From NCBI RefSeq assembly GCF_900090045.1, contig NC_041782.1:372001-436000 (forward strand): a DNA stretch of 64,000 bases, written 5' to 3'. The notes under the pieces are model-generated. The model did not search any database, was not told where the DNA came from, and saw nothing but the letters and a program-made list of their open reading frames with translations. Below, piece after piece: positions 1-64,000 of the stretch. The stretch is from Plasmodium malariae (Eukaryota > Apicomplexa > Aconoidasida > Haemosporida > Plasmodiidae). The translations under genes and the position numbers were made by a program. Positions within the stretch are counted from its first letter, which is position 1, and every line of letters starts with the position of its first letter.

Positions 1-2159
1 CTTTTGCAACATTGATGACGTATCCTCATGTTTCGAGTTAATATATGTGAATGCTCCCAAGCAAATATTACACTTAGTAGATTTACTCAGTTCATATTCT
101 AATTTCGTATTATCTTTTTCTTCTGATGCTATATATTTATTTTCTGATGAATTACATTTTTCAACGCCTATAAATTTACAATTATTCATATTTATATTTT
201 AGTCATATAAAATTGTTATTATTATATAAACAAAATTAAGAAATTCTTTTTCTCTATTATTAAATAAAAATTTTTGTATTGTTTTTCTTTAATCCTTAAA
301 ATTTACACTGCAGTAAATTATCAATCAGATCTGAGATATTAGATTCTTCGTCAAACGATAACTCGATAGCTATAAACAAATTAAAATATATGAATGATAA
401 CTAAATATCATTTAAATATATTACAATATGAAAACTTTACCTAATTTGTTCATAAATGAAATTAATGCATATCGATTTCAAGTATTTTTCTCTTTTTTCC
501 TTTACCATTGAAGTATCCAGGTAAGTAAAGAGAACTCACATAAGCCATGCTTTCATTATCTGTTAAAAATTATACATATTCATAAATAAATATATATTAT
601 TATTATGCGAGAAAGTATAAAGAATTAATAAAAATAATATAATGGAATAATTGTATAGACAAGATAATACTATGTATACAAAAATTACTTAAAAGTCCAG
701 TTAAATTTAAAAAGTGCATATATAAAATTTGTTTTGGAGTGAACTTATTATAACATCTTGAAAAATACACAAAGTTGGTGTATATGCTGAATGGGTTTAA
801 TGAATCATTATCAGATTCGCTGCTGTTTAAAATAGTTAAGTCTTCATCCTCAACTGCAAATTGTCTACTCTTATATATGTTACAATTAGTTATATCCGAG
901 CATATAAATTTGAAAAATTCACTCTTTATATGTGTATGTTCTAAAAATAAAAGAGGTTTAAAATCCTCTTGATAAGCATTCGTAAGGAGAGACATTTGAT
1001 ATTTATTAAAATAGTGTACCAAGAACTCTAATATATTACATACATCGAATTCTGACTTTCTTTTATCCTTCAAATAATTTATTCTTCTTTTTTCTTCTAC
1101 ATCATATATACCTTCTACATTACACATTGAATCAAGTGCCCTAAACCTGTCCGATATGTTGAAACTTAATAATTTTTCCCAACTAAAAAATTTGAATTTT
1201 CCATGTATAAAAAATTTATCATATTTACTAAGAGCTAACTTTAGGATAAACAAATGTCCTAATGCTATAAAGATAAAAAAAAAAACAAATGAAAATAAAA
1301 AAGGAAATTAAAAAAAATAAAATAAAATAATCTATTCTATATTTACAAATACTATCATAATAATACCTATAAGATGAGAACCAACTAAGTTATACATCGA
1401 TATGCCAAAATGAGCAGACAAATTATCTAACTTGTTCATGAAATCAATATTATCATTTGTTGTAAAAAATAAATCATTCGAATTCTGTATTTTTAACAAA
1501 TCATCACCTATTATTAAATATGAATATACATTTTTTTTTGGATTTATTTCCTTTATATTATTAATATAATTTAAAATACTTTGAAAATATGATTTAGAAT
1601 ATAATTGAGAATTCTCTTGTTCTTGTTTTTCATCCTTTTCCATGAAGATATCATTTAATATCATCAGTGATTTTTTTAAATCTTTTGTTTCTCTATAAGA
1701 ATTCATGGGTATTAATAAAAATATAACAATTTTTAAAGATCTTAAAAGTAAACTTCTTTTCTTATATAAATCAGCTTTTTCTGAGTTATAAGTTTGCACC
1801 AATTGCTGTTTCGTAATATGCTCATATTTTATTAAATCCTGAGCGTCAGCCCTTACACTAGGTATTACCTTACTAATTTCATTTTCTGTATTAGCATTAT
1901 GCTTAATTAAGGTAAAATTAGACATATTCAGATATTCTGAAACACCTGGTTTTAATATGGGTAATTGTAATTCATCATGTTTGAAAAATTCTATTATTAG
2001 CTTTTCTGCTGTTAATAAATTATTATATAAATCATCATTGTCAATCATATATTTTAACTGTTTAATATTATCATTTTCACTTAAATAACATGTTATCTTT
2101 TGTTTTATAAGTATAACCCCAAGCAAAATGAATATAGGTACATTAAGAAGTTGCATCAT
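1..2159 (-). CDS. clag: Cytoadherence-linked asexual protein (CLAG/RhopH1), 5' part, five exons, runs off the left edge
   Basis: Exons on the minus strand: 2159-1367, 1264-689, 559-506, 369-307 and 167-1 (partial), about 551 codons. Exon 1 opens with a signal peptide (ATG ATG at 2159; core PIFILLGVILI) and then NDNIKQLKYMIDNDDL. The joins recreate conserved CLAG blocks: LIALGH across intron 1, NLTGLLN across intron 2, SLYLPGYFNA across intron 3, and QC then VEKC across intron 4. Later blocks are FFSWEKLLSF, SDRFRALDSMC and CNICLGAF. All donors are GT (GTATTA, GTAATT, GTAAAG, GTAAAT), all acceptors AG, and every junction is phase 1. No stop or frameshift is seen in the visible part. CLAG is the RhopH1 subunit of the RhopH complex, secreted from rhoptries and placed in the infected red-cell membrane, where it supports nutrient uptake (PSAC). 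Family identity rests on remembered family motifs. Which clag paralogue it is cannot be told; the C-terminal half lies outside. Confidence 0.93.
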
Positions 2160-3290
2160 ATTTTACAATTATATTTCTGTATAATGTTTAAACTCAACTC
2201 ATATATTAAGTTCATTAACGTAAAAATTTTAATAGGAAAAAAAAAAAATACTAAAAATATACTGAAGTGTGTTCCATAATATAATGTTACAGTCGCATTG
2301 AAAGAGAATAAATAGCTGTAAAAGCTTTTTTTGTTTCTTTATTAATTATATATATTTTTAAGAATACATGTCTTCTTTTGATACATTAGGGTTATATCAA
2401 AATACGTACAAATAGCTAAAGTACAAATTGATTTTACTCTCTTTAATTTTTCCTCTATAACCATTATGCACTTATAAGCTCAAAATTGTTTCATTTAAAA
2501 AAATATTAATTTTTCAATTCTGAATTAGTAAATTTAAAAAAAATATATACTTCACAACCATTTTTTATATAAATTAAATATTTTTAAGAGCAAAAATATC
2601 TTTTTAATTCTCAATACAAAAAAATATTAATAAAATAAACTAAATTTTGACATTTATTTTTTAAAGCAAAATAAATAAAAATATTATGCATAAACAGTAC
2701 AATAAATAAAATTCATACGCATTTAACTTTTTTTTTTTTTTTATTGAAAAATTTCCAAAAAGAACTCTTTTTGCACACACTAATATTTTTTAGTATTTTA
2801 AGTGAAATAAATTATTACGTTAATTCTGTGTTACAAGTAGGTATTTTATTTAATTATGTATTTTCCCCAATTTTTTTTTTTTTTTTACATAAGAAAAATA
2901 TATATATACCAATATATTCATATATTAAGGCGTGTAATGTTATTTTAAATTGGTTTTAAACATAAATTCTTTTAACTTGAATTATATGGAATTTTATAAA
3001 AGAAAATAGAAAACGAATTAAGGATATTTAGTTCTTTAATATTAAAAAAACATATAAATATATAAATAGTTGAAATACATCTTTTATTACAAATATAAGA
3101 AAAAATAATATAAAATATAGTTATTCTGTTATCATATTTAAACATTGTAAGTATATTTACCAAAGAACATAAGATTAATGATGAAATAAAGAAAGTTATT
3201 AATTCATAAATTATATTTCTTAATTTTTTTTTTTATTTACTTTTTATTAATATACTTTTAATACACCGTAGTTTTCAACTATATTGTTTT
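2160..3290. promoter_or_regulatory. clag 5' flanking region (presumed promoter/5' UTR)
   Basis: Non-coding A/T-rich sequence directly upstream of the clag start, with poly(dA:dT) runs near 2237 and 2728-2742 and no convincing reading frame. By position it should hold the clag promoter and 5' UTR. In P. falciparum clag3 paralogues this kind of region is under epigenetic, clonally variant control; nothing in the bases proves the same here. Confidence 0.4.
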
Positions 3291-3294
3291 GACT

Positions 3295-3960
3295 TTACAC
3301 ATATATGATTTTTTCAGTTCTTATATATTCAGTATATCTTATGTTCGAAGGGTAACCCAATAAAATAATATTCAAATCCTTTAAGAAATTGTTATTTCCT
3401 TCTATTTCAATTAACTTATTCTTTGTTTTTTGCCATTTTTTATATTCCCCTCAATATATCTTTTTCTGCTTATTCTCTTTTTTATTTTTTCTCCTCTTTT
3501 TATTTTCTTTCTTTTTGTATTATTATAGATTTAAATCTACTTCCGTATTTTCCTCATCCTGAAGAGTCATACTTTTATTATTAATATATTTATTAATACT
3601 ACTATCATTTGAACACGAATTATTATCATAAGTCCTATCTTTATATTTAGTTTTGTTATATTCTTTAGAATTCCATAACATTTCTAAAGAGTGTCATATT
3701 ACTCATAATACACAACATTAAAGCACACATTACATGTTTTTTTTATGTATCCTTAGCTCAAAACTTTCATATTGTATTCTTAATTTTAGAAGATGTTGAC
3801 TATATTCAATATTATACTAAAACTGTACTCACAATAAATAAATAAACTTGTATAATAATTTACCAACCGTGCATATCTTAATAACAGTGTTTTGTTTATT
3901 CGCTCTAATTTTTTTTTTTTTATTTCTGTTTTTATGCAAATTGTTAGAATTCATTTTAAA
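3295..3960 (-). pseudogene. Decayed gene relic, possibly an exported protein
   Basis: Three minus-strand pieces read like protein but lie in different frames. About 3960-3893 starts with an ATG, gives KKLERINKTLLLRYARL and ends at a GTAAAT donor. 3690-3523 is an open run of about 55 codons beginning NSKEYNKTKYKDRTYDNN, rich in Asn, Ser and Asp, ending DEENTEVDLNL then a stop. 3480-3295 contains KWQKTKNKLIEIEGNNN and one internal TGA. The composition (D, E, C, W) is unlike translated A+T-rich spacer. The order fits a short basic exon followed by a hydrophilic body, as in subtelomeric exported-protein genes, but no family is recognised. Confidence 0.4.
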
Positions 3961-5473
3961 AGTTTTATCCGTAGTATTGTTATAATTATATATTTTTTCA
4001 TGAATAAAATTGTATTAATATTAACTATCATGTTTTCCTAACTTTTTCTCAGTGATTTATCGAATGGTTTTTCTAAAATGCTCCTATTCATCTTTTAAAA
4101 TTCGTCACGTATATCTCGTTCATTTGAGGAATTTTTCCTTTCACTAGAATTTTAGAACCTATCAAATTCATGTTATATTTTTATTTATAACATTAACTGA
4201 ACTAGATCGACATTTCATATGCAATTTTTCACGCATAAACGGATAAATTTTAAACTTAAAATATTGATCATAGTATGTGTTAAAGTTATTGTTTGTTTAT
4301 CCACTAAAAATATGGGAATCAAACGAGAATTTAAAAAGTTTATTTTTCTTTCTCTAAGCTACCATATTTATACGTTAATATTTTTCATAATCCAATTTAT
4401 TTAACTTTAATATTTTTAATTTATGACGGTTTTTATTAAAATATATATTGGAGCTAAAAACCTGAATTCGTAGTATATTTGTTTATATTTTTTACAACTG
4501 CAATAATAAAGTCTATATGTTTTTCCGTATAAAAATATATATCAATTTTTCGTGCATCAAAAAAGATATAATCATTTGTCCTATTCATAAATTATACTTG
4601 TAAAAAATATCATACATATCCGTCGTTTCGTTAATATCATTTTTACGTATAATAATATAAGATTAAGATAATATTTGAGTTTAGATACATTTTCATTCAT
4701 CTATAAACATTTTCAATAATATATTATTATAATAGTTTCATTCATGGTGACAAAAAAATTTGTCCGAATTTTTAATACTACAGTGTCCATTATTTATTCT
4801 CCCATTATATAAAAAAGGAAATTTCTAATATTACAAAAATTTCAATTCTTATACCATAGAGAAAATGGTGACCCTGAAAAAATTAACTTCAAATTAAAAA
4901 TTTTAACCAATTTTTGGACTCATTAATTTTATTTCTATTTTATTGCCTTCTTAAATGAAATATGAATTGATAATATATAAATATATATAATAAATATATC
5001 ATTTAAAATATTTCTTTTAAAAAAAATACATTTTTTACTTTTCAGTACCTACGAATAAATAAAAACCCTTGGAAATGCATACCAATATTGTTATATTTAT
5101 ACATAATTCTTTATACTATAAAATTATCTATATATAATGATTTATTACCCATTATCTCATGACTATTATAATATTTGCCATTTCTATGATATCTCATCAT
5201 ATACACTTAATCCATGGAAAAAGCAGTAATTATATCCTTACATTCATTATTTTTTTCTCATATAATTTTTATATATTTATAATGGTTATTAATGATATTT
5301 ATATATTTTATGTTTTCATATCTATATTAACTGCATAAATTCATAACATTTCTACATTATTAGTAAATTCTCAGAGAACAAATCCAAAAATTTCTTTTTT
5401 CATTTATTATCCATGCTAAACAATATAAAATCTTTTAATTATTTATCAATCCCTCATTATGAATCAATTAAAA

Positions 5474-5483
<10 letters not shown>

Positions 5484-5515
<32 letters not shown>
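5484..5515. repeat. (TA)n microsatellite
   Basis: About 16 uninterrupted TA units in non-coding sequence, followed by two copies of a TATATGTCCA motif. Confidence 0.9.
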
Positions 5516-5519
<4 letters not shown>

Positions 5520-5701
5520 ATATATATATGTCCATATATTTACTTATTTAATAATTCTCTTAAGTTATAAAAAATAAAAATAAATAAAGTTCAATGAACT
5601 TATTAAATATATTCAATTTTAATTAAAATAAGTATTAATAACAATTAAAAACAACTAATAACATTATAAAAATCAATTATTATATTTTTAACTTTTATTT
5701 A

Positions 5702-5809
5702 ATGAGTTCCAAAACAATATTATCATTTTTGAAGTTCCGCGCATTTTACAATTTAAGCTTTAAAACATTTGTTTACAATAATAAAAAAGTGTTCAGAAGT
5801 ATATTTTAA
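5702..5809 (+). CDS. Small open frame, 35 codons, unassigned
   Basis: ATG to TAA frame beginning MSSKTILSFLKFRAFYNLSF and ending VFRSIF. It is locally richer in G+C (a CCGCGC patch) and in Ser/Arg/Phe/Lys than its surroundings, with a positively charged, Ser/Phe-rich start of the sort seen in leader sequences. No splice partner was found. It could be a relic exon, a small gene or chance; at this length chance cannot be excluded. Confidence 0.15.
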   Translation: MSSKTILSFLKFRAFYNLSFKTFVYNNKKVFRSIF

Positions 5810-6188
5810 ATTATGTATCTTTTTTTTACCATAAATAGCGTCTAATTGTGAAAATTTAATAAAGAATAAAATTTTGATACTATATTATTTGGTGAATTTA
5901 ATGACTTAAATTGAAAATTTTATTCTAAGGCCTTTTATTATATTGCATATATACTATAAGAAAATATTGCTAAATATCAAAATAAATATATTTCTAAATA
6001 TATAAAATATATGTTCATTTTTGAAGTAAAGCTTTTTCAAAAATAAAAAGTTAAAATACAAATACTATTATTTAAAAATTAGAAAAAAAAGAAATAAATA
6101 AAAAAGAAAAAAATGGTTGAAAACAAAATACATATTTTTAAACTTTTATTTATATTAAATTTTTTTCTTTGAAAGGAGATATACGATT

Positions 6189-6192
<4 letters not shown>

Positions 6193-6221
<29 letters not shown>
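6193..6221. repeat. (TA)n microsatellite
   Basis: About 14 uninterrupted TA units in the gene-poor spacer. Confidence 0.9.
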
Positions 6222-6226
<5 letters not shown>

Positions 6227-9200
6227 CAAAGTTTTAAACGTGAATTTTCCATCTACAAGTATAGTTGTTTCATAACAAAACAATATATCCTATATATAAT
6301 AATGATCAATTATAATGAAATATTTTATAATTTTTTACTAAATGCTGAGCTTAAAATATTGTTTATGAACACTAAATTTTCGCTTTTTAAAATATATTAT
6401 GATGATTACAACAAAATAAAAATTATATCGTACAAAATTTATTACAATTTATAAATTAATTTCTTTTGTACATTCTTACTTCCACATGCTTAAGTTAAAT
6501 ATCACATACATCAATAATTTGTAATAGTTAATTTCCTATAAAAAGCAAAAATTATGCGAATCAGATTATAAATACCTACAAACAGATTGCATTGAACTGG
6601 AAGTATGTACTGTATAACCCTTTTGTAAATTATCAAAGAGTAAAAATATAATACACTACAAACATATATGGAAAGTCAATTATACAATATTATAACAAAT
6701 ATATTTAATATTTCACATGAATAATGTATTAAATGCACTATTCTAAATTATATGGATTCGTAGTTTAGTATTTGTTTTATGTGGTTGACGTTTTTCGTGT
6801 TCATGTTTATGTTTAGATTTGAAGGTTTAGAATTAAAATATCAGATTATGCATTATAAATTGTAGATAATTATTGAAAGAATATATACAAATAAGTATTT
6901 TAATTAATTATTAATTGTTCCATCTAGGGGATTTTCGTTAAACTATCTTAATTACGAATTTTATATATTATTATTTTAAAAATCCTCTTTTTAGTACATA
7001 CATAAAAATAATGAGAAATGATATTTGATAGTTTACTATTATTAGTAATATTTTCAATAGTTATATATAGATTCATACTGCTTAATTTAATAAGATAAAA
7101 ATATTGTAATTTTATGCAAACACAACATTTAAAAATAAATATATCAAGCATAGTAAAACAAAACATGATATAAATAATTAGATAATTCACAAATATGTAT
7201 ATATATTCCATTGTAATAAAGGTGATTATTTCCAGTGAAAAAAAAAATATATAATCTTAAGAATAATTATTAACTTAAAATTTTTAATAATAAATATAAA
7301 AATTAACTATCTACAATAATATATAAATGTTACGAAAACAATATATTATCAAAAAATTGTAATTTTATACAAAAAAATATAAGAACAATTAAAAGTACAA
7401 AAATTTTTAATAAAACGAAGAGACTACTACTACTTACATATTTTAGGCAATACAACAAAGTCCCTATGAATAATTAAAGTAACACGTAAATATATACATA
7501 TTTGGAATAAGTTCTTATTAGTTTTACATTTAATACAAAGTATAATGGAAAAAGTAAATATCTTTGACAAAATGCGAAAATTATAAATTATTTAACGTAA
7601 ACTGAGAGCACCAAACAAAATAAGAACAAATTAAATTCACCAGGAAATACCTAAGAAAAAAAATTAATTACAATAATGATAATAATAGAAAAATTACATA
7701 TGGGTACATAATTTACACAGCTTCTTTTTTCTCTTCTTTGATAAATGTATAATGTTAAAAAATTATAAATAACTTCTATATACAATAACTATACCTTAAT
7801 TCATCAAAAAATCACAAAAGGAAATTCATAATATATAGTTACTAATATATTATTGAGAATATTGATTTACATATATATTCTAATTCTTTCATTATTTTTT
7901 ACAATATTTTTACTAAACATGTTCTTTTTCCGCGTGCACAATAATTTCATAAAGTATTTAAAATTCTTAGGGTCTCTTCTCCATTTTTGATAAAATATAA
8001 TTGAATAAATATCCTATAAAATACATTTTTAAAATGCAATGTTAGAAAATAAAATATAAAATATAAAATAATTACAATAATTTATATCCATTGTAATCTT
8101 TTTACTATATCTAAATAGCTAACATCATTTTTCTTACAGTTGTACATAAGCTTAACTTCACAATATATTTATACATGTAATCATATTAACAATTAGTAAA
8201 TATAATTCCTTTTATATGAGAATAAAAATATGCAATAAGCAAATAGGCATATATAAAAATAGGATAAAATGAAATAATATAAATGAAGTATCATTGATAT
8301 ATAGGGAAAATTTTCTTACATGACATATAAATAAAACAAAGTAAATTAATTTATAATATCTTATTACTATTTACAGTATATAATATATATTCTACATTTA
8401 TGATATATCTTTACAAATTCTTCTATTCACAAATATAATATTGGTTTTCATAATAGTAATAAATATATTAAATTTAAATTCCCAAACAATATAATAAACA
8501 GTAGAATGCTACAGTGATTTTAGCATAAAAATAATATGAAATATGAACAAATAAATGAATTATTAATATAATTCAAATAACTTTTATAACCACGAATAAT
8601 AAGAGGTTTCATTAAATACCATATTTTTATATTAATAATTAAATAGCGAAAGAAATGTAATAATATGTAGAGCACATATTGTAAACATCTATATGTAAAA
8701 GCATTTATTATAACAAAAGAAGTGATAAGAGTGATGAAATATATGTATATACTCATTTTTTCCGTAATTTTTTAATATTTTTTCCCCTTCATTGAAAAAT
8801 AAACTACATAATAGTAATTTTACTTTTTTTTTTTTTCTTCTCAATATAATAATTCAAACGAGGACTTTTGTTAAACATTGTTATTTATTGGTAGAAACTA
8901 TATAGATATGAAACTGAATAGAACATATAAAAATATATTTTCTATTATTATAGCAAAACTCTTTTTCATATTTTGGAGATCATTTCCTTTTAAATTTTTT
9001 CATTTGTTTTTACTATTTGTCTATTTTATATGTATATCTTTAACATAGTTACATACTTGTATACTGTTTTTTATTTTAATTATATAAAGCACAAATCAAA
9101 GATTTATTTATGTAAAACCATCTCACATTAATTCCTTATTTAAAAATATTTACAATGTTTAATTATATCGAAAAGAATTAATATGATAATATTTTATATC

Positions 9201-12200
9201 TTAGGGGAAATATATTAAATTATCAATTGCCATTTTTATTATTCATGTCATATAATTGCACGAAACTATGAATTACACGAATTTGATGATTACGTTATAT
9301 AATATTCTCACATACTACATCTTTAAATTTATTGAGCGCTTATATAATAGTAACTATGTAATATTTACAATGAAATATTTTAATGATTTTGTTTGTTATA
9401 TATATTTATTCAAGAATTATTTCCGTGGTATTCCACCATGGCATATACTAATTTATAAATAATTACAGTTGTGTAATTGAATAATCTTATTAGTTCAATC
9501 ATTACAAATTATTAAATATGGACCTTATAATAAATATTATTAGAAATTAAATTATATTTTTTTTGCACTATCACATTTACATATTGTATTTTATAAATAG
9601 ATAAAATGTCCTTTTCAATAACTCATGTTATCCTAATTTAGAAAATAAATACAGGTTTCTTCTATCCGTTTTTATTATATTTCTTATATAAATAACTATA
9701 TTTATTGATTTGCATTCAAATATAATTCAAATCTTATATTTATTTCATTGATTTATTATAACATAAAATTACACATATATGCCTGATTGTAAGTATTAAA
9801 TAAAATAATTATATATTTTATGTAACCAAATAAAAAATATTCTTTAAAAAAATATCCAGTTTTTAGTGTTCACTAATTAATTTACTTCTAATATTTGTCG
9901 CATAAGATAAAATCAAAAGAAATATCCTCTGTTATGTCTAATTCGCGCGTAATTAATGTTTATTTTAATTTTCACTTAGTCAACCAATAATAGAAAATAT
10001 AAATGTATATTGTTTATTCAATTTGATAGATAATTTTAAATACATCACAAGATAAGTATTATTAACAATTAAAAATAATACACCTTTGTATGTAATATAT
10101 ATAGCTTATCTTATTACATTCATTTTCACTACTATAACAATATATATATAGCACAATTTATACATCTCTTTATTCATTAAGTTTTCACAATATATGTAAT
10201 GTATTTAGTATTTTATTTTTAATATTAAACTTATTATATATTACAAATTACTAAATACATGAAAAATGTTATATATACAAGAGAGAAAATATATTTTCAT
10301 TAAAAAAAAATATAAAATGAGTTATAGTATAATACACATAAGAACAAATGAAAATAATATAAAATTTTGCATAAAAATGGAAAAACTGTAATAATAAAAA
10401 TAAGGAAGAAATTATAGAAAACACATTATTCACATAAATAATATAGTATTAATGTAGATATTATGATTAAAACATTAAAAATAAAATGGTAAACACATAC
10501 AAAAATATAATTCATAATTTGTATGCAGTGACATTATAATAATGAATTTAGATTAATAAGTACGTCGTATATCATAGGTAGTAATATACAAAATATAGAT
10601 AAAATATTAACTTATCAAAAGATATATTAACTGTTAATAAAAATCTTAAACTACTTTATAACTAATATTGATTCAATATGTTTACATTAAAAAATTTAGG
10701 AAAATTAATATATATATGTACACTTTTTATCAATTTTAATTATGTAAATATAAGAATCTTCTATATTATAAATAAAATTCCAACAAATTACAAATTCTAA
10801 GATAAACAATACATATAGTCCAAAAGATGCATACAAATTGCATCAAATTAATGTATAAAATAGAAGAGAACATTACTATGTTTCATTATATATTGCAATC
10901 TATAGTATTTTATAAATAAATTAATACGCATGAAATAAAAAGTACTAATATATATAATGAACTAAATAGATCTACCGATATTAGAAGGACAAGATTCTAT
11001 ATTATTTAAATAATTAACAAAAATAAAAAGATATTTCCATATACGGCAACATTATCTTTCATATATGAGACAATATTGCTAAATCAATTCCATACATGGA
11101 ACTTTCAAAAATTATGAAAGGTATTATTTCTATTTCACTACGTATAGTTCCACTTTTATATAAAGAAAAGTTAAAATATTTATTGAATTAAGAGAGACAT
11201 TACCTGAAGAATACATTATGCACAAAATATTAATGTTATGATATCACATTATTAAGTACAACAATAGAATATATAATATCCATAATATGATTGAGAAAAA
11301 ATAATATAAATATATTCCGAAATTATATTAAAAATATTTGATTATGTTAATAATTTAAAGCACTGTAGGATCTGCATGTAATACATATTAGTTCAAATTT
11401 TCTAATATTCTGTAATATTACTTTTACCGTTAAATATTTATTATTTAAATATATATTAAGTAATATAAATAATAGAAATGAAAAATAAACTTTAATTACT
11501 TTCGACATAATTGAGTGAACTATTCCATGTTTTCTCACAATTTATCATTTATTTGCAATGAGAAAAATAAAAATTTATAGTATAATAATAAATGGATATT
11601 TCATTAAAATTAAGCAAATTTTTAAATATATATGTTTTTTTAAAGGCATAAACTCTTTTTAATTTTATTTAATATAATATTCCATTTCCATATTTCTTGC
11701 ATTTTTAAATTGTAAAAGGGTATAAAATAAATAGAAAACACGATGAATATGAAAACGAATTAGTAAAAAGCTTCTACTGAAAGCAAAAATTTTAATTTAT
11801 TGAAAGCGTGACATCATTTAAAACACTAAATTTCTTAGATAATATAATAGCATATAATAGTATCATACACCAGTTTCAAAAAAGCGACAATCTTATGGAA
11901 TTCATAGTTAAAAGAAGAAAGTTAATTTATTGGAGAATAATAAAGCAGCAACATACTTTAAATTTAATTTTTCATAAAATGGATTATCAAAAACTTTAAT
12001 TTTGTAATATTATTATTTTTTTAAAAAACAAAATAGAATCTATATATCCATTTAAAATGTATTTGTGTAAAATTGCAATATATATATATATTTTAACATA
12101 TATATATAAATGTTCTGAAATTATAATATACTATTTTATTTATATAATTCCTTTTCTTCAAATTTTTTTCATTTCTTTTTTCATTTTTTCTTTTATTTAG

Positions 12201-15200
12201 TACTTTTTTTCTTGTTCTCCTTTATTTTCTTTTTTCATTTTATTAATAGTATTATGAAAATAGTATAGTAATGTATTTTATTTATTTAATGATAAACTAT
12301 CATTTGATATTTAATAAATCATTACTCATTCAATATACCTTTAAAAAATAACTAATAAAAAAGAAATACAATTATAAATTATATACTATTTCAAACTAGC
12401 CAATAATGTTCCAACAACAAGTTATAATGAAAAGAATAAAATTAACATATAATAATTTATATAAAAACTTGTATAAATATGAAAACAAGATAAAGTGATT
12501 CCGTTATGTAAAATAATGTAAATTTTAATAATTAATAATATTAGTTATGTTATACATATATATTATAACAGAAATTTACATAATTAAAGAGAAAAAATAT
12601 ATAAATACTTCCTCGTATGTGCTTTCTGTATGTTTTATATATGAGATATGGTTTATCCTATATCTTACATATAATCTAATATGAAAGATAAAAATATTTT
12701 TGATCATTTGTAGAATAACATTACTGTAATTAAATTAATTATAAGAGAAAATTATAAAAAAGTTATCAAATATAATATTCACAATTAAATATTTATAGAT
12801 GTAAAAATATATCAAATATTTTATTTATTTGTAAAGAATAAACAAAAAAAAAAAAAATAGAAAGTCTATTCTTATATAATATATTATTTTTTTTTTTTTT
12901 CCGTAATATAACTTTAAAAGTATCAGAGATTTAAGAATTAAGAGGTAAAATATAGTTATAGCGAAATTTTCTATTTTATTACATATTTTTATTATTCAAA
13001 TACCATGTTTTAAAAATCATTGAACAGATTATTATATATTTTTCTTTTACTTTATATTATTTCCTTCTATGTTTTATATTATAATTTCATAGGGGAAAAG
13101 AAATAATATACTTAAATTAAATCATATAAACAAGTATTCTTATTACGTAGTAAATTAGGCATAATTTAAATGTAATTTCCCTTAAATATTTTAACTAATT
13201 TTAGATCGAATCCATACAACATCATAGTAACAATGGCAACGTTCAATATTAATGATCTTTCAACTTTTTTACTATTTTATCTATTTAATCAATTATTTAT
13301 TATTTTTTTTTTTTGTATTCTATTCTCATTTTACAATTTTCGTGAATAAATAATGATCAGTAATTTTATTTTACATATAATTTTTTTCTAATAACTACAT
13401 TTCAGCCATATAGTATGAATATTATATATATTAACTATATTGGATTACAAATTAACCTATAACAACGGTGAAGAAGTAACAAATTATACATATTAAATAT
13501 ATATTCATATAATAATTTTAAAATGTTCCATTAGGTTATTTTAAAATATATGAAAATAAAGACTTTATTCATATTATTAAGTTAACTCTTCACACTTAAT
13601 AATATTTAAAATATAAAGTACTAAATCTATTGTTATATATTTTTGATTTACTTTATTTTTCTATTTAATATCATTTCATATAATTTTTTATCTCCTTTAG
13701 GATCGCTTTAATATATCGTAATACATATTTCTTTTTATAATAAACATGTACCACGAATAATAAATATACTAAAAGTTAAACAAGTTTTTTCAAATAATTT
13801 AACTTAGTAATACATATATTAAATATTAATACCATGAATATGGTAACTTATTTAAGCTATATTTAATTCATATTAACGATTTAATATAATAGACCCACTT
13901 TAATAGCCCCTGAAGCATGCAAAGAGTTAAATCTAATTCATTAATATCCGAAAAATATATTGCAAACTGCTAATAAATATTATACAGTTATATATATAAA
14001 CATAATTTATAAAATTGACAACTTTTCACTGTTAGAAAAATTCATGAAAATTTTTGTTACATATTACTCAATTTTATTGTTTTTAAAAAATAAATACTGT
14101 TTACAGATCTTTATACATATACATATTTATAAATGAAGAAAATAATTGAAAACAGGTTTACAGGATTTATTATATAAATAATAAATTCATAAGAATATAA
14201 TCTAATTATTTCAATATTTGATATATTACAAAGAAAAAATATTTAATGTACGTAGAATCTCTTTTTTATATTGTTTCAAAACATATAACTAAATCATAGT
14301 ATACGAATAAGGGTCCAAATGAATTTAATAACGGTTTAATGCTATATTGTAAATATGACATATATAACATTAACTAATAATTTCTTTATTGCTTGTAATG
14401 CCCATTCATTTTTTTTTATTCTTATTCTTGAGACCATTGTTCCATTGTATTTTAATGAACCAATTTTTCTATCTCTTTATAAAAATTTCCTTATTATAGA
14501 ATTTTAAATGTACAGTAATTCATTTTTCAAGTATCACAAAACTCCAATTAATAAATATCCATATATAATTCCTTATAATATATTTTTAACTTATATAAAT
14601 TTTTTATTAATTTTTTTTTTGTTTTTTCGTTAATTATAATTTCTATTTTAATCTCAAGAACATTAGAATAAGGATTTTACATGCTTAAAATATTTATTTC
14701 TAATATTATTTCATATAGTGTATTATTGATTTCTTTAATTAATATTATACGAAAGTTATGCCACTAATACAATTCAAAATTATACCATTAATTATTTAAA
14801 AAAATGTAACGTTATTTTATCTTATATAATAGGAAAAATAAAAGTAACCTCATTTAAAATGATATATAATTTATCATTATTAATTTATTGAGCATTTGTA
14901 CATAAAATGTATAATTGTGCTAATGTTGTAATATTGTATGAATTGTAATTCAATTCAGTAAAAATTATTATTATATATACACATCTTTGTTCAAATTAAT
15001 ATTTTTATTGAAAATTATTTTGAAAAAAATTTAGTATGTGAGACATCACTGATCTTCACAATATTTTTCATTAATTTAATCTTAAAGACAAATATAAAAT
15101 GTAATATATTCAAAGAATTATAGGTATCATGACATGTTATATTATAGCATTTTATTATTATCCATTTTAGTAAAGAAATTAATGAAATATTTTATTAATA

Positions 15201-15558
15201 TGAATAGCAAATATATATAAATATAAATATATTTTGAGATAAATTTATATGTAATGCAATTATCACATAATAATACCTTATTTAGTGTTTTTTTTTAAAA
15301 CCTTATATTTTTCCTTATTTTTACTTAATAATATTACATACAAAAATTCCTTTAATATTTATATTTACTGTATCCTTTTCTTTTTAGTTTCTAGTGTTCA
15401 TTATAATTATATTAAAATGAAGAATGGTAAACTGTTTTAAATTTAAGGCGACAAAAAAAAATAAATAATTATTATATGTTACACTCAGTATTATGGAAAA
15501 ACTGTATTTCGATAATTCCATCAATACAAAAGATTAAGCGTCCACAAATAAACTCAAC

Positions 15559-16474
15559 ATGCTGATACAAAAAAATAAATTCTTCTACTCTATTAAAATT
15601 TTCTCATTAATTTATTAATATGGGCATGCCATTATTCCTACGGGGTCAGATAATTATTATATGTAATAATTTCTATACATTTTTTGTAATTGTAAATTTT
15701 TAATTCTAAACTAAAATTATGTTTATATGGAAATAATTATACTTTTTTAAATATTAAATATTTACTTTAATTTTTAGACGATTATCGCTACAATATTATG
15801 GAATAAGAAAATCAACATAATTATTATGCCAAATGCAAGAATAAGCAGGACATTAAAATGAAAAACAAACGTAGATTTCCATCAGAGATAATCATCTCTA
15901 AAAGAAAAAGTAAGGCACGCAGATGATGAGGGTGTATATAACATTGGAAATAGATTAAATACATTAATACAAAATGATAATCTAATAGAATATTTTAATA
16001 TATTAAAGCATGAAGGAAAAGTTCTAAAAACAAGTAATTCGTTAAATTTAAGGATAATTAAAAAAATCCCTTGAATCATTAAAATTTGATATTTATCATG
16101 AAACAGAATTTGTAGAATTAAAAAAAAAATTTTATAGAGTTAGCATATTTAAGTAAGGAAAAAGAAATATGTTTCCCTCGATATATAAAAGTTTGAAAAA
16201 ATTAGATACAAGATATGAAAGAGAAGTTATAAAACTACTGAATACTAAATGCAAAACAACAAATTATTTTGGAAGTAAATTTGAAATAAATATTAAAAAT
16301 TTAATAACGCTTTTTACGCTAATTATATTATCAGGATGCGGCATCATATTAATGTGTACAAAATTTCAATTTATTTCAGGTATTTTAATATCATCCATAA
16401 TATTTATATTAGTGATATATTATGTTTCCCATAAAGTATCGAAAATATTGACACACCTAATGATAATAAGTTAA
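15559..16474 (+). pseudogene. Decayed two-exon exported-protein gene with C-terminal two-TM region
   Basis: Exon 1 (15559 to about 15655) starts MLIQKNKFFYSIKIFSLIY; one frame change and a stop later it reads LLIWACHYSYGV, the usual hydrophobic leader of this gene class. Exon 2 begins after a TTTTTAG acceptor (15778) with MPNARISRTLK, a plausible decayed PEXEL. The body is split over frames: YNIGNRLNTLIQNDNLIEYF near 15935-16075, FDIYHETEFVELKKKFYRV near 16085-16155, then 16169-16474 with YKSLKKLDTRYEREVIKLL followed by two hydrophobic helices. The K-KLD-YE block before two TM helices matches the fam-l/Pv-fam style exported proteins of P. malariae, P. ovale and P. vivax. At least three frame changes and several stops mark it as a pseudogene. 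It is the only clear plus-strand gene of this class here. Confidence 0.7.
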
Positions 16475-16479
16475 ATAGG

Positions 16480-19400
16480 TATAAAAAAAATTCTAAACTG
16501 TCCTTAGGATTATATTAAAGAAAGTTTCTTGAAAATATTTAAATTGAATACCCTAATTTTAATATACATGGAATTTTATATTTTTAAGAGTACATAAAAT
16601 TTCCTATTACATATGTAATTTGTGAACTATATTCTTTTCAAAATTTATCCAAAAATATATTTATAAAATTATTTTAATCTCTCCTGATGAAAATAGATCA
16701 TATTTATATTTTGTCTTTATTTATATAATTAATTTTGTACAAAACCAATAATAACTCTAACAACTTGGTTTTTTTTTCACTATTTCTTTTTATTTATACA
16801 TCTACAAAAGTCGCCTATATATTTGTGCTTTAGTTATTTTCCCAAAGTTATACTTCGACTAATTTATTATCCTTGTAATTAATAGTGTTATTGTTCTTTC
16901 TTTCATTTTTTTTTCAATACATATATATATATATAAAGTTTTTAAAGACATAAAATTATAAGACTTATAATTATTCACTTTATGTAAATTCATTTAACGA
17001 ATTAATAAACATGTGCGTTAAATGCTAATTAGGATAATTTTGTTGAGAAAAATAATATTCTAAACATTAAAGTGTTTTAATTAAGTATAAAAACTAATTT
17101 AATAATTTTTATGCTTAATAGAAACAGTTTTTATTCATAAATTTTAACTTTTTCGAATGATTTATTTTGATTCTATAGAAAGTGAATATACTAAAAAATA
17201 AATTCTTTTACATTATAAATAAAATTATTATCCCATAATCATTTATTAAGTATACATATATATACTATTTTACTTATTTTTTTATTCTTTTTTTTTTTTC
17301 TTCACTCTTTATATTATGCTATATTAACAGCAACTTTTAATTTTATTTATTTTATTAAGTTTTATTAAGTTCCTTTACTTCTATATGGTCTACAAAAATA
17401 TATAATATTAATGTAGAAAAAAAGTAATTATATGCTATATATATATATATATATATATTTTATATATCGTGTTTATCTTTTTGTTATTAAAATTCATGCA
17501 CTTTTAAAATTGAATATTCTTGAAAAAATTGAATTTCAAACATCAATATTAGAATAATTACTAAAAATAAAAATTTGAAAGAAAATATAAAATTTCAGTG
17601 TAATATATAGGTAAAGAATCATAAAAGTAATAAATATGTAATACAGCAAATGTAGTTTTTCCATTACAACTTGTACTTGACAGTTCCTTTTTGATTTAAA
17701 TTCTAACAATGGATAAAAAACAATTAGTAATTAATAATTTTCATAAGATAATAATAAAATTATACATGGCTAATTTTTCGTAGAGTGATTCTACTATATA
17801 AGTTCATTCTCCATTTTGATTTGTTAAAAATGAATTACATACTACATGAACGTGATAATTAATATGCAATTCTAATATAACTGAATTTTTACATAAAAAC
17901 AAAATTTGAAATTTTATTTAGAGTCATAAAAATAATGACTTACAAAATACAAGTTAAAAGTTTTATTTCAGTTGTTATTATAACTTTTATTTTTTATATG
18001 ATTAAATCACTTAACCGATTGTAATAACTTATCTGAATTAGATACTACTCAATAATATTTTATAATCATGGTATTATACGATAAAAAAATGCATCCTATT
18101 AAGAATTATTCATCTATTATATCAGATATGAATATTCACTTATGTGGAATAATTTTGCTAGAGTGCTTGAGATCTATATATCCATTTTTTTGTTCATTGG
18201 TTAGTTATTTTTTTGTACATCTTGTTAATTCATTACAGGGTTAATTATTTATTCGACCAATAATACACTAAAATTTATATTATATATTTTATTGTTTATA
18301 ATACTGTGATAAATATTTATGTGTACATGTATATTATTATTTATTTTATGTATTTTTAATTCATAATGGCTAATAAAGTTAAAAACAGGCATCTATAAAT
18401 GTGCTACATTGTGAGATGCACAATTCAGAATTAAAAATACAAGGATTAAACATAAAAATTTAAATAAAGAAATTATGCAGATATTAATTTATAAAATGTG
18501 AATAATGAATTTGAAAAAAAAATATTTCTTTTATGTAATATTTTGTAAAATTATATTTTGATGAATACATATATGCCTTTTTTTCTGTATTTATATAAGC
18601 TTTTCATAATAGCTGTAACTTCCAGATTATTTTAAACTTGTATTTAAAAAAAAAAAATTATTTTTTATGAGTCACTGTATAATTATTTGTAGTTAAGGTA
18701 TATAATTAACAGTTATTATACAAAATGAGATAACTATTAATTACATAAAATTTCTCTTCAAACTTATACTATTCTTATTATTATAAGGTGTCTTTCCCTT
18801 AATGCTGTTGTTTAAAACATTGAATATGGCTACATAGAAATAAATTTGCACATACTAAAAAATATGTTATTATTAAAATAACCATTAATATATATCCATT
18901 AAATAATCTCCTTTTCCTTTTTTTTGTAGACGTTAACCTTAGGTTAAAAATAGACTCTGTGATATATTTAATTAATATTGAAATCATTTACTTTGCACAC
19001 CTTTTAATTCTTATGTATTATAGTATATCTTTTTATTATTAAGAGTTTCCACTATCTTTTATAAAATATATTTCATACGTTATATTACGTTCCTTCGGTA
19101 TTACAATTTTGGTTAACTAATCACTATTTAGTAGTTATAATATGCAATATTTATTAAATTAACCTTAAAAATTATCATCAGATTATAAATTTGCATATTA
19201 TAATTATTTTAATTTTATAACGATAACTAATACTGTATAATAATATCTATAACTGTTGTAAGGACTTAATAAATGTGTGCCATATATTAACATTTGTAAT
19301 CATTTACAAAAATTTTTTAAAATATATTCAATTTATAAAATATCCGAATAACATACAAGCATATAAGTAGTTCCATTCAGTGAAAAAAAATTATATATTG

Positions 19401-21290
19401 TTAAAATATATGATATAGAATAATATAATAATTCCAAATAGAATAATATTCTTTAATTATTAGTTAAAATAAAAGTACATGATATAATTATGGAAATATT
19501 GTAATATTTCGTGTTTTCTGAAGTAATATATTTATAACGTGATCATTTACATAGTTTGAATAATTTATAGAAGGAATTAATTTTTATTCTTCTTTTGAGA
19601 ATTAAATTTTATAATACTAAAGAATGTTTTTGTATTCTATACAGTAATGACATTATGAAAAATGAATATTTTTATAAATTTAATTTTTAATTTTCATATT
19701 TCCTTTTTTAATAACAATATCTTAACTTCTTACACATTACTTCATTTGTTGTAACTACCGTTCGTCTATATTCTAACATAAAAGGAAAATTATGTAATCC
19801 TATAAAAACCTGATCTTATAAAGGTACACAGTTCTTCTGGATATTTTTTCCTATTATTGTGAATTAACATAATTAATTATAAATAAATATTTATGTTAAA
19901 TGGAAATGTGTACACTCAAGAATTAATAGGATACTATGCTATAAATTAGATAAACCTTTAAATTAATTAATTAATAAACAAGAGGGAAAAAAAAATACAT
20001 TTTCGTACTACAAATCCTCTACATATATATACTATTTACACGGAAGAAATATTTAACAGAATATAGTAATCCTTAATATTAACGAAAAACAAAATAATAT
20101 AAAAATAAATAAATATAGAGGAATTATTGCTTAATGTGTAGTTGTACGAGAATAACCATGCTTCTATAATGCGGTTGTTTAGTTATAGCAAAAATAAAAA
20201 TGTTTATGCTTTTTTGTTATGAATTTGCTTTACAATATATATTTAAGTAATTTTTATAAAATTGTATTAAACAAACAATTAAATATGAAAATATAATAAA
20301 TATGTGTCCTTTTATTAACTATTAAAAATAATTGTATTACTGTAAATCTAAGATCTGTAACATAAAATTCATTTCCAAAAATTTATATAATATTAATAGA
20401 TTTTATCTTATTCCTATTAATTAATGCTTAACTAAAATTTTGAACCTTAAGCCACAAAACTCTATTCCTTATTAATATAATAAAAAGTATATAGTTATTC
20501 AGATTTTTATGACTTATGACATACTATAATAACCAAAATTTATTAAATATTAAACACATTTTACTATTATTTATATTAATTTAATATTAATTTATTTTTT
20601 AAAGACACTTAATAAAAAAAAATAAAAGAAAAGAATTAAACCAATAATATAAAAACATAATGATAATAATTAAAAATTTTAAATATAAGTATTATCCAAA
20701 AATACGCAAAACAAAATTTTATGTTCTCAGCGAACAAGATAAAAACTTTTAATTTCACATTTACTACATAGAAATATAAATAAAAAAATTCTTTTTATTT
20801 TCCTGAATAATTTTTTCCAAATCAGATGATATTATATAACATACTGATTAAAGGAATTTTATTCGATACAATAATGAAGAAGATATATATTTCTTTTTGA
20901 ATTTATATTATAAAACTGTAACGTATTATGTGATCAGTCATATATATCTTTACCGTACTTCTTACCCTTAATTTTCTTTTTCCTTAATAATTTAATACTA
21001 AATCACGATTCAAAAGAATTAAAATAATATTCAAATAAAATATATGTAACATGTATAATATATTTATTTTGTATATCTTATTTATAAAAATATTTTATGA
21101 ATAATAACACGAATAATTTATACATTAAAATGGGCATTTTTCATTCACATTATAAAAAAGGAAAAACGTAATGCATATTCTAACTACTAAATTAAGTAGC
21201 AGATTAATTCATAATAAATTGCATTTAGTTATATTTTCATGCTTTACTGATTTACAAGGATAATTGTAATTAATACCATCAAACGAATAA
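16480..21290. other. Intergenic A+T-rich spacer
   Basis: No gene supported. It contains a (TA)n run at 17436-17458 and a short minus-strand frame at 18987-18799 with a Lys/Arg-rich patch before a hydrophobic stretch (STKKRKRRLF, then LMVILIITYFLV). That frame resembles the end of a membrane protein but is too short to call. Confidence 0.5.
17436..17458. repeat. (TA)n microsatellite
   Basis: About 11 TA units, flanked by TTTTATATATCG. Confidence 0.85.
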
Positions 21291-21297
21291 TGATTGG

Positions 21298-22440
21298 TTA
21301 CTGAATTCCTAGAATTTTAGTTTTTAACACTTCTTGCAATTTCGCTAGGTAATATGTACTTTTAATATCCCCACTTTTAATCCATAAGGCTTATCTAACC
21401 AATTTCAAGGATTATGTTTCTCTGTAGATTTGAACTTGTAACAAAATTGCTCTTCATGGAAGGCTTGATTAGGATTTACACTTTCTAACATATTGACAGA
21501 TTTATGAATTAATATATCCAATTCTTCATCATGAACTTAAAATTTAATATCTTTTTTCCTTTTGTGGATTATCAGCTTGTGATATAAATATGTTATTGTT
21601 CCGTATTTCTTGGGTTTTCACACCTAAACATAGTTTGCTACATTCTCATTTAGTGGAGATAGATTACAAGATTTTTTTTTCCCTCCAGTCTTACTATTAC
21701 AAGTAAAAAGATGAAATGAGCTCATATCTAATTCTGAGACTTTATGATATACTTGTCTTTCATAATATTTAAATTTAGCTCAACTCTTTTTGTTAGTTCT
21801 GAATTATCCTTTTTTGATTCCATGGTAAATAAAAGAATATAATAATTATTTATTTCATTACACTCCAAATATAAACTGAACAATACGTAGTCTCTAAAAA
21901 AAAATTTTCATGTTTCTTATACCATTACTAAAATACATTAATACATAACAGATATTTATTATACTAATTCATTAGGATACTTTAACAAGCAATATCTTTT
22001 GTTATAAATATATATATACATAATTTTTGAAATAAATATACAAATTTTCCATTTCCATCCAATAGTCCAAAACATAAGAATCAATACCGTAGGAACAATT
22101 TCACTGATATAATTAGATAAAAATCGGAGTCATTACATTTTTAAATTTATTATCAACTACTGATATCATAATTTGGTTATTTTCCTTTCTAGAATATTTC
22201 AAAATTTCATTATATAACCAGTATTTGAAATATCAAAAGAACTCTAATTTTTTTCATTCTTTGTTTTAATTATATTTTTACAATTTCTTGAAATTTATTT
22301 ACATAGTTTTTTCAAGTTGTTATTTTTTCCAAAATCAATATTTTCACCACAATACTTATTAAAATCTTCCTACTAATCTCTGTATTGTAATTATAATATT
22401 TTCTATATATGAAGATAAATTTTTTAAAATATCTTCCTAA
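21298..22440 (-). pseudogene. pir: PIR (vir/kir/pir superfamily) pseudogene plus a following unassigned relic
   Basis: Read on the minus strand, pieces in several frames follow the PIR order. They are DILKNLSSYIE, NKYCGENIDFGKNNNLKKLC, KYWLYNEILKYSRKENN, FKNVMTPIFI, then CSYGIDSYVLDYWMEMENLY. In PIR proteins the Cys-containing N-terminal part is followed by an 'L-YWLYDEI' helix, a short 'F' helix and a 'W..K..LYDY' block, and the same sequence of elements is visible. Stops and one- or two-base shifts separate them. The last 500 bases (21860-21298) give CLGVKTQEIRNNNIF and DEELDILIHKSVNMLESVNP; these do not look like PIR and may belong to a second decayed gene. PIR proteins are variant antigens of the infected red cell in this part of the genus. 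Confidence 0.65.
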
Positions 22441-22459
22441 ATGTAAAAGATATGCAAAT

Positions 22460-25400
22460 AATTAACTATAACTAGATTTTATATAACAACACACTATACT
22501 TGAATAAAAATAGAACATTTACAAAAAGTAATTAATAATAATTTAATAATAAAATGAGATATCCATACTCATCATTACACTTTTGTGCCATCCAATTTTA
22601 ATGCATATTTATTTTATAAAATAATAAAAAATTTATAATATAAGAGTACAGAAATTATAAAAAAATAAATAAAATAATTAATTTTATTTATGTACATATA
22701 CTTAAATTAATTTTCAAATTAAAAAGTATATATATTATAAATAATAGTTCTTCAATTAACTCCTAAGATTAAAATACAATAATATTATTAATTGAGAATA
22801 AAATAAATATTCATAATTATAAAAAATTGAAACGAATTTTTGCATTATAATATTAAGAAAAATACAATTTCATATAGTAAGATGTTAATTAAAACAATTT
22901 TCATTTGCATATGTGCACAATAATTCTTTTAATTTTTTTTTTTTTTTTTTTTGTAAACTGCATAATAATGTAATTTATACTAAAATATTTTACTTTTTTT
23001 TACATATGATATATTCTTTATACATAAATACTGATATAATAACATATTATTTATTAGAAACATTTATTTGATTTTCATATATAATGCTATCCTACTCAAT
23101 TAAATCTATATATCTTCCTTAAATAGTTAAAAAGTTCTACATTTATATCACCATTATTATCAGATAACACATTATAAAATTAAATATTATAAATATTAAT
23201 ATATAATATTTAAGAGAAAATATAATATTTGAATATATAAAATTTTTTAGTCATCATGATTACAAAATTACCCCATTTATTTTTCTATATATTAAATTAT
23301 AGGAAAATTACTAGTTTATATTATTTTACAACTATTATTAAGTAATGTATATATATTTTTTTTTTCTTTTTTGTAAAATATATTTTCTCTTAAAATTAAA
23401 AATAAAACTTGTTAATTTTGTTCTTCCCAAATATTTAAATCGTTTATCATACGTTTTATGCATTTCCTAATTTAAACAATTTATTTTTAGTTTTTCAAGT
23501 AATATACCTTTCTAAAAGTATAAAAAAAGACATTATACTAATTTAAAAAATATCTTATATTTATTTATAATTTATAAGGAATATTTTGATGTACCATAGT
23601 CAATAAAAAATAAGTGCACTAAGTATATTAATTATTTTTGTTGATTTCTTAATATAATAGAAAAAAAAAAAAAACATTTTATATATTATGGTACCATGCT
23701 CTAATGCATAAATAAAAATTATAATCATAAAAAAATATTATATAGAATAAATTATTATTAAATCAGATAAAAATATTTTAATTAACTTGATAAATTGTAT
23801 AATAACTATTTCTATCTCGATTAAACAAAATATATAAAAAAACAAAAAAACGACTTTATATTAAAAATGTTGGTATACACAACATTCACCTGAAACGTGA
23901 TATATATTATTAGTTAATAATTCCACGAATTAATTTAAGTCCTTCTTTAAATTCCACTTTTTTATAAACTTATGTTCATTTAAACATAAATATGCTTCTA
24001 AAAGTTCAATATTCAATTGAAAATGTTAGGCAACCTTATTATTAACTACAAATATTCCACACACGGAATTTTCAATATTCCAAGAAAATATACTTAAAAA
24101 CCTTTTATAAAAATATATAACATAAAATAAATTAAAAAAATATATATATATTTATGCAAATACGAATTTTATTTTATTAACTGTAGTAAATAAATAAATA
24201 CAGCAAGATACGAAGTAGAAACGAACGGAAAATAGAAAATTATAATAAAATATCTATTATAAAATTATTTTATCCAATTAAAAATTATTATATATTGGAA
24301 CTATAAACACATATTTTATTCCTAAATAAAGATATTCTATGTAAAATATAATTTTTCATCTTATAAATGGTAATTTTTATTTAAATACTTTGCAATATAT
24401 ATATAATAATTATAATATAATAAAATAATTCCTTATATATATATATTATACACAAAAAATTAAAATTTTTAACATTGTATCTTAATATTTATTATTAACA
24501 AAAAAATAAAAAAAAATAACTTATATTTTTCATGTAAAATTTTAATATTATACCTAAATTTTCCAGCATACAATTCACCATTTGTTAGCTTCACTTTTAC
24601 TAGCTTATAAAACCATATATATATGATAACGTAAAATATACACAACATAAAACACATAAAATGAGATTATCACTGCACATAACTCCTATAACTAAAAAAA
24701 ATGTTAAACAAAGCATGCACTTATATTTGAATTTATGAAGAAAAATATTTGCTATATTAAATGTAATCACATAATATACTCATATATACATTGAATAAAA
24801 AATTATATATTTATTTATTTTTTAATTATATAATAATATATATGTGATAATACACTTATTCAATCCAATAATAACATATCAAATTAATAAATACTAAATT
24901 AAACGTACATGAGTAAAGCACATTTTAAATAGATCTATATTTATTAATTTTTATTGTATTAAAAAAAAAGGAGAATTATTAGTATCAAACTATTACTAAT
25001 ACTTAATATATTTTTTTCATATTTTAAAATATCACTGATAAATTATTAAATCCATTTTTAGTACATATATCTACAAATTTCCATAATAGATCAAATATAT
25101 AAATAATTACTTATGCTTATGTACATGATTATACAAGTCAAATTTACTTATGTTTTTTTCCCTTACAGATATTTTAATCTATTTATATACATAATACATT
25201 TTTAAAAAATGATCATTATTACAAAACAAAAAGGGGGATATTTATAGAATTACTCTTAATAACCTATTAAACGTGGTTCTTTAGTACACTAAAATCTTAC
25301 AATAAAAAAAGTAAACATAAAAGTACAAAAAATACTAATAGCTTAATATTATAATGTATATTTTAGTATCTCTTATAAAATTCAATTAAAATCACATTTT

Positions 25401-26150
25401 AATTAAGTAAAATATTAAATGTAGATATCCGTATCTAGATTCAAGAATTTATAATTCCCAAAATTCATAATGATCTATAAATAAGCCATTCTTAAAAACA
25501 ATGTTTTTTTATTACATATTTATAATTTCATATATATAACATTCAAAACTTTAAACATATATTAAAAACATACTCTTAATAAATACATACTACAATTTAC
25601 TTATCATAATACCATTTTTAATAAATATTAATTAAATTTTCTTTTTACCAAAACAAAAAAAAAAAAAATAATAATAATGCGCTCTTTTCTTTTTATTTTA
25701 CACAAAAAAAGATATTTACAATTAATTTAAAACAAACAATACATTTTTTTTAATTAAGTCACAAAATAATCATTTTGGACAAAAAAATATAAAAAATGGA
25801 AAAATAAAATAAGTTCTTATATTAAGGTTAAAAACATGAATTTACGTATTAATTTATCGATACAATACTAACTGCAGTTTTCCTTATGAAATTTATGGTA
25901 TATCCATGTATATTAATTATGATTATACACAAATACAAATATACGTAATATTCCAAAATTTTAAATTAAGAACAAATAATACTTTAAAATAAAAAGATAA
26001 ATATTAAAACAGTCAAACTAATTAAAAATTAAAAATACATATTTGTATATTATATATAAAAATAGTTATGTATACGTAGAGGGATTTATAAACATTAAGT
26101 AATTTTTTGTAAATTTCTTACATGTACGTATTATTTTTAAAAATATATTT
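22460..26150. other. Intergenic A+T-rich spacer with two short protein-like islands
   Basis: Non-coding by eye, with a 20-base poly-T at 22933-22952. Two minus-strand islands stand out: 24603-24554, a 50-base exon-like block bounded by AG and GTATAA, reading LVKVKLTNGELYAGKF; and about 24022-23939, reading NIELLEAYLCLNEHKFIKKW. Neither has partners that make a gene model. Confidence 0.5.
22933..22952 (+). repeat. Poly-T tract (20 bases)
   Basis: Uninterrupted run of about 20 T in intergenic sequence. Confidence 0.85.
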
Positions 26151-26157
26151 ATATAAC

Positions 26158-26741
26158 TTATTCCATATTAAATGTAATTTTCATAATAGATATTAACTCA
26201 TTATAACAGATTTTAAAATTACTTGTCTTTATTATTCTATATTTTACAAAAGTTATTAAGGTAAAAATAATACCATATATAATTAAGATAACCTTACATC
26301 CTAAATATACTGAATTTAGAATTGTAAGAGTATCAAATATAGTACTCGTTTCATTACTAATATATACAGCGTGTGATGCAAAAAGTAAAAATTTTATCAA
26401 TAAAACTAAAAAGAGAGGAGTGAATACTAGGGCTATTATTTTATGTATCATTATACTTTCTTCCTTATTATTAATATTCATGTTATTTTTAATTTCATTT
26501 ATGGAATCTAATAGATTATTTTGTTTTCAAAAAATTCATCCATACTATTAGGTAAAAACATTTTTTTCATAGATTTATTAAATTGCTCCTTAGCATTTAA
26601 TGATCGTTACTTTAATTTATCGATTTCTGATATATTGGCATTATCATTTTCTAAAATGTTTTCTTCTTATTCTAGTAATTTAGCATTCCCTCTGTAAACG
26701 TTCATATCTTTAATTTATTTTAATAACAGTGAATTCTCTGA
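26158..26741 (-). pseudogene. Decayed exported-protein-like gene with C-terminal two-TM domain
   Basis: From 26741 the minus strand reads SENSLLLK-stop-IKDMNVYRGNAKLLE-stop-EENILENDNANISEIDKLK-stop-RSLNAKEQFNKSMKKMF in one frame. After a one-base shift near 26525 it continues NLLDSINEIKNNMN into the open frame 26481-26158. That C-terminal part has two long hydrophobic segments (IIALVFTPLFLVLLIKFLLF and a second around VILIIYGIIFTLITFV). Three in-frame stops (all TAA) and one shift make it a pseudogene, but the rest is well preserved, so decay is fairly recent. A signal-like frame (MWRCIITPYFIITFFLFHFL, ATG at 26955) lies just upstream on the same strand and could be exon 1, although no clean donor was found. 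Layout (leader, YRxNAKLL motif near the exon-2 start, acidic middle, two TM) fits a subtelomeric exported protein. Confidence 0.6.
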
Positions 26742-26969
26742 TAGTAGTCATTTATTTGTTAATTATAAATAAACATTAATCTTATAATTCTTATCGAACG
26801 ATTTTACACATTTATTCTAAAAAAAAAAAAAATGTAAACATCTATTATTTGTAAGGATATATATTTCCATATTGCGAATATATTGTTTTTGAAAACAGAA
26901 AATGAAACAAAAAAAAAGTAATAATAAAATATGGAGTAATAATACAACGCCACATTATATCGAAAATAA

Positions 26970-28680
26970 AAAGGTAAATACAAGGATTTTAACGAAATTG
27001 AATTATTTAATATTTTCTTTCAATGTATACTTCCTTAATGATATTATATATTAACTACTAAAATGATAACCATGCCTAAAATCCTCGAAATAGAAAAAAA
27101 CAATATTTACATTATTATTTTTGATATATCTATTTTATATGCAATAAACTGAATTTATATAGATATCATGCAAATTAAATTTTACAAATAAAAAAATAAC
27201 TTTAAAAATGATTTAGTATAATTTCTCTATAGGGCTTCTACAGAAAAAAAAAAAAAAAATTTTACAAAAATAATTTATGCAAAATTAACTGATAAAAATA
27301 TAAAACACTTAAATAAATTATCTACTAATAAAAGTATACAATTTTTACTTTTTTTATTAACCATTTAAAAAAAAAGAAAAAAAATTATATAGGATAAAAT
27401 AAAATCAAAAATTATTTAATTAGTAATAAAAACATTGAACTTACTTAAAAGAAAGTATAACATATATGAAATATATACTAATATATATTCAGAATGTGAT
27501 TATGAACTATTACGTTGTTTCCTAGTAATAATAATAATTCTATACATATTTTGTGTACCATTTCGTGTTTTCATTATCTAATTTTTATTATTAGGACAGT
27601 ACATATAATGGAATAAGAATATGAAGTTATAAATAAATATTTTTTTTTATAATATATATAGTAGTATTTACATAAAAATAATGTTTTCTTTTTTTTTAAC
27701 TATTATATACTAAGAAACTAAAATTTATAGTTACTAAAAAATATCTGAATTTATGTATATTTTTAAATGTACTACAATAATAAAAATTTTACTTTTCAAT
27801 AATGATTTTACAATAATATAATTTGTATCGAAATCGGAGTATAATTTAATATTATCTATTGAAATATTTAAAAATTCAAAAATTCCAAATTTATTTTCCG
27901 CTTCATAAACGTTCAAAAACATATATTTAGATATATACTATTGTAATAAAAAAATATAAGCAAAAGTTAAAAATAAATTTCGTATAAAACCATTGCATAC
28001 TTTTCAGTATTTTTAGAAATATCTATTGCAATATAATTTTACACCTAAAAGTAATAAGAACAGTATATATTTAAAACTTATTAAATAATTATAAAAAGAT
28101 ATTTAAGAATAAATAATAAATATTAATTGCTCTAATAGAAAAATTTTTAAATGTTCCACAATATACAATTATATATAAATTAATACTATTAAAATAAAGT
28201 TCTATAAAGACACATAAACAGTTAACAATCTTATATATTATAAAAATTTCTTATAACAAAAAAACTGTATTATATATTATTGTGTTTGCTTCTCTAAAAT
28301 TATAACTCCTCAGCTCATAATAATAATTTTATTGTACGCCAGAAAATGTTAGACGGTGAATAAAATAATAAAAAATATATAGCATTTAAAATAATTTTCT
28401 TGAATTCCTAAATAAGTGGGCACGATTCTACATAATTATATTTTCATTTCATTACACTTATATAAATATTGTAATATTTATAATGTTCTAGACTAGTATC
28501 TCTTACATATTTTTATCTTTTTATCACTACATACTATTACGAAATAAAAAAAATATTTTACATAAAAAATTCGTTAACATAAAAAGTGCTAAAAAAGGAA
28601 CCTATAACTGATGTCATAAAATAAATTGCAAACAGGTATATGTTCTATTTAATATAATGAAAATAATATATTAATTTGAT
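26970..28680. other. Intergenic spacer
   Basis: A+T-rich, with poly-A runs near 27243-27260. One minus-strand frame (27922-27734, ATG, starts MFLNVYEAENKFGIFEFLN) has an acidic, protein-like first half. It has no neighbours that make a gene, so I leave it as a possible relic. Confidence 0.4.
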
Positions 28681-28689
28681 TATATTCTA

Positions 28690-29370
28690 AATCATTCTTG
28701 GGAATATTCATTATTCTTAAACTTTTTTTCTTTTCAAATTTCATTTAATACAAATATTTATCTATTTTAAAATAATTTATTTTTCCGTGAAATCAAAGCT
28801 AATTTATGTGTGCTTTCATATTTTCCTAATATATTTAATATTTCCTATAGTATCTTCATAAGTCATAAATTAATTTGTTCATATTCATATATATTAATAG
28901 GAATATATTAACATACTATTATTTGTATGTTAACACATTATTAATATCAGCAGTTCTATTTTTTAAATAAATCTCATATACTAACTTATTATTCATTCAT
29001 CAGCTGTATTATCAAAATTTTCTTACTATATATTCTAAACGGTTCTTTTTATTCCAATACTTTTTTTTTTATTTGTAATATATTGCAAATATAATATATA
29101 TAATCAAATGAAGATCTACTAACATACTGTTTTATTATTTAATAATTTTGTAATATTATTATTTTAAAAATAATGTATCTTTTCACATGAATTATTGTTA
29201 ACAGTTCTACTATAGTAAGCGTACAAGATCATATATTTCAATTAGCATCTTAAATGAACAAAAATACCCACTCCTATTCATATATTTTTTATTGTGAAGC
29301 CATTATCACCTATATCTGTCTCTTTATTGACATTTACTTTTAGAGTTATTTTATTTAGAAAATATTTAAC
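28690..29370 (-). pseudogene. Unassigned gene relic
   Basis: Three minus-strand segments have protein-like composition. 29365-29240 gives ITLKVNVNKETDIGDNGFT, then an internal TGA and IGVGIFVHLRC. About 29060-28925 gives KNRLEYIVRKF and MNNKLVYEIYLKNRTADINN. 28875-28690 gives LNILGKYESTHKLALISRK and KKFKNNEYSQE. Stops interrupt each of them and the frame changes between segments. No family is recognised; the pieces may not all belong to one gene. Confidence 0.3.
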
Positions 29371-29811
29371 TTATTCATTCTTTACATATATTTGAGTGAA
29401 CTATCTAAAATAATATTTACAAAAATAAAAATAGTAGCTTTGTAAGAGTTAAGTATATTTTTTCTTTTTTTGTTATTTTCTATATTATTAAAAAAAAATT
29501 AAACGTAAAAATAGCACGTATTACTTTTAATAAGGCTATTCTAAAACAATTCATATTTCACATGAAATTAAAACAAAATATATTATGCAGGCTCGTAAAT
29601 TAACTGTAACCTTCTGTTAATCTAATTTCTATATATAGTTATAGGTAACTATCCAAAAATTCGTTCGTACTCTGATCACAGTGATTATGCTTATTATTTC
29701 TTTACTTTAGCATCTCCTTATCAAGTATTAAATGGTGAAAACCAGTATAAAAAGGAAAATATAAAAAATATACATATATAAGTAAATCATTTATTTTACT
29801 ATTATAAAATT

Positions 29812-30581
29812 TTATAAAAATAAATTATAAGAATATAAAATATTCACAATTTTAAATAGATTTTTGGCATACATTTTAAAAAACGAAAGACATGAAAACC
29901 TTCCTGGTAATGTAAGAACAAGAACCATGCGGGCAATAAAAGAATATAATAATCGTTTTAATACTTTCACCATTTCTCTTTGAATTCTAGTCATAAGATC
30001 ATAATTAATGCTTACCAATTTAAATATTTCTACTGCACATTCAGCTATTACTTCATTTTTAAACCTAATTTTAGGAAAAAGTTCATTTGAAAATAAACAT
30101 TATTACATTTAAAATAATATTTGTAGTGTTCCTAATATACACTGGATAGATTAAAATATATACAATAACTGCTTATATTCTTTTTGCAAAGTTCATTAAT
30201 ATAGCTTACATGAATACAGCAATTTTGCCTATTAAAATTACCTGCTCCTTTACATTCATTAATATTTCCATATTATTTAAAACAATTATTCTAATATATT
30301 GTATCCTAAACGTCGAAACTAAAACTATATTTATACTAAAATTAAAATTCATAAGTATTGTATGCATTAATTATACCATAAGATACATTAATATGTTTAT
30401 GAATAAACTCTATATTATAAATATTATTAATACTAGTGATAAACCTTCGCTTTACTCGGTCACACAAACAGTAAACGAAATGTCTACGAATGTCGTCACG
30501 GTCTCCTTTATTCTCTATTTCGAACAAATTCGTAATAACATTGGCACAAATATAATTTATTCCATCATTTATATTTTCTAA
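29812..30581 (-). pseudogene. pir: PIR superfamily pseudogene
   Basis: The minus strand from 30581 reads INYICANVITNLFEIENKG, then RRHFVYCLCDRVKRRF, SINNIYNIEFIHK and SYGIINAYN, matching the PIR pattern of a Cys block, a helix ending near 'R.F.YWLYD.V', and a short linker. After a shift comes YGNINECKGAGNFNRQNCC with IHVSYINELCKKNI, again a typical PIR Cys-rich segment before the stalk. 30018-29812 is a hydrophobic stretch (KRLLYSFIARMVLVLTLP) in the right place for the TM region. At least two frame changes and stops break it. A plus-strand open frame over 30210-30581 is its antisense shadow. Confidence 0.65.
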
Positions 30582-31129
30582 TGTATATATATATTCACTA
30601 TATTTATTTCAGTCAATGCGATTTTCTTCTAAATTCATTGTATTATATCCTGCATATGAAAATAATACTATGAAAAAAAATTGCTAAAAGTACAAAAAAA
30701 AGGAAAAAAAAAAATTTTCAATGATAAAACAATAAAAAAAAACAAATCATTAAATCAATAAAACTGTATAAACTTCTATTCATTATATCAATATCAAGAC
30801 TTTATATATATTATATATATATATAATGAATAAAAATCTACAGAACTTTATTGTGTATATATTTGCACTGGATCTTTGGATAAAGAACAATCTATTTGTT
30901 AAAAATACGATATATAAATTTAAATATCTTCACAAAACACAATACGCATAAGAGTATATATATCATATATCAAAGCATTAATTACCGTTGAAATAAAACA
31001 ATAAAATACAAATGAAAGAAACATAAACATATAAAAATTAAGTATATCTGTTTTAGACATTTTGTTCCAAAATACTTAAGATACAGTTGTGTTACTTTAA
31101 AAAAATTACTTATTCATCAAAACATTTCT

Positions 31130-31920
31130 TAAAATGTAATTATATTTTCAAATAATCCTCATAATTCAATAAAGTTTTTTTTAGCAACGAATATAATCTT
31201 TAAAACTAGGATTCTCAAGACATCACTATGTAGATCCAAATTTTTTTAATATTCCAAAGAATACATGTAAATATACTTAGTCATGTAGAAACAAAAGATA
31301 CAGGGGTCGAACTATATATACCAAAACTCCTTTATGCATATTCTACATTAGAACGTCCAGATAAATCAGGCATCATTCCTCTAGAACATCCAAACATATT
31401 GATAGTGCTAAGTTTTCTACCAACATAGAACAGAAAGCAAAAGGTAAATATAATCACATTTTATGCGAAAAAAAAAATAGGTCCACTTAACATATGTTAA
31501 AGAGGTAGATTATAAAACAAACGGTTTTTCTTATTAACAAACATGCTTAATTTTACTATCCCCACTTTATTATTATATATCAAATGAAAGTTTATTGAAA
31601 AAAAATGAATTGAATGTTTTACCTTTACAACAACTATCAAGTTTATTAATAGCCAAAATACTTTCATTTGTGTTTATTAATTATTCTAGTAATGATAAAC
31701 CAAATACATAATCTGATGCTACTCTTTCTGATTCCCTTACTAATTACTAATATTCTAATGCTTCATTGACTTTGTTATTTCTTTAATCTTTATATAAACA
31801 TATAATTGTGGGTTTCCCTTTAACTTAAGCTTTTGATAGCAATAATAGATTAGATCTTCAATATAATGCAATATATATATTAGAATTTCATTCAAGTGAT
31901 TTGTTAGAAATCCTCTAAAG
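31130..31920 (-). pseudogene. Unassigned multi-exon gene relic
   Basis: Minus-strand pieces: YQKLKLKGNPQLYVYIK (about 31855-31790), NNKVNEALEY then VRESERVASDYVFGLSLLE and LINTNESILAINKLDSCCK (about 31780-31620), the last ending just before a GTAAAAC donor-like site. A further piece at about 31425-31270 reads STINMFGCSRGMMPDLSGRS and SFGIYSSTPVSFVST, followed by a hydrophobic stretch. Local G+C is clearly raised. In-frame stops separate the pieces. A Cys-containing ectodomain followed by a membrane segment is plausible, and PIR or another surface family is possible, but I cannot name it. Confidence 0.4.
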
Positions 31921-32289
31921 AAAAAAAAAACGTTAATATTTATTTAATTAATATAAATAGATATTTCCAAAGTATAAAATATTATATTTTAAAAAAAGCA
32001 TTAAAAAAAATAATAATAAATAAATAAAAATATAAAAAGAAAAAGAAACAGATATTATTTGTTTTTATTATTTACATTATTAATGAAATAGTGAAATTCT
32101 CAAATTAGAAAGGAAACAGTAAAAATTTTGATGAACCTAAAAAAATTAATTTTTCCATTTTGGGAACACTTTTAAGTTGTATTGTTCTTAATAAGAAAAA
32201 TAACAATTTCTCTCTTTTACTCTTAATTACAAAATATACTATTATATTATTCATTATAATTCCTTTTTAAAAAATTCCTCTTTCCCTTT

Positions 32290-32640
32290 TTTTTTTTTTT
32301 TTTTATTAAATTAAAACATTTATACATACATAGGGTAATATTTAAGCCACAATAAAATTTATCAGATTAATATGAATATAAACTACCTATTAATTGTCTA
32401 TATAGATGACGTTGGTTTAATTTTACTTTTCCCTTTTCTATTTCATAAAATGTGTAAAGAAATATATATTTTAAATAATCCCAATGTTTTATATATATTC
32501 CTTTATGAATCTATTCGTATGCTTCATATTAAACATATAGTTAAAAACTCATTACACTGATAAAAATGGAACAATAATGTAGCCCATAAAATACGATTGT
32601 GGATAAGACATATATACTTTTTAAATTATTATTATCATTA
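32290..32640. repeat. Diverged duplication, copy 1 (downstream flank of gene A)
   Basis: This block aligns by eye with 38815-39170. Shared landmarks in order: CCCTTTTC then TTCATAAAATG/TCCATAAAATG, AAATAAT, TATATATAT, CTATTCATAT/CTATTCGTAT, ACATATA, AACTCATTACACTGA and AATGGAA. Identity looks like roughly 70%, with small indels. It contains a short plus-strand frame (32372-32560) that is not conserved in the other copy, so that frame is probably not a gene. Confidence 0.75.
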
Positions 32641-32934
32641 TCATAAATCAAAACTTTATTTCATTATAACTAAATTTATTTTCAGTTATATGTTATTTTT
32701 TATGATGGAACAAGGAAATTTATAAAAAATCTATTAGTTTTCTAATAAGTAAAATATCAGCGTAATTTTTACTAAATAACGTTACAGAAATGTTGTACAT
32801 ATCTGTTCCCTGATTTTTCTTTATAATATAAATATCTTTCTTTGTAAAATTCTAAAATTTTTGCTAACTACATAATATATGTCATTGTAGAATAAAAATT
32901 ATAAGTGATATCATCAAAACATTACGCTAAAATA

Positions 32935-33096
32935 ATGGAAAACACACAATTTAACAAAGTACTAGTTATAAAATTATTTCTTAAAAAGATCATTATTTTA
33001 TCGTTCCTTATAATTTCATTTTTTAAAGATATAAAAATGAAAAATGTACATCAACAGTTTATTTTTTATACAATACAATTCGTTAAGTATTTCTAA
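32935..33096 (+). CDS. Small hydrophobic open frame, 53 codons, unassigned
   Basis: ATG frame starting MENTQFNKVLVIKLFLKKII, with one hydrophobic helix (IIILSFLIISFF) and a Lys/His/Gln tail. It has the shape of a leader exon or a tiny membrane protein, but the matching part of the duplicated copy near 39.4 kb is not open. It is more likely chance than a gene. Confidence 0.12.
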   Translation: MENTQFNKVLVIKLFLKKIIILSFLIISFFKDIKMKNVHQQFIFYTIQFVKYF

Positions 33097-34212
33097 CAGA
33101 GCATATATATGATAGGAATTTTTTGACGAACACACGTCGACTTCAAGAAATATAAAATTTCCTAAAAAAAAAAAAAAACGACTTTTAACACGGTTTACTA
33201 CGGGATAAAAATAACGCCTTCATGCTTAAAATAAAATGAACATTGACACATTTCAGTTAAAGGTATAAAAACTTATGAATAAAATTTACATGTATCATAT
33301 AAAATTATAAAAAATATATAATAATTCAATAATTTCGTGCATTTATATATAATGTGCTATCGTATACTAATCGGAATTAATAAATAAAAATTTTTATATA
33401 TACAAAAATTTATGGGTTGATAATATATGTCTTGTGAAATAATTCCTACAAATATTCAACAACTCTAAATGTTATATAAAATACAAAAACATATTTCTAT
33501 TAAGATAAAACATAAGAATACTTTATTAATATTTAAGTATACTATAAGGGAAAAAGATTAAATATGTTAAGGCCCATAAATATAATGAATCTTTATTTTT
33601 ATTCCCATTAAACAAAATATTTTAAAACACTCAGGATATAATATAAGCTTTAAGGTGTTATCGATAGAGCTTTAAGAGAATTAAAGATACTTAGAACACG
33701 CTAAATTTTTATATTTTATTTTACTTATTTTCTTAATTTATTATAATAGAATACTTATATTTAACCCTAAATATTCTTTAAGTTTTATAAACATACGAAT
33801 AACAACTAAAATACGTACCGAAAATAATACATTAAATGTAGTAGCATTATTAAAATAACTAGATAACTCCATTTAAAATAATACCTACTACCCTTTTTCA
33901 ATTTATCAATTTTTCTTACTCTATATAATTTTTTTCGTAAATGCTCATATTTTGAGTATATTCATTCACATAATTCATTTTGTATTTTTTCTTCAAATAT
34001 ATATCTATGTTTTTAAGAGACTTTATGTACTTAAATGTTCATAAAATTATTCAACATCTTCCAAATAATGTAAATTTTCACATTATTTTCATTTTTTTAA
34101 TCCTACGTTTCGTTATTTGAAGTTAATTATATTATTCAATAATTTTCTTTTTAATTCTACAAATTTTTATGTATAATTACCCTTATTTTTTGATTTTATT
34201 AATTACTTATTT

Positions 34213-36212
34213 TCAAAAATATTTTCTAAAACTTTTATTGCTCCTATTTGGTTTGTTTTCTGCCTTATTTTCTGCTTTATTTTCTGCCTTATTTTCTGCT
34301 TTATTTTCTGCCTTATTTTCTGCTTTATTTTCTGCCTTATTTTCTGCTTTATTTTCTGCCTTATTTTCTGCTTTATTTTCTTCCTTGTTTTCTGCTTTAT
34401 TTTCTTCCTTGTTTTCTGCTTTATTTTCTTCCTTGTTTTCTGCTTTATTTTCTACTTTGTTTTCTTCTTTGTTTTCTGATTTATTTCCTGTTTTTTTTCC
34501 AAATTTGAATCCTGGAAATTTTGTTGGTACTTTTGAAAGAAACTTTAATTTAAAATTTGATTTATTTTCTTTGTCATCACCATCTAATACATTACCAGAT
34601 AATCCAATGTCATTTAATTCTTGCTTTTTTTCTTCACAATCTTGTGGACAATTTTCCTTATTGTCACATTCTTTACTAGTTAATCCCTTCTTTTTCATTT
34701 CATAATTGCATGTGCTACTAGCCGACAACCCATTCTTTGTTCCTTTATTTTCCCCAATGCTGCTATTCTTATGACAATATGGATTTTGATTCACCCTTCC
34801 ATTTCTTGAATCATACTTTTTATTCCACAGTTTTTTTGATTTCTTTTTTTCTGATTCATATCTTCTTTCTGTAAATTCTGATTGATCAAATAATGTTTCC
34901 ATGCTTTCCGATTTAGGATCTTCTGTTTTCAAAAATAAATTCTCCGAATTTTCTGTCTCCGATTTTTCTGTTTCTGCTTTTTCAGTCTCTGCTTTTTCTG
35001 TTTCTGCTTTTTCAGTCTCTGCTTTTTCTGTTTCTGATTTTTCTGTTTCTACTTTTTCTGTTTCTGATTTTTCTGTTTCTACTTTTCAGTCTCTGACTTC
35101 AGTCTCTGACTTTTCAGTCTCCGATTTTTCTGTTTCTGCTTTTTCTGTTTCTGATTTGTCTGTTTCTGATTTTTCAGTCTCTGATTTTTCTGTTTCTGAT
35201 TTTTCTGTTTCTGATTTTTCTGTTTCTACTTTTTCAGTCTCTGCTTTTTCTGTTTCTGATTTTTCAGTCTCTGCTTTTTCTGTTTCTGATTTTTCCGTCT
35301 CCGCTTTTTCAGTCTCCGATTTTTCTGTTTCTACTTTTTCAGTCTCCGATTTTTCCGTCTCTGATTTTTCTGTTTCTGATTTTTCTGTTTCTGATTTTTC
35401 CGTCTTTGCTTTTTCTGTTTCTGATCTTTCCGTCTCCGCTTTTTCAGTCTCCGATTTTTCTGTTTCTGATTTTTCAGTCTCTAATTTTTCAGTCTCTGTT
35501 TTTTCTGTTTCTGATTTTTCAGTCTCTGCTTTTTCTGTTTCTGATTTTTCTGTTTCTGACTTTTCAGTCTCCGATTTTTCTGTTTCTGATTTTTCAGTCT
35601 CCGATTTTTCTGTTTCTGATTTTTCAGTCTCTGCTTTTTCTGTTTCTGATTTTTCAGTCTCTAATTTTTCTGTTTCTGATTTTTCCGTCTCCGCTTTTTC
35701 AGTCTCCGATTTTTCTGTTTCTACTTTTTCAGTCTCTGACTTTTCAGTCTCTGACTTTTCTGATTCTGATATTTCAGAATCATCACATCCTATTTTACTA
35801 CATCCCCTATCTGCTAATTTACAATTCCCTCCATTACCTGATATATCAGTTTTAACTCCCACAATCTGAGATTCAGAATACCCATGAAATTCAGCTATTA
35901 TTCTGTTAGTTACAAAACCTAATATCTTATATGTGTTTCGCTTACTATTCAGGGGCTTAGTAATGGATGCCTATAAAAGAAAAAAATATTAATTCCTTTA
36001 TAAATTATATATTTTTTTATTAATAAAATATTTATTGTAATAAAAAATGGAATAACACAAAATATAAAAATATTGATTTATTATTATGATATTACATTGT
36101 CATAGCATTGAAATATCCAAATTAAAATGAAAAGTGTAAGAATTTTTATGATAACGCAGCTCCTAGATTTTCGATTCATACAATGTTCCTTTGAAATATT
36201 ACTATTTTGCAT
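34213..36212 (-). CDS. Gene A: two-exon exported-type protein with SETEK and AENK repeat arrays; frame interrupted in the repeat
   Basis: Exon 1 is 36212-36096 (39 codons): MQNSNISKEH, then a hydrophobic core CVIIKILTLFILIWIFQC. A phase-0 intron (GTAATA..TATAG, 36095-35971) leads to exon 2, 35970-34213. Exon 2 opens ASITKPLNSKRNTYKI and has RIIAE at residues 62-66, a PEXEL variant with Ile in place of Leu. From about 35770 to 34940 there are roughly 55 tandem SETEK-type pentapeptides (15 bp; AETEK and VETEK variants). A unique middle follows (WNKKYDSRNGRVNQNPYC, NKENCPQDCEEKKQEL), then about 19 AENK/EENK tetrapeptides (34480-34250). The end is RSNKSFRKYF. Near 35081-35102 the array lacks one base and, about 13 bases on, two more; total length stays a multiple of three (624 codons) but a TGA falls between. 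So it is either a fresh pseudogene or an assembly error. Predicted role: red-cell cytoskeleton-facing exported protein, by analogy with charged-repeat proteins such as MESA. Confidence 0.72.
34250..34480 (-). repeat. 12-bp tandem repeat encoding AENK/EENK tetrapeptides
   Basis: About 19 units of 12 bp near the 3' end of gene A. The distal part alternates EENK and AENK; the part nearest the stop is pure AENK. Confidence 0.95.
34940..35770 (-). repeat. 15-bp tandem repeat encoding SETEK pentapeptides
   Basis: About 55 imperfect 15-bp units (coding-strand unit TCAGAGACTGAAAAG with synonymous variants). The first residue of the unit varies among Ser, Ala and Val, the rest is nearly fixed. Many changes are third-position, so the peptide is kept while the DNA drifts. 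Confidence 0.95.
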
Positions 36213-38057
36213 TGTGAAACTATTAGATTTACCCTTATAAACTTCAAAAAATGTATAGCAATTAAAAGTATTATTTGCGTTAATTATCGTAATTTATTTC
36301 ATATATTAAAAGAATATCTAAAATTATTAAATAGTTTATACATTCAATACCTATAAAAGTACATACTATGAGATATTACAAAATATTTCTAATATATTTT
36401 TTTCGTAAAACTCCTGAAAAAATAAACTATTAAAAAAATATGAATACAATTAATGGATATTTATATATATTAAATTCATATTAAATATTTAATTATATCA
36501 GTTCAGTAATTATATAATAATTATATATCGATAAAATTAAACTGTACACATGACAAATAAAATTTTCTGATTCATTTAAATGTAAAAATAGCATATTTAA
36601 AATTACTAATATCATATGAGGTTTGGGAAAAAAAAAGAAAAAAATCTAAAATTCAATTTTAATATTACTTTCTTTATACATTATATTATGTAGTATTTAC
36701 TATTACTTAATGAAGTTAATTTGTTAACATGATTACAATATGAATTATAAGCAAAATTACAAAATAAAAATTTTTTTTTTTTTATTATAATTTAAAATAT
36801 CTAGATTTACCTATAAAAAACATACAATAACACATAATATTTTTAAATTAAAAAATATTCCATCAAATTTATATGTAACTAGTGGAACTTCTTTATAATA
36901 TATGAAAAATATATTAATAGTATTAATAATTTATTTTTCATAGGACATTTAAATTAAAAACTACACTGGAATTTTTTACTAAATGTTCTTCATAATACTA
37001 AGAAGTATTTATAATTAAAAAGAAAAAAAAAAAAATAAAAAATAAAAATAATTAAGTATTTACTATATTTTTTTTAATTGAATTACATTGTACGAATTAA
37101 CACTATATATAAAACAAAGAACATATTTGTATACATACAAAAAAAAAATACCTGCCATTAGGAACTTAGCATGTAGTAATATTATTTCATGAATTTATAA
37201 TCTAATATACAACTAAAAAAAAAAAGAAAAAAAAGAGTACACTATACTTTTATATTTTATTGTCTTCAACATTTATATTTAACTATAAAAAAAAAAAAAT
37301 AAAAACCTTCCATTTATTTTAATTTTTAAGCATAAATACATAACGTTATTTTATATTTTTGAAAGTAATAATTATAATTATTTTCAATAAAAATATATAA
37401 ATCTATTTTCTTTGTTTTATCCTTATTGATCTATTTTATTTATTTTTACTCATCTTAATTACATTCCATATTTCCTGATAATTCATTATTTCCCCCATAT
37501 ATACATAAGCATATTTACTTATACAAAAAAAATTTTTAAAATTGAATAACTATAAATTATGTATTGAAATGTGTGTATATACATAATTAAAATATATACA
37601 TATATGTTGTACAAAAAACAAAGAATGACTTTTTGAAATATTATTACAGCATTTACATTAGTTAATTACAGAAAATAGAATTTTTATGTAATAAAAAGTA
37701 AGGTTGATGAAAAGCTTAACGATAAACTTAACAATGAATTGTTTTTTTTATAAATTGTAACTTCATTTTATTCACAACATATTATATATAATTTATTTCT
37801 TGTTATTCATTCTAGGAATTTAATTAAAATTACATAAAGGTATATACCCAAAATTTTTCTTATGTAACAAAATTAAAATTTTCCTTATAAATACTATCTT
37901 TTATAAGTTATTTAAAAAAAAAAACGTAAAATAAGAAAAAATACACACCAAAATCTCATTAATAATTTGAATATATGTGCAATTGGTATAATTTATAGCA
38001 CTCAGAATTGTTTTTTAGTTAGTGTAATACTAATAATAGCTATTATTATTGTTTTTA

Positions 38058-38103
<46 letters not shown>

Positions 38104-38810
38104 ATTTTATAAAACGGTTTCTTTTAATTATGTTAATGCGTATAGTATAGAATATTATAGTCTTAATTCTCTTTATTAAAATTATGAAAATTTTCAAAAG
38201 ATAAATATACTGTTATAATATACAGTAATAATAATAATAAAGTTAGAAATTATTTTACACTATAACGTAATAACTCATGAAAATGTAACAAATTCAAAAA
38301 AGAAATTTAATAAATATGTTCATTTATTTAAAAATTTCTCGTATAAATATAGGTGTGACCTTCCAAATTTTAATGGCATATCTAATTCTCATAAACAAAT
38401 TTTAAAGTTTTCTTGTATAGGAATTGAACATATTATTTGTACTTTTACTTACTATTATTCTAATCCCCAACACATTCTAATATTGAATACTCGATTGTTA
38501 TTCTAAGGAAATATTTAATCCAATTTATCAAATTTGTTTACTCATGTGTAACTTTTTTAAATGAATATACCAAAAAAAAAAAAAAAAAATATTTCATATC
38601 TCTTTGATGTAATGGAAATTGTAGCGCATATAATATTAGCTTTTGAACCATACTGTAATCTTATTAGTGATGTTCAGTATAAATTAACAGAGCAAAAAAT
38701 TTAATAGATCAAATAAAATGAAGTAAATCATTTACAAAAAATTAACATGATAAATGAGTTTTTATTCCATTCGCTCTCTTCTTTTTAATTTTCTAGTTTC
38801 TTTTTTCTTA
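36213..38810. other. Intergenic spacer upstream of gene A
   Basis: A+T-rich, no gene seen. It includes the presumed gene A promoter and a long (TA)n run at 38062-38103. Some stretches resemble the region upstream of pseudogene B (for example a TTTTCTGATTCAT motif at 36567-36579 and at about 43093-43105), consistent with the tandem duplication reaching beyond the genes. Confidence 0.5.
38062..38103. repeat. (TA)n microsatellite, longest in the window
   Basis: About 20 uninterrupted TA units. Confidence 0.92.
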
Positions 38811-38814
38811 TTAT

Positions 38815-39170
38815 TATTAATTAAAATATTTATATACACGTTGGATAAAATTTAAATCATACCAAAACTTATAAAGTTGACATAAATATTTACTAATTAT
38901 TCATAGATTATATAAAAGACACCAACTGTATTTTATACTTCCCTTTTCCGTTCCATAAAATGGGTAATAAGATATAATTTTCAAATAATTTCTATTTGTT
39001 TATATGGTTCTTATATATATTTATATTCCTTAATAAATCTATTCATATTATTCCTAATAGACATATAAGTTGCCAACTCATTACACTGAAAATAATGGAA
39101 TACCTATTTAACCCATTACGATAAGATTGAGGAAAAGTTATATTAACCTATTTATATTATTATTATAATT
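38815..39170. repeat. Diverged duplication, copy 2 (downstream flank of pseudogene B)
   Basis: Partner of 32290-32640, offset about 6.5 kb. It shares the CCCTTTTC, CCATAAAATG, AACTCATTACACTGA and AATGGAA landmarks in the same order and spacing. The offset equals that between exon 1 of gene A and exon 1 of pseudogene B (6493 bp). Confidence 0.75.
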
Positions 39171-39174
39171 ATAT

Positions 39175-40078
39175 ATATAAATTTTGTTACATTATAAATA
39201 CTTAGTTCCTTTTTTTATTTGGTTATTATTTAAGATAGAGTAAGCACATTTATACTATATATAACGTCCTATAAATCTTGTCCCAATAGTATTTTTCTTA
39301 AATACAGCAAAAATTATCAATATATGTAAAATAAGGTGCATATTATCTTATGAAATTTACTATATTTATGTATATTTCTAATTAACTTTTTTAAATTTTC
39401 ATTATCAGAATAACTTATATCATCAGAATAGTTTAATAATAAATGAAATTAACAATTCTTTTTCATCTAAAAAATTATAGAATACAAACAATTTATTAAA
39501 ATAATAAATAAATAATTAATTCGTACAAAAAAGGATATCTCACTGTATCCGATAATTCCATTTTTAAGTAGTGTAAAAACGTTATAAGTTTATCAATAAT
39601 ATGTTTTTAAGAAATATATTTTATAATGTGTTTGTCTCAACACATATGATAAAAAATACTTATTACAAATGTACTTGGAATAGAAACAAATGACTTCCGC
39701 AAAAAAAAAAAAAAAAATACATTCTGTTTTTTTATTAATTCAAAATTACAACATTCCTATGTTTAATAATGCTCAAAGAACAAATATCTTACTATTAAAG
39801 ATTAAAATATAGATCAAAATTAAAATATAAATGTATTCAATAAAGATTAAAAATTTTTATAGCAACATATCAATACATATTAATTAAATAATATGTACAT
39901 TCGTAGATTAACAAGCATTTATACGTAAATTTTTTACATATATATAAATACTTAAATTGATGTGTACATCTTAATATTTCTTATAATTATACAACATTAT
40001 TTGAAATACTTATAAAAAAACAATATATATATTAAGGCAGAGGTAATTAATATTAAATAAGTACATTAAAATAGTACA

Positions 40079-40114
<36 letters not shown>

Positions 40115-40490
40115 TGTAAATACGAAGCACATGTAATTATGATGTTATGTTTCAATATGTATGTGCATGAAGAGCTACAAAAATTAAGAAATCACAAAGA
40201 TATATGTTTAAAGAATATGAAGTGCCATCTGATATTATACCTTAGCATACTGTATTTTAATGCATATTTTATTATGTTCTTTTACAACCTTTTTATTTGA
40301 TTTTATAAACTACTTGTAAATGTATAAATAACTAAAATATTAGAATAAGATAAAAATAAATAGAATATACAGATACGCCTTATATATGTTCTAATTAGTT
40401 CATTACAACAAATGTTAAAAGGGATAATATTTCATCAAATTTTGTTTTCCTATAATATCTTTTTTTTTATACCATACTTTAAAAAAAAAT
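39175..40490. other. Intergenic spacer downstream of pseudogene B
   Basis: A+T-rich with a (TA)n run at 40082-40111 and a poly-A run near 39701-39717. Nothing gene-like seen. Confidence 0.5.
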
Positions 40491-40499
40491 TTATATAAA

Positions 40500-42705
40500 T
40501 TTCGGCTTATTTTCTTTGATTTTTAATTTTCTTTATGCATGTTCTAATTTTTCAAACTATTTTGTTCATTTCCATCCAAATCCTTATTATCTGAAATTTT
40601 CTTTTCCAATTTTGCATTTTTTGATTAATGATTATTTTTATCACTTGAGTTATGTTCTAAGTTATCATCCTTTAGTTTACAATTGTTTTTATCTCTTGAC
40701 ATACTTTCTTTTATTTCAGAATTCATTAATTCATAAATCTTGTGGTTTCCATTTATCTTGTCTTCTAACTAATCATTTTTTGGTTTAGAATTATTTTTAT
40801 TATGTGATAAATTATCTTTTAATTGTCCATTCGGTAATTTGGAATGTTTTTTATTATTTGATGCCTCATAATCTAATCCTAAAGGCTGTGAATCATAATT
40901 CTCGTTATTAGCTATTTTCAAACTTCCGAAACCTACGATTTTAGGTTTATAATTCTTTTTACTATCTGATAAATTATTATTTATTTCATTTCGTAATTTA
41001 GAATTCTCTTTATTATTTAATGTCTCATTTTTTAATCCTATAGAATGTGAATTATACTTCCCTTTATTACTCGCTTTCCAATTTCCTAACCCTATAATAT
41101 TAGGATCATCATTTTTTTCAATGTTTGATATTTTATATTTTTCTCCTCCATTTGGTAATTAGGAATTTTATTTATTAACTGATGTTTCATTTTCTAATCC
41201 TTTAGAATGTAAATCATAATTCTCTTTATTACACGAACCCTTATTTTCTTATTCTTTAGGACGTAATTCGTAACCTCTATTATGATCTAGTTCATTCCTC
41301 TATTCCCCTAAAAACTGAGTATCATAGTTATCATTATAATTTGGCAAAATTCTTCTTTCACCTACAAATTGGGGATCTCACTTATTATTATAATATGGAA
41401 ATTTTCTTCTTTCATCTTCAAAATGTGAATTGTAATTATTACTATTATTTGGCAAATTTCTCCATGCTCCTTCAAAATATAGATCATGATTATTATCACA
41501 ATGTAGAAAAGCTCTTCTTGCTTCTACAAACTGTGGATCGTAATTTTTATTATCATGTGGAAAATTTATTCTTCCTACTTCTAAATATTGATCGTAATTA
41601 TTATTATTATTATTATTTTGTGGCATATTTCCCCTTCCTCCAGAAAAATGAAATTTGTAAACTACTTTATAATCTGATAAAAAAAATTTTGCTTCTGTAA
41701 GCTGGGATTCATAACTTTATCTACAATCTAATAAAATTTTCTTTATTCCGTCAAATTGCAATTCATAATTATCTTTATAATCTGACAAATATTTTTTTAC
41801 TTCCTCGAGTTGTTATTCACCCTTGTCTTTATATTCCAATAAGTATTTTTTTCCCTCTTCCAGTTGTGATTCACCCTTATTTATACATTCTGATAAATAT
41901 TTTTTTACTTCGTCCAGCTGTAATTCACCCTTTTATACTCTGAAAAAAAATTTTGAACTCCTTATACATGGGATTCATAACGTTCCTTGCAATCTGATAA
42001 AAGTTTTTTTTACTCCATTAAATTGTAATTCATAAAGCCCTATAAAATTCGGTATATTTTTCTGTTCTACAGGACATACTTCGTACCTCTTTCTATTACT
42101 TGATGAATTCCTAAGTCTACCTGAGAATTGGGGAACATAATTGTTACACTGATTTGGTAAATTTATTGTTTTTCGTACATTTCGTAATTCATATTATAAC
42201 CCTCTAAAATTCTTCTTCGCACAAACTGTGACTTATACTTTACAATATTACTCAACTTATTTCTTAATTCCCTATTATATTTGTTATCTCCTATAAATTC
42301 TGTTATTCTTTTAGGTTGTGCTTTAATAGTATCTTCAAATAATTTTAATTTTCTAACGATTTTATAATTTAATATGCTATATACGTTATATCCCTTATTT
42401 AAGGATTTACTATTGGTTGATTGAACAAGAAATAGATCTATTTATTATTTTATAAAACACTTATTTCTAATCTAATAAATTTTTTTTTTTTAAAAGATGA
42501 GATGCAAATCAGCAGTAAAAAAAAAAAATAGAATTAATAAAAAAAAAAAAAAAAAAGATACAAAAATAATTGTTCAATAATGTTTTTATATTATTACATT
42601 ATTGTAATACGGATATATCCAAGTTAAAAGGAAATACGTAAAAATTTTTATAATCAGTTGAAAGTTAATATTCGATTGCACACACCGTTTCTTTGATGTA
42701 TACAT
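40500..42705 (-). pseudogene. Pseudogene B: paralogue of gene A with an 18-residue repeat array
   Basis: Exon 1 is 42705-42598 (36 codons): MYTSKKRCVQ, then hydrophobic LIIKIFTYFLLTWIYPYY, ending at a phase-0 GTAATA donor just as in gene A. Exon 2 starts near 42440 with STNSKSLNKGYNVYSILNYK, which parallels gene A's SITKPLNSKRNTYKILGF. After two or three frame changes, a repeat array runs from about 42060 to 41250 in a near-constant frame, with 54-bp units such as KGESQLEEGKKYLLEYKD and NYDPQFVEARRAFLHCDN. The frame then stays readable to about 40500 (LGNWKASNKGKYNSHSIGL; GLDYEASNNKKHSKLPNGQ; YELMNSEIKESMSRDKNN). Stops are single-base (TAA, TAG or TGA), around nine to ten in the last 1.1 kb, far fewer than random A+T-rich sequence would give. 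It is a fairly young pseudogene created by point mutation after duplication with gene A. Confidence 0.78.
41250..42060 (-). repeat. 54-bp tandem repeat (18-residue unit) in pseudogene B
   Basis: Roughly thirteen degenerate units. The consensus shape is N/K-Y/G-E/D-x-Q-L/F-x-E-x-K/R-K/R-x-L-L-x-Y/C-x-D/N. Early units are Lys/Glu-rich (KKYLSDYKD), later ones Arg/Asn-rich (RRAFLHCDN). Confidence 0.8.
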
Positions 42706-44580
42706 ATTTACAACAATAGAACTCTTAGATGTTTTCTTGTATTGTTTATTAAGTGCAATATGGTGAAGTTTTAATTTGATTTTACAGTTTTTAATTTTCT
42801 ACCTATATTAAAAAAATCCAAAATTTGTCAAACTTTTATTATACATTTAATCTACATAAAAATACTAACTACAAAAAATAACCTAAATATATTCAGTAAA
42901 TTGTTTGTATAAAATACATAATTAAAAAAAAAAAAAAAAATTCATTAAAATAATTTAAGAATTAAATGATATATGTATATACCATGTATATTAAAAATAT
43001 AACACATAAATACTTAATGTTTCTAACACATATATATTCTCTAATGAAGTGCTTTAAACAAAAATAGTATTATACATATAATACTTAAATTTTTCTGATT
43101 CATTATATAATAAAAAATGTAATACTCGAAACAAATTATATATAGTCAGGTTTACCTAAAAATATAAGGATTTAAAAGTTTTCCCAGTAATTTCTCATAA
43201 GTTATGTGTTTTGCATCTTTAATATTGTTACATAGTTGCATTTTAACTGTAATAATTATAAAGATAGAAACAGTATATTAAAATTTCTTTTTTTTCCTAC
43301 TAATATTTTATTATAGTATTATATTTCTACTTAAAAATAAGTATATAATATAACATAATATTTTGAAGGTATAAGAAAATAGGAACACATCAAGTGTAAA
43401 CGTGTAATGAAAATGTAAATGCAAAACATTACATATTATTAAAGTACCATGTACATAACAAATTTTACTAAATTATTTTATTAATTTTAAATAAAATATA
43501 ATAAAATCAGAATTATATTTTTTTTACAAAAAACCCATAGTATTTATGTTTATATCTACATATGTTTCATATTACCTAAAAAATATTTTAAATAAAACTT
43601 CTTTAACAAAAATATGTATTTTATTTTATATTATTTTTTTTTCCCCAAAAACTGTGTTTTTCTGTCTAATATGAATTTTGAATAAAAAGTAAATGATTAG
43701 GTAAACAAAAAAGTAATAAATAAAAAAAATAACTAAAAATGTCTATTTAAAAAAACAATTTTACATGATGTACGAAAATAATATTAATATGCCTACGTGT
43801 TATTAATGTTAAAATTACAATGAAAAAAATTGTAGCTATATAAAACATTTGAAAATATGAAAAAATGAAAAATCTTTGGATCTATTATTTTTTTTTTACA
43901 ACTATTTAATATTCAAGTAATTTATTTTTAACTCCTCAAAATAAAGTTATATTGTTCAAATTCAAAGAGTATTTAAGCGTCTTATATCATAAAATGAACA
44001 AACCTATAATATATACTAAATAAACCGATTAAAGTTGTAAAAAAAATATTTCTTATTCATATATTTATTAGGTATGCAATAGTAATTTAGACATACAGTT
44101 TTTTCATAAAAATAAATGTTTTAAAAGTAAATGCTCATCTAATTTAAATATATTAATATTGCTTTTTTTTTTGTTCAGTGATATATATATATATCTATTC
44201 AAAAGTTGAAATAATTCCTTTTTTTATATATAATGAATAATTTTTTTTTTCTTTCAAATATATATAGTTATAGCTATAATTTAAATAAATTATATTTTCA
44301 TTCAAAATGTATTTCCCCAGCACTGCATCATAATCATACATTTTATTTTTAAAATTTTTTTATACACATATAAACTAAAATAATAAAAGTTAATAATTTA
44401 TAGTTAATAACTATTTATTTATCAGAAATACTTTAAGGAAATAACTTCAAAGATATATGCAAAAATATAATTTATTTAATGCACGTTGATAATTTTATTT
44501 ATTGATGTATAAATATGTATGCATATTTTTATTAGTATTTTTTTTGTTTTACACTTTTTTTCGACATTTATGATTATTCA
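42706..44580. other. Intergenic spacer upstream of pseudogene B
   Basis: A+T-rich, no gene seen; presumed old promoter of B. Partly similar to the region upstream of gene A. Confidence 0.45.
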
Positions 44581-44599
44581 GTGCACGTATTATCCTTTT

Positions 44600-46450
44600 A
44601 TATTTGAATTAATTGTACTTTCAATTAAATAAAGAATATTCTATAGGACATGGACTCTTCTTACGAAATTATTTAACTTATTCTATTAACACTTAATAAA
44701 TTATGCTAATTTTTATATATTAATCTGATTAATACTTTTGCAGTTATTAGCTTATTAAATACCTTATTTATAGTTCAATTTTCTTCTAAATTTCTTTTTT
44801 TATATTATTGGACTGTTATGCAAATTTATAACGTTATCACTGTTATATTTATATATAAAGGAATTGCTTTTTGTCATTCATGAAAATTTTATCTTTGTAT
44901 TATCCACATTATGCGTAGTCATATGTCATTATTATAAAATTAATATAAATTTTAGCACGAGGAAAATTACAAACAGCTGTAATAGCATGTTAAATGAAAT
45001 ATGTATTTTAAGTTAATCTCACATGTAATTCGTATGTTTTGCGTTTTCATTCTTATACCTTTTAAATTCACTAAAAATCTGTTATTTTTCTTATTTACTT
45101 TTGTATATTGAGTAATGCACTCTTATAGCCAACGTTAAAATAAGAGAACAATATATTTATCTACTATAGTTTGCGAAAGGAAATTATCTGTCCTTTGTAT
45201 TTTATATTTTTAATTTACACTAATTACCTACGACTTTTGTATTATTCCCGTGACCTAATTTTACCTATATATTATTAACAAATTATATTCTACTATGTAC
45301 CTTAATTATATGTAGCATATACTTGTTAATCTATATTTTGTATTAATGTATTCTATTAAACATGTTAATATATGGATGCAGTATTTTACAATTCTCATTT
45401 CCGAGGGTATAATTACACTGTTTTCATATGTATTACATGTTCTGTCTTTATGTACTTATATATGTCAATTCATATTAAGGTGAACATATATATACATATA
45501 TATATATAAACAGCACAATAATCTAGGGTATATAAATTTTTATATTTATTATTGTTTTCATTTGTCCTGCGCCACTTTGTATACTTTGCTTCTTTGCGAT
45601 TTCAAAGTTATAATATTTCCTGTATCTTTTTATTACATTTAATACATGCAAAAGTTTAAATAAATATATGCATATATATTCTTTAATTTACAACTTTCTT
45701 GCTATTTAACGAATTCCTATGTCCCTTCATTTCTGTTTACCCCCTTTTGCAAAAATAGATCTTTATTAAAAACTTCATTTTTTTAAGTATTCCCCTTTTC
45801 CTTTTTTTTAAAATCAATTTTCCATGCTTCAAGCTAATTTACTTTATTCTCACTCTTACAGTGTACACCTTTTTTTTTTGTTCATATATTAGATGCAAGT
45901 TTCTTTTTTTTTTAATTATTTCGCTACTACTTGTTTCCTTCTACTTTTCTAATATCAACTGATTAATAGTATACGTTGATGTTTTCCATATTTTTGCTTT
46001 TTAAAATTTTGTATATTCGTGTCTATGAAATATGTGAAGTTTAACTATCACGCTTTTATCATACTCTCATCAAATACGACATTCATAAATCTATTATCAG
46101 TATTTCATTTCTATTTTTCCTTTTTAAAAATGCATTTATTATGATACTTTTGTTTATTCTTTCAAATTAACTATTTTTTTTAAGTGTCTTCTTTTTTTCT
46201 TTTACCTCTATTAAATATTATAATTCATATGATATATTAGTTACAAATGTTTCACTTATTGTAATTTCATTTGTACGATTATTACTACGGCTCTTATAGT
46301 ATCGTGTAATATTCTGTAGAATTTATAACATTGCACATAAATATACCAATTGTTTCAGAAAACTCTTCCTGCATTTTCTTATTTTTTATGTTTAAACTTC
46401 TTTTCTTTTTTCTTTTATTTTTTTTAGGGGAATAATCAATTGCATATTTA
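44600..46450 (-). pseudogene. Possible long, heavily decayed gene relic
   Basis: This 1.85-kb block is pyrimidine-rich on the plus strand. Read on the minus strand it gives long protein-like runs with few stops. 46420-46296 contains NKKMQEEFSETIGIFMCNV. About 46290-46080 has NNRTNEITISETFVTN and INAFLKRKNRNEILIIDL. 46070-45690 runs about 123 codons with only four internal stops (HIFHRHEYTKF; STYTINQLILEK; SSSEIIKKKRNLHLIYEQKK). About 45430-45270 gives NSVIIPSEMRIVKYCIHIL. Further pieces reach 44600, including a membrane-like MLLQLFVIFLVLKFILIL. It looks like a Lys/Ser/Ile-rich gene eroded by stops and shifts. No family is recognised and the A-rich strand alone lowers stop counts, so this is tentative. 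Confidence 0.35.
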
Positions 46451-46459
46451 GTTTTTTTC

Positions 46460-47825
46460 TGATATGAAATTAGAAGCTATATTAACTTTATAATCTAATA
46501 ACCAAAATTATGAAAAGCTGAAAAATTCATCATATAGTTAATAAAAAATATTAAAGTTAGGCATTTCAAATATACCCAAAAAGCAGATATGTTTTTTACA
46601 TCAATTCATAGAATTATAATAAATGCATTAATACAATTTTCTTTTATTTTACACATTTAAAGATTTTTCTACAAAAAAATATATGTATTTTAAAAGAAAA
46701 ATTAACATACCATATGAAAATACCTATATATGGATTCTCCTATTTTTGTAATTAAGTTAATTTTTAAATAAACAGATTGTTCTTTAAAATAAATTTCTTC
46801 CTTAGATACAAAATAAAAGTTGTACATAAATTCAAATATCCTATGAAATTACTCCATTTTGTAGGAATTATTATTGTATTTTTAGAACAAATTTATTTTA
46901 ACGAATGTTGTATCCAATTGTATAACAAATTTATTGCACTTCCCAATTTACTTACCTTTTTTTATGTTATATTATAAATATGCTTTTACGACATGCTTTT
47001 ACGTGAGCACACTATTTTGTATTTTCAACTTACATTTTTTCATGATAAAAATTAAGTACACAATATCAACAACAAAAAATCTAGCAAAATATACGAATGA
47101 TTTACTCTTAAAATATTCTGTACATATCTATAATAATTTTCATTTGAAATATGTAAAGTATTTACACTTTTTTAAAACATATTTTTATTAACATTAATTT
47201 TAATATAAACTTTTTGTTGAAAGTTTTAATAAAGAACTTTTTAAGTGCCATAATGTCTAAATAAAACTATATTTAAAGAGTTTTATTATACATATGTATA
47301 AATATATTAATAATTCATAAATTCAATAAAATTATGTAAAAATATGGATTTCATTAATTATACTAATTATACAAGTGTAATATTTAAGCTGTTAAATTAA
47401 ATATACCTTTATGTAACAAATAAATTTCCTATAGGAAGTATAAGATATTAATTCAAAGGAATGTATAAAATATAAAAATCATAAAAGATTTATGACAAAA
47501 TATTATAATCCTACTATTAAAATAACTCTTAAAAAATATATTTATACATATACAGGCATAGAACAATATTATTTCTAAAATACATAATAGGTGTTATTAC
47601 ACATTATTCTAACAGCATGTGTAATAAATTTTCTGTGTGTATTAATGCTACAACATATTATTTAAAATATTTTATTAGGTATAAAATATTTTATTAAATG
47701 ATAATATAAAAATGAATACACGAAAAGAAAAAAGAATTAATATTTTAATATCTTATGAACAAATAAAACGGTGCTGAAGAAAAATTAAAAGGTAGAAAAT
47801 AAAAAAAGAGAAAAGAAAAGAAATT
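46460..47825. other. Spacer downstream of gene C
   Basis: A+T-rich. A plus-strand frame at 46842-46977 starts MKLLHFVGIIIVFLEQIYF, which looks like a signal peptide, and an overlapping frame runs 46934-47191. Neither continues into anything recognisable, so I do not call a gene. Confidence 0.4.
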
Positions 47826-49083
47826 TCATTTCATATACATACGTTTTAATTTTTTTTTTTTTCTCTTTCTGCCTTTTAATTTTTTAATATAATAAGAAGT
47901 TAGTACAAATGATATGACACTCAATATAATGGGAACTATTACATATTCCATAGCAGATAATGCTACGCTACCAACAAAAAATAGCGTTGATAAAAACGGT
48001 ATTTTTTTTGAAATTTTCTTGTCATGTTTTTTATAATACGCGTCAAAATGTTTTTCTATATCAGAATTTTTTTTTTTCACTAATTTTCCTTTTATATGGT
48101 CATAATCATTATTCTTTGTAACTGTGTAAAAATCTTTCAAATGGGATATATCTTTATTTTTAAAAGATGTGTGTTCATTGTCAATAATCTGTGAATAATA
48201 ATTATTATCATCATCTTCATCATCATCATCTTCATCGGACATATAATCATCATTAGGATGTGTGAAATACATTTTATCATAATTTGGGAAATTAGAATAT
48301 TCGAAGGATGGGTAATCATTTCTTTCCGCATGAGGATAATCATATCGTTGCGTCGGAGTATAGTTATTTCGAGGAGAAGGAGAACAGTCATTACGTTGCG
48401 CGAGTGAATAATTACTTCCTTGCCAGCTTGAGTAATTTCTGTTTTCAAAGTTTGGGTAATTGGCATCTTCAAAAGATGGATCATCATCACCATCAAATGG
48501 TGAATCATCATTATCTTGGAAATTTGGACAATTACCATGATTATAGGATGGGAATTTATTACCTTGAAAAACAAAATAATTAGGACTTTCAAAATGAGGA
48601 AATTTCTTCTGATCATAATATGAATTCGTTAATTGTCGTACATTGTGAAAATAATCAAAGTCATTCTTGTTGATTCCATCTGTTATATGTTCACAAAAAT
48701 CATCGTTCATGCTTTGAAACTTGCTTCCAACTTCTGCTAAGGATCTGTTATCTTTAAAATTTAATACATCCTGGACTTTACATTGTTTGTCTAATAAGAT
48801 TTTATTGATGTTCTAAAAAATATGATAGGAAACAACATTAATATAATATATTTGTTTTTATATAACATATTAATTTTTTAACTTAAAAAAGAAAAAAACT
48901 TTATAAAATATTAAAAATAAGTACAAAAAACAATGTAAAATTTCTTGCAAGTAAAATTATTACATCATCAAATAAAGGTTCCAAATTCCATACTGAAGCA
49001 ATAAGCAAAAATGCTTTCGTAAAAAATGATGACATAAACATACTAATTTCCCCCTTCTTACTGTACCCTCTTAAAATTCCCAT
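47826..49083 (-). CDS. Gene C: intact two-exon PEXEL protein with 8-residue repeats and a C-terminal membrane region
   Basis: Exon 1 is 49083-48964 (40 codons): MGILRGYSKKGEISMF, then hydrophobic FFTKAFLLIASVW, ending at a phase-0 GTAATA donor. Exon 2 is 48812-47826, giving about 368 residues in total. Exon 2 begins NINKILLDKQCKVQ and carries a canonical PEXEL, RSLAE, at residues 63-67, cut by plasmepsin V in proteins sent to the host cell. From about 48560 to 48270 there are 24-bp units (8 residues) such as NYPNFENR, NYSLAQRN, NYTPTQRY and DYPHAERN, then an Asp/Glu run (EDDDDEDDDNNYY). A Lys-rich spacer (KKHDKKISKKIPF) leads to two hydrophobic segments (STLFFVGSVALSAMEYV; PIILSVISFVLTSYYI) and a strongly basic tail (KGRKRKKKKLKRMYMK). 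No stop or shift is seen. Likely exported and membrane-anchored in the infected cell; function unknown. Confidence 0.87.
48270..48560 (-). repeat. 24-bp tandem repeat (8-residue unit) in gene C
   Basis: About ten degenerate octapeptides built on N/D-Y-x-x-x-x-R/E-N. A plus-strand open frame across 48308-48583 and a second minus frame at 48616-48137 are shadows of it. Confidence 0.8.
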
Positions 49084-50330
49084 AAATACACAAAAAAAAA
49101 AAAAAAAAAACAGATTTCTATACTATTTATTCAATAAAAGTTTATAAAAGTTCAATATTTTATGTTTTTTTATTTAAAATTATATTTTATTTTAAAATTA
49201 TGAATGAAATTAAGAAGTCACATGTTAAAATAAATAAACGGTAATATTTAGTTCAAGGGAAATTAAAACAAAATTATTAAAAAAAAGGAAAGAAATGTAA
49301 AGTTAAAATAAATGGGAAATAAAACCCTTAATTTCATTTATAATATAATACTAAATTAGTATGTGTTTATTATATTATAAATATTAAACATATATATATT
49401 AATAATATTATATTTTAATTGTTACGTAGTAAATAAATTCATAATATTTTATTCATTTAAACATTTTTAATTAAATAATTTTAGACGCTTTCCTCATAAA
49501 TTATATAAGATTAAAAAAAAAAAAAAAAAAAAATGAAAAAAATTTTAAGTTATCTAGGTATAATTAATTCTAAACAAATTTAGTAATTTTAAATTATGTG
49601 GAAATACTTTTGTGATAATCCCATTACCATTATATTATTATATTTATATATATAATAATAATTACAATGACCTTAAATGAAAAAAAAAAAAAACATATAA
49701 TATAAAATAAAAGAATTATTAATGAATAAAAATTTAATTTTAAACACAAATTAAAACATTGTTTTCGTTAAGAAAATATATTAAATAATACAATATTTAC
49801 AATAATGTTAATAATTAAATAAGGATTATGTGTTTTTGTTTTATTTTCATTTTAATATATATTAATAATTTTCAAAATTTAATTTATGATAATATTAAAT
49901 AACAATAATAGAAGAAAACAATGGATATTAATAATTATCAGCTTATTTCCATCAAAGTTATTTTTTTCACAATATTATAAGAAAAAATTCACGAGTTTTA
50001 AGAATTATAAATATATAATTTTCACATTTTCTATATATTTTTTTTTTGTTTATTTATTTTTTCTATTTATGTGTTAATATATTTTCATTTAAGCAAAAAA
50101 AAAAGATTTGTGTTCATGTATGTACAAATTTAAAAGAGAATAAGCATAACGATTCTAAATTTACATTGTATAAAATACGTAAAACACATTTTATATAAAT
50201 TACACAGTTGTAAAAGAATTATAATTAAAGTATTCATAATTTTTTTCTTTAATAAAAAATATATATTAAATATGGTTTTTTAATGGATTATATAGTAATG
50301 TTACGTTTTATTATTTATAAAATAATAATT
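49084..50330. other. Upstream region of gene C
   Basis: A+T-rich presumed promoter with a 21-base poly-A at 49513-49533. A plus-strand frame at 49886-50077 is Asn/Lys/Phe-rich and ends in hydrophobic sequence; I treat it as chance. Confidence 0.5.
49513..49533 (+). repeat. Poly-A tract (21 bases)
   Basis: Uninterrupted run of 21 A upstream of gene C. Confidence 0.85.
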
Positions 50331-50332
50331 AT

Positions 50333-50491
50333 ATGCCCAAACCTCCTCTAGCGCTGGTTGGTAAACATCATAATACGTATGGTATAAAAGATATATTACA
50401 TTATTTAGATTATATAAAAATAGTATTAAATAATTATAATATAGAGTTTTTATCTTTATTTTTATGTTATTTGATGAGCATAAGGAAGTAA
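50333..50491 (+). CDS. Small open frame starting in a G+C-rich patch, 52 codons, unassigned
   Basis: ATG to TAA frame starting MPKPPLALVGKHHNTYGIKD and ending CYLMSIRK. The first 30 bases are about 60% G+C, exceptional in this window. The opposite strand is also open through the patch (YDVYQPALEEVWAYNYYF), so the coding strand, if any, is uncertain. No splice partner or family is recognised. It could be a relic exon, a small gene, or part of a non-coding RNA. Confidence 0.22.
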   Translation: MPKPPLALVGKHHNTYGIKDILHYLDYIKIVLNNYNIEFLSLFLCYLMSIRK

Positions 50492-50779
50492 CTTAAAAGA
50501 AACGTTTATATTAAATTTTCTTCTATGAATAAGGTTAGAGATATATAGAAATTGTTTTTTCTTTTTCTTTTATAAGGAATTTTGTAAGACAAATTTATAT
50601 TTATGTTACATGGTATACATGTGTATATAACATTATCATGTAAAACTGCGTTCTTACATGTGAACAAAGTGTAATAAAAAAATTTACTTCACATCATTAA
50701 AAATATGCATTTTTCCTAAAATATAATTATTTATATTTTAATATTTTTTTTATAGTTCTGTACAATCGCCTTTTACTCT

Positions 50780-51331
50780 ATCCTTTGATTAGTCATCACA
50801 GAAATATTATGTATTACTATTTTGATAAGATATTTAAAACACAATTATGAATATGATATTTTATTTTGTCCTTTATACTTAAAACATCTAAATAGTTATA
50901 ATTCAACGGATACTTATTCTTATAATACACATTTTCTAACAAAATTGTTATTATAATGCTCTCCTACTATTAATATGTCGAATTTATAAAGTTCATAAAT
51001 TCACACTGTACTTACTAAAAAATGTACCCATTATGAATACCATTCTGAAAATAATAAAATCCTTTAAAATTACAAAAATGGCATTCTTCTATATTCTTTT
51101 ATTGCTGAAGAAACATCATTATTTTTTTCTTACCTTTAAAACAAAACAAAATGAACAATTTATCCTTATTCTATTTTGAATGTAACATAAATACCTGGAC
51201 ACCTTATTATTTAAATTTACGTGAACAAAAATAAAAGATAGGATCACGCAAAAAAAAAAATATAATATTTGGATGTAACCCAAAATAGTTTTATTACATT
51301 TCCTAACGGGACTTGTCAAAACTGAGAACAT
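50780..51331 (-). pseudogene. Possible decayed two-exon exported-type gene
   Basis: 51331-51193 begins with ATG and reads MFSVLTSPVRKCNKTILGYI, then a hydrophobic core ILYFFFCVILSFIFVHV, reaching a CAG|GTATTT donor-like site: the form of exon 1 in this gene class. About 400 bases downstream on the same strand (about 50920-50800) comes LENVYYKNKYPLNYNYLDVL continuing IKDKIKYHIHNCVLNIL, a protein-like run ending in TAG. No clear PEXEL or acceptor is visible, so if this is a gene its exon 2 is badly eroded. Confidence 0.35.
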
Positions 51332-51537
51332 ACGTTTCTCTCAATTACTTATAATATATTATCTTTATTTATAGTACAACTCTATGAACAAATTAAACTA
51401 ATATAAAAATATGAAATATTGAAATATATATATAACTAATGTATATATAAAAATATAAATCAATACTTTTGCAAATATTTTGTATGGTTACATATGTATT
51501 TCCACATTATCTACACAATTATTTATCAATAAGAAAA

Positions 51538-52150
51538 ATGTCCTTCAAACATGATTTTTCTGGAATAAAGGTAAAAAAAATAAATGTACATTTCAGAATA
51601 TTACTAGTAATATTCATTATTTTATACTAACTTTTCTATTAAAACGTGTGAATTGGTGTGATAATTTAAAGTTCAACAACAAATTTAAATATCTTAAATA
51701 ACATATACATTTTAATTGGAATAACTTATAAGCACATAATATTATAATATATATAATAAGGGGATTAAGAATCCAATTTATATGAAAATAGAATAACATT
51801 TGTTCCTCTAAATACGTTAAGTTACAAGAGTATTAGCTCAAAAAATTAAATATTTTAGTAATAATTGAAATGTAATATTTTCTATATTTAAGAGAAGGGT
51901 ATAGGTGTATTAAACCCTGAAAACAAAAATAGCTATACAATTTTCTCACCAGAAAAAATGGTAGCAAAAAAAGTTTTAACATTCATACAGGTGGATTTTT
52001 TCTTCGACATTAATTCATCATACATATGTACAAAATAATTAGTGACATATATGTATTAGTCAGATTGATGTGAAATTTCGCAGGAAAAAAAAACTTAAGT
52101 TTATTAAAATCATATATACAAGCTTTTTCATACTTGAGAAAGTAATATAG
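51538..52150 (+). CDS. Possible small three-exon gene on the plus strand, unassigned
   Basis: Three protein-like pieces in order have compatible phase-0 joins. 51538 onward reads MSFKHDFSGIKVKKINVHFR, then a hydrophobic LLVIFIILY, with a possible CTA|GTAATA donor at 51606. 51895-51990 reads KGIGVLNPENKNSY, then TIFSPEKMVAKKVLTFIQ, bounded by AG and CAG|GTGGAT. 52064-52150 reads IDVKFRRKKKLKFIKIIYTS then FFILEKVI and a stop, after a TCAG acceptor. Spliced length would be about 80-85 residues with a basic C-terminal part. The middle piece has a composition (G, P, N, S, E) very unlike spacer. It may be a real small gene or the remains of a larger one. Confidence 0.32.
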
Positions 52151-52159
52151 TACAGAACC

Positions 52160-53800
52160 TTTTAACTTCTCTACTTACGATATTTTGCTATTGCTATGTA
52201 CATTAAAAAAATAATATAAGCGCAAAAATACTATACATAAAAGCAATTATTTAGTTTCTCTAATACAACTAAAAAGAAAAAATATATATATATTATTGCT
52301 CTAATTTATACTTATTTTTACGAAGTTCAGTTCCATATCTTCTTGCATATTATTATGTTATATATACATATTGGCACATTCCATAGAAGATCACTATTTT
52401 AAATTATTTATACTTTTAACACATAAAAAGAATTAATTGACATATATTTTTATCTTGTATTTAACTATTTAATTTTTATTTATTAAGGTCTCTCTGTTAA
52501 TAATAAATAAAGAAATAAAAATTACAAAATTTAAAATTTATTTTATTTTTTGTTTTTCATAGAACTCTACCTCTGCACTAAATAGTTCTTAACGATCAAA
52601 CAAAATAATTTAACTCAAAAATTACCTTTTTTTTCCGTTTAAAAGGATAAGAAAATGGTAAAATATAATTAAAATATGTATAATATAATTTCACTCAAGA
52701 ATAATAAAAATTTACTTGATCACATATTTACTGTTTTTTTCTTTCATAAAAAAACATAGATAAAATGTGAAGTTATATTTTAATAAAATATTCATTTACA
52801 TATTAAAAATTTTGCATATTTTTTTTTTTTGGACCTTACATATAAAAATTATGAAAAAAAAAAAAAAATTTCACTAAATTGATAATATTTTATTTATTTT
52901 ATCAAAGAAAAAATTGTGTACGTTTATATTTTAACTAAAATAAAATATATAAAAACTGAGGATTTATGGAAGTACATTTTTTTTCAGAAAGAATATAAAC
53001 ATTTATTAGACATTAATTAAATTATGAAATGAAAAACAATTTAAATATAATGATTATATTTAAATAAAATTGTTACTACAAAATTTAAGTGTAATTAATA
53101 TAATCGTTATAACAAAATTTCGTAGAAGTTTAATTGCACACCTTAAGATTGCTGCGCAACGCTGAAAAAAGAAAAAGGAAAAAATTTATACCTTGAAAAA
53201 TTAAAAGAAAATATAAATATGGTAAAATGATTATTTATTTTAAATTTGTGTGTGTATATATATTGTTGTAATATGAAATACGGAGTTTTCGTAAAAGACC
53301 CTAAAAAGATGAATCAAAAGATTTTTACTTCGTAATAAATTCTAAATCACTAATTCAAAATTTCAAAATATACGTGAAATATTTCTTTTTCTTTTTTTTT
53401 TTTCATTAAACATATATATATATATATATTTTTTTTATTATATATTATTATGCAGCTTTCTGGTGAATTAATCCACTTTTTATCTACTTTTTTAATTTTT
53501 TTAAAGATAGAGAATAAATTTTCTTTTAAAAATATTCACCTTTTTTTTATCAAATGGATCATTTATATAATTTAAATATGCAAAATAAAAGTTTATTGTT
53601 TTAAAAATTATTTTTCTGAATAATGTAAAAAACTCCAAATAATTAACGAATACCACTAATGCAGCTCAATAAAGTTTAAGTAAATATGCAGAAAAAAGTA
53701 CTCTAAAATTATTTTTAAATTGTGTACTCATTTTATCATTACCCTGTTTTGAGATATTATTACATGCTACTATATTTTAATAATGCAGCTTATCTGCATT
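52160..53800. other. Intergenic spacer with a G+C-rich patch
   Basis: A+T-rich with several poly-T runs. At 53134-53163 there is a 30-base patch near 50% G+C. On the minus strand it is preceded by TTTTTCTTTTTCAG, a near-perfect splice acceptor, and reads RCAAILRCAIKLLRNFV. No partner exon found. Confidence 0.45.
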
Positions 53801-53817
53801 ATCGCGATTTGTTTTAT

Positions 53818-54380
53818 CTAAAAGAGTCTAAATTCTATTTTTATTTTTTTCAGATTCTTATTCACCATATCTTCCACAATATCAAAAAAGTTTTTCTTAT
53901 ACATATCAAATAATTTATTGCATTCATTTAATGGTTCTAACAATCTGTTTTCCTTTGAGTTTGTTAATTTTCCTATGTTGTTAATATTGCTAATGACATC
54001 ATATCTGTACTATAAATTATTTAATAATAACATATATTAAAAAAATGTTATATTTTTATTTTCTCATCCAGTATATTGTCACAATGCATATATATATATT
54101 TATGTTTGCACATATACATATATAAGATAACGTATATTCCAAATCATGGAAACCTTTTCTTAAATTTATCTTATTATAATATCGTCTTATCTATATTAAA
54201 ATAGTAAATATAGAAATTTTTTAAAAAGGAAGAATAATTACCTTATCTCTGATATTATCTTTATTTTTTTATAATTTGTCCCCTCTACATATATTACTTA
54301 TATTTTGTATATGTTTCATACAGGTGCTAGTAGTTGATTTACTTTAATTCATTTTGCACTTTTTTTTATCATTAAAAGTT
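53818..54380 (-). pseudogene. Relic E: decayed paralogue of gene D
   Basis: 54009-53818 is a 63-codon block after a TATAG acceptor. It reads YRYDVISNINNIGKL, then SKENRLLEPLNECNKLFDMY and KKNFFDIVEDMV, ending RLF-stop. Gene D reads ASRLLAQPSVEFDTVFNMY then EKNFLDKMG at the same distance from its intron, so the two are homologous. Here the PEXEL is eroded (RLLEP) and the protein stops before any repeat or membrane region. A possible exon 1 remnant lies at about 54350-54242 (STTSTCMKHIQNIS, one TAA, NKDNIRDK, then GATAAG|GTAATT), but it lacks the hydrophobic core. Confidence 0.6.
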
Positions 54381-54399
54381 GTTAATATTTTTAAAAAAT

Positions 54400-56990
54400 G
54401 CAACTTCGCAAAAAAATAATTACAATTATTATAAATGTACTAACAAATGAATAATATTGTTGAATAACTCATTCGAAAATACTATCTATAAGACGTATAT
54501 TATTTAATTATTACATATAAGGAAATTTACATAATAATTACTAACAATTTAGTGTTAATTATATTTGATACTTATTTAAATATAGTGAATTATTACAACA
54601 AAATAAATTCTTTTCTCATAATAAATTATAATACTTAATTATTTTAGTAAAATTTAAGGATAAAAAAAAAATAAAAAATTTATACTTATAAAAATATATT
54701 TTTTCAAAATAAAAATATTAAAGAATACTGTTATAATCGTAATTTTAGTCCAAAAATAAAACTATATTAAAATAATGTTGTCTACTTTAAATGCTTTATT
54801 TATAGCAATTAAGAAGAATTATTTCACGAATAGCTAAGTAAAAAATGACCGGTACATCATAAATGAGGAAATTTTTTCTTTACTTTTTTTGTTTTTGTTA
54901 CTTCATAAAACATTTATTATTAATAATAATGTATATAACAATATTAATATTAATACGTCTAATTTTATATAAGAATAAAAAATATGTTCTTTTTTAGATC
55001 TACAGTAAAATTTATGTGTACGAAAAATATATAAATTTCAAGGATAAATGTATGTTAATGTAAAAGGGATTAACAATTTAAAATATAAATTATTACATTT
55101 AATGTAACTAAATGAACCATGCAAACAATACTTTCTATTATGTAACAAATTACCTTGAATTTTCATAATTTAATTTGAAAATAAGATTACTTCTTCCATT
55201 AACCTTATAAAAAGAAAACAATAATATGCATTAAAAATTCATAAAAATTTATAATTTTGTAACTTATGAAAAGAGTAATTGCTTCCGTATGGTTGTAAAC
55301 AACAATTTTAAAGCAAAATATTACCAGTTTATATATATTTTATTTTTTTTTAATTTATAAATTATGTGAAAATAAAAATTATATTTACCATTCTTATGAC
55401 TCCATAGATTTATGATATTTTAATTAAATTAATAAAGAAAAATGACACCATTTTGTAAAAAAAAAAAAATGAGAAATTGGGAACACTACTAAAAATTGCA
55501 AAAAATCTGGAACCATTCTAATGTATGCAGTAAATATGAAAAGTTGTAACATACGTCAACAAAAAATATTTTCAATTTAAATTAGTAATTTCCATAGTAA
55601 ACTCTTTATTTAAATTTGTAAAGAATTCAGGCAAAAATTATCCTTTGTATTTTAGTTAAAAGAAAATTACTAATAGCTAGATGATATATAAGTTAGAATA
55701 AAAAACAGAAAAGAAGAAAGATATTTTTTCTTTTTATTAATATATATTTAGTTATTTCTGCTTTATGTATCGGAGTTTACTTAATGCTTATAGCAAATAT
55801 ATATAACAGCCCATTCTTTATAACTATTTTTTTAATTTATAGCAGAAATTAAATTTTATATATAAAATTCTTTTTAAATATTGCTTTCATTTCAATTATA
55901 TTCTATTTTAAATTCATAAAATAACATAAATGTTAAATTATATATTGCTTCTTTTTTTTTTTTACTTTTATTATGCATTATCGGTGCACATTATTGTTCC
56001 GCATTATAATATGAAGTCTAATCTTTTTATTTTCATAATAAAAGATAAGATTGTCAAACAAAATAAAATAAATAATTAAATCTTGTATATATTATAGAAA
56101 ATTTTAGTGCACATCTTATAATCCCCCAGATAATGAACTTAGAAAAAGTTGCGCAAAAAACATTTAAGTAAAAAAAGTTAAACAGAATTAGTGTAATTTC
56201 AAAAATCTACCTTGTTATTAAAATTTTAGACCCAATTTTTGTAGACTCTTCTATAACCATATAACAACTATTAAAAAAAAAATTGTTAGTAACAATAATG
56301 AATTTTAAGCTATTGTTAATAAGGCAATAAAGTATACACTGTAGAATTCTTTGACCAAAAAATTTATATATTATACGTGTATAAAATAAATAAATAGAAT
56401 AAATGAACATTTAAAGATAAATTAAAAATTAGTTTCACTTTTTTCAAAAATATAAAGTAACACATCAGTTATAATGTATAGTTAAGCATATAACGATTAA
56501 AATGTATAAATGAAGTATTGCAAATTCATTTATTAAAACAAAAGAACAAGAAAATATATATTTCTTCAAATTATTGCATCATACAAATATACATATATAT
56601 AGGCAATTAAAATGTATTATAAGTAATTATGCTACTCACTCTTGAATAATGCAATCATACGTTCAACATGTATATATAAGATGTTATATTAACAAATATA
56701 ACTTTCAAACATCATAAAAAGATTAATAATATCAATATTTTCTTAGTTTTTCCTTTTCATTGTACTTCATAATAAACGAAGTCTACATACTAAAATCAAC
56801 AATTTATAAGAATCGTTAAATACAAATATATATATATATTATTACTCAAATTTCAAAATACCAGTTCTGAATCTACATTTTTAATTAGTTTAAGCATGAG
56901 AAAATTAAATGATCTAAAAAATATATTTATTATTTCGTAATTAGTCCGTGCCTTCCAACTCCCAATGTATATTTAACACTGAGATAAATC
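54400..56990. other. Intergenic spacer
   Basis: A+T-rich. A plus-strand frame at 55471-55580 (IGNTTKNCKKSGTILMY) and a minus-strand frame at 56410-56207 ending MVIEESTKIGSKILITR before a GTAGAT site look slightly protein-like but stand alone. Confidence 0.4.
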
Positions 56991-56999
56991 CCATAAAGA

Positions 57000-57430
57000 T
57001 ATGTAAAAAAATAAGACTATATTATCCATGAGCAATAATAATAAGTATAGTTATAAAACTTATATAAGTATAACCTAATTTTATAAATGTACAAGAATTT
57101 TCTTTAATTATATTATTAATATTATAATATTTTTTTTGAGCTTTGTGTACCAGAATTTCTACACATTTAATTTGTCTATCATATGATTTTGAGTTTAGCT
57201 GATATTCTTTATCATAGCTCTCCCATTTCCTCTATTTAAATATGACTTCGAAGAAGCCTTATTTTTAACACATTGCTTTTCAATTCAATTTATTTTATTT
57301 AAAAGGTTTTCTTTTATAAAGATCACGCATTGCATCGGATTCCATCAGTTCTGCTAATAATCTATTTTTGTTCATATATATGTTGCCGTTTCCTGGATGT
57401 CCGTGTTACTTATTACATCATTATATGCGT
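57000..57430 (-). pseudogene. Relic F: decayed PEXEL protein, likely of the gene D family
   Basis: Near 57400 the minus strand reads HPGNGNIYMNKNRLLAEL, then MESDAMRDLYKRKPFK and a stop. RLLAE is a canonical PEXEL, and the MRDLYKRKPF that follows parallels NMYEKNF in gene D and DMYKKNF in relic E. The rest is scattered over frames: KQCVKNKASSKSYLNRGN, then ESYDKEYQLNSKSYDRQIK, VEILVHKAQKKYYNINN and a hydrophobic end GYTYISFITILIIIIAHG. At least two shifts and several stops. The terminal helix suggests the ancestor was membrane-anchored. Confidence 0.6.
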
Positions 57431-57439
57431 AGTACTACA

Positions 57440-60400
57440 TATTATTCTAATAGTTCAAATTAGAAAAAAAAAATTATACGTTTTTATTTCTGAATAATAG
57501 AATTTATAATTTTATATATATATATATATATAAAAGCATATGTAAAATTAAATAATAGAACAATGTTTTCGCTCCCATTAACTTTCGTTGTTCGAATTAT
57601 GTTTTGTTATACATAATAACAAAAGGGTCGATTGTGAAAATTCAAAAAAAGGAGAAATTTTATCCTATTCTTGCATCTTTTTTTCTTTTTTTATCCTTCC
57701 TACAATCTTATTAAAATATCTTTTTGTAACATTTTGCACTGGTTTGAATTTTATTGTAATGTTTAATTTACTATAGCGCATACTCATTATTTTTTCAGTA
57801 TCTTCTAGAGTACTAGAAATAGATAATATATTTTTAGTAAATAAAACTATAAACAAATTTGCTACTTAACATTCTATTTTAGTTTAATGCTTTATATTAA
57901 AAAACTTTATGTGTACTTCAATGTTACAACTAGTAAAAAAGCACAAAAATGCAAAAATAGGAATTGTGCAAAATATATGTTATTATTAACTCGTTTAATT
58001 TTATTTTTAATATAATTAAAAAAATCTTTATAATAAAAATGAATTTTTTTTTCTGAGAAAAAGTTATAATACTAAGAAATTTTAATGAAAAATTAAAAAA
58101 ATAATAAATGACTAAAGAAACCAAAAAAAAAAAAAAAGAAAAAAAACGTACTTGTTTCCGCCATAAAATAAAACTAAATTATTTTAAATCAAAATTAAAA
58201 AAATAGAAATACATTAATTACAATTATAATAACATTATTAACTTATATAAAAATAATATTTCTATAATTTAATTTATAATAATATATATATTATCCTTTA
58301 TTCTCAATAACGATAATAAGAAAAAAAATTCAGAATATGTTTTATACGAAAAAGTATTGTAAATTTGTGTATTTATTTTTAATTTACAAAGCACATTTGA
58401 TATTTACATAAGTAATTAACATAATTACCTTTTATACTAGTGTAATACATTAATACATTTTTTCAAGATTATGTGCGTAAAATTAAATGATTCTATATTT
58501 AATATATAGTTAATAAAGGATAGTGATTTTTATATATTTTTCTTTAAATATTATCATATGCACCTAATTTAAGCATACTAAAAATAACACCAACGATTAT
58601 TACAATTAGAAAAAAATAAATTATAAAACTTTTAAAACACCCCTATTCTTTATTATTATAAACAAAGTTTTATATTATGAAAAATTAACTTGTCATAACA
58701 ATTGCTATATTTTTCTTTATATAAAGCATGTATGTGTTTATATATTTATTCGAGAAAACGAATTTTTCCTATTTGCACATTTTACTGTTTTAAACCTTTA
58801 GAGGTGAAAATGGAATCTCTAAACGGATATATTAAAATAAATAGGGTTATTTTTAACATTTGCAAGACCATGGTAATTATTCTAATTTCTATACTAAAAA
58901 TACACTAGAACGTGTAATTAATGTATGTATAAGAAGATTATATTTTAAAATAGCATTTAATAAATTTTTAATACAGCTCTACTTTTAATTTCCTAGTAAA
59001 ATCTTAATTTATACTTAAATCTTTTGATAGCACAAATGTTACCTCAATTAGTTTCGTTAAATGGCATTACTGAAAAGCTTTAGACATTGTCTACATTTTA
59101 ATTTACATATGTTATTACATTACTCATCTCCATTTCCACATACATGCATATATATATATATATGGATGGATGGATATATAGTTATATATATATACATTTA
59201 TAGATATAGATAGATGTAGAAGAACTGTAAAGGAGTATTATTTTTAGTTATTTTTTACTGCTTAATTTTTATTAAAAAATTATATATAATATATATTGAA
59301 CATCGTAATTTTAATTAATCAACGTCCCCGATTAATCTTAAGAAGGATCAAAAAACAAAATTAATATAAAGCAAAATTTTTTTTTTACCATTCTACTTGC
59401 TCGGTTATATGTTGCCTCATCATTTTATTTCAAATAATCCATAGTAAATTAAAACTAAAATTAGCTTATTTCTTTTTAATGTAAAAACTTAAGAAGCGCA
59501 TAACTCTTGTAATGCTAGCAAAATTAATGATTATATCATATATAACAAAAAATTAGTTTAGCACATGTTTGGTGCGCCCCTAAAGGCGTTAAAGTATATA
59601 ATGTAGTATGAATACGTAAATTATTACTTTCTTTTCAAAGATTAACTTTAGAATATAATTCTAGAAGTATTTATTAAAAAGTTTTAAATACCTAACTTGT
59701 CATATTTATACAGTATTCCAAAAAAATAATAATTTTATTTGTCTTTTTGAAAACAAAAATGACTTGTATTTAAATATATTTTAAAAGGATTTGTAAAAAT
59801 CTGACATTCAAATAACCAATTATTTGTGAATTTCAGAAAATAACATAATGCTTTTAAGATAAAAATATTTTATGTTTAAATTATGTTTAGTTATATAACT
59901 CATAATTTCACAGTTTAATACTAATGTATGTATATTTTTTAAAACAAAATTCCTATGTACATATATTATATATATATACAACATATACATTATATACCCA
60001 TAGATATTCATAGAAAATATTTAAACATATGTATGTATGGTATATAAATACATATATAAGTATATGGGCAAAAACTATTGAATAAAACAAAAAAAAAATT
60101 ATAATATAGAAATTATAATTGTTATATGAAAGAATATTACTATCATATAACTGATGAGAATATAATAAAAAAAAAAAAAAAAATGTCAAAGATTTGGATT
60201 TTTCACTTACATAAAAAAAATTGAAAAAAAGCGTTAATCGGATATATTTGTTAAACTCAGGAATTTCATAAGGTTTCATTCCAATGCACTAAGGAAATTT
60301 TTTATAAAATTAAATTCATTTTAAGAATATTTTTTTTTACAATTGCATTATTATATAGCCTTTCTTTAATTAAGCTAATTCTTGGATTTGTTTTTCCAAT

Positions 60401-60450
60401 CCATTTATTTGTAAATAAAATAAAATAAAATATGAGTAATGAAGATAACA
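57440..60450. other. Intergenic spacer with small islands
   Basis: A+T-rich. Islands: minus-strand 57810-57665, reading STLEDTEKIMSMRYSKLN and KFKPVQNVTKRYFNKIV, protein-like but unassigned; plus-strand 58810-58872, reading MESLNGYIKINRVIFNICK before a GTAATT site; minus-strand 60279-60208, reading MKPYEIPEFNKYIRLTLFF before a GTAAGT donor; and a hairpin-forming G+C patch at 59561-59588. A TA/GGAT-rich tract lies at 59150-59220. Confidence 0.4.
59561..59588 (+). other. Two adjacent G+C-rich hairpins (possible structured RNA or regulatory element)
   Basis: 59561-59575 can pair GCAC with GTGC around a 7-base loop; 59576-59587 pairs GCC with GGC around a 6-base loop (CGCC with GGCG if the shared C is used). 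The 28 bases are about 60% G+C in a region near 15-20%. No Pol III box or known RNA family was recognised. Confidence 0.3.
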
Positions 60451-60451
60451 T

Positions 60452-61621
60452 TTATTGTTTTCTCAAAAACTGATTATGAATATTTCTAAGAGTCCAACAT
60501 AAATTTACTGTTTTAGTAAATAATATGGTTAATAAGAGTAGTGAAATCTTGTATTTCCCAAAACACACTGATAATAATGTGCTCACTGATATAAACGATG
60601 GAGTTCTCAAAAAGTCAAAATAGTTTATAAAATTCCTAATCCATCTACACTTATTATTTGGACATTCGACATTTTGATCAGGTACATTTTCATTCTTTTC
60701 TTGAACTTCGGAATTAGCTTCTTCTGTGTTTTTTTTTTCTATCCCATTTATATATGAAGGAGCGCAAGCAATAGGATTGGGCGATGGCATCACGTTTGGA
60801 TTGGGCGATGGCATCATGTTTGGATTGGGCGATGGCATCATGTTTGGATTGGGAGGTGGGAACATATTTGGATCTATGTTTTTTAATATATTTGAGTCTA
60901 TGTTTCGTAGCATATTAGGGTCTATGTTTCGTAGCATATTGGGGTCTATGTTTCGTAGCATATTGGGGTCCATGTTTGGTATTTTACCTGGGTTTTGTTC
61001 ATATTGTTTAGCTAAGGATGACATATCTAATTGATTAAAATATGACCTCATCATACCTTTAATTTGATCCTTTTCATTACTGTTACATCCCATTTTGTCT
61101 AAGAAGTTTTTCTCATACATATTAAATACTGTATCAAATTCTACAGATGGTTGTGCCAGTAATCTACTAGCTCTTAAATATGTTTTTCTTCTCATGTTGT
61201 CAGTGTCCACTTCTTCATTTTGACTAAACTAAAAATTATTGTAACGTATTACAGCAAGTTCAAAATAAAAAAGTATGAGTTGAAATAAAAAAAGAATTAA
61301 ATAACTAAATAATAAAATATTATTTTTATATTTTCAATTTAACAAAATCAGTGCTATACATATATCGGTATATACAACAATGAAGTAACATGAGATCTTA
61401 ATTTTTTTTATTTATTAAATTACTTTATTTGAACATTGTGTTATCCATAATAAAATGGTAAACAGAAAAAATTTACATAAGGAAACTGTTCTTATTATTA
61501 TTTTATCTATATTATTAACATTTTTTATTCTTAATCTTTCTACATCCTCACTTATATAACTTTTAATTATACATTTTTCTGATTTCTGTATTGCTGTAAT
61601 AATTGATTTACTAAAAATCAT
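60452..61621 (-). CDS. Gene D: intact two-exon PEXEL protein with two Pro/Asn octapeptide repeats and a C-terminal hydrophobic region
   Basis: Exon 1 is 61621-61424 (66 codons): MIFSKSIITAIQKSEK, with a recessed hydrophobic segment at residues 46-63 (VSLCKFFLFTILLWITQC) and a phase-0 AAA|GTAATT donor. Exon 2 is 61228-60452 after TTTTTAG, total 324 residues. It begins FSQNEEVDTDNMRRKTY and has PEXEL RLLAQ at 88-92. A conserved block follows (VFNMYEKNFLDKMGCNSNEK), then LDMSSLAKQYEQNPGK. Repeats come next: DPNMLRNI-type units (five, about 60860-60975) and PNPNMMPS-type units (four, about 60770-60860). An acidic linker (NTEEANSEVQEKNENVPDQ) and a Cys pair (ECPNNKC) precede the hydrophobic end (STLLSVCFGKYKISLLLLTI). 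No stop or shift. Likely exported to the host cell; function unknown. Relics E and F are its paralogues. Confidence 0.88.
60770..60975 (-). repeat. Two adjoining 24-bp tandem repeats in gene D
   Basis: The first set encodes DPNMLRNI (five units, the last two changed to DSNILKNI and DPNMFPPP). The second encodes PNPNMMPS (four units, one with Val). The antisense strand is open across both (60726-61034), a composition effect. Confidence 0.92.
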
Positions 61622-62119
61622 TTTCTTATTTTTTCTATTTTTTTAAATATAACTAGTTCATAAAGAGGTATATATAGTTTATTTTAAATATATAAAAATG
61701 TGTTTAAAATTGTATACATATATATATACATATAAATTATTAAATATAAAGATGAACAAATTTATTATATCTTTTATTACTTCTATTATTTTAAATTCTT
61801 CATATTAAAAAAATTATTAATTAAATATTACTAATTTATATATAATATACAAGAAGTTAAAATAAGAATTATTTTATTCTAGAATGCTACACTCTTTATA
61901 TAACAACATACAACTATTTTAATTATTGTACTTTTAATCATTATTCCAAAATAATAAATTGCTTTCTATCACAAAAAAAATGAAAATAATTAAATATATT
62001 TTTATATAATTTAAAAATAATAGTAAAATGAGGGAATATCTAAAAGTAAGGAATTCTTTTTTATATAAGTTATAAAAAAAATCTTCAAGATATTTATTAT
62101 TCATTTAAAAAAAAAAAAA

Positions 62120-62144
62120 AAGAAAGAAAGAAAGAAAGAAAGAG
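62120..62144 (+). repeat. (AAAG)n microsatellite
   Basis: About six GAAA/AAAG units following a poly-A run. Confidence 0.9.
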
Positions 62145-62216
62145 CCATACTTTAGTATATGTATAATAATCAATAGTAAGATTAAAAATAGATGATTATA
62201 TAATCCATAAGTTGTA

Positions 62217-62237
62217 TTTTTTTTTTTTTTTTTTTTT
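62217..62237 (+). repeat. Poly-T tract (21 bases)
   Basis: Uninterrupted T run. Confidence 0.85.
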
Positions 62238-63426
62238 GTTTTGTCATTAAATAATATATTGAAATGACTAAAAATAAAAAAGAGATAACTCCTTAAAAAT
62301 AATATAAATATTTAAATATAGTTTTTAAAGATAATTTAATAATTCTTTTAATATATAGAAACATATATATATGATTTTTCATATACCATAGTGAAATGGT
62401 AAAAAATTAAGAGTTTATAAATTTACTTTTTTTTTTTTATATTATATTTAAAGTATTCCATTTAACAAATTTTTTAGTTTATTAAAAATGGATAATGAAT
62501 GATGATTTAGGATTATATTTATTTTATACATTTGCAACATTTCACATGTAATAATAACAGTTAATAATTATTACTTTTCGTGATCTAACAGTAAAAATAC
62601 TATATTGTTTATTAAATTAAGAAAAAATATATCAGTTATTGTTATATTTGCACCCATTACCATTAGAATTCAGACATACTATTTTATTTTTAAAAGAATA
62701 TTTATATTTTTTTTATTATAATAAAAAAACTTATCAGTAGTTAATGCTCATATTATTTATACATGCTGTTGTTTGTGTTTTTTTTTTTTTTTTTTAAAAC
62801 AATATATTTTTAAAATATATGTAAAAATATAAAATATAAGATACAGTTATAAAAATCAGGCTTTTTATTACACAGTTGCCATTTGCGAAAAATTTGTTAT
62901 TTTTAAATCATTAATAACAAAAAAAGTAAAAATTAGTAAACACACATAAAATATTTAAATTCATAAAAAAAATTTCACTATTTATATTTCTTAAATAGGT
63001 AATTCAAAAAAAAAAAAAACATATGAAGGCAGTAATACATATATACATATCACTTCTTTTATGAAAACCCAAGTTTAATCTTGTTTCGTTTGATTAAAGA
63101 TATATTTTTTACGCGAACTTTTATTAAATTAGTGACTCAATAAATAAAAATATTTTTTCTTTCAGCATTAATAAAAACATATTATATATACATATATATT
63201 TGCATAATATTTAATCGTAACATTTTTATTTTGGTTCTGTGTGTTTCTTTTTGAGTGCACGACGACACCTCATTTAAAAATGGTTATTTGTTTAGTAAAT
63301 AGAAATAGAACTTTATATATAAGGTCCATCTAAATATTCATTTACAAATAAGTTATTATATTATGCTACAGTTTTAATATGCGAATATTATAAAAATAAA
63401 AATATAATTTAATAATTATTTTTTAA

Positions 63427-63448
63427 ATATATATATATATATATATAT
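63427..63448. repeat. (TA)n microsatellite
   Basis: About 11 TA units near the right edge. Confidence 0.85.
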
Positions 63449-64000
63449 TTTATATATAGTCATTTTTACCCTCTCTTTTCATTCATTGTTTTGGTTTCAC
63501 CTCAGTCTTGGACCATTCTAGATTTAATTACGAGAATTATTTACAAATTAAATTGATAATATCTCTCTTTGTTTTTTAAAAGTTAAGAATATATAATTAA
63601 AAAATAAATAATTAATTTTTGTTGTATTTAATGGAAATTTTTTCTTTTTTGTGTTTATAATTCAGCACAACTCGACTCCTTTTAAAGCATGTGCAAAAAC
63701 TGATAGACAAAAACATTAGTAAATTTTATGTACTTTTTTATCAAATTGTTTTAATATAATATTTAATAAATATTATGTGGTATGTACTTTGTATGACTAT
63801 AAAAATAAAATAAAAACAATGTTAATGAAAGCAATACATATTTTTTTTGTTTGACTAATATATATATATATTAAAACGTAAAATATACATTTTTATAATT
63901 AATAGTTTATACAGAAAACAAAGCAAATCAATTTGGGGTTTAAAAATAAATGAATTGTTTATTAATAAAATATAAAAATAACAAGTATGTATTTTCTTAA

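What the first reader, a model, noticed from the sequence alone, without database searches (positions are those of the whole stretch)
34213..61621. Cluster of same-chassis exported genes, each carrying a different in-frame minisatellite
Genes A, B, C and D share one layout: hydrophobic exon 1, phase-0 GTAAT intron, a PEXEL or PEXEL-like site early in exon 2, then a repeat. The repeats differ completely: 15 bp SETEK plus 12 bp AENK (A), 54 bp (B), 24 bp N-Y-rich (C), 24 bp DPNMLRNI plus 24 bp PNPNMMPS (D). This suggests a locus where export-competent scaffolds repeatedly gain new low-complexity domains. The layout and repeats are seen directly; the common origin of A/B with C and D is inference.
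Basis: partly seen in the sequence, partly recalled or inferred. Interest (0 to 1): 0.8.

Follow-up and report, generated by a model that had tools for sequence, protein, structure and literature searches.

The report
Exported malaria proteins with changing repeats
A chromosome-end stretch of the malaria parasite Plasmodium malariae holds genes for proteins probably sent into red blood cells; they are not one family, but one of them and its next-door sister show how the same protein base can carry different repeats.

Summary
The window is P. malariae chromosome 8, near the subtelomere/core border. One shared chassis for all four is not supported: the layout is the rule for exported Plasmodium genes, and the genes fall into three groups. 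A/B carry a Fam-L/Fam-M-type leader (A 49.4 bits, cut-off 34), with repeats where A's Fam-L/M body would be. D is a Pv-fam-h (probably Hyp16) gene with a 40%-identical P. ovale orthologue. C is an orphan with a weak LSA3-like C-terminus. The core idea does hold for D and a sister gene E just outside the window: same PEXEL region and following block (39% identity), but an 8-residue array in D and 10-residue arrays in E. The P. ovale orthologue already has a degenerate 8-residue PNM period, and E's first units include PNMLENF against D's PNMLRNI, so part of the repeat turnover looks like growth from an old seed; E's large array has no shown source. Known in kind (EKAL/KAHRP, GARP); new for this family as far as my searches go.

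The parts
36096..36212 (-). Gene A exon 1 (39 aa, hydrophobic, Fam-L/M-type leader)
35971..36095 (-). Gene A intron, 125 bp, GTAAT donor, phase 0
35086..35970 (-). Gene A exon 2, first open stretch, closed by an in-frame TGA at 35086-35088
35890..35904 (-). Gene A PEXEL-like site RIIAE (not canonical); aligns with RLLAK of a Fam-L/M gene
35818..35970 (-). Gene A stretch after the intron that aligns without a gap to the Fam-L/M leader
34941..35775 (-). Gene A 15-bp SETEK array, about 56 copies
34213..35085 (-). Gene A downstream open stretch in the same register as the first
34252..34499 (-). Gene A 12-bp AENK array (24-bp higher order), about 21 copies
42598..42705 (-). Pseudogene B exon 1 (36 aa), Fam-L/M-type leader, GTAAT donor
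40483..42428 (-). Pseudogene B remnant of exon 2, stops in all three frames
41727..41932 (-). 54-bp array in pseudogene B, 3.8 copies
41321..41607 (-). 54-bp array in pseudogene B, 5.3 copies
40789..41232 (-). 159-bp array in pseudogene B, 2.8 copies
48964..49083 (-). Gene C exon 1 (40 aa)
47826..48812 (-). Gene C exon 2 (328 aa), intact; P. brasilianum orthologue P0004 99% identical
48732..48746 (-). Gene C PEXEL RSLAE
48270..48605 (-). Gene C degenerate 8-residue (24-bp) N/Y-rich repeat
47886..48002 (-). Gene C C-terminal hydrophobic part, weakly LSA3-like
61424..61621 (-). Gene D exon 1 (66 aa)
60452..61228 (-). Gene D exon 2 (258 aa), intact; Pv-fam-h-like
61151..61165 (-). Gene D PEXEL RLLAQ
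60986..61144 (-). Gene D conserved block shared with E and the P. ovale orthologue
60779..60970 (-). Gene D array: eight 24-bp units, DPNMLRNI type then PNPNMMPS type
60494..60595 (-). Gene D C-terminal hydrophobic part

Best explanation
The cluster is a subtelomere/core-border neighbourhood of exported-type genes from three lineages, each with the standard export module (signal in exon 1, phase-0 intron, PEXEL). A/B have a Fam-L/M-type leader, D (with E just outside) is a Pv-fam-h/Hyp16 gene, and C is an orphan. Proposed mechanism, as inference from known families: plasmepsin V cuts at PEXEL, PTEX carries the protein into the red cell, and the C-terminal hydrophobic part of C, D and E anchors it in a host-cell membrane such as Maurer's clefts, as reported for the probable relative PTP5. 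The stretch between the PEXEL-proximal block and the anchor is disordered and tolerates length change; in-frame repeat units there expand, contract and are replaced by slippage or unequal crossing-over. In D/E at least part of the repeats grew from a short PNM-type repeat already present before the P. ovale/P. malariae split. Shown: gene structures, relationships, period and seed comparison, one-unit difference between two P. malariae sequences. Inferred: export, location, disorder, the slippage mechanism and any function of the repeats.
For: D is named a P. malariae exported protein of unknown function; its P. ovale relative is 40% identical over the full query and named Pv-fam-h. E shares PEXEL region and block with D (leader plus 60 residues z 19.0, exon 1 alone only z 3.9; 39% identity, E 9e-21; C-terminal parts z 6.9), and D and E were the only two genome matches to E's first 143 exon-2 residues. 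A second P. malariae sequence has one more PNPN unit. Lag-8 periodicity: D z 12.2, P. ovale z 6.2 (0 of 1000 shuffles each); E first segment lag 10 z 7.3 (0 of 1000), with PNMLENF against D's PNMLRNI (0 of 2000 shuffles). A leader matches PF12420 at 49.4 bits, cut-off 34, with a 79-residue gapless alignment to a Fam-L/M gene, z 10.5. Controls: 2 PHIST and 1 TryThrA leaders have no PF12420 match. 7 of 7 strong arrays have periods divisible by 3.
Against: No expression, export or localisation data. The slippage step is not observed. E's large second array (QPSTSTFE type) shows no resemblance to D's PNMLRNI unit (1110 of 2000 shuffles do as well), and D's other unit type PNMMPSP gives no support in any of three comparisons (534, 530 and 1112 of 2000); PNMLRNI against the P. 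ovale linker is modest (41 of 2000) (all). D's own N-terminus gives no PF12420 match. E and P. ovale C-termini match only at z 2.5. A structure prediction of D was too poor to use (mean pLDDT 39.5). Segments for the repeat tests were picked by eye.
Confidence: 0.7

Rival explanations
1. One reading: A, B, C and D are copies of one local scaffold that repeatedly gained new repeat domains.
For: Same layout, same strand, same neighbourhood; weak cross-matches such as A-D z 4.0, A-E z 7.3, C to the P. ovale D orthologue z 5.0; C N-terminus to PF12420 15.3 bits, E 0.014.
Against: C-D z 0.3, B-D z 1.0, B-E z 0.4; after the leader the nearest relatives are different families; the layout is generic: 93% of 396 predicted P. 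falciparum exported genes have a phase-0 first intron (PMC1431722, passage).
Confidence: 0.12
2. Only a generic layout: unrelated exported genes sit together because subtelomeres collect them, and repeats arise everywhere in such proteins; nothing specific to this locus.
For: Two PHIST genes elsewhere in this genome carry arrays (84 bp + 24 bp in L005, 69 bp in L007); an LSA3-like gene on C4 too (39 bp); published precedents GARP and EKAL (PMC5207086).
Against: D/E and A/B are related neighbours, so part of the cluster probably grew in place.
Confidence: 0.4
3. The leaders of A, B, D, E, Fam-L/M and the LSA3-like gene descend from one export-leader exon that spread by duplication or exon shuffling; bodies and repeats came later.
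For: K-x8-W in 11 of 13 leaders compared, with 7 to 9 residues from W to the donor in A-E, L024 and the LSA3-like gene; PF12420 leader match also in the LSA3-like gene, 35.0 bits, and the P. ovale D orthologue, 31.6 bits, but in none of 3 PHIST/TryThrA leaders; 14 of 260 scanned exons stand apart at score 16.6 or more, the next at 8.7; exon shuffling was proposed for exported genes (PMC1431722, passage).
Against: Short hydrophobic stretches converge; 9 of the 14 were in the training set; C ranks 26th of 260; D's own leader has no PF12420 match; some pairs are near zero (B-E 0.4, A-P. ovale 1.8).
Confidence: 0.35

Closest known systems
Pv-fam-h / Hyp16 (P. falciparum PF10_0023, PF10_0025; probably PTP5)
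   Same: D: 40% identical to a P. ovale protein named Pv-fam-h; two exons, PEXEL, C-terminal hydrophobic part. Hyp16 and pv-fam-h cluster together in print (PMC3747859, passages).
   Different: Larger in-frame arrays in D and E than in the P. ovale protein; P. falciparum members not compared directly. That PF10_0025 is PF3D7_1002100 (PTP5) is recalled.
Fam-L / Fam-M (PF12420), P. malariae
   Same: A and B leader: exon 1, phase-0 intron with GTAAT donor in A, post-PEXEL stretch.
   Different: A's match stops at profile position 79 of 223; repeats follow instead of the body with transmembrane parts, and I see no hydrophobic tail in A.
EKAL-domain proteins (KAHRP, PfEMP3) and GARP
   Same: A conserved N-terminal block followed by repeats that differ between relatives (PMC5207086: abstract, passages, section 14).
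   Different: Other domain. A's SETEK array is acidic (net -44) and its AENK array about neutral (net +1), unlike the lysine-rich targeting repeats. EKAL not searched here.
LSA3 (liver stage antigen 3)
   Same: Layout; C's last 80 or so residues resemble those of an LSA3-like gene on C4 (E 2e-4 as a single comparison, made with the P. brasilianum orthologue).
   Different: Genome-wide E only 0.09; the name LSA3 for the C4 gene is recalled, not tested.

Membership tests
Pv-fam-h / Hyp16 (gene D) | Full-length similarity to a named Pv-fam-h protein | tested here: met
   P0003, E 1.3e-57, 40% over 100% of the query
Pv-fam-h / Hyp16 (gene D) | Two exons, phase-0 intron, canonical PEXEL | tested here: met
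   RLLAQ, 195-bp intron
Pv-fam-h / Hyp16 (gene D) | Direct match to P. falciparum Hyp16 proteins | not tested
   No such protein among the 3 hits; only literature clustering
Fam-L/M (gene A) | Leader matches PF12420 above the cut-off | tested here: met
   49.4 bits, cut-off 34
Fam-L/M (gene A) | Body of PF12420 (positions 80-223) with transmembrane parts | tested here: not met
   Match of the first 112 residues ends at profile 79; neither later piece matches PF12420; so A is not filed as a Fam-L/M member
Fam-L/M (pseudogene B) | Leader matches PF12420 above the cut-off | tested here: inconclusive
   Exon 1 24.6 bits, E 2e-5, below the cut-off of 34; the exon-2 remnant gave no match
Fam-L/M (gene C) | Leader matches PF12420 above the cut-off | tested here: not met
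   15.3 bits, E 0.014
LSA3 (gene C) | C-terminal membrane region similar to LSA3 | tested here: inconclusive
   E 2e-4 single, 0.09 genome-wide; 1 of 2000 hydropathy-keeping shuffles (window 10) as good, 7 of 2000 at window 5
PEXEL-exported proteins | RxLxE/Q/D early in exon 2 | tested here: met
   C, D and E (RFLSE); not met by A (RIIAE) or B
PEXEL-exported proteins | Export into the red cell | not testable with these tools
   No expression or localisation data
PHIST | PRESAN domain PF09687 | tested here: not met
   38 matches in the genome, none in C8:372001-436000

The most novel reading that the evidence does not exclude
One export-leader exon type (K-x8-W, then 7 to 9 residues to a phase-0 intron) underlies Fam-L/M, the LSA3-like gene, Pv-fam-h/Hyp16 and A/B but not PHIST or TryThrA. 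P. malariae's large Fam-L/M families then arose by joining this old leader to a new body, and gene A is a sister product in which the same leader heads repeats instead.
Probability: 0.3. Interest if true: 0.6.

Novelty: new member of a known kind. Interest (0 to 1): 0.42.

Why it matters
D, E and the P. ovale orthologue give a small series in which a seed repeat, its lengthening and a change of unit length can be read on one conserved block. That makes the question of how exported Plasmodium antigens get their repeats directly testable. The Fam-L/M-type leader on a repeat protein gives a lead on where the Fam-L/M families, which are large in P. malariae, came from.

Tried and rejected
One scaffold for all four genes: rejected on pairwise scores with two kinds of shuffle. 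Gene C as part of the leader group: not supported (26th of 260 exons; 20 of 254 decoys at or above it), although it has the K-x8-W spacing. Relation between the non-repeat later part of A and the three frames of B: none seen (68, 82 and 73 of 200 shuffles as good). Orthologues of A: 13 candidates, none at E 0.001; a full-length one may exceed the length limit or be annotated as a pseudogene. Other Fam-L/M leaders on long repeat bodies: among the rows listed (150 of 927 candidates scored) no open frame exceeds 341 aa, which does not exclude short repeat bodies. Solved structures for D and C: only weak matches, best E 0.026 and 0.019. Structure of D: mean pLDDT 39.5, not used for a fold search. 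PHIST leaders as controls: my exon finder gave models for 3 of 8 loci, and the 2 with a PEXEL were used. tRNA and Rfam scans of the window: nothing. Upstream DNA comparison of A-E: the script failed and was not repeated, so similarity of promoters is untested.
Full report
Setting. The window is C8:372001-436000 of a 33.6-Mb genome. Gene D is identical to a protein named as P. malariae on a contig of 2,818,518 bases, the length of C8, so this is P. malariae, and C8 is taken to be chromosome 8. At the left edge lies the 5' part of a clag gene (PF03805). Right of the window come gene E, a tryptophan/threonine-rich antigen gene (PF12319, 128.7 bits) and, from about 461 kb, long open frames that I take for core genes; the two of them tested gave no Pfam match. 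The published genome describes about 40% of P. malariae as subtelomeric, with the large exported families fam-l and fam-m there (PMC5326575, passages).

What is there. A, C and D have a hydrophobic exon 1, a GTAAT donor, a phase-0 intron and an export-type site beginning at residue 22 or 23 of exon 2. C (RSLAE) and D (RLLAQ) are canonical PEXEL; A (RIIAE) is not. B keeps a good exon 1 and donor, but its second exon is broken by stops in every frame (30, 40 and 116 in 648 codons), so B is a pseudogene. A is closed by an in-frame TGA at 35086-35088 within the SETEK array, and the open frame goes on downstream in the same register. This is either a damaged gene or a sequencing fault in a long repeat; I cannot tell which. 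Of the four, C and D are intact here.

Are the repeats more than chance? Yes. The 7 distinct arrays with TRF score of at least 100 (8 of 45 rows) all fall in A, B or D, and all 7 periods are multiples of 3. In C, TRF finds none, but residues 8 apart resemble each other far beyond shuffles (z 8.7, 0 of 1000). D's two arrays are one run of eight 24-bp units in a single register.

The layout does not show common origin. In P. falciparum 93% of 396 predicted exported genes have a phase-0 first intron, and in 90% it lies between signal and PEXEL or late in the signal (PMC1431722, passages). Pairwise tests of leaders with hydropathy-keeping shuffles gave: A-B z 10.9; D-E 17.2; D-P. ovale 30.3; E-P. 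ovale 15.2; A-Fam-L/M 10.5; B-Fam-L/M 6.9; C-D 0.3; B-D 1.0; B-E 0.4; A-D 4.0; A-E 7.3; A-P. ovale 1.8; C-A 3.1; C-B 2.9; C-E 2.6; C-P. ovale 5.0; P. ovale-Fam-L/M 7.2; D-Fam-L/M 3.2; LSA3-like with A 5.4, B 5.0, P. ovale 5.2, Fam-L/M 3.9; PHIST and TryThrA rows all 0.9 or less. So there are three groups, A/B, D/E and C, with a faint wider resemblance.

A and B. The first 112 residues of A match Fam-L/Fam-M (PF12420) with 49.4 bits (cut-off 34), profile 2-79 of 223; B exon 1 gives 24.6 bits, and the open remnant of B's exon 2 none. A aligns to a Fam-L/M gene (L024) over 79 residues without a gap, through the post-PEXEL stretch. From there on A has SETEK repeats, a non-repeat part and AENK repeats; neither exon-2 piece given alone matched PF12420. 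In the genome the later piece of A mostly matches other places through its AENK array; some broader, low-complexity-looking matches (for example residues 38-232, E 7e-8) were not examined (150 of 262 candidates scored). A is therefore Fam-L/M at its head only and fails the body test for membership.

D and E. D's P. ovale orthologue (40% over the full query, 47% in the alignment) is named Pv-fam-h. The cluster hyp16/pv-fam-h is published (PMC3747859, passages), and Hyp16 comprises PF10_0023 and PF10_0025 (PMC1431722, passages). PTP5 (PF3D7_1002100, PEXEL RLLSE) co-localises with a Maurer's-cleft marker and is described as essential for PfEMP1 trafficking (PMC5829233, passages; PMC5508133, one passage). 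That PF10_0025 and PTP5 are one gene is recalled; one search for both names found no paper. From 0.5 to 3.1 kb beyond the right end of the window lies E (exon 2 L026:498-2789, exon 1 2956-3066, minus strand). D and E are the only two matches to the first 143 residues of E's exon 2. E has the same PEXEL region (RFLSE) and block as D (39%, E 9e-21), a related exon 1 (z 3.9 on its own) and a related C-terminus (z 6.9 with D, 2.5 with P. ovale). E carries a 10-residue P-rich repeat and then a 30-bp array of about 31 copies (QPSTSTFEDP type).

Where the repeats come from. The P. ovale orthologue is not repeat-free: its linker has a degenerate 8-residue period (z 6.2, 0 of 1000 shuffles), as has D (z 12.2). 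E's first repeat has period 10 (z 7.3) and contains PNMLENF, close to D's PNMLRNI (0 of 2000 shuffles as good). Against this: PNMLRNI matches the P. ovale linker only modestly (41 of 2000), D's other unit type PNMMPSP finds no support in P. ovale, E's first or E's second repeat (534, 530, 1112 of 2000), and E's second array does not resemble PNMLRNI (1110 of 2000) (all; segments chosen by eye). Reading: a short PNM repeat existed before the P. ovale/P. malariae split and before the D/E duplication, was lengthened in D, changed unit length in E, and was followed in E by an array of unclear origin. A second P. malariae sequence differs from D by one added unit, so the number is still changing.

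Gene C. Its only database relative at E 0.001 is a P. brasilianum protein, 99% identical, with the repeat length unchanged; the P. brasilianum genome is given as 97.3% identical to P. malariae's (PMC9671904, passage). Its last 80 or so residues resemble those of an LSA3-like gene on C4 (E 2e-4 as a single comparison made with the P. brasilianum orthologue, 0.09 genome-wide; 1 of 2000 shuffles at window 10, 7 of 2000 at window 5). This is a lead only; the name LSA3 for that gene is my recollection.

A wider leader type? Of 13 leaders set on their W (A-E, the P. ovale orthologue, the LSA3-like gene and six Fam-L/M genes), 11 have K nine residues before it. From W to the donor there are 7 residues in A, B, D, E and the Fam-L/M gene L024, 8 in C and 9 in the LSA3-like gene. 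Against 254 other hydrophobic exons, A, B, D, the LSA3-like and the P. ovale leader are each equalled or beaten by 8, E by 9, the Fam-L/M leader by 3 and C by 20; the decoys still contain true Fam-L/M exons. With a matrix from 12 leaders, 14 of 260 exons score 16.6 or more and the next 8.7; 9 of the 14 were in the training set, and C is 26th. PF12420 also reaches the LSA3-like leader (35.0 bits, just over the cut-off) and the P. ovale leader (31.6), weakly E (17.9), but not D, two PHIST leaders or a TryThrA leader. This is suggestive of one old leader exon, not proof.

How it works, most likely. Signal in exon 1, cut at PEXEL, carriage through PTEX (established pathway, not tested here), C-terminal hydrophobic part as anchor in C, D and E, and repeats as length-variable segments that I take to be disordered. 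The prediction for D has its best confidence (60-65) in the block after PEXEL and about 30 across the repeats, too low to use as a model. Published work shows that repeat expansion can create targeting sequences and that one domain can bear unrelated repeats in different proteins (PMC5207086: abstract, passages, section 14). A's SETEK array is acidic (net -44) and its AENK array about neutral (net +1), so a lysine-rich targeting role is not evident.

Verdict. Observation partly confirmed, interpretation partly supported. The phenomenon is known in kind; D/E and the Fam-L/M-headed repeat gene A are new instances as far as I saw. That rests on paper searches whose listings were capped (20 of 273 papers, 4 of 4, 10 of 12, 15 of 175, 10 of 103); none of the listed titles or abstract openings reports them.

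Noticed in passing
L026:498-3066 (C8:436498-439066), outside the window: Gene E, sister of D with the same PEXEL region and block but a 30-bp array of about 31 copies.
   Followed up: yes
window 606-2162, minus strand: 5' part of a clag gene (PF03805), presumably continuing left of the window.
   Followed up: no
window 26161-26526, minus strand: Fragment like the C-terminal part of Fam-L/M (PF12420, 26.4 bits, below the cut-off).
   Followed up: no
L005 and L007: PHIST genes with large in-frame arrays of their own (84 bp and 24 bp; 69 bp), so repeat gain is not special to this locus.
   Followed up: partly
L044 (C5:93000-94100): A Fam-L/M copy in which exon 1 and exon 2 read as one open frame without the usual intron.
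   Followed up: no
L031:2569-3957: Tryptophan/threonine-rich antigen gene with degenerate K/D/E-rich repeats ahead of its conserved domain.
   Followed up: no
L029, exon end near 5674, minus strand (about C8:357674): Another exon with the K-x8-W leader motif left of clag; what follows it was not analysed.
   Followed up: no
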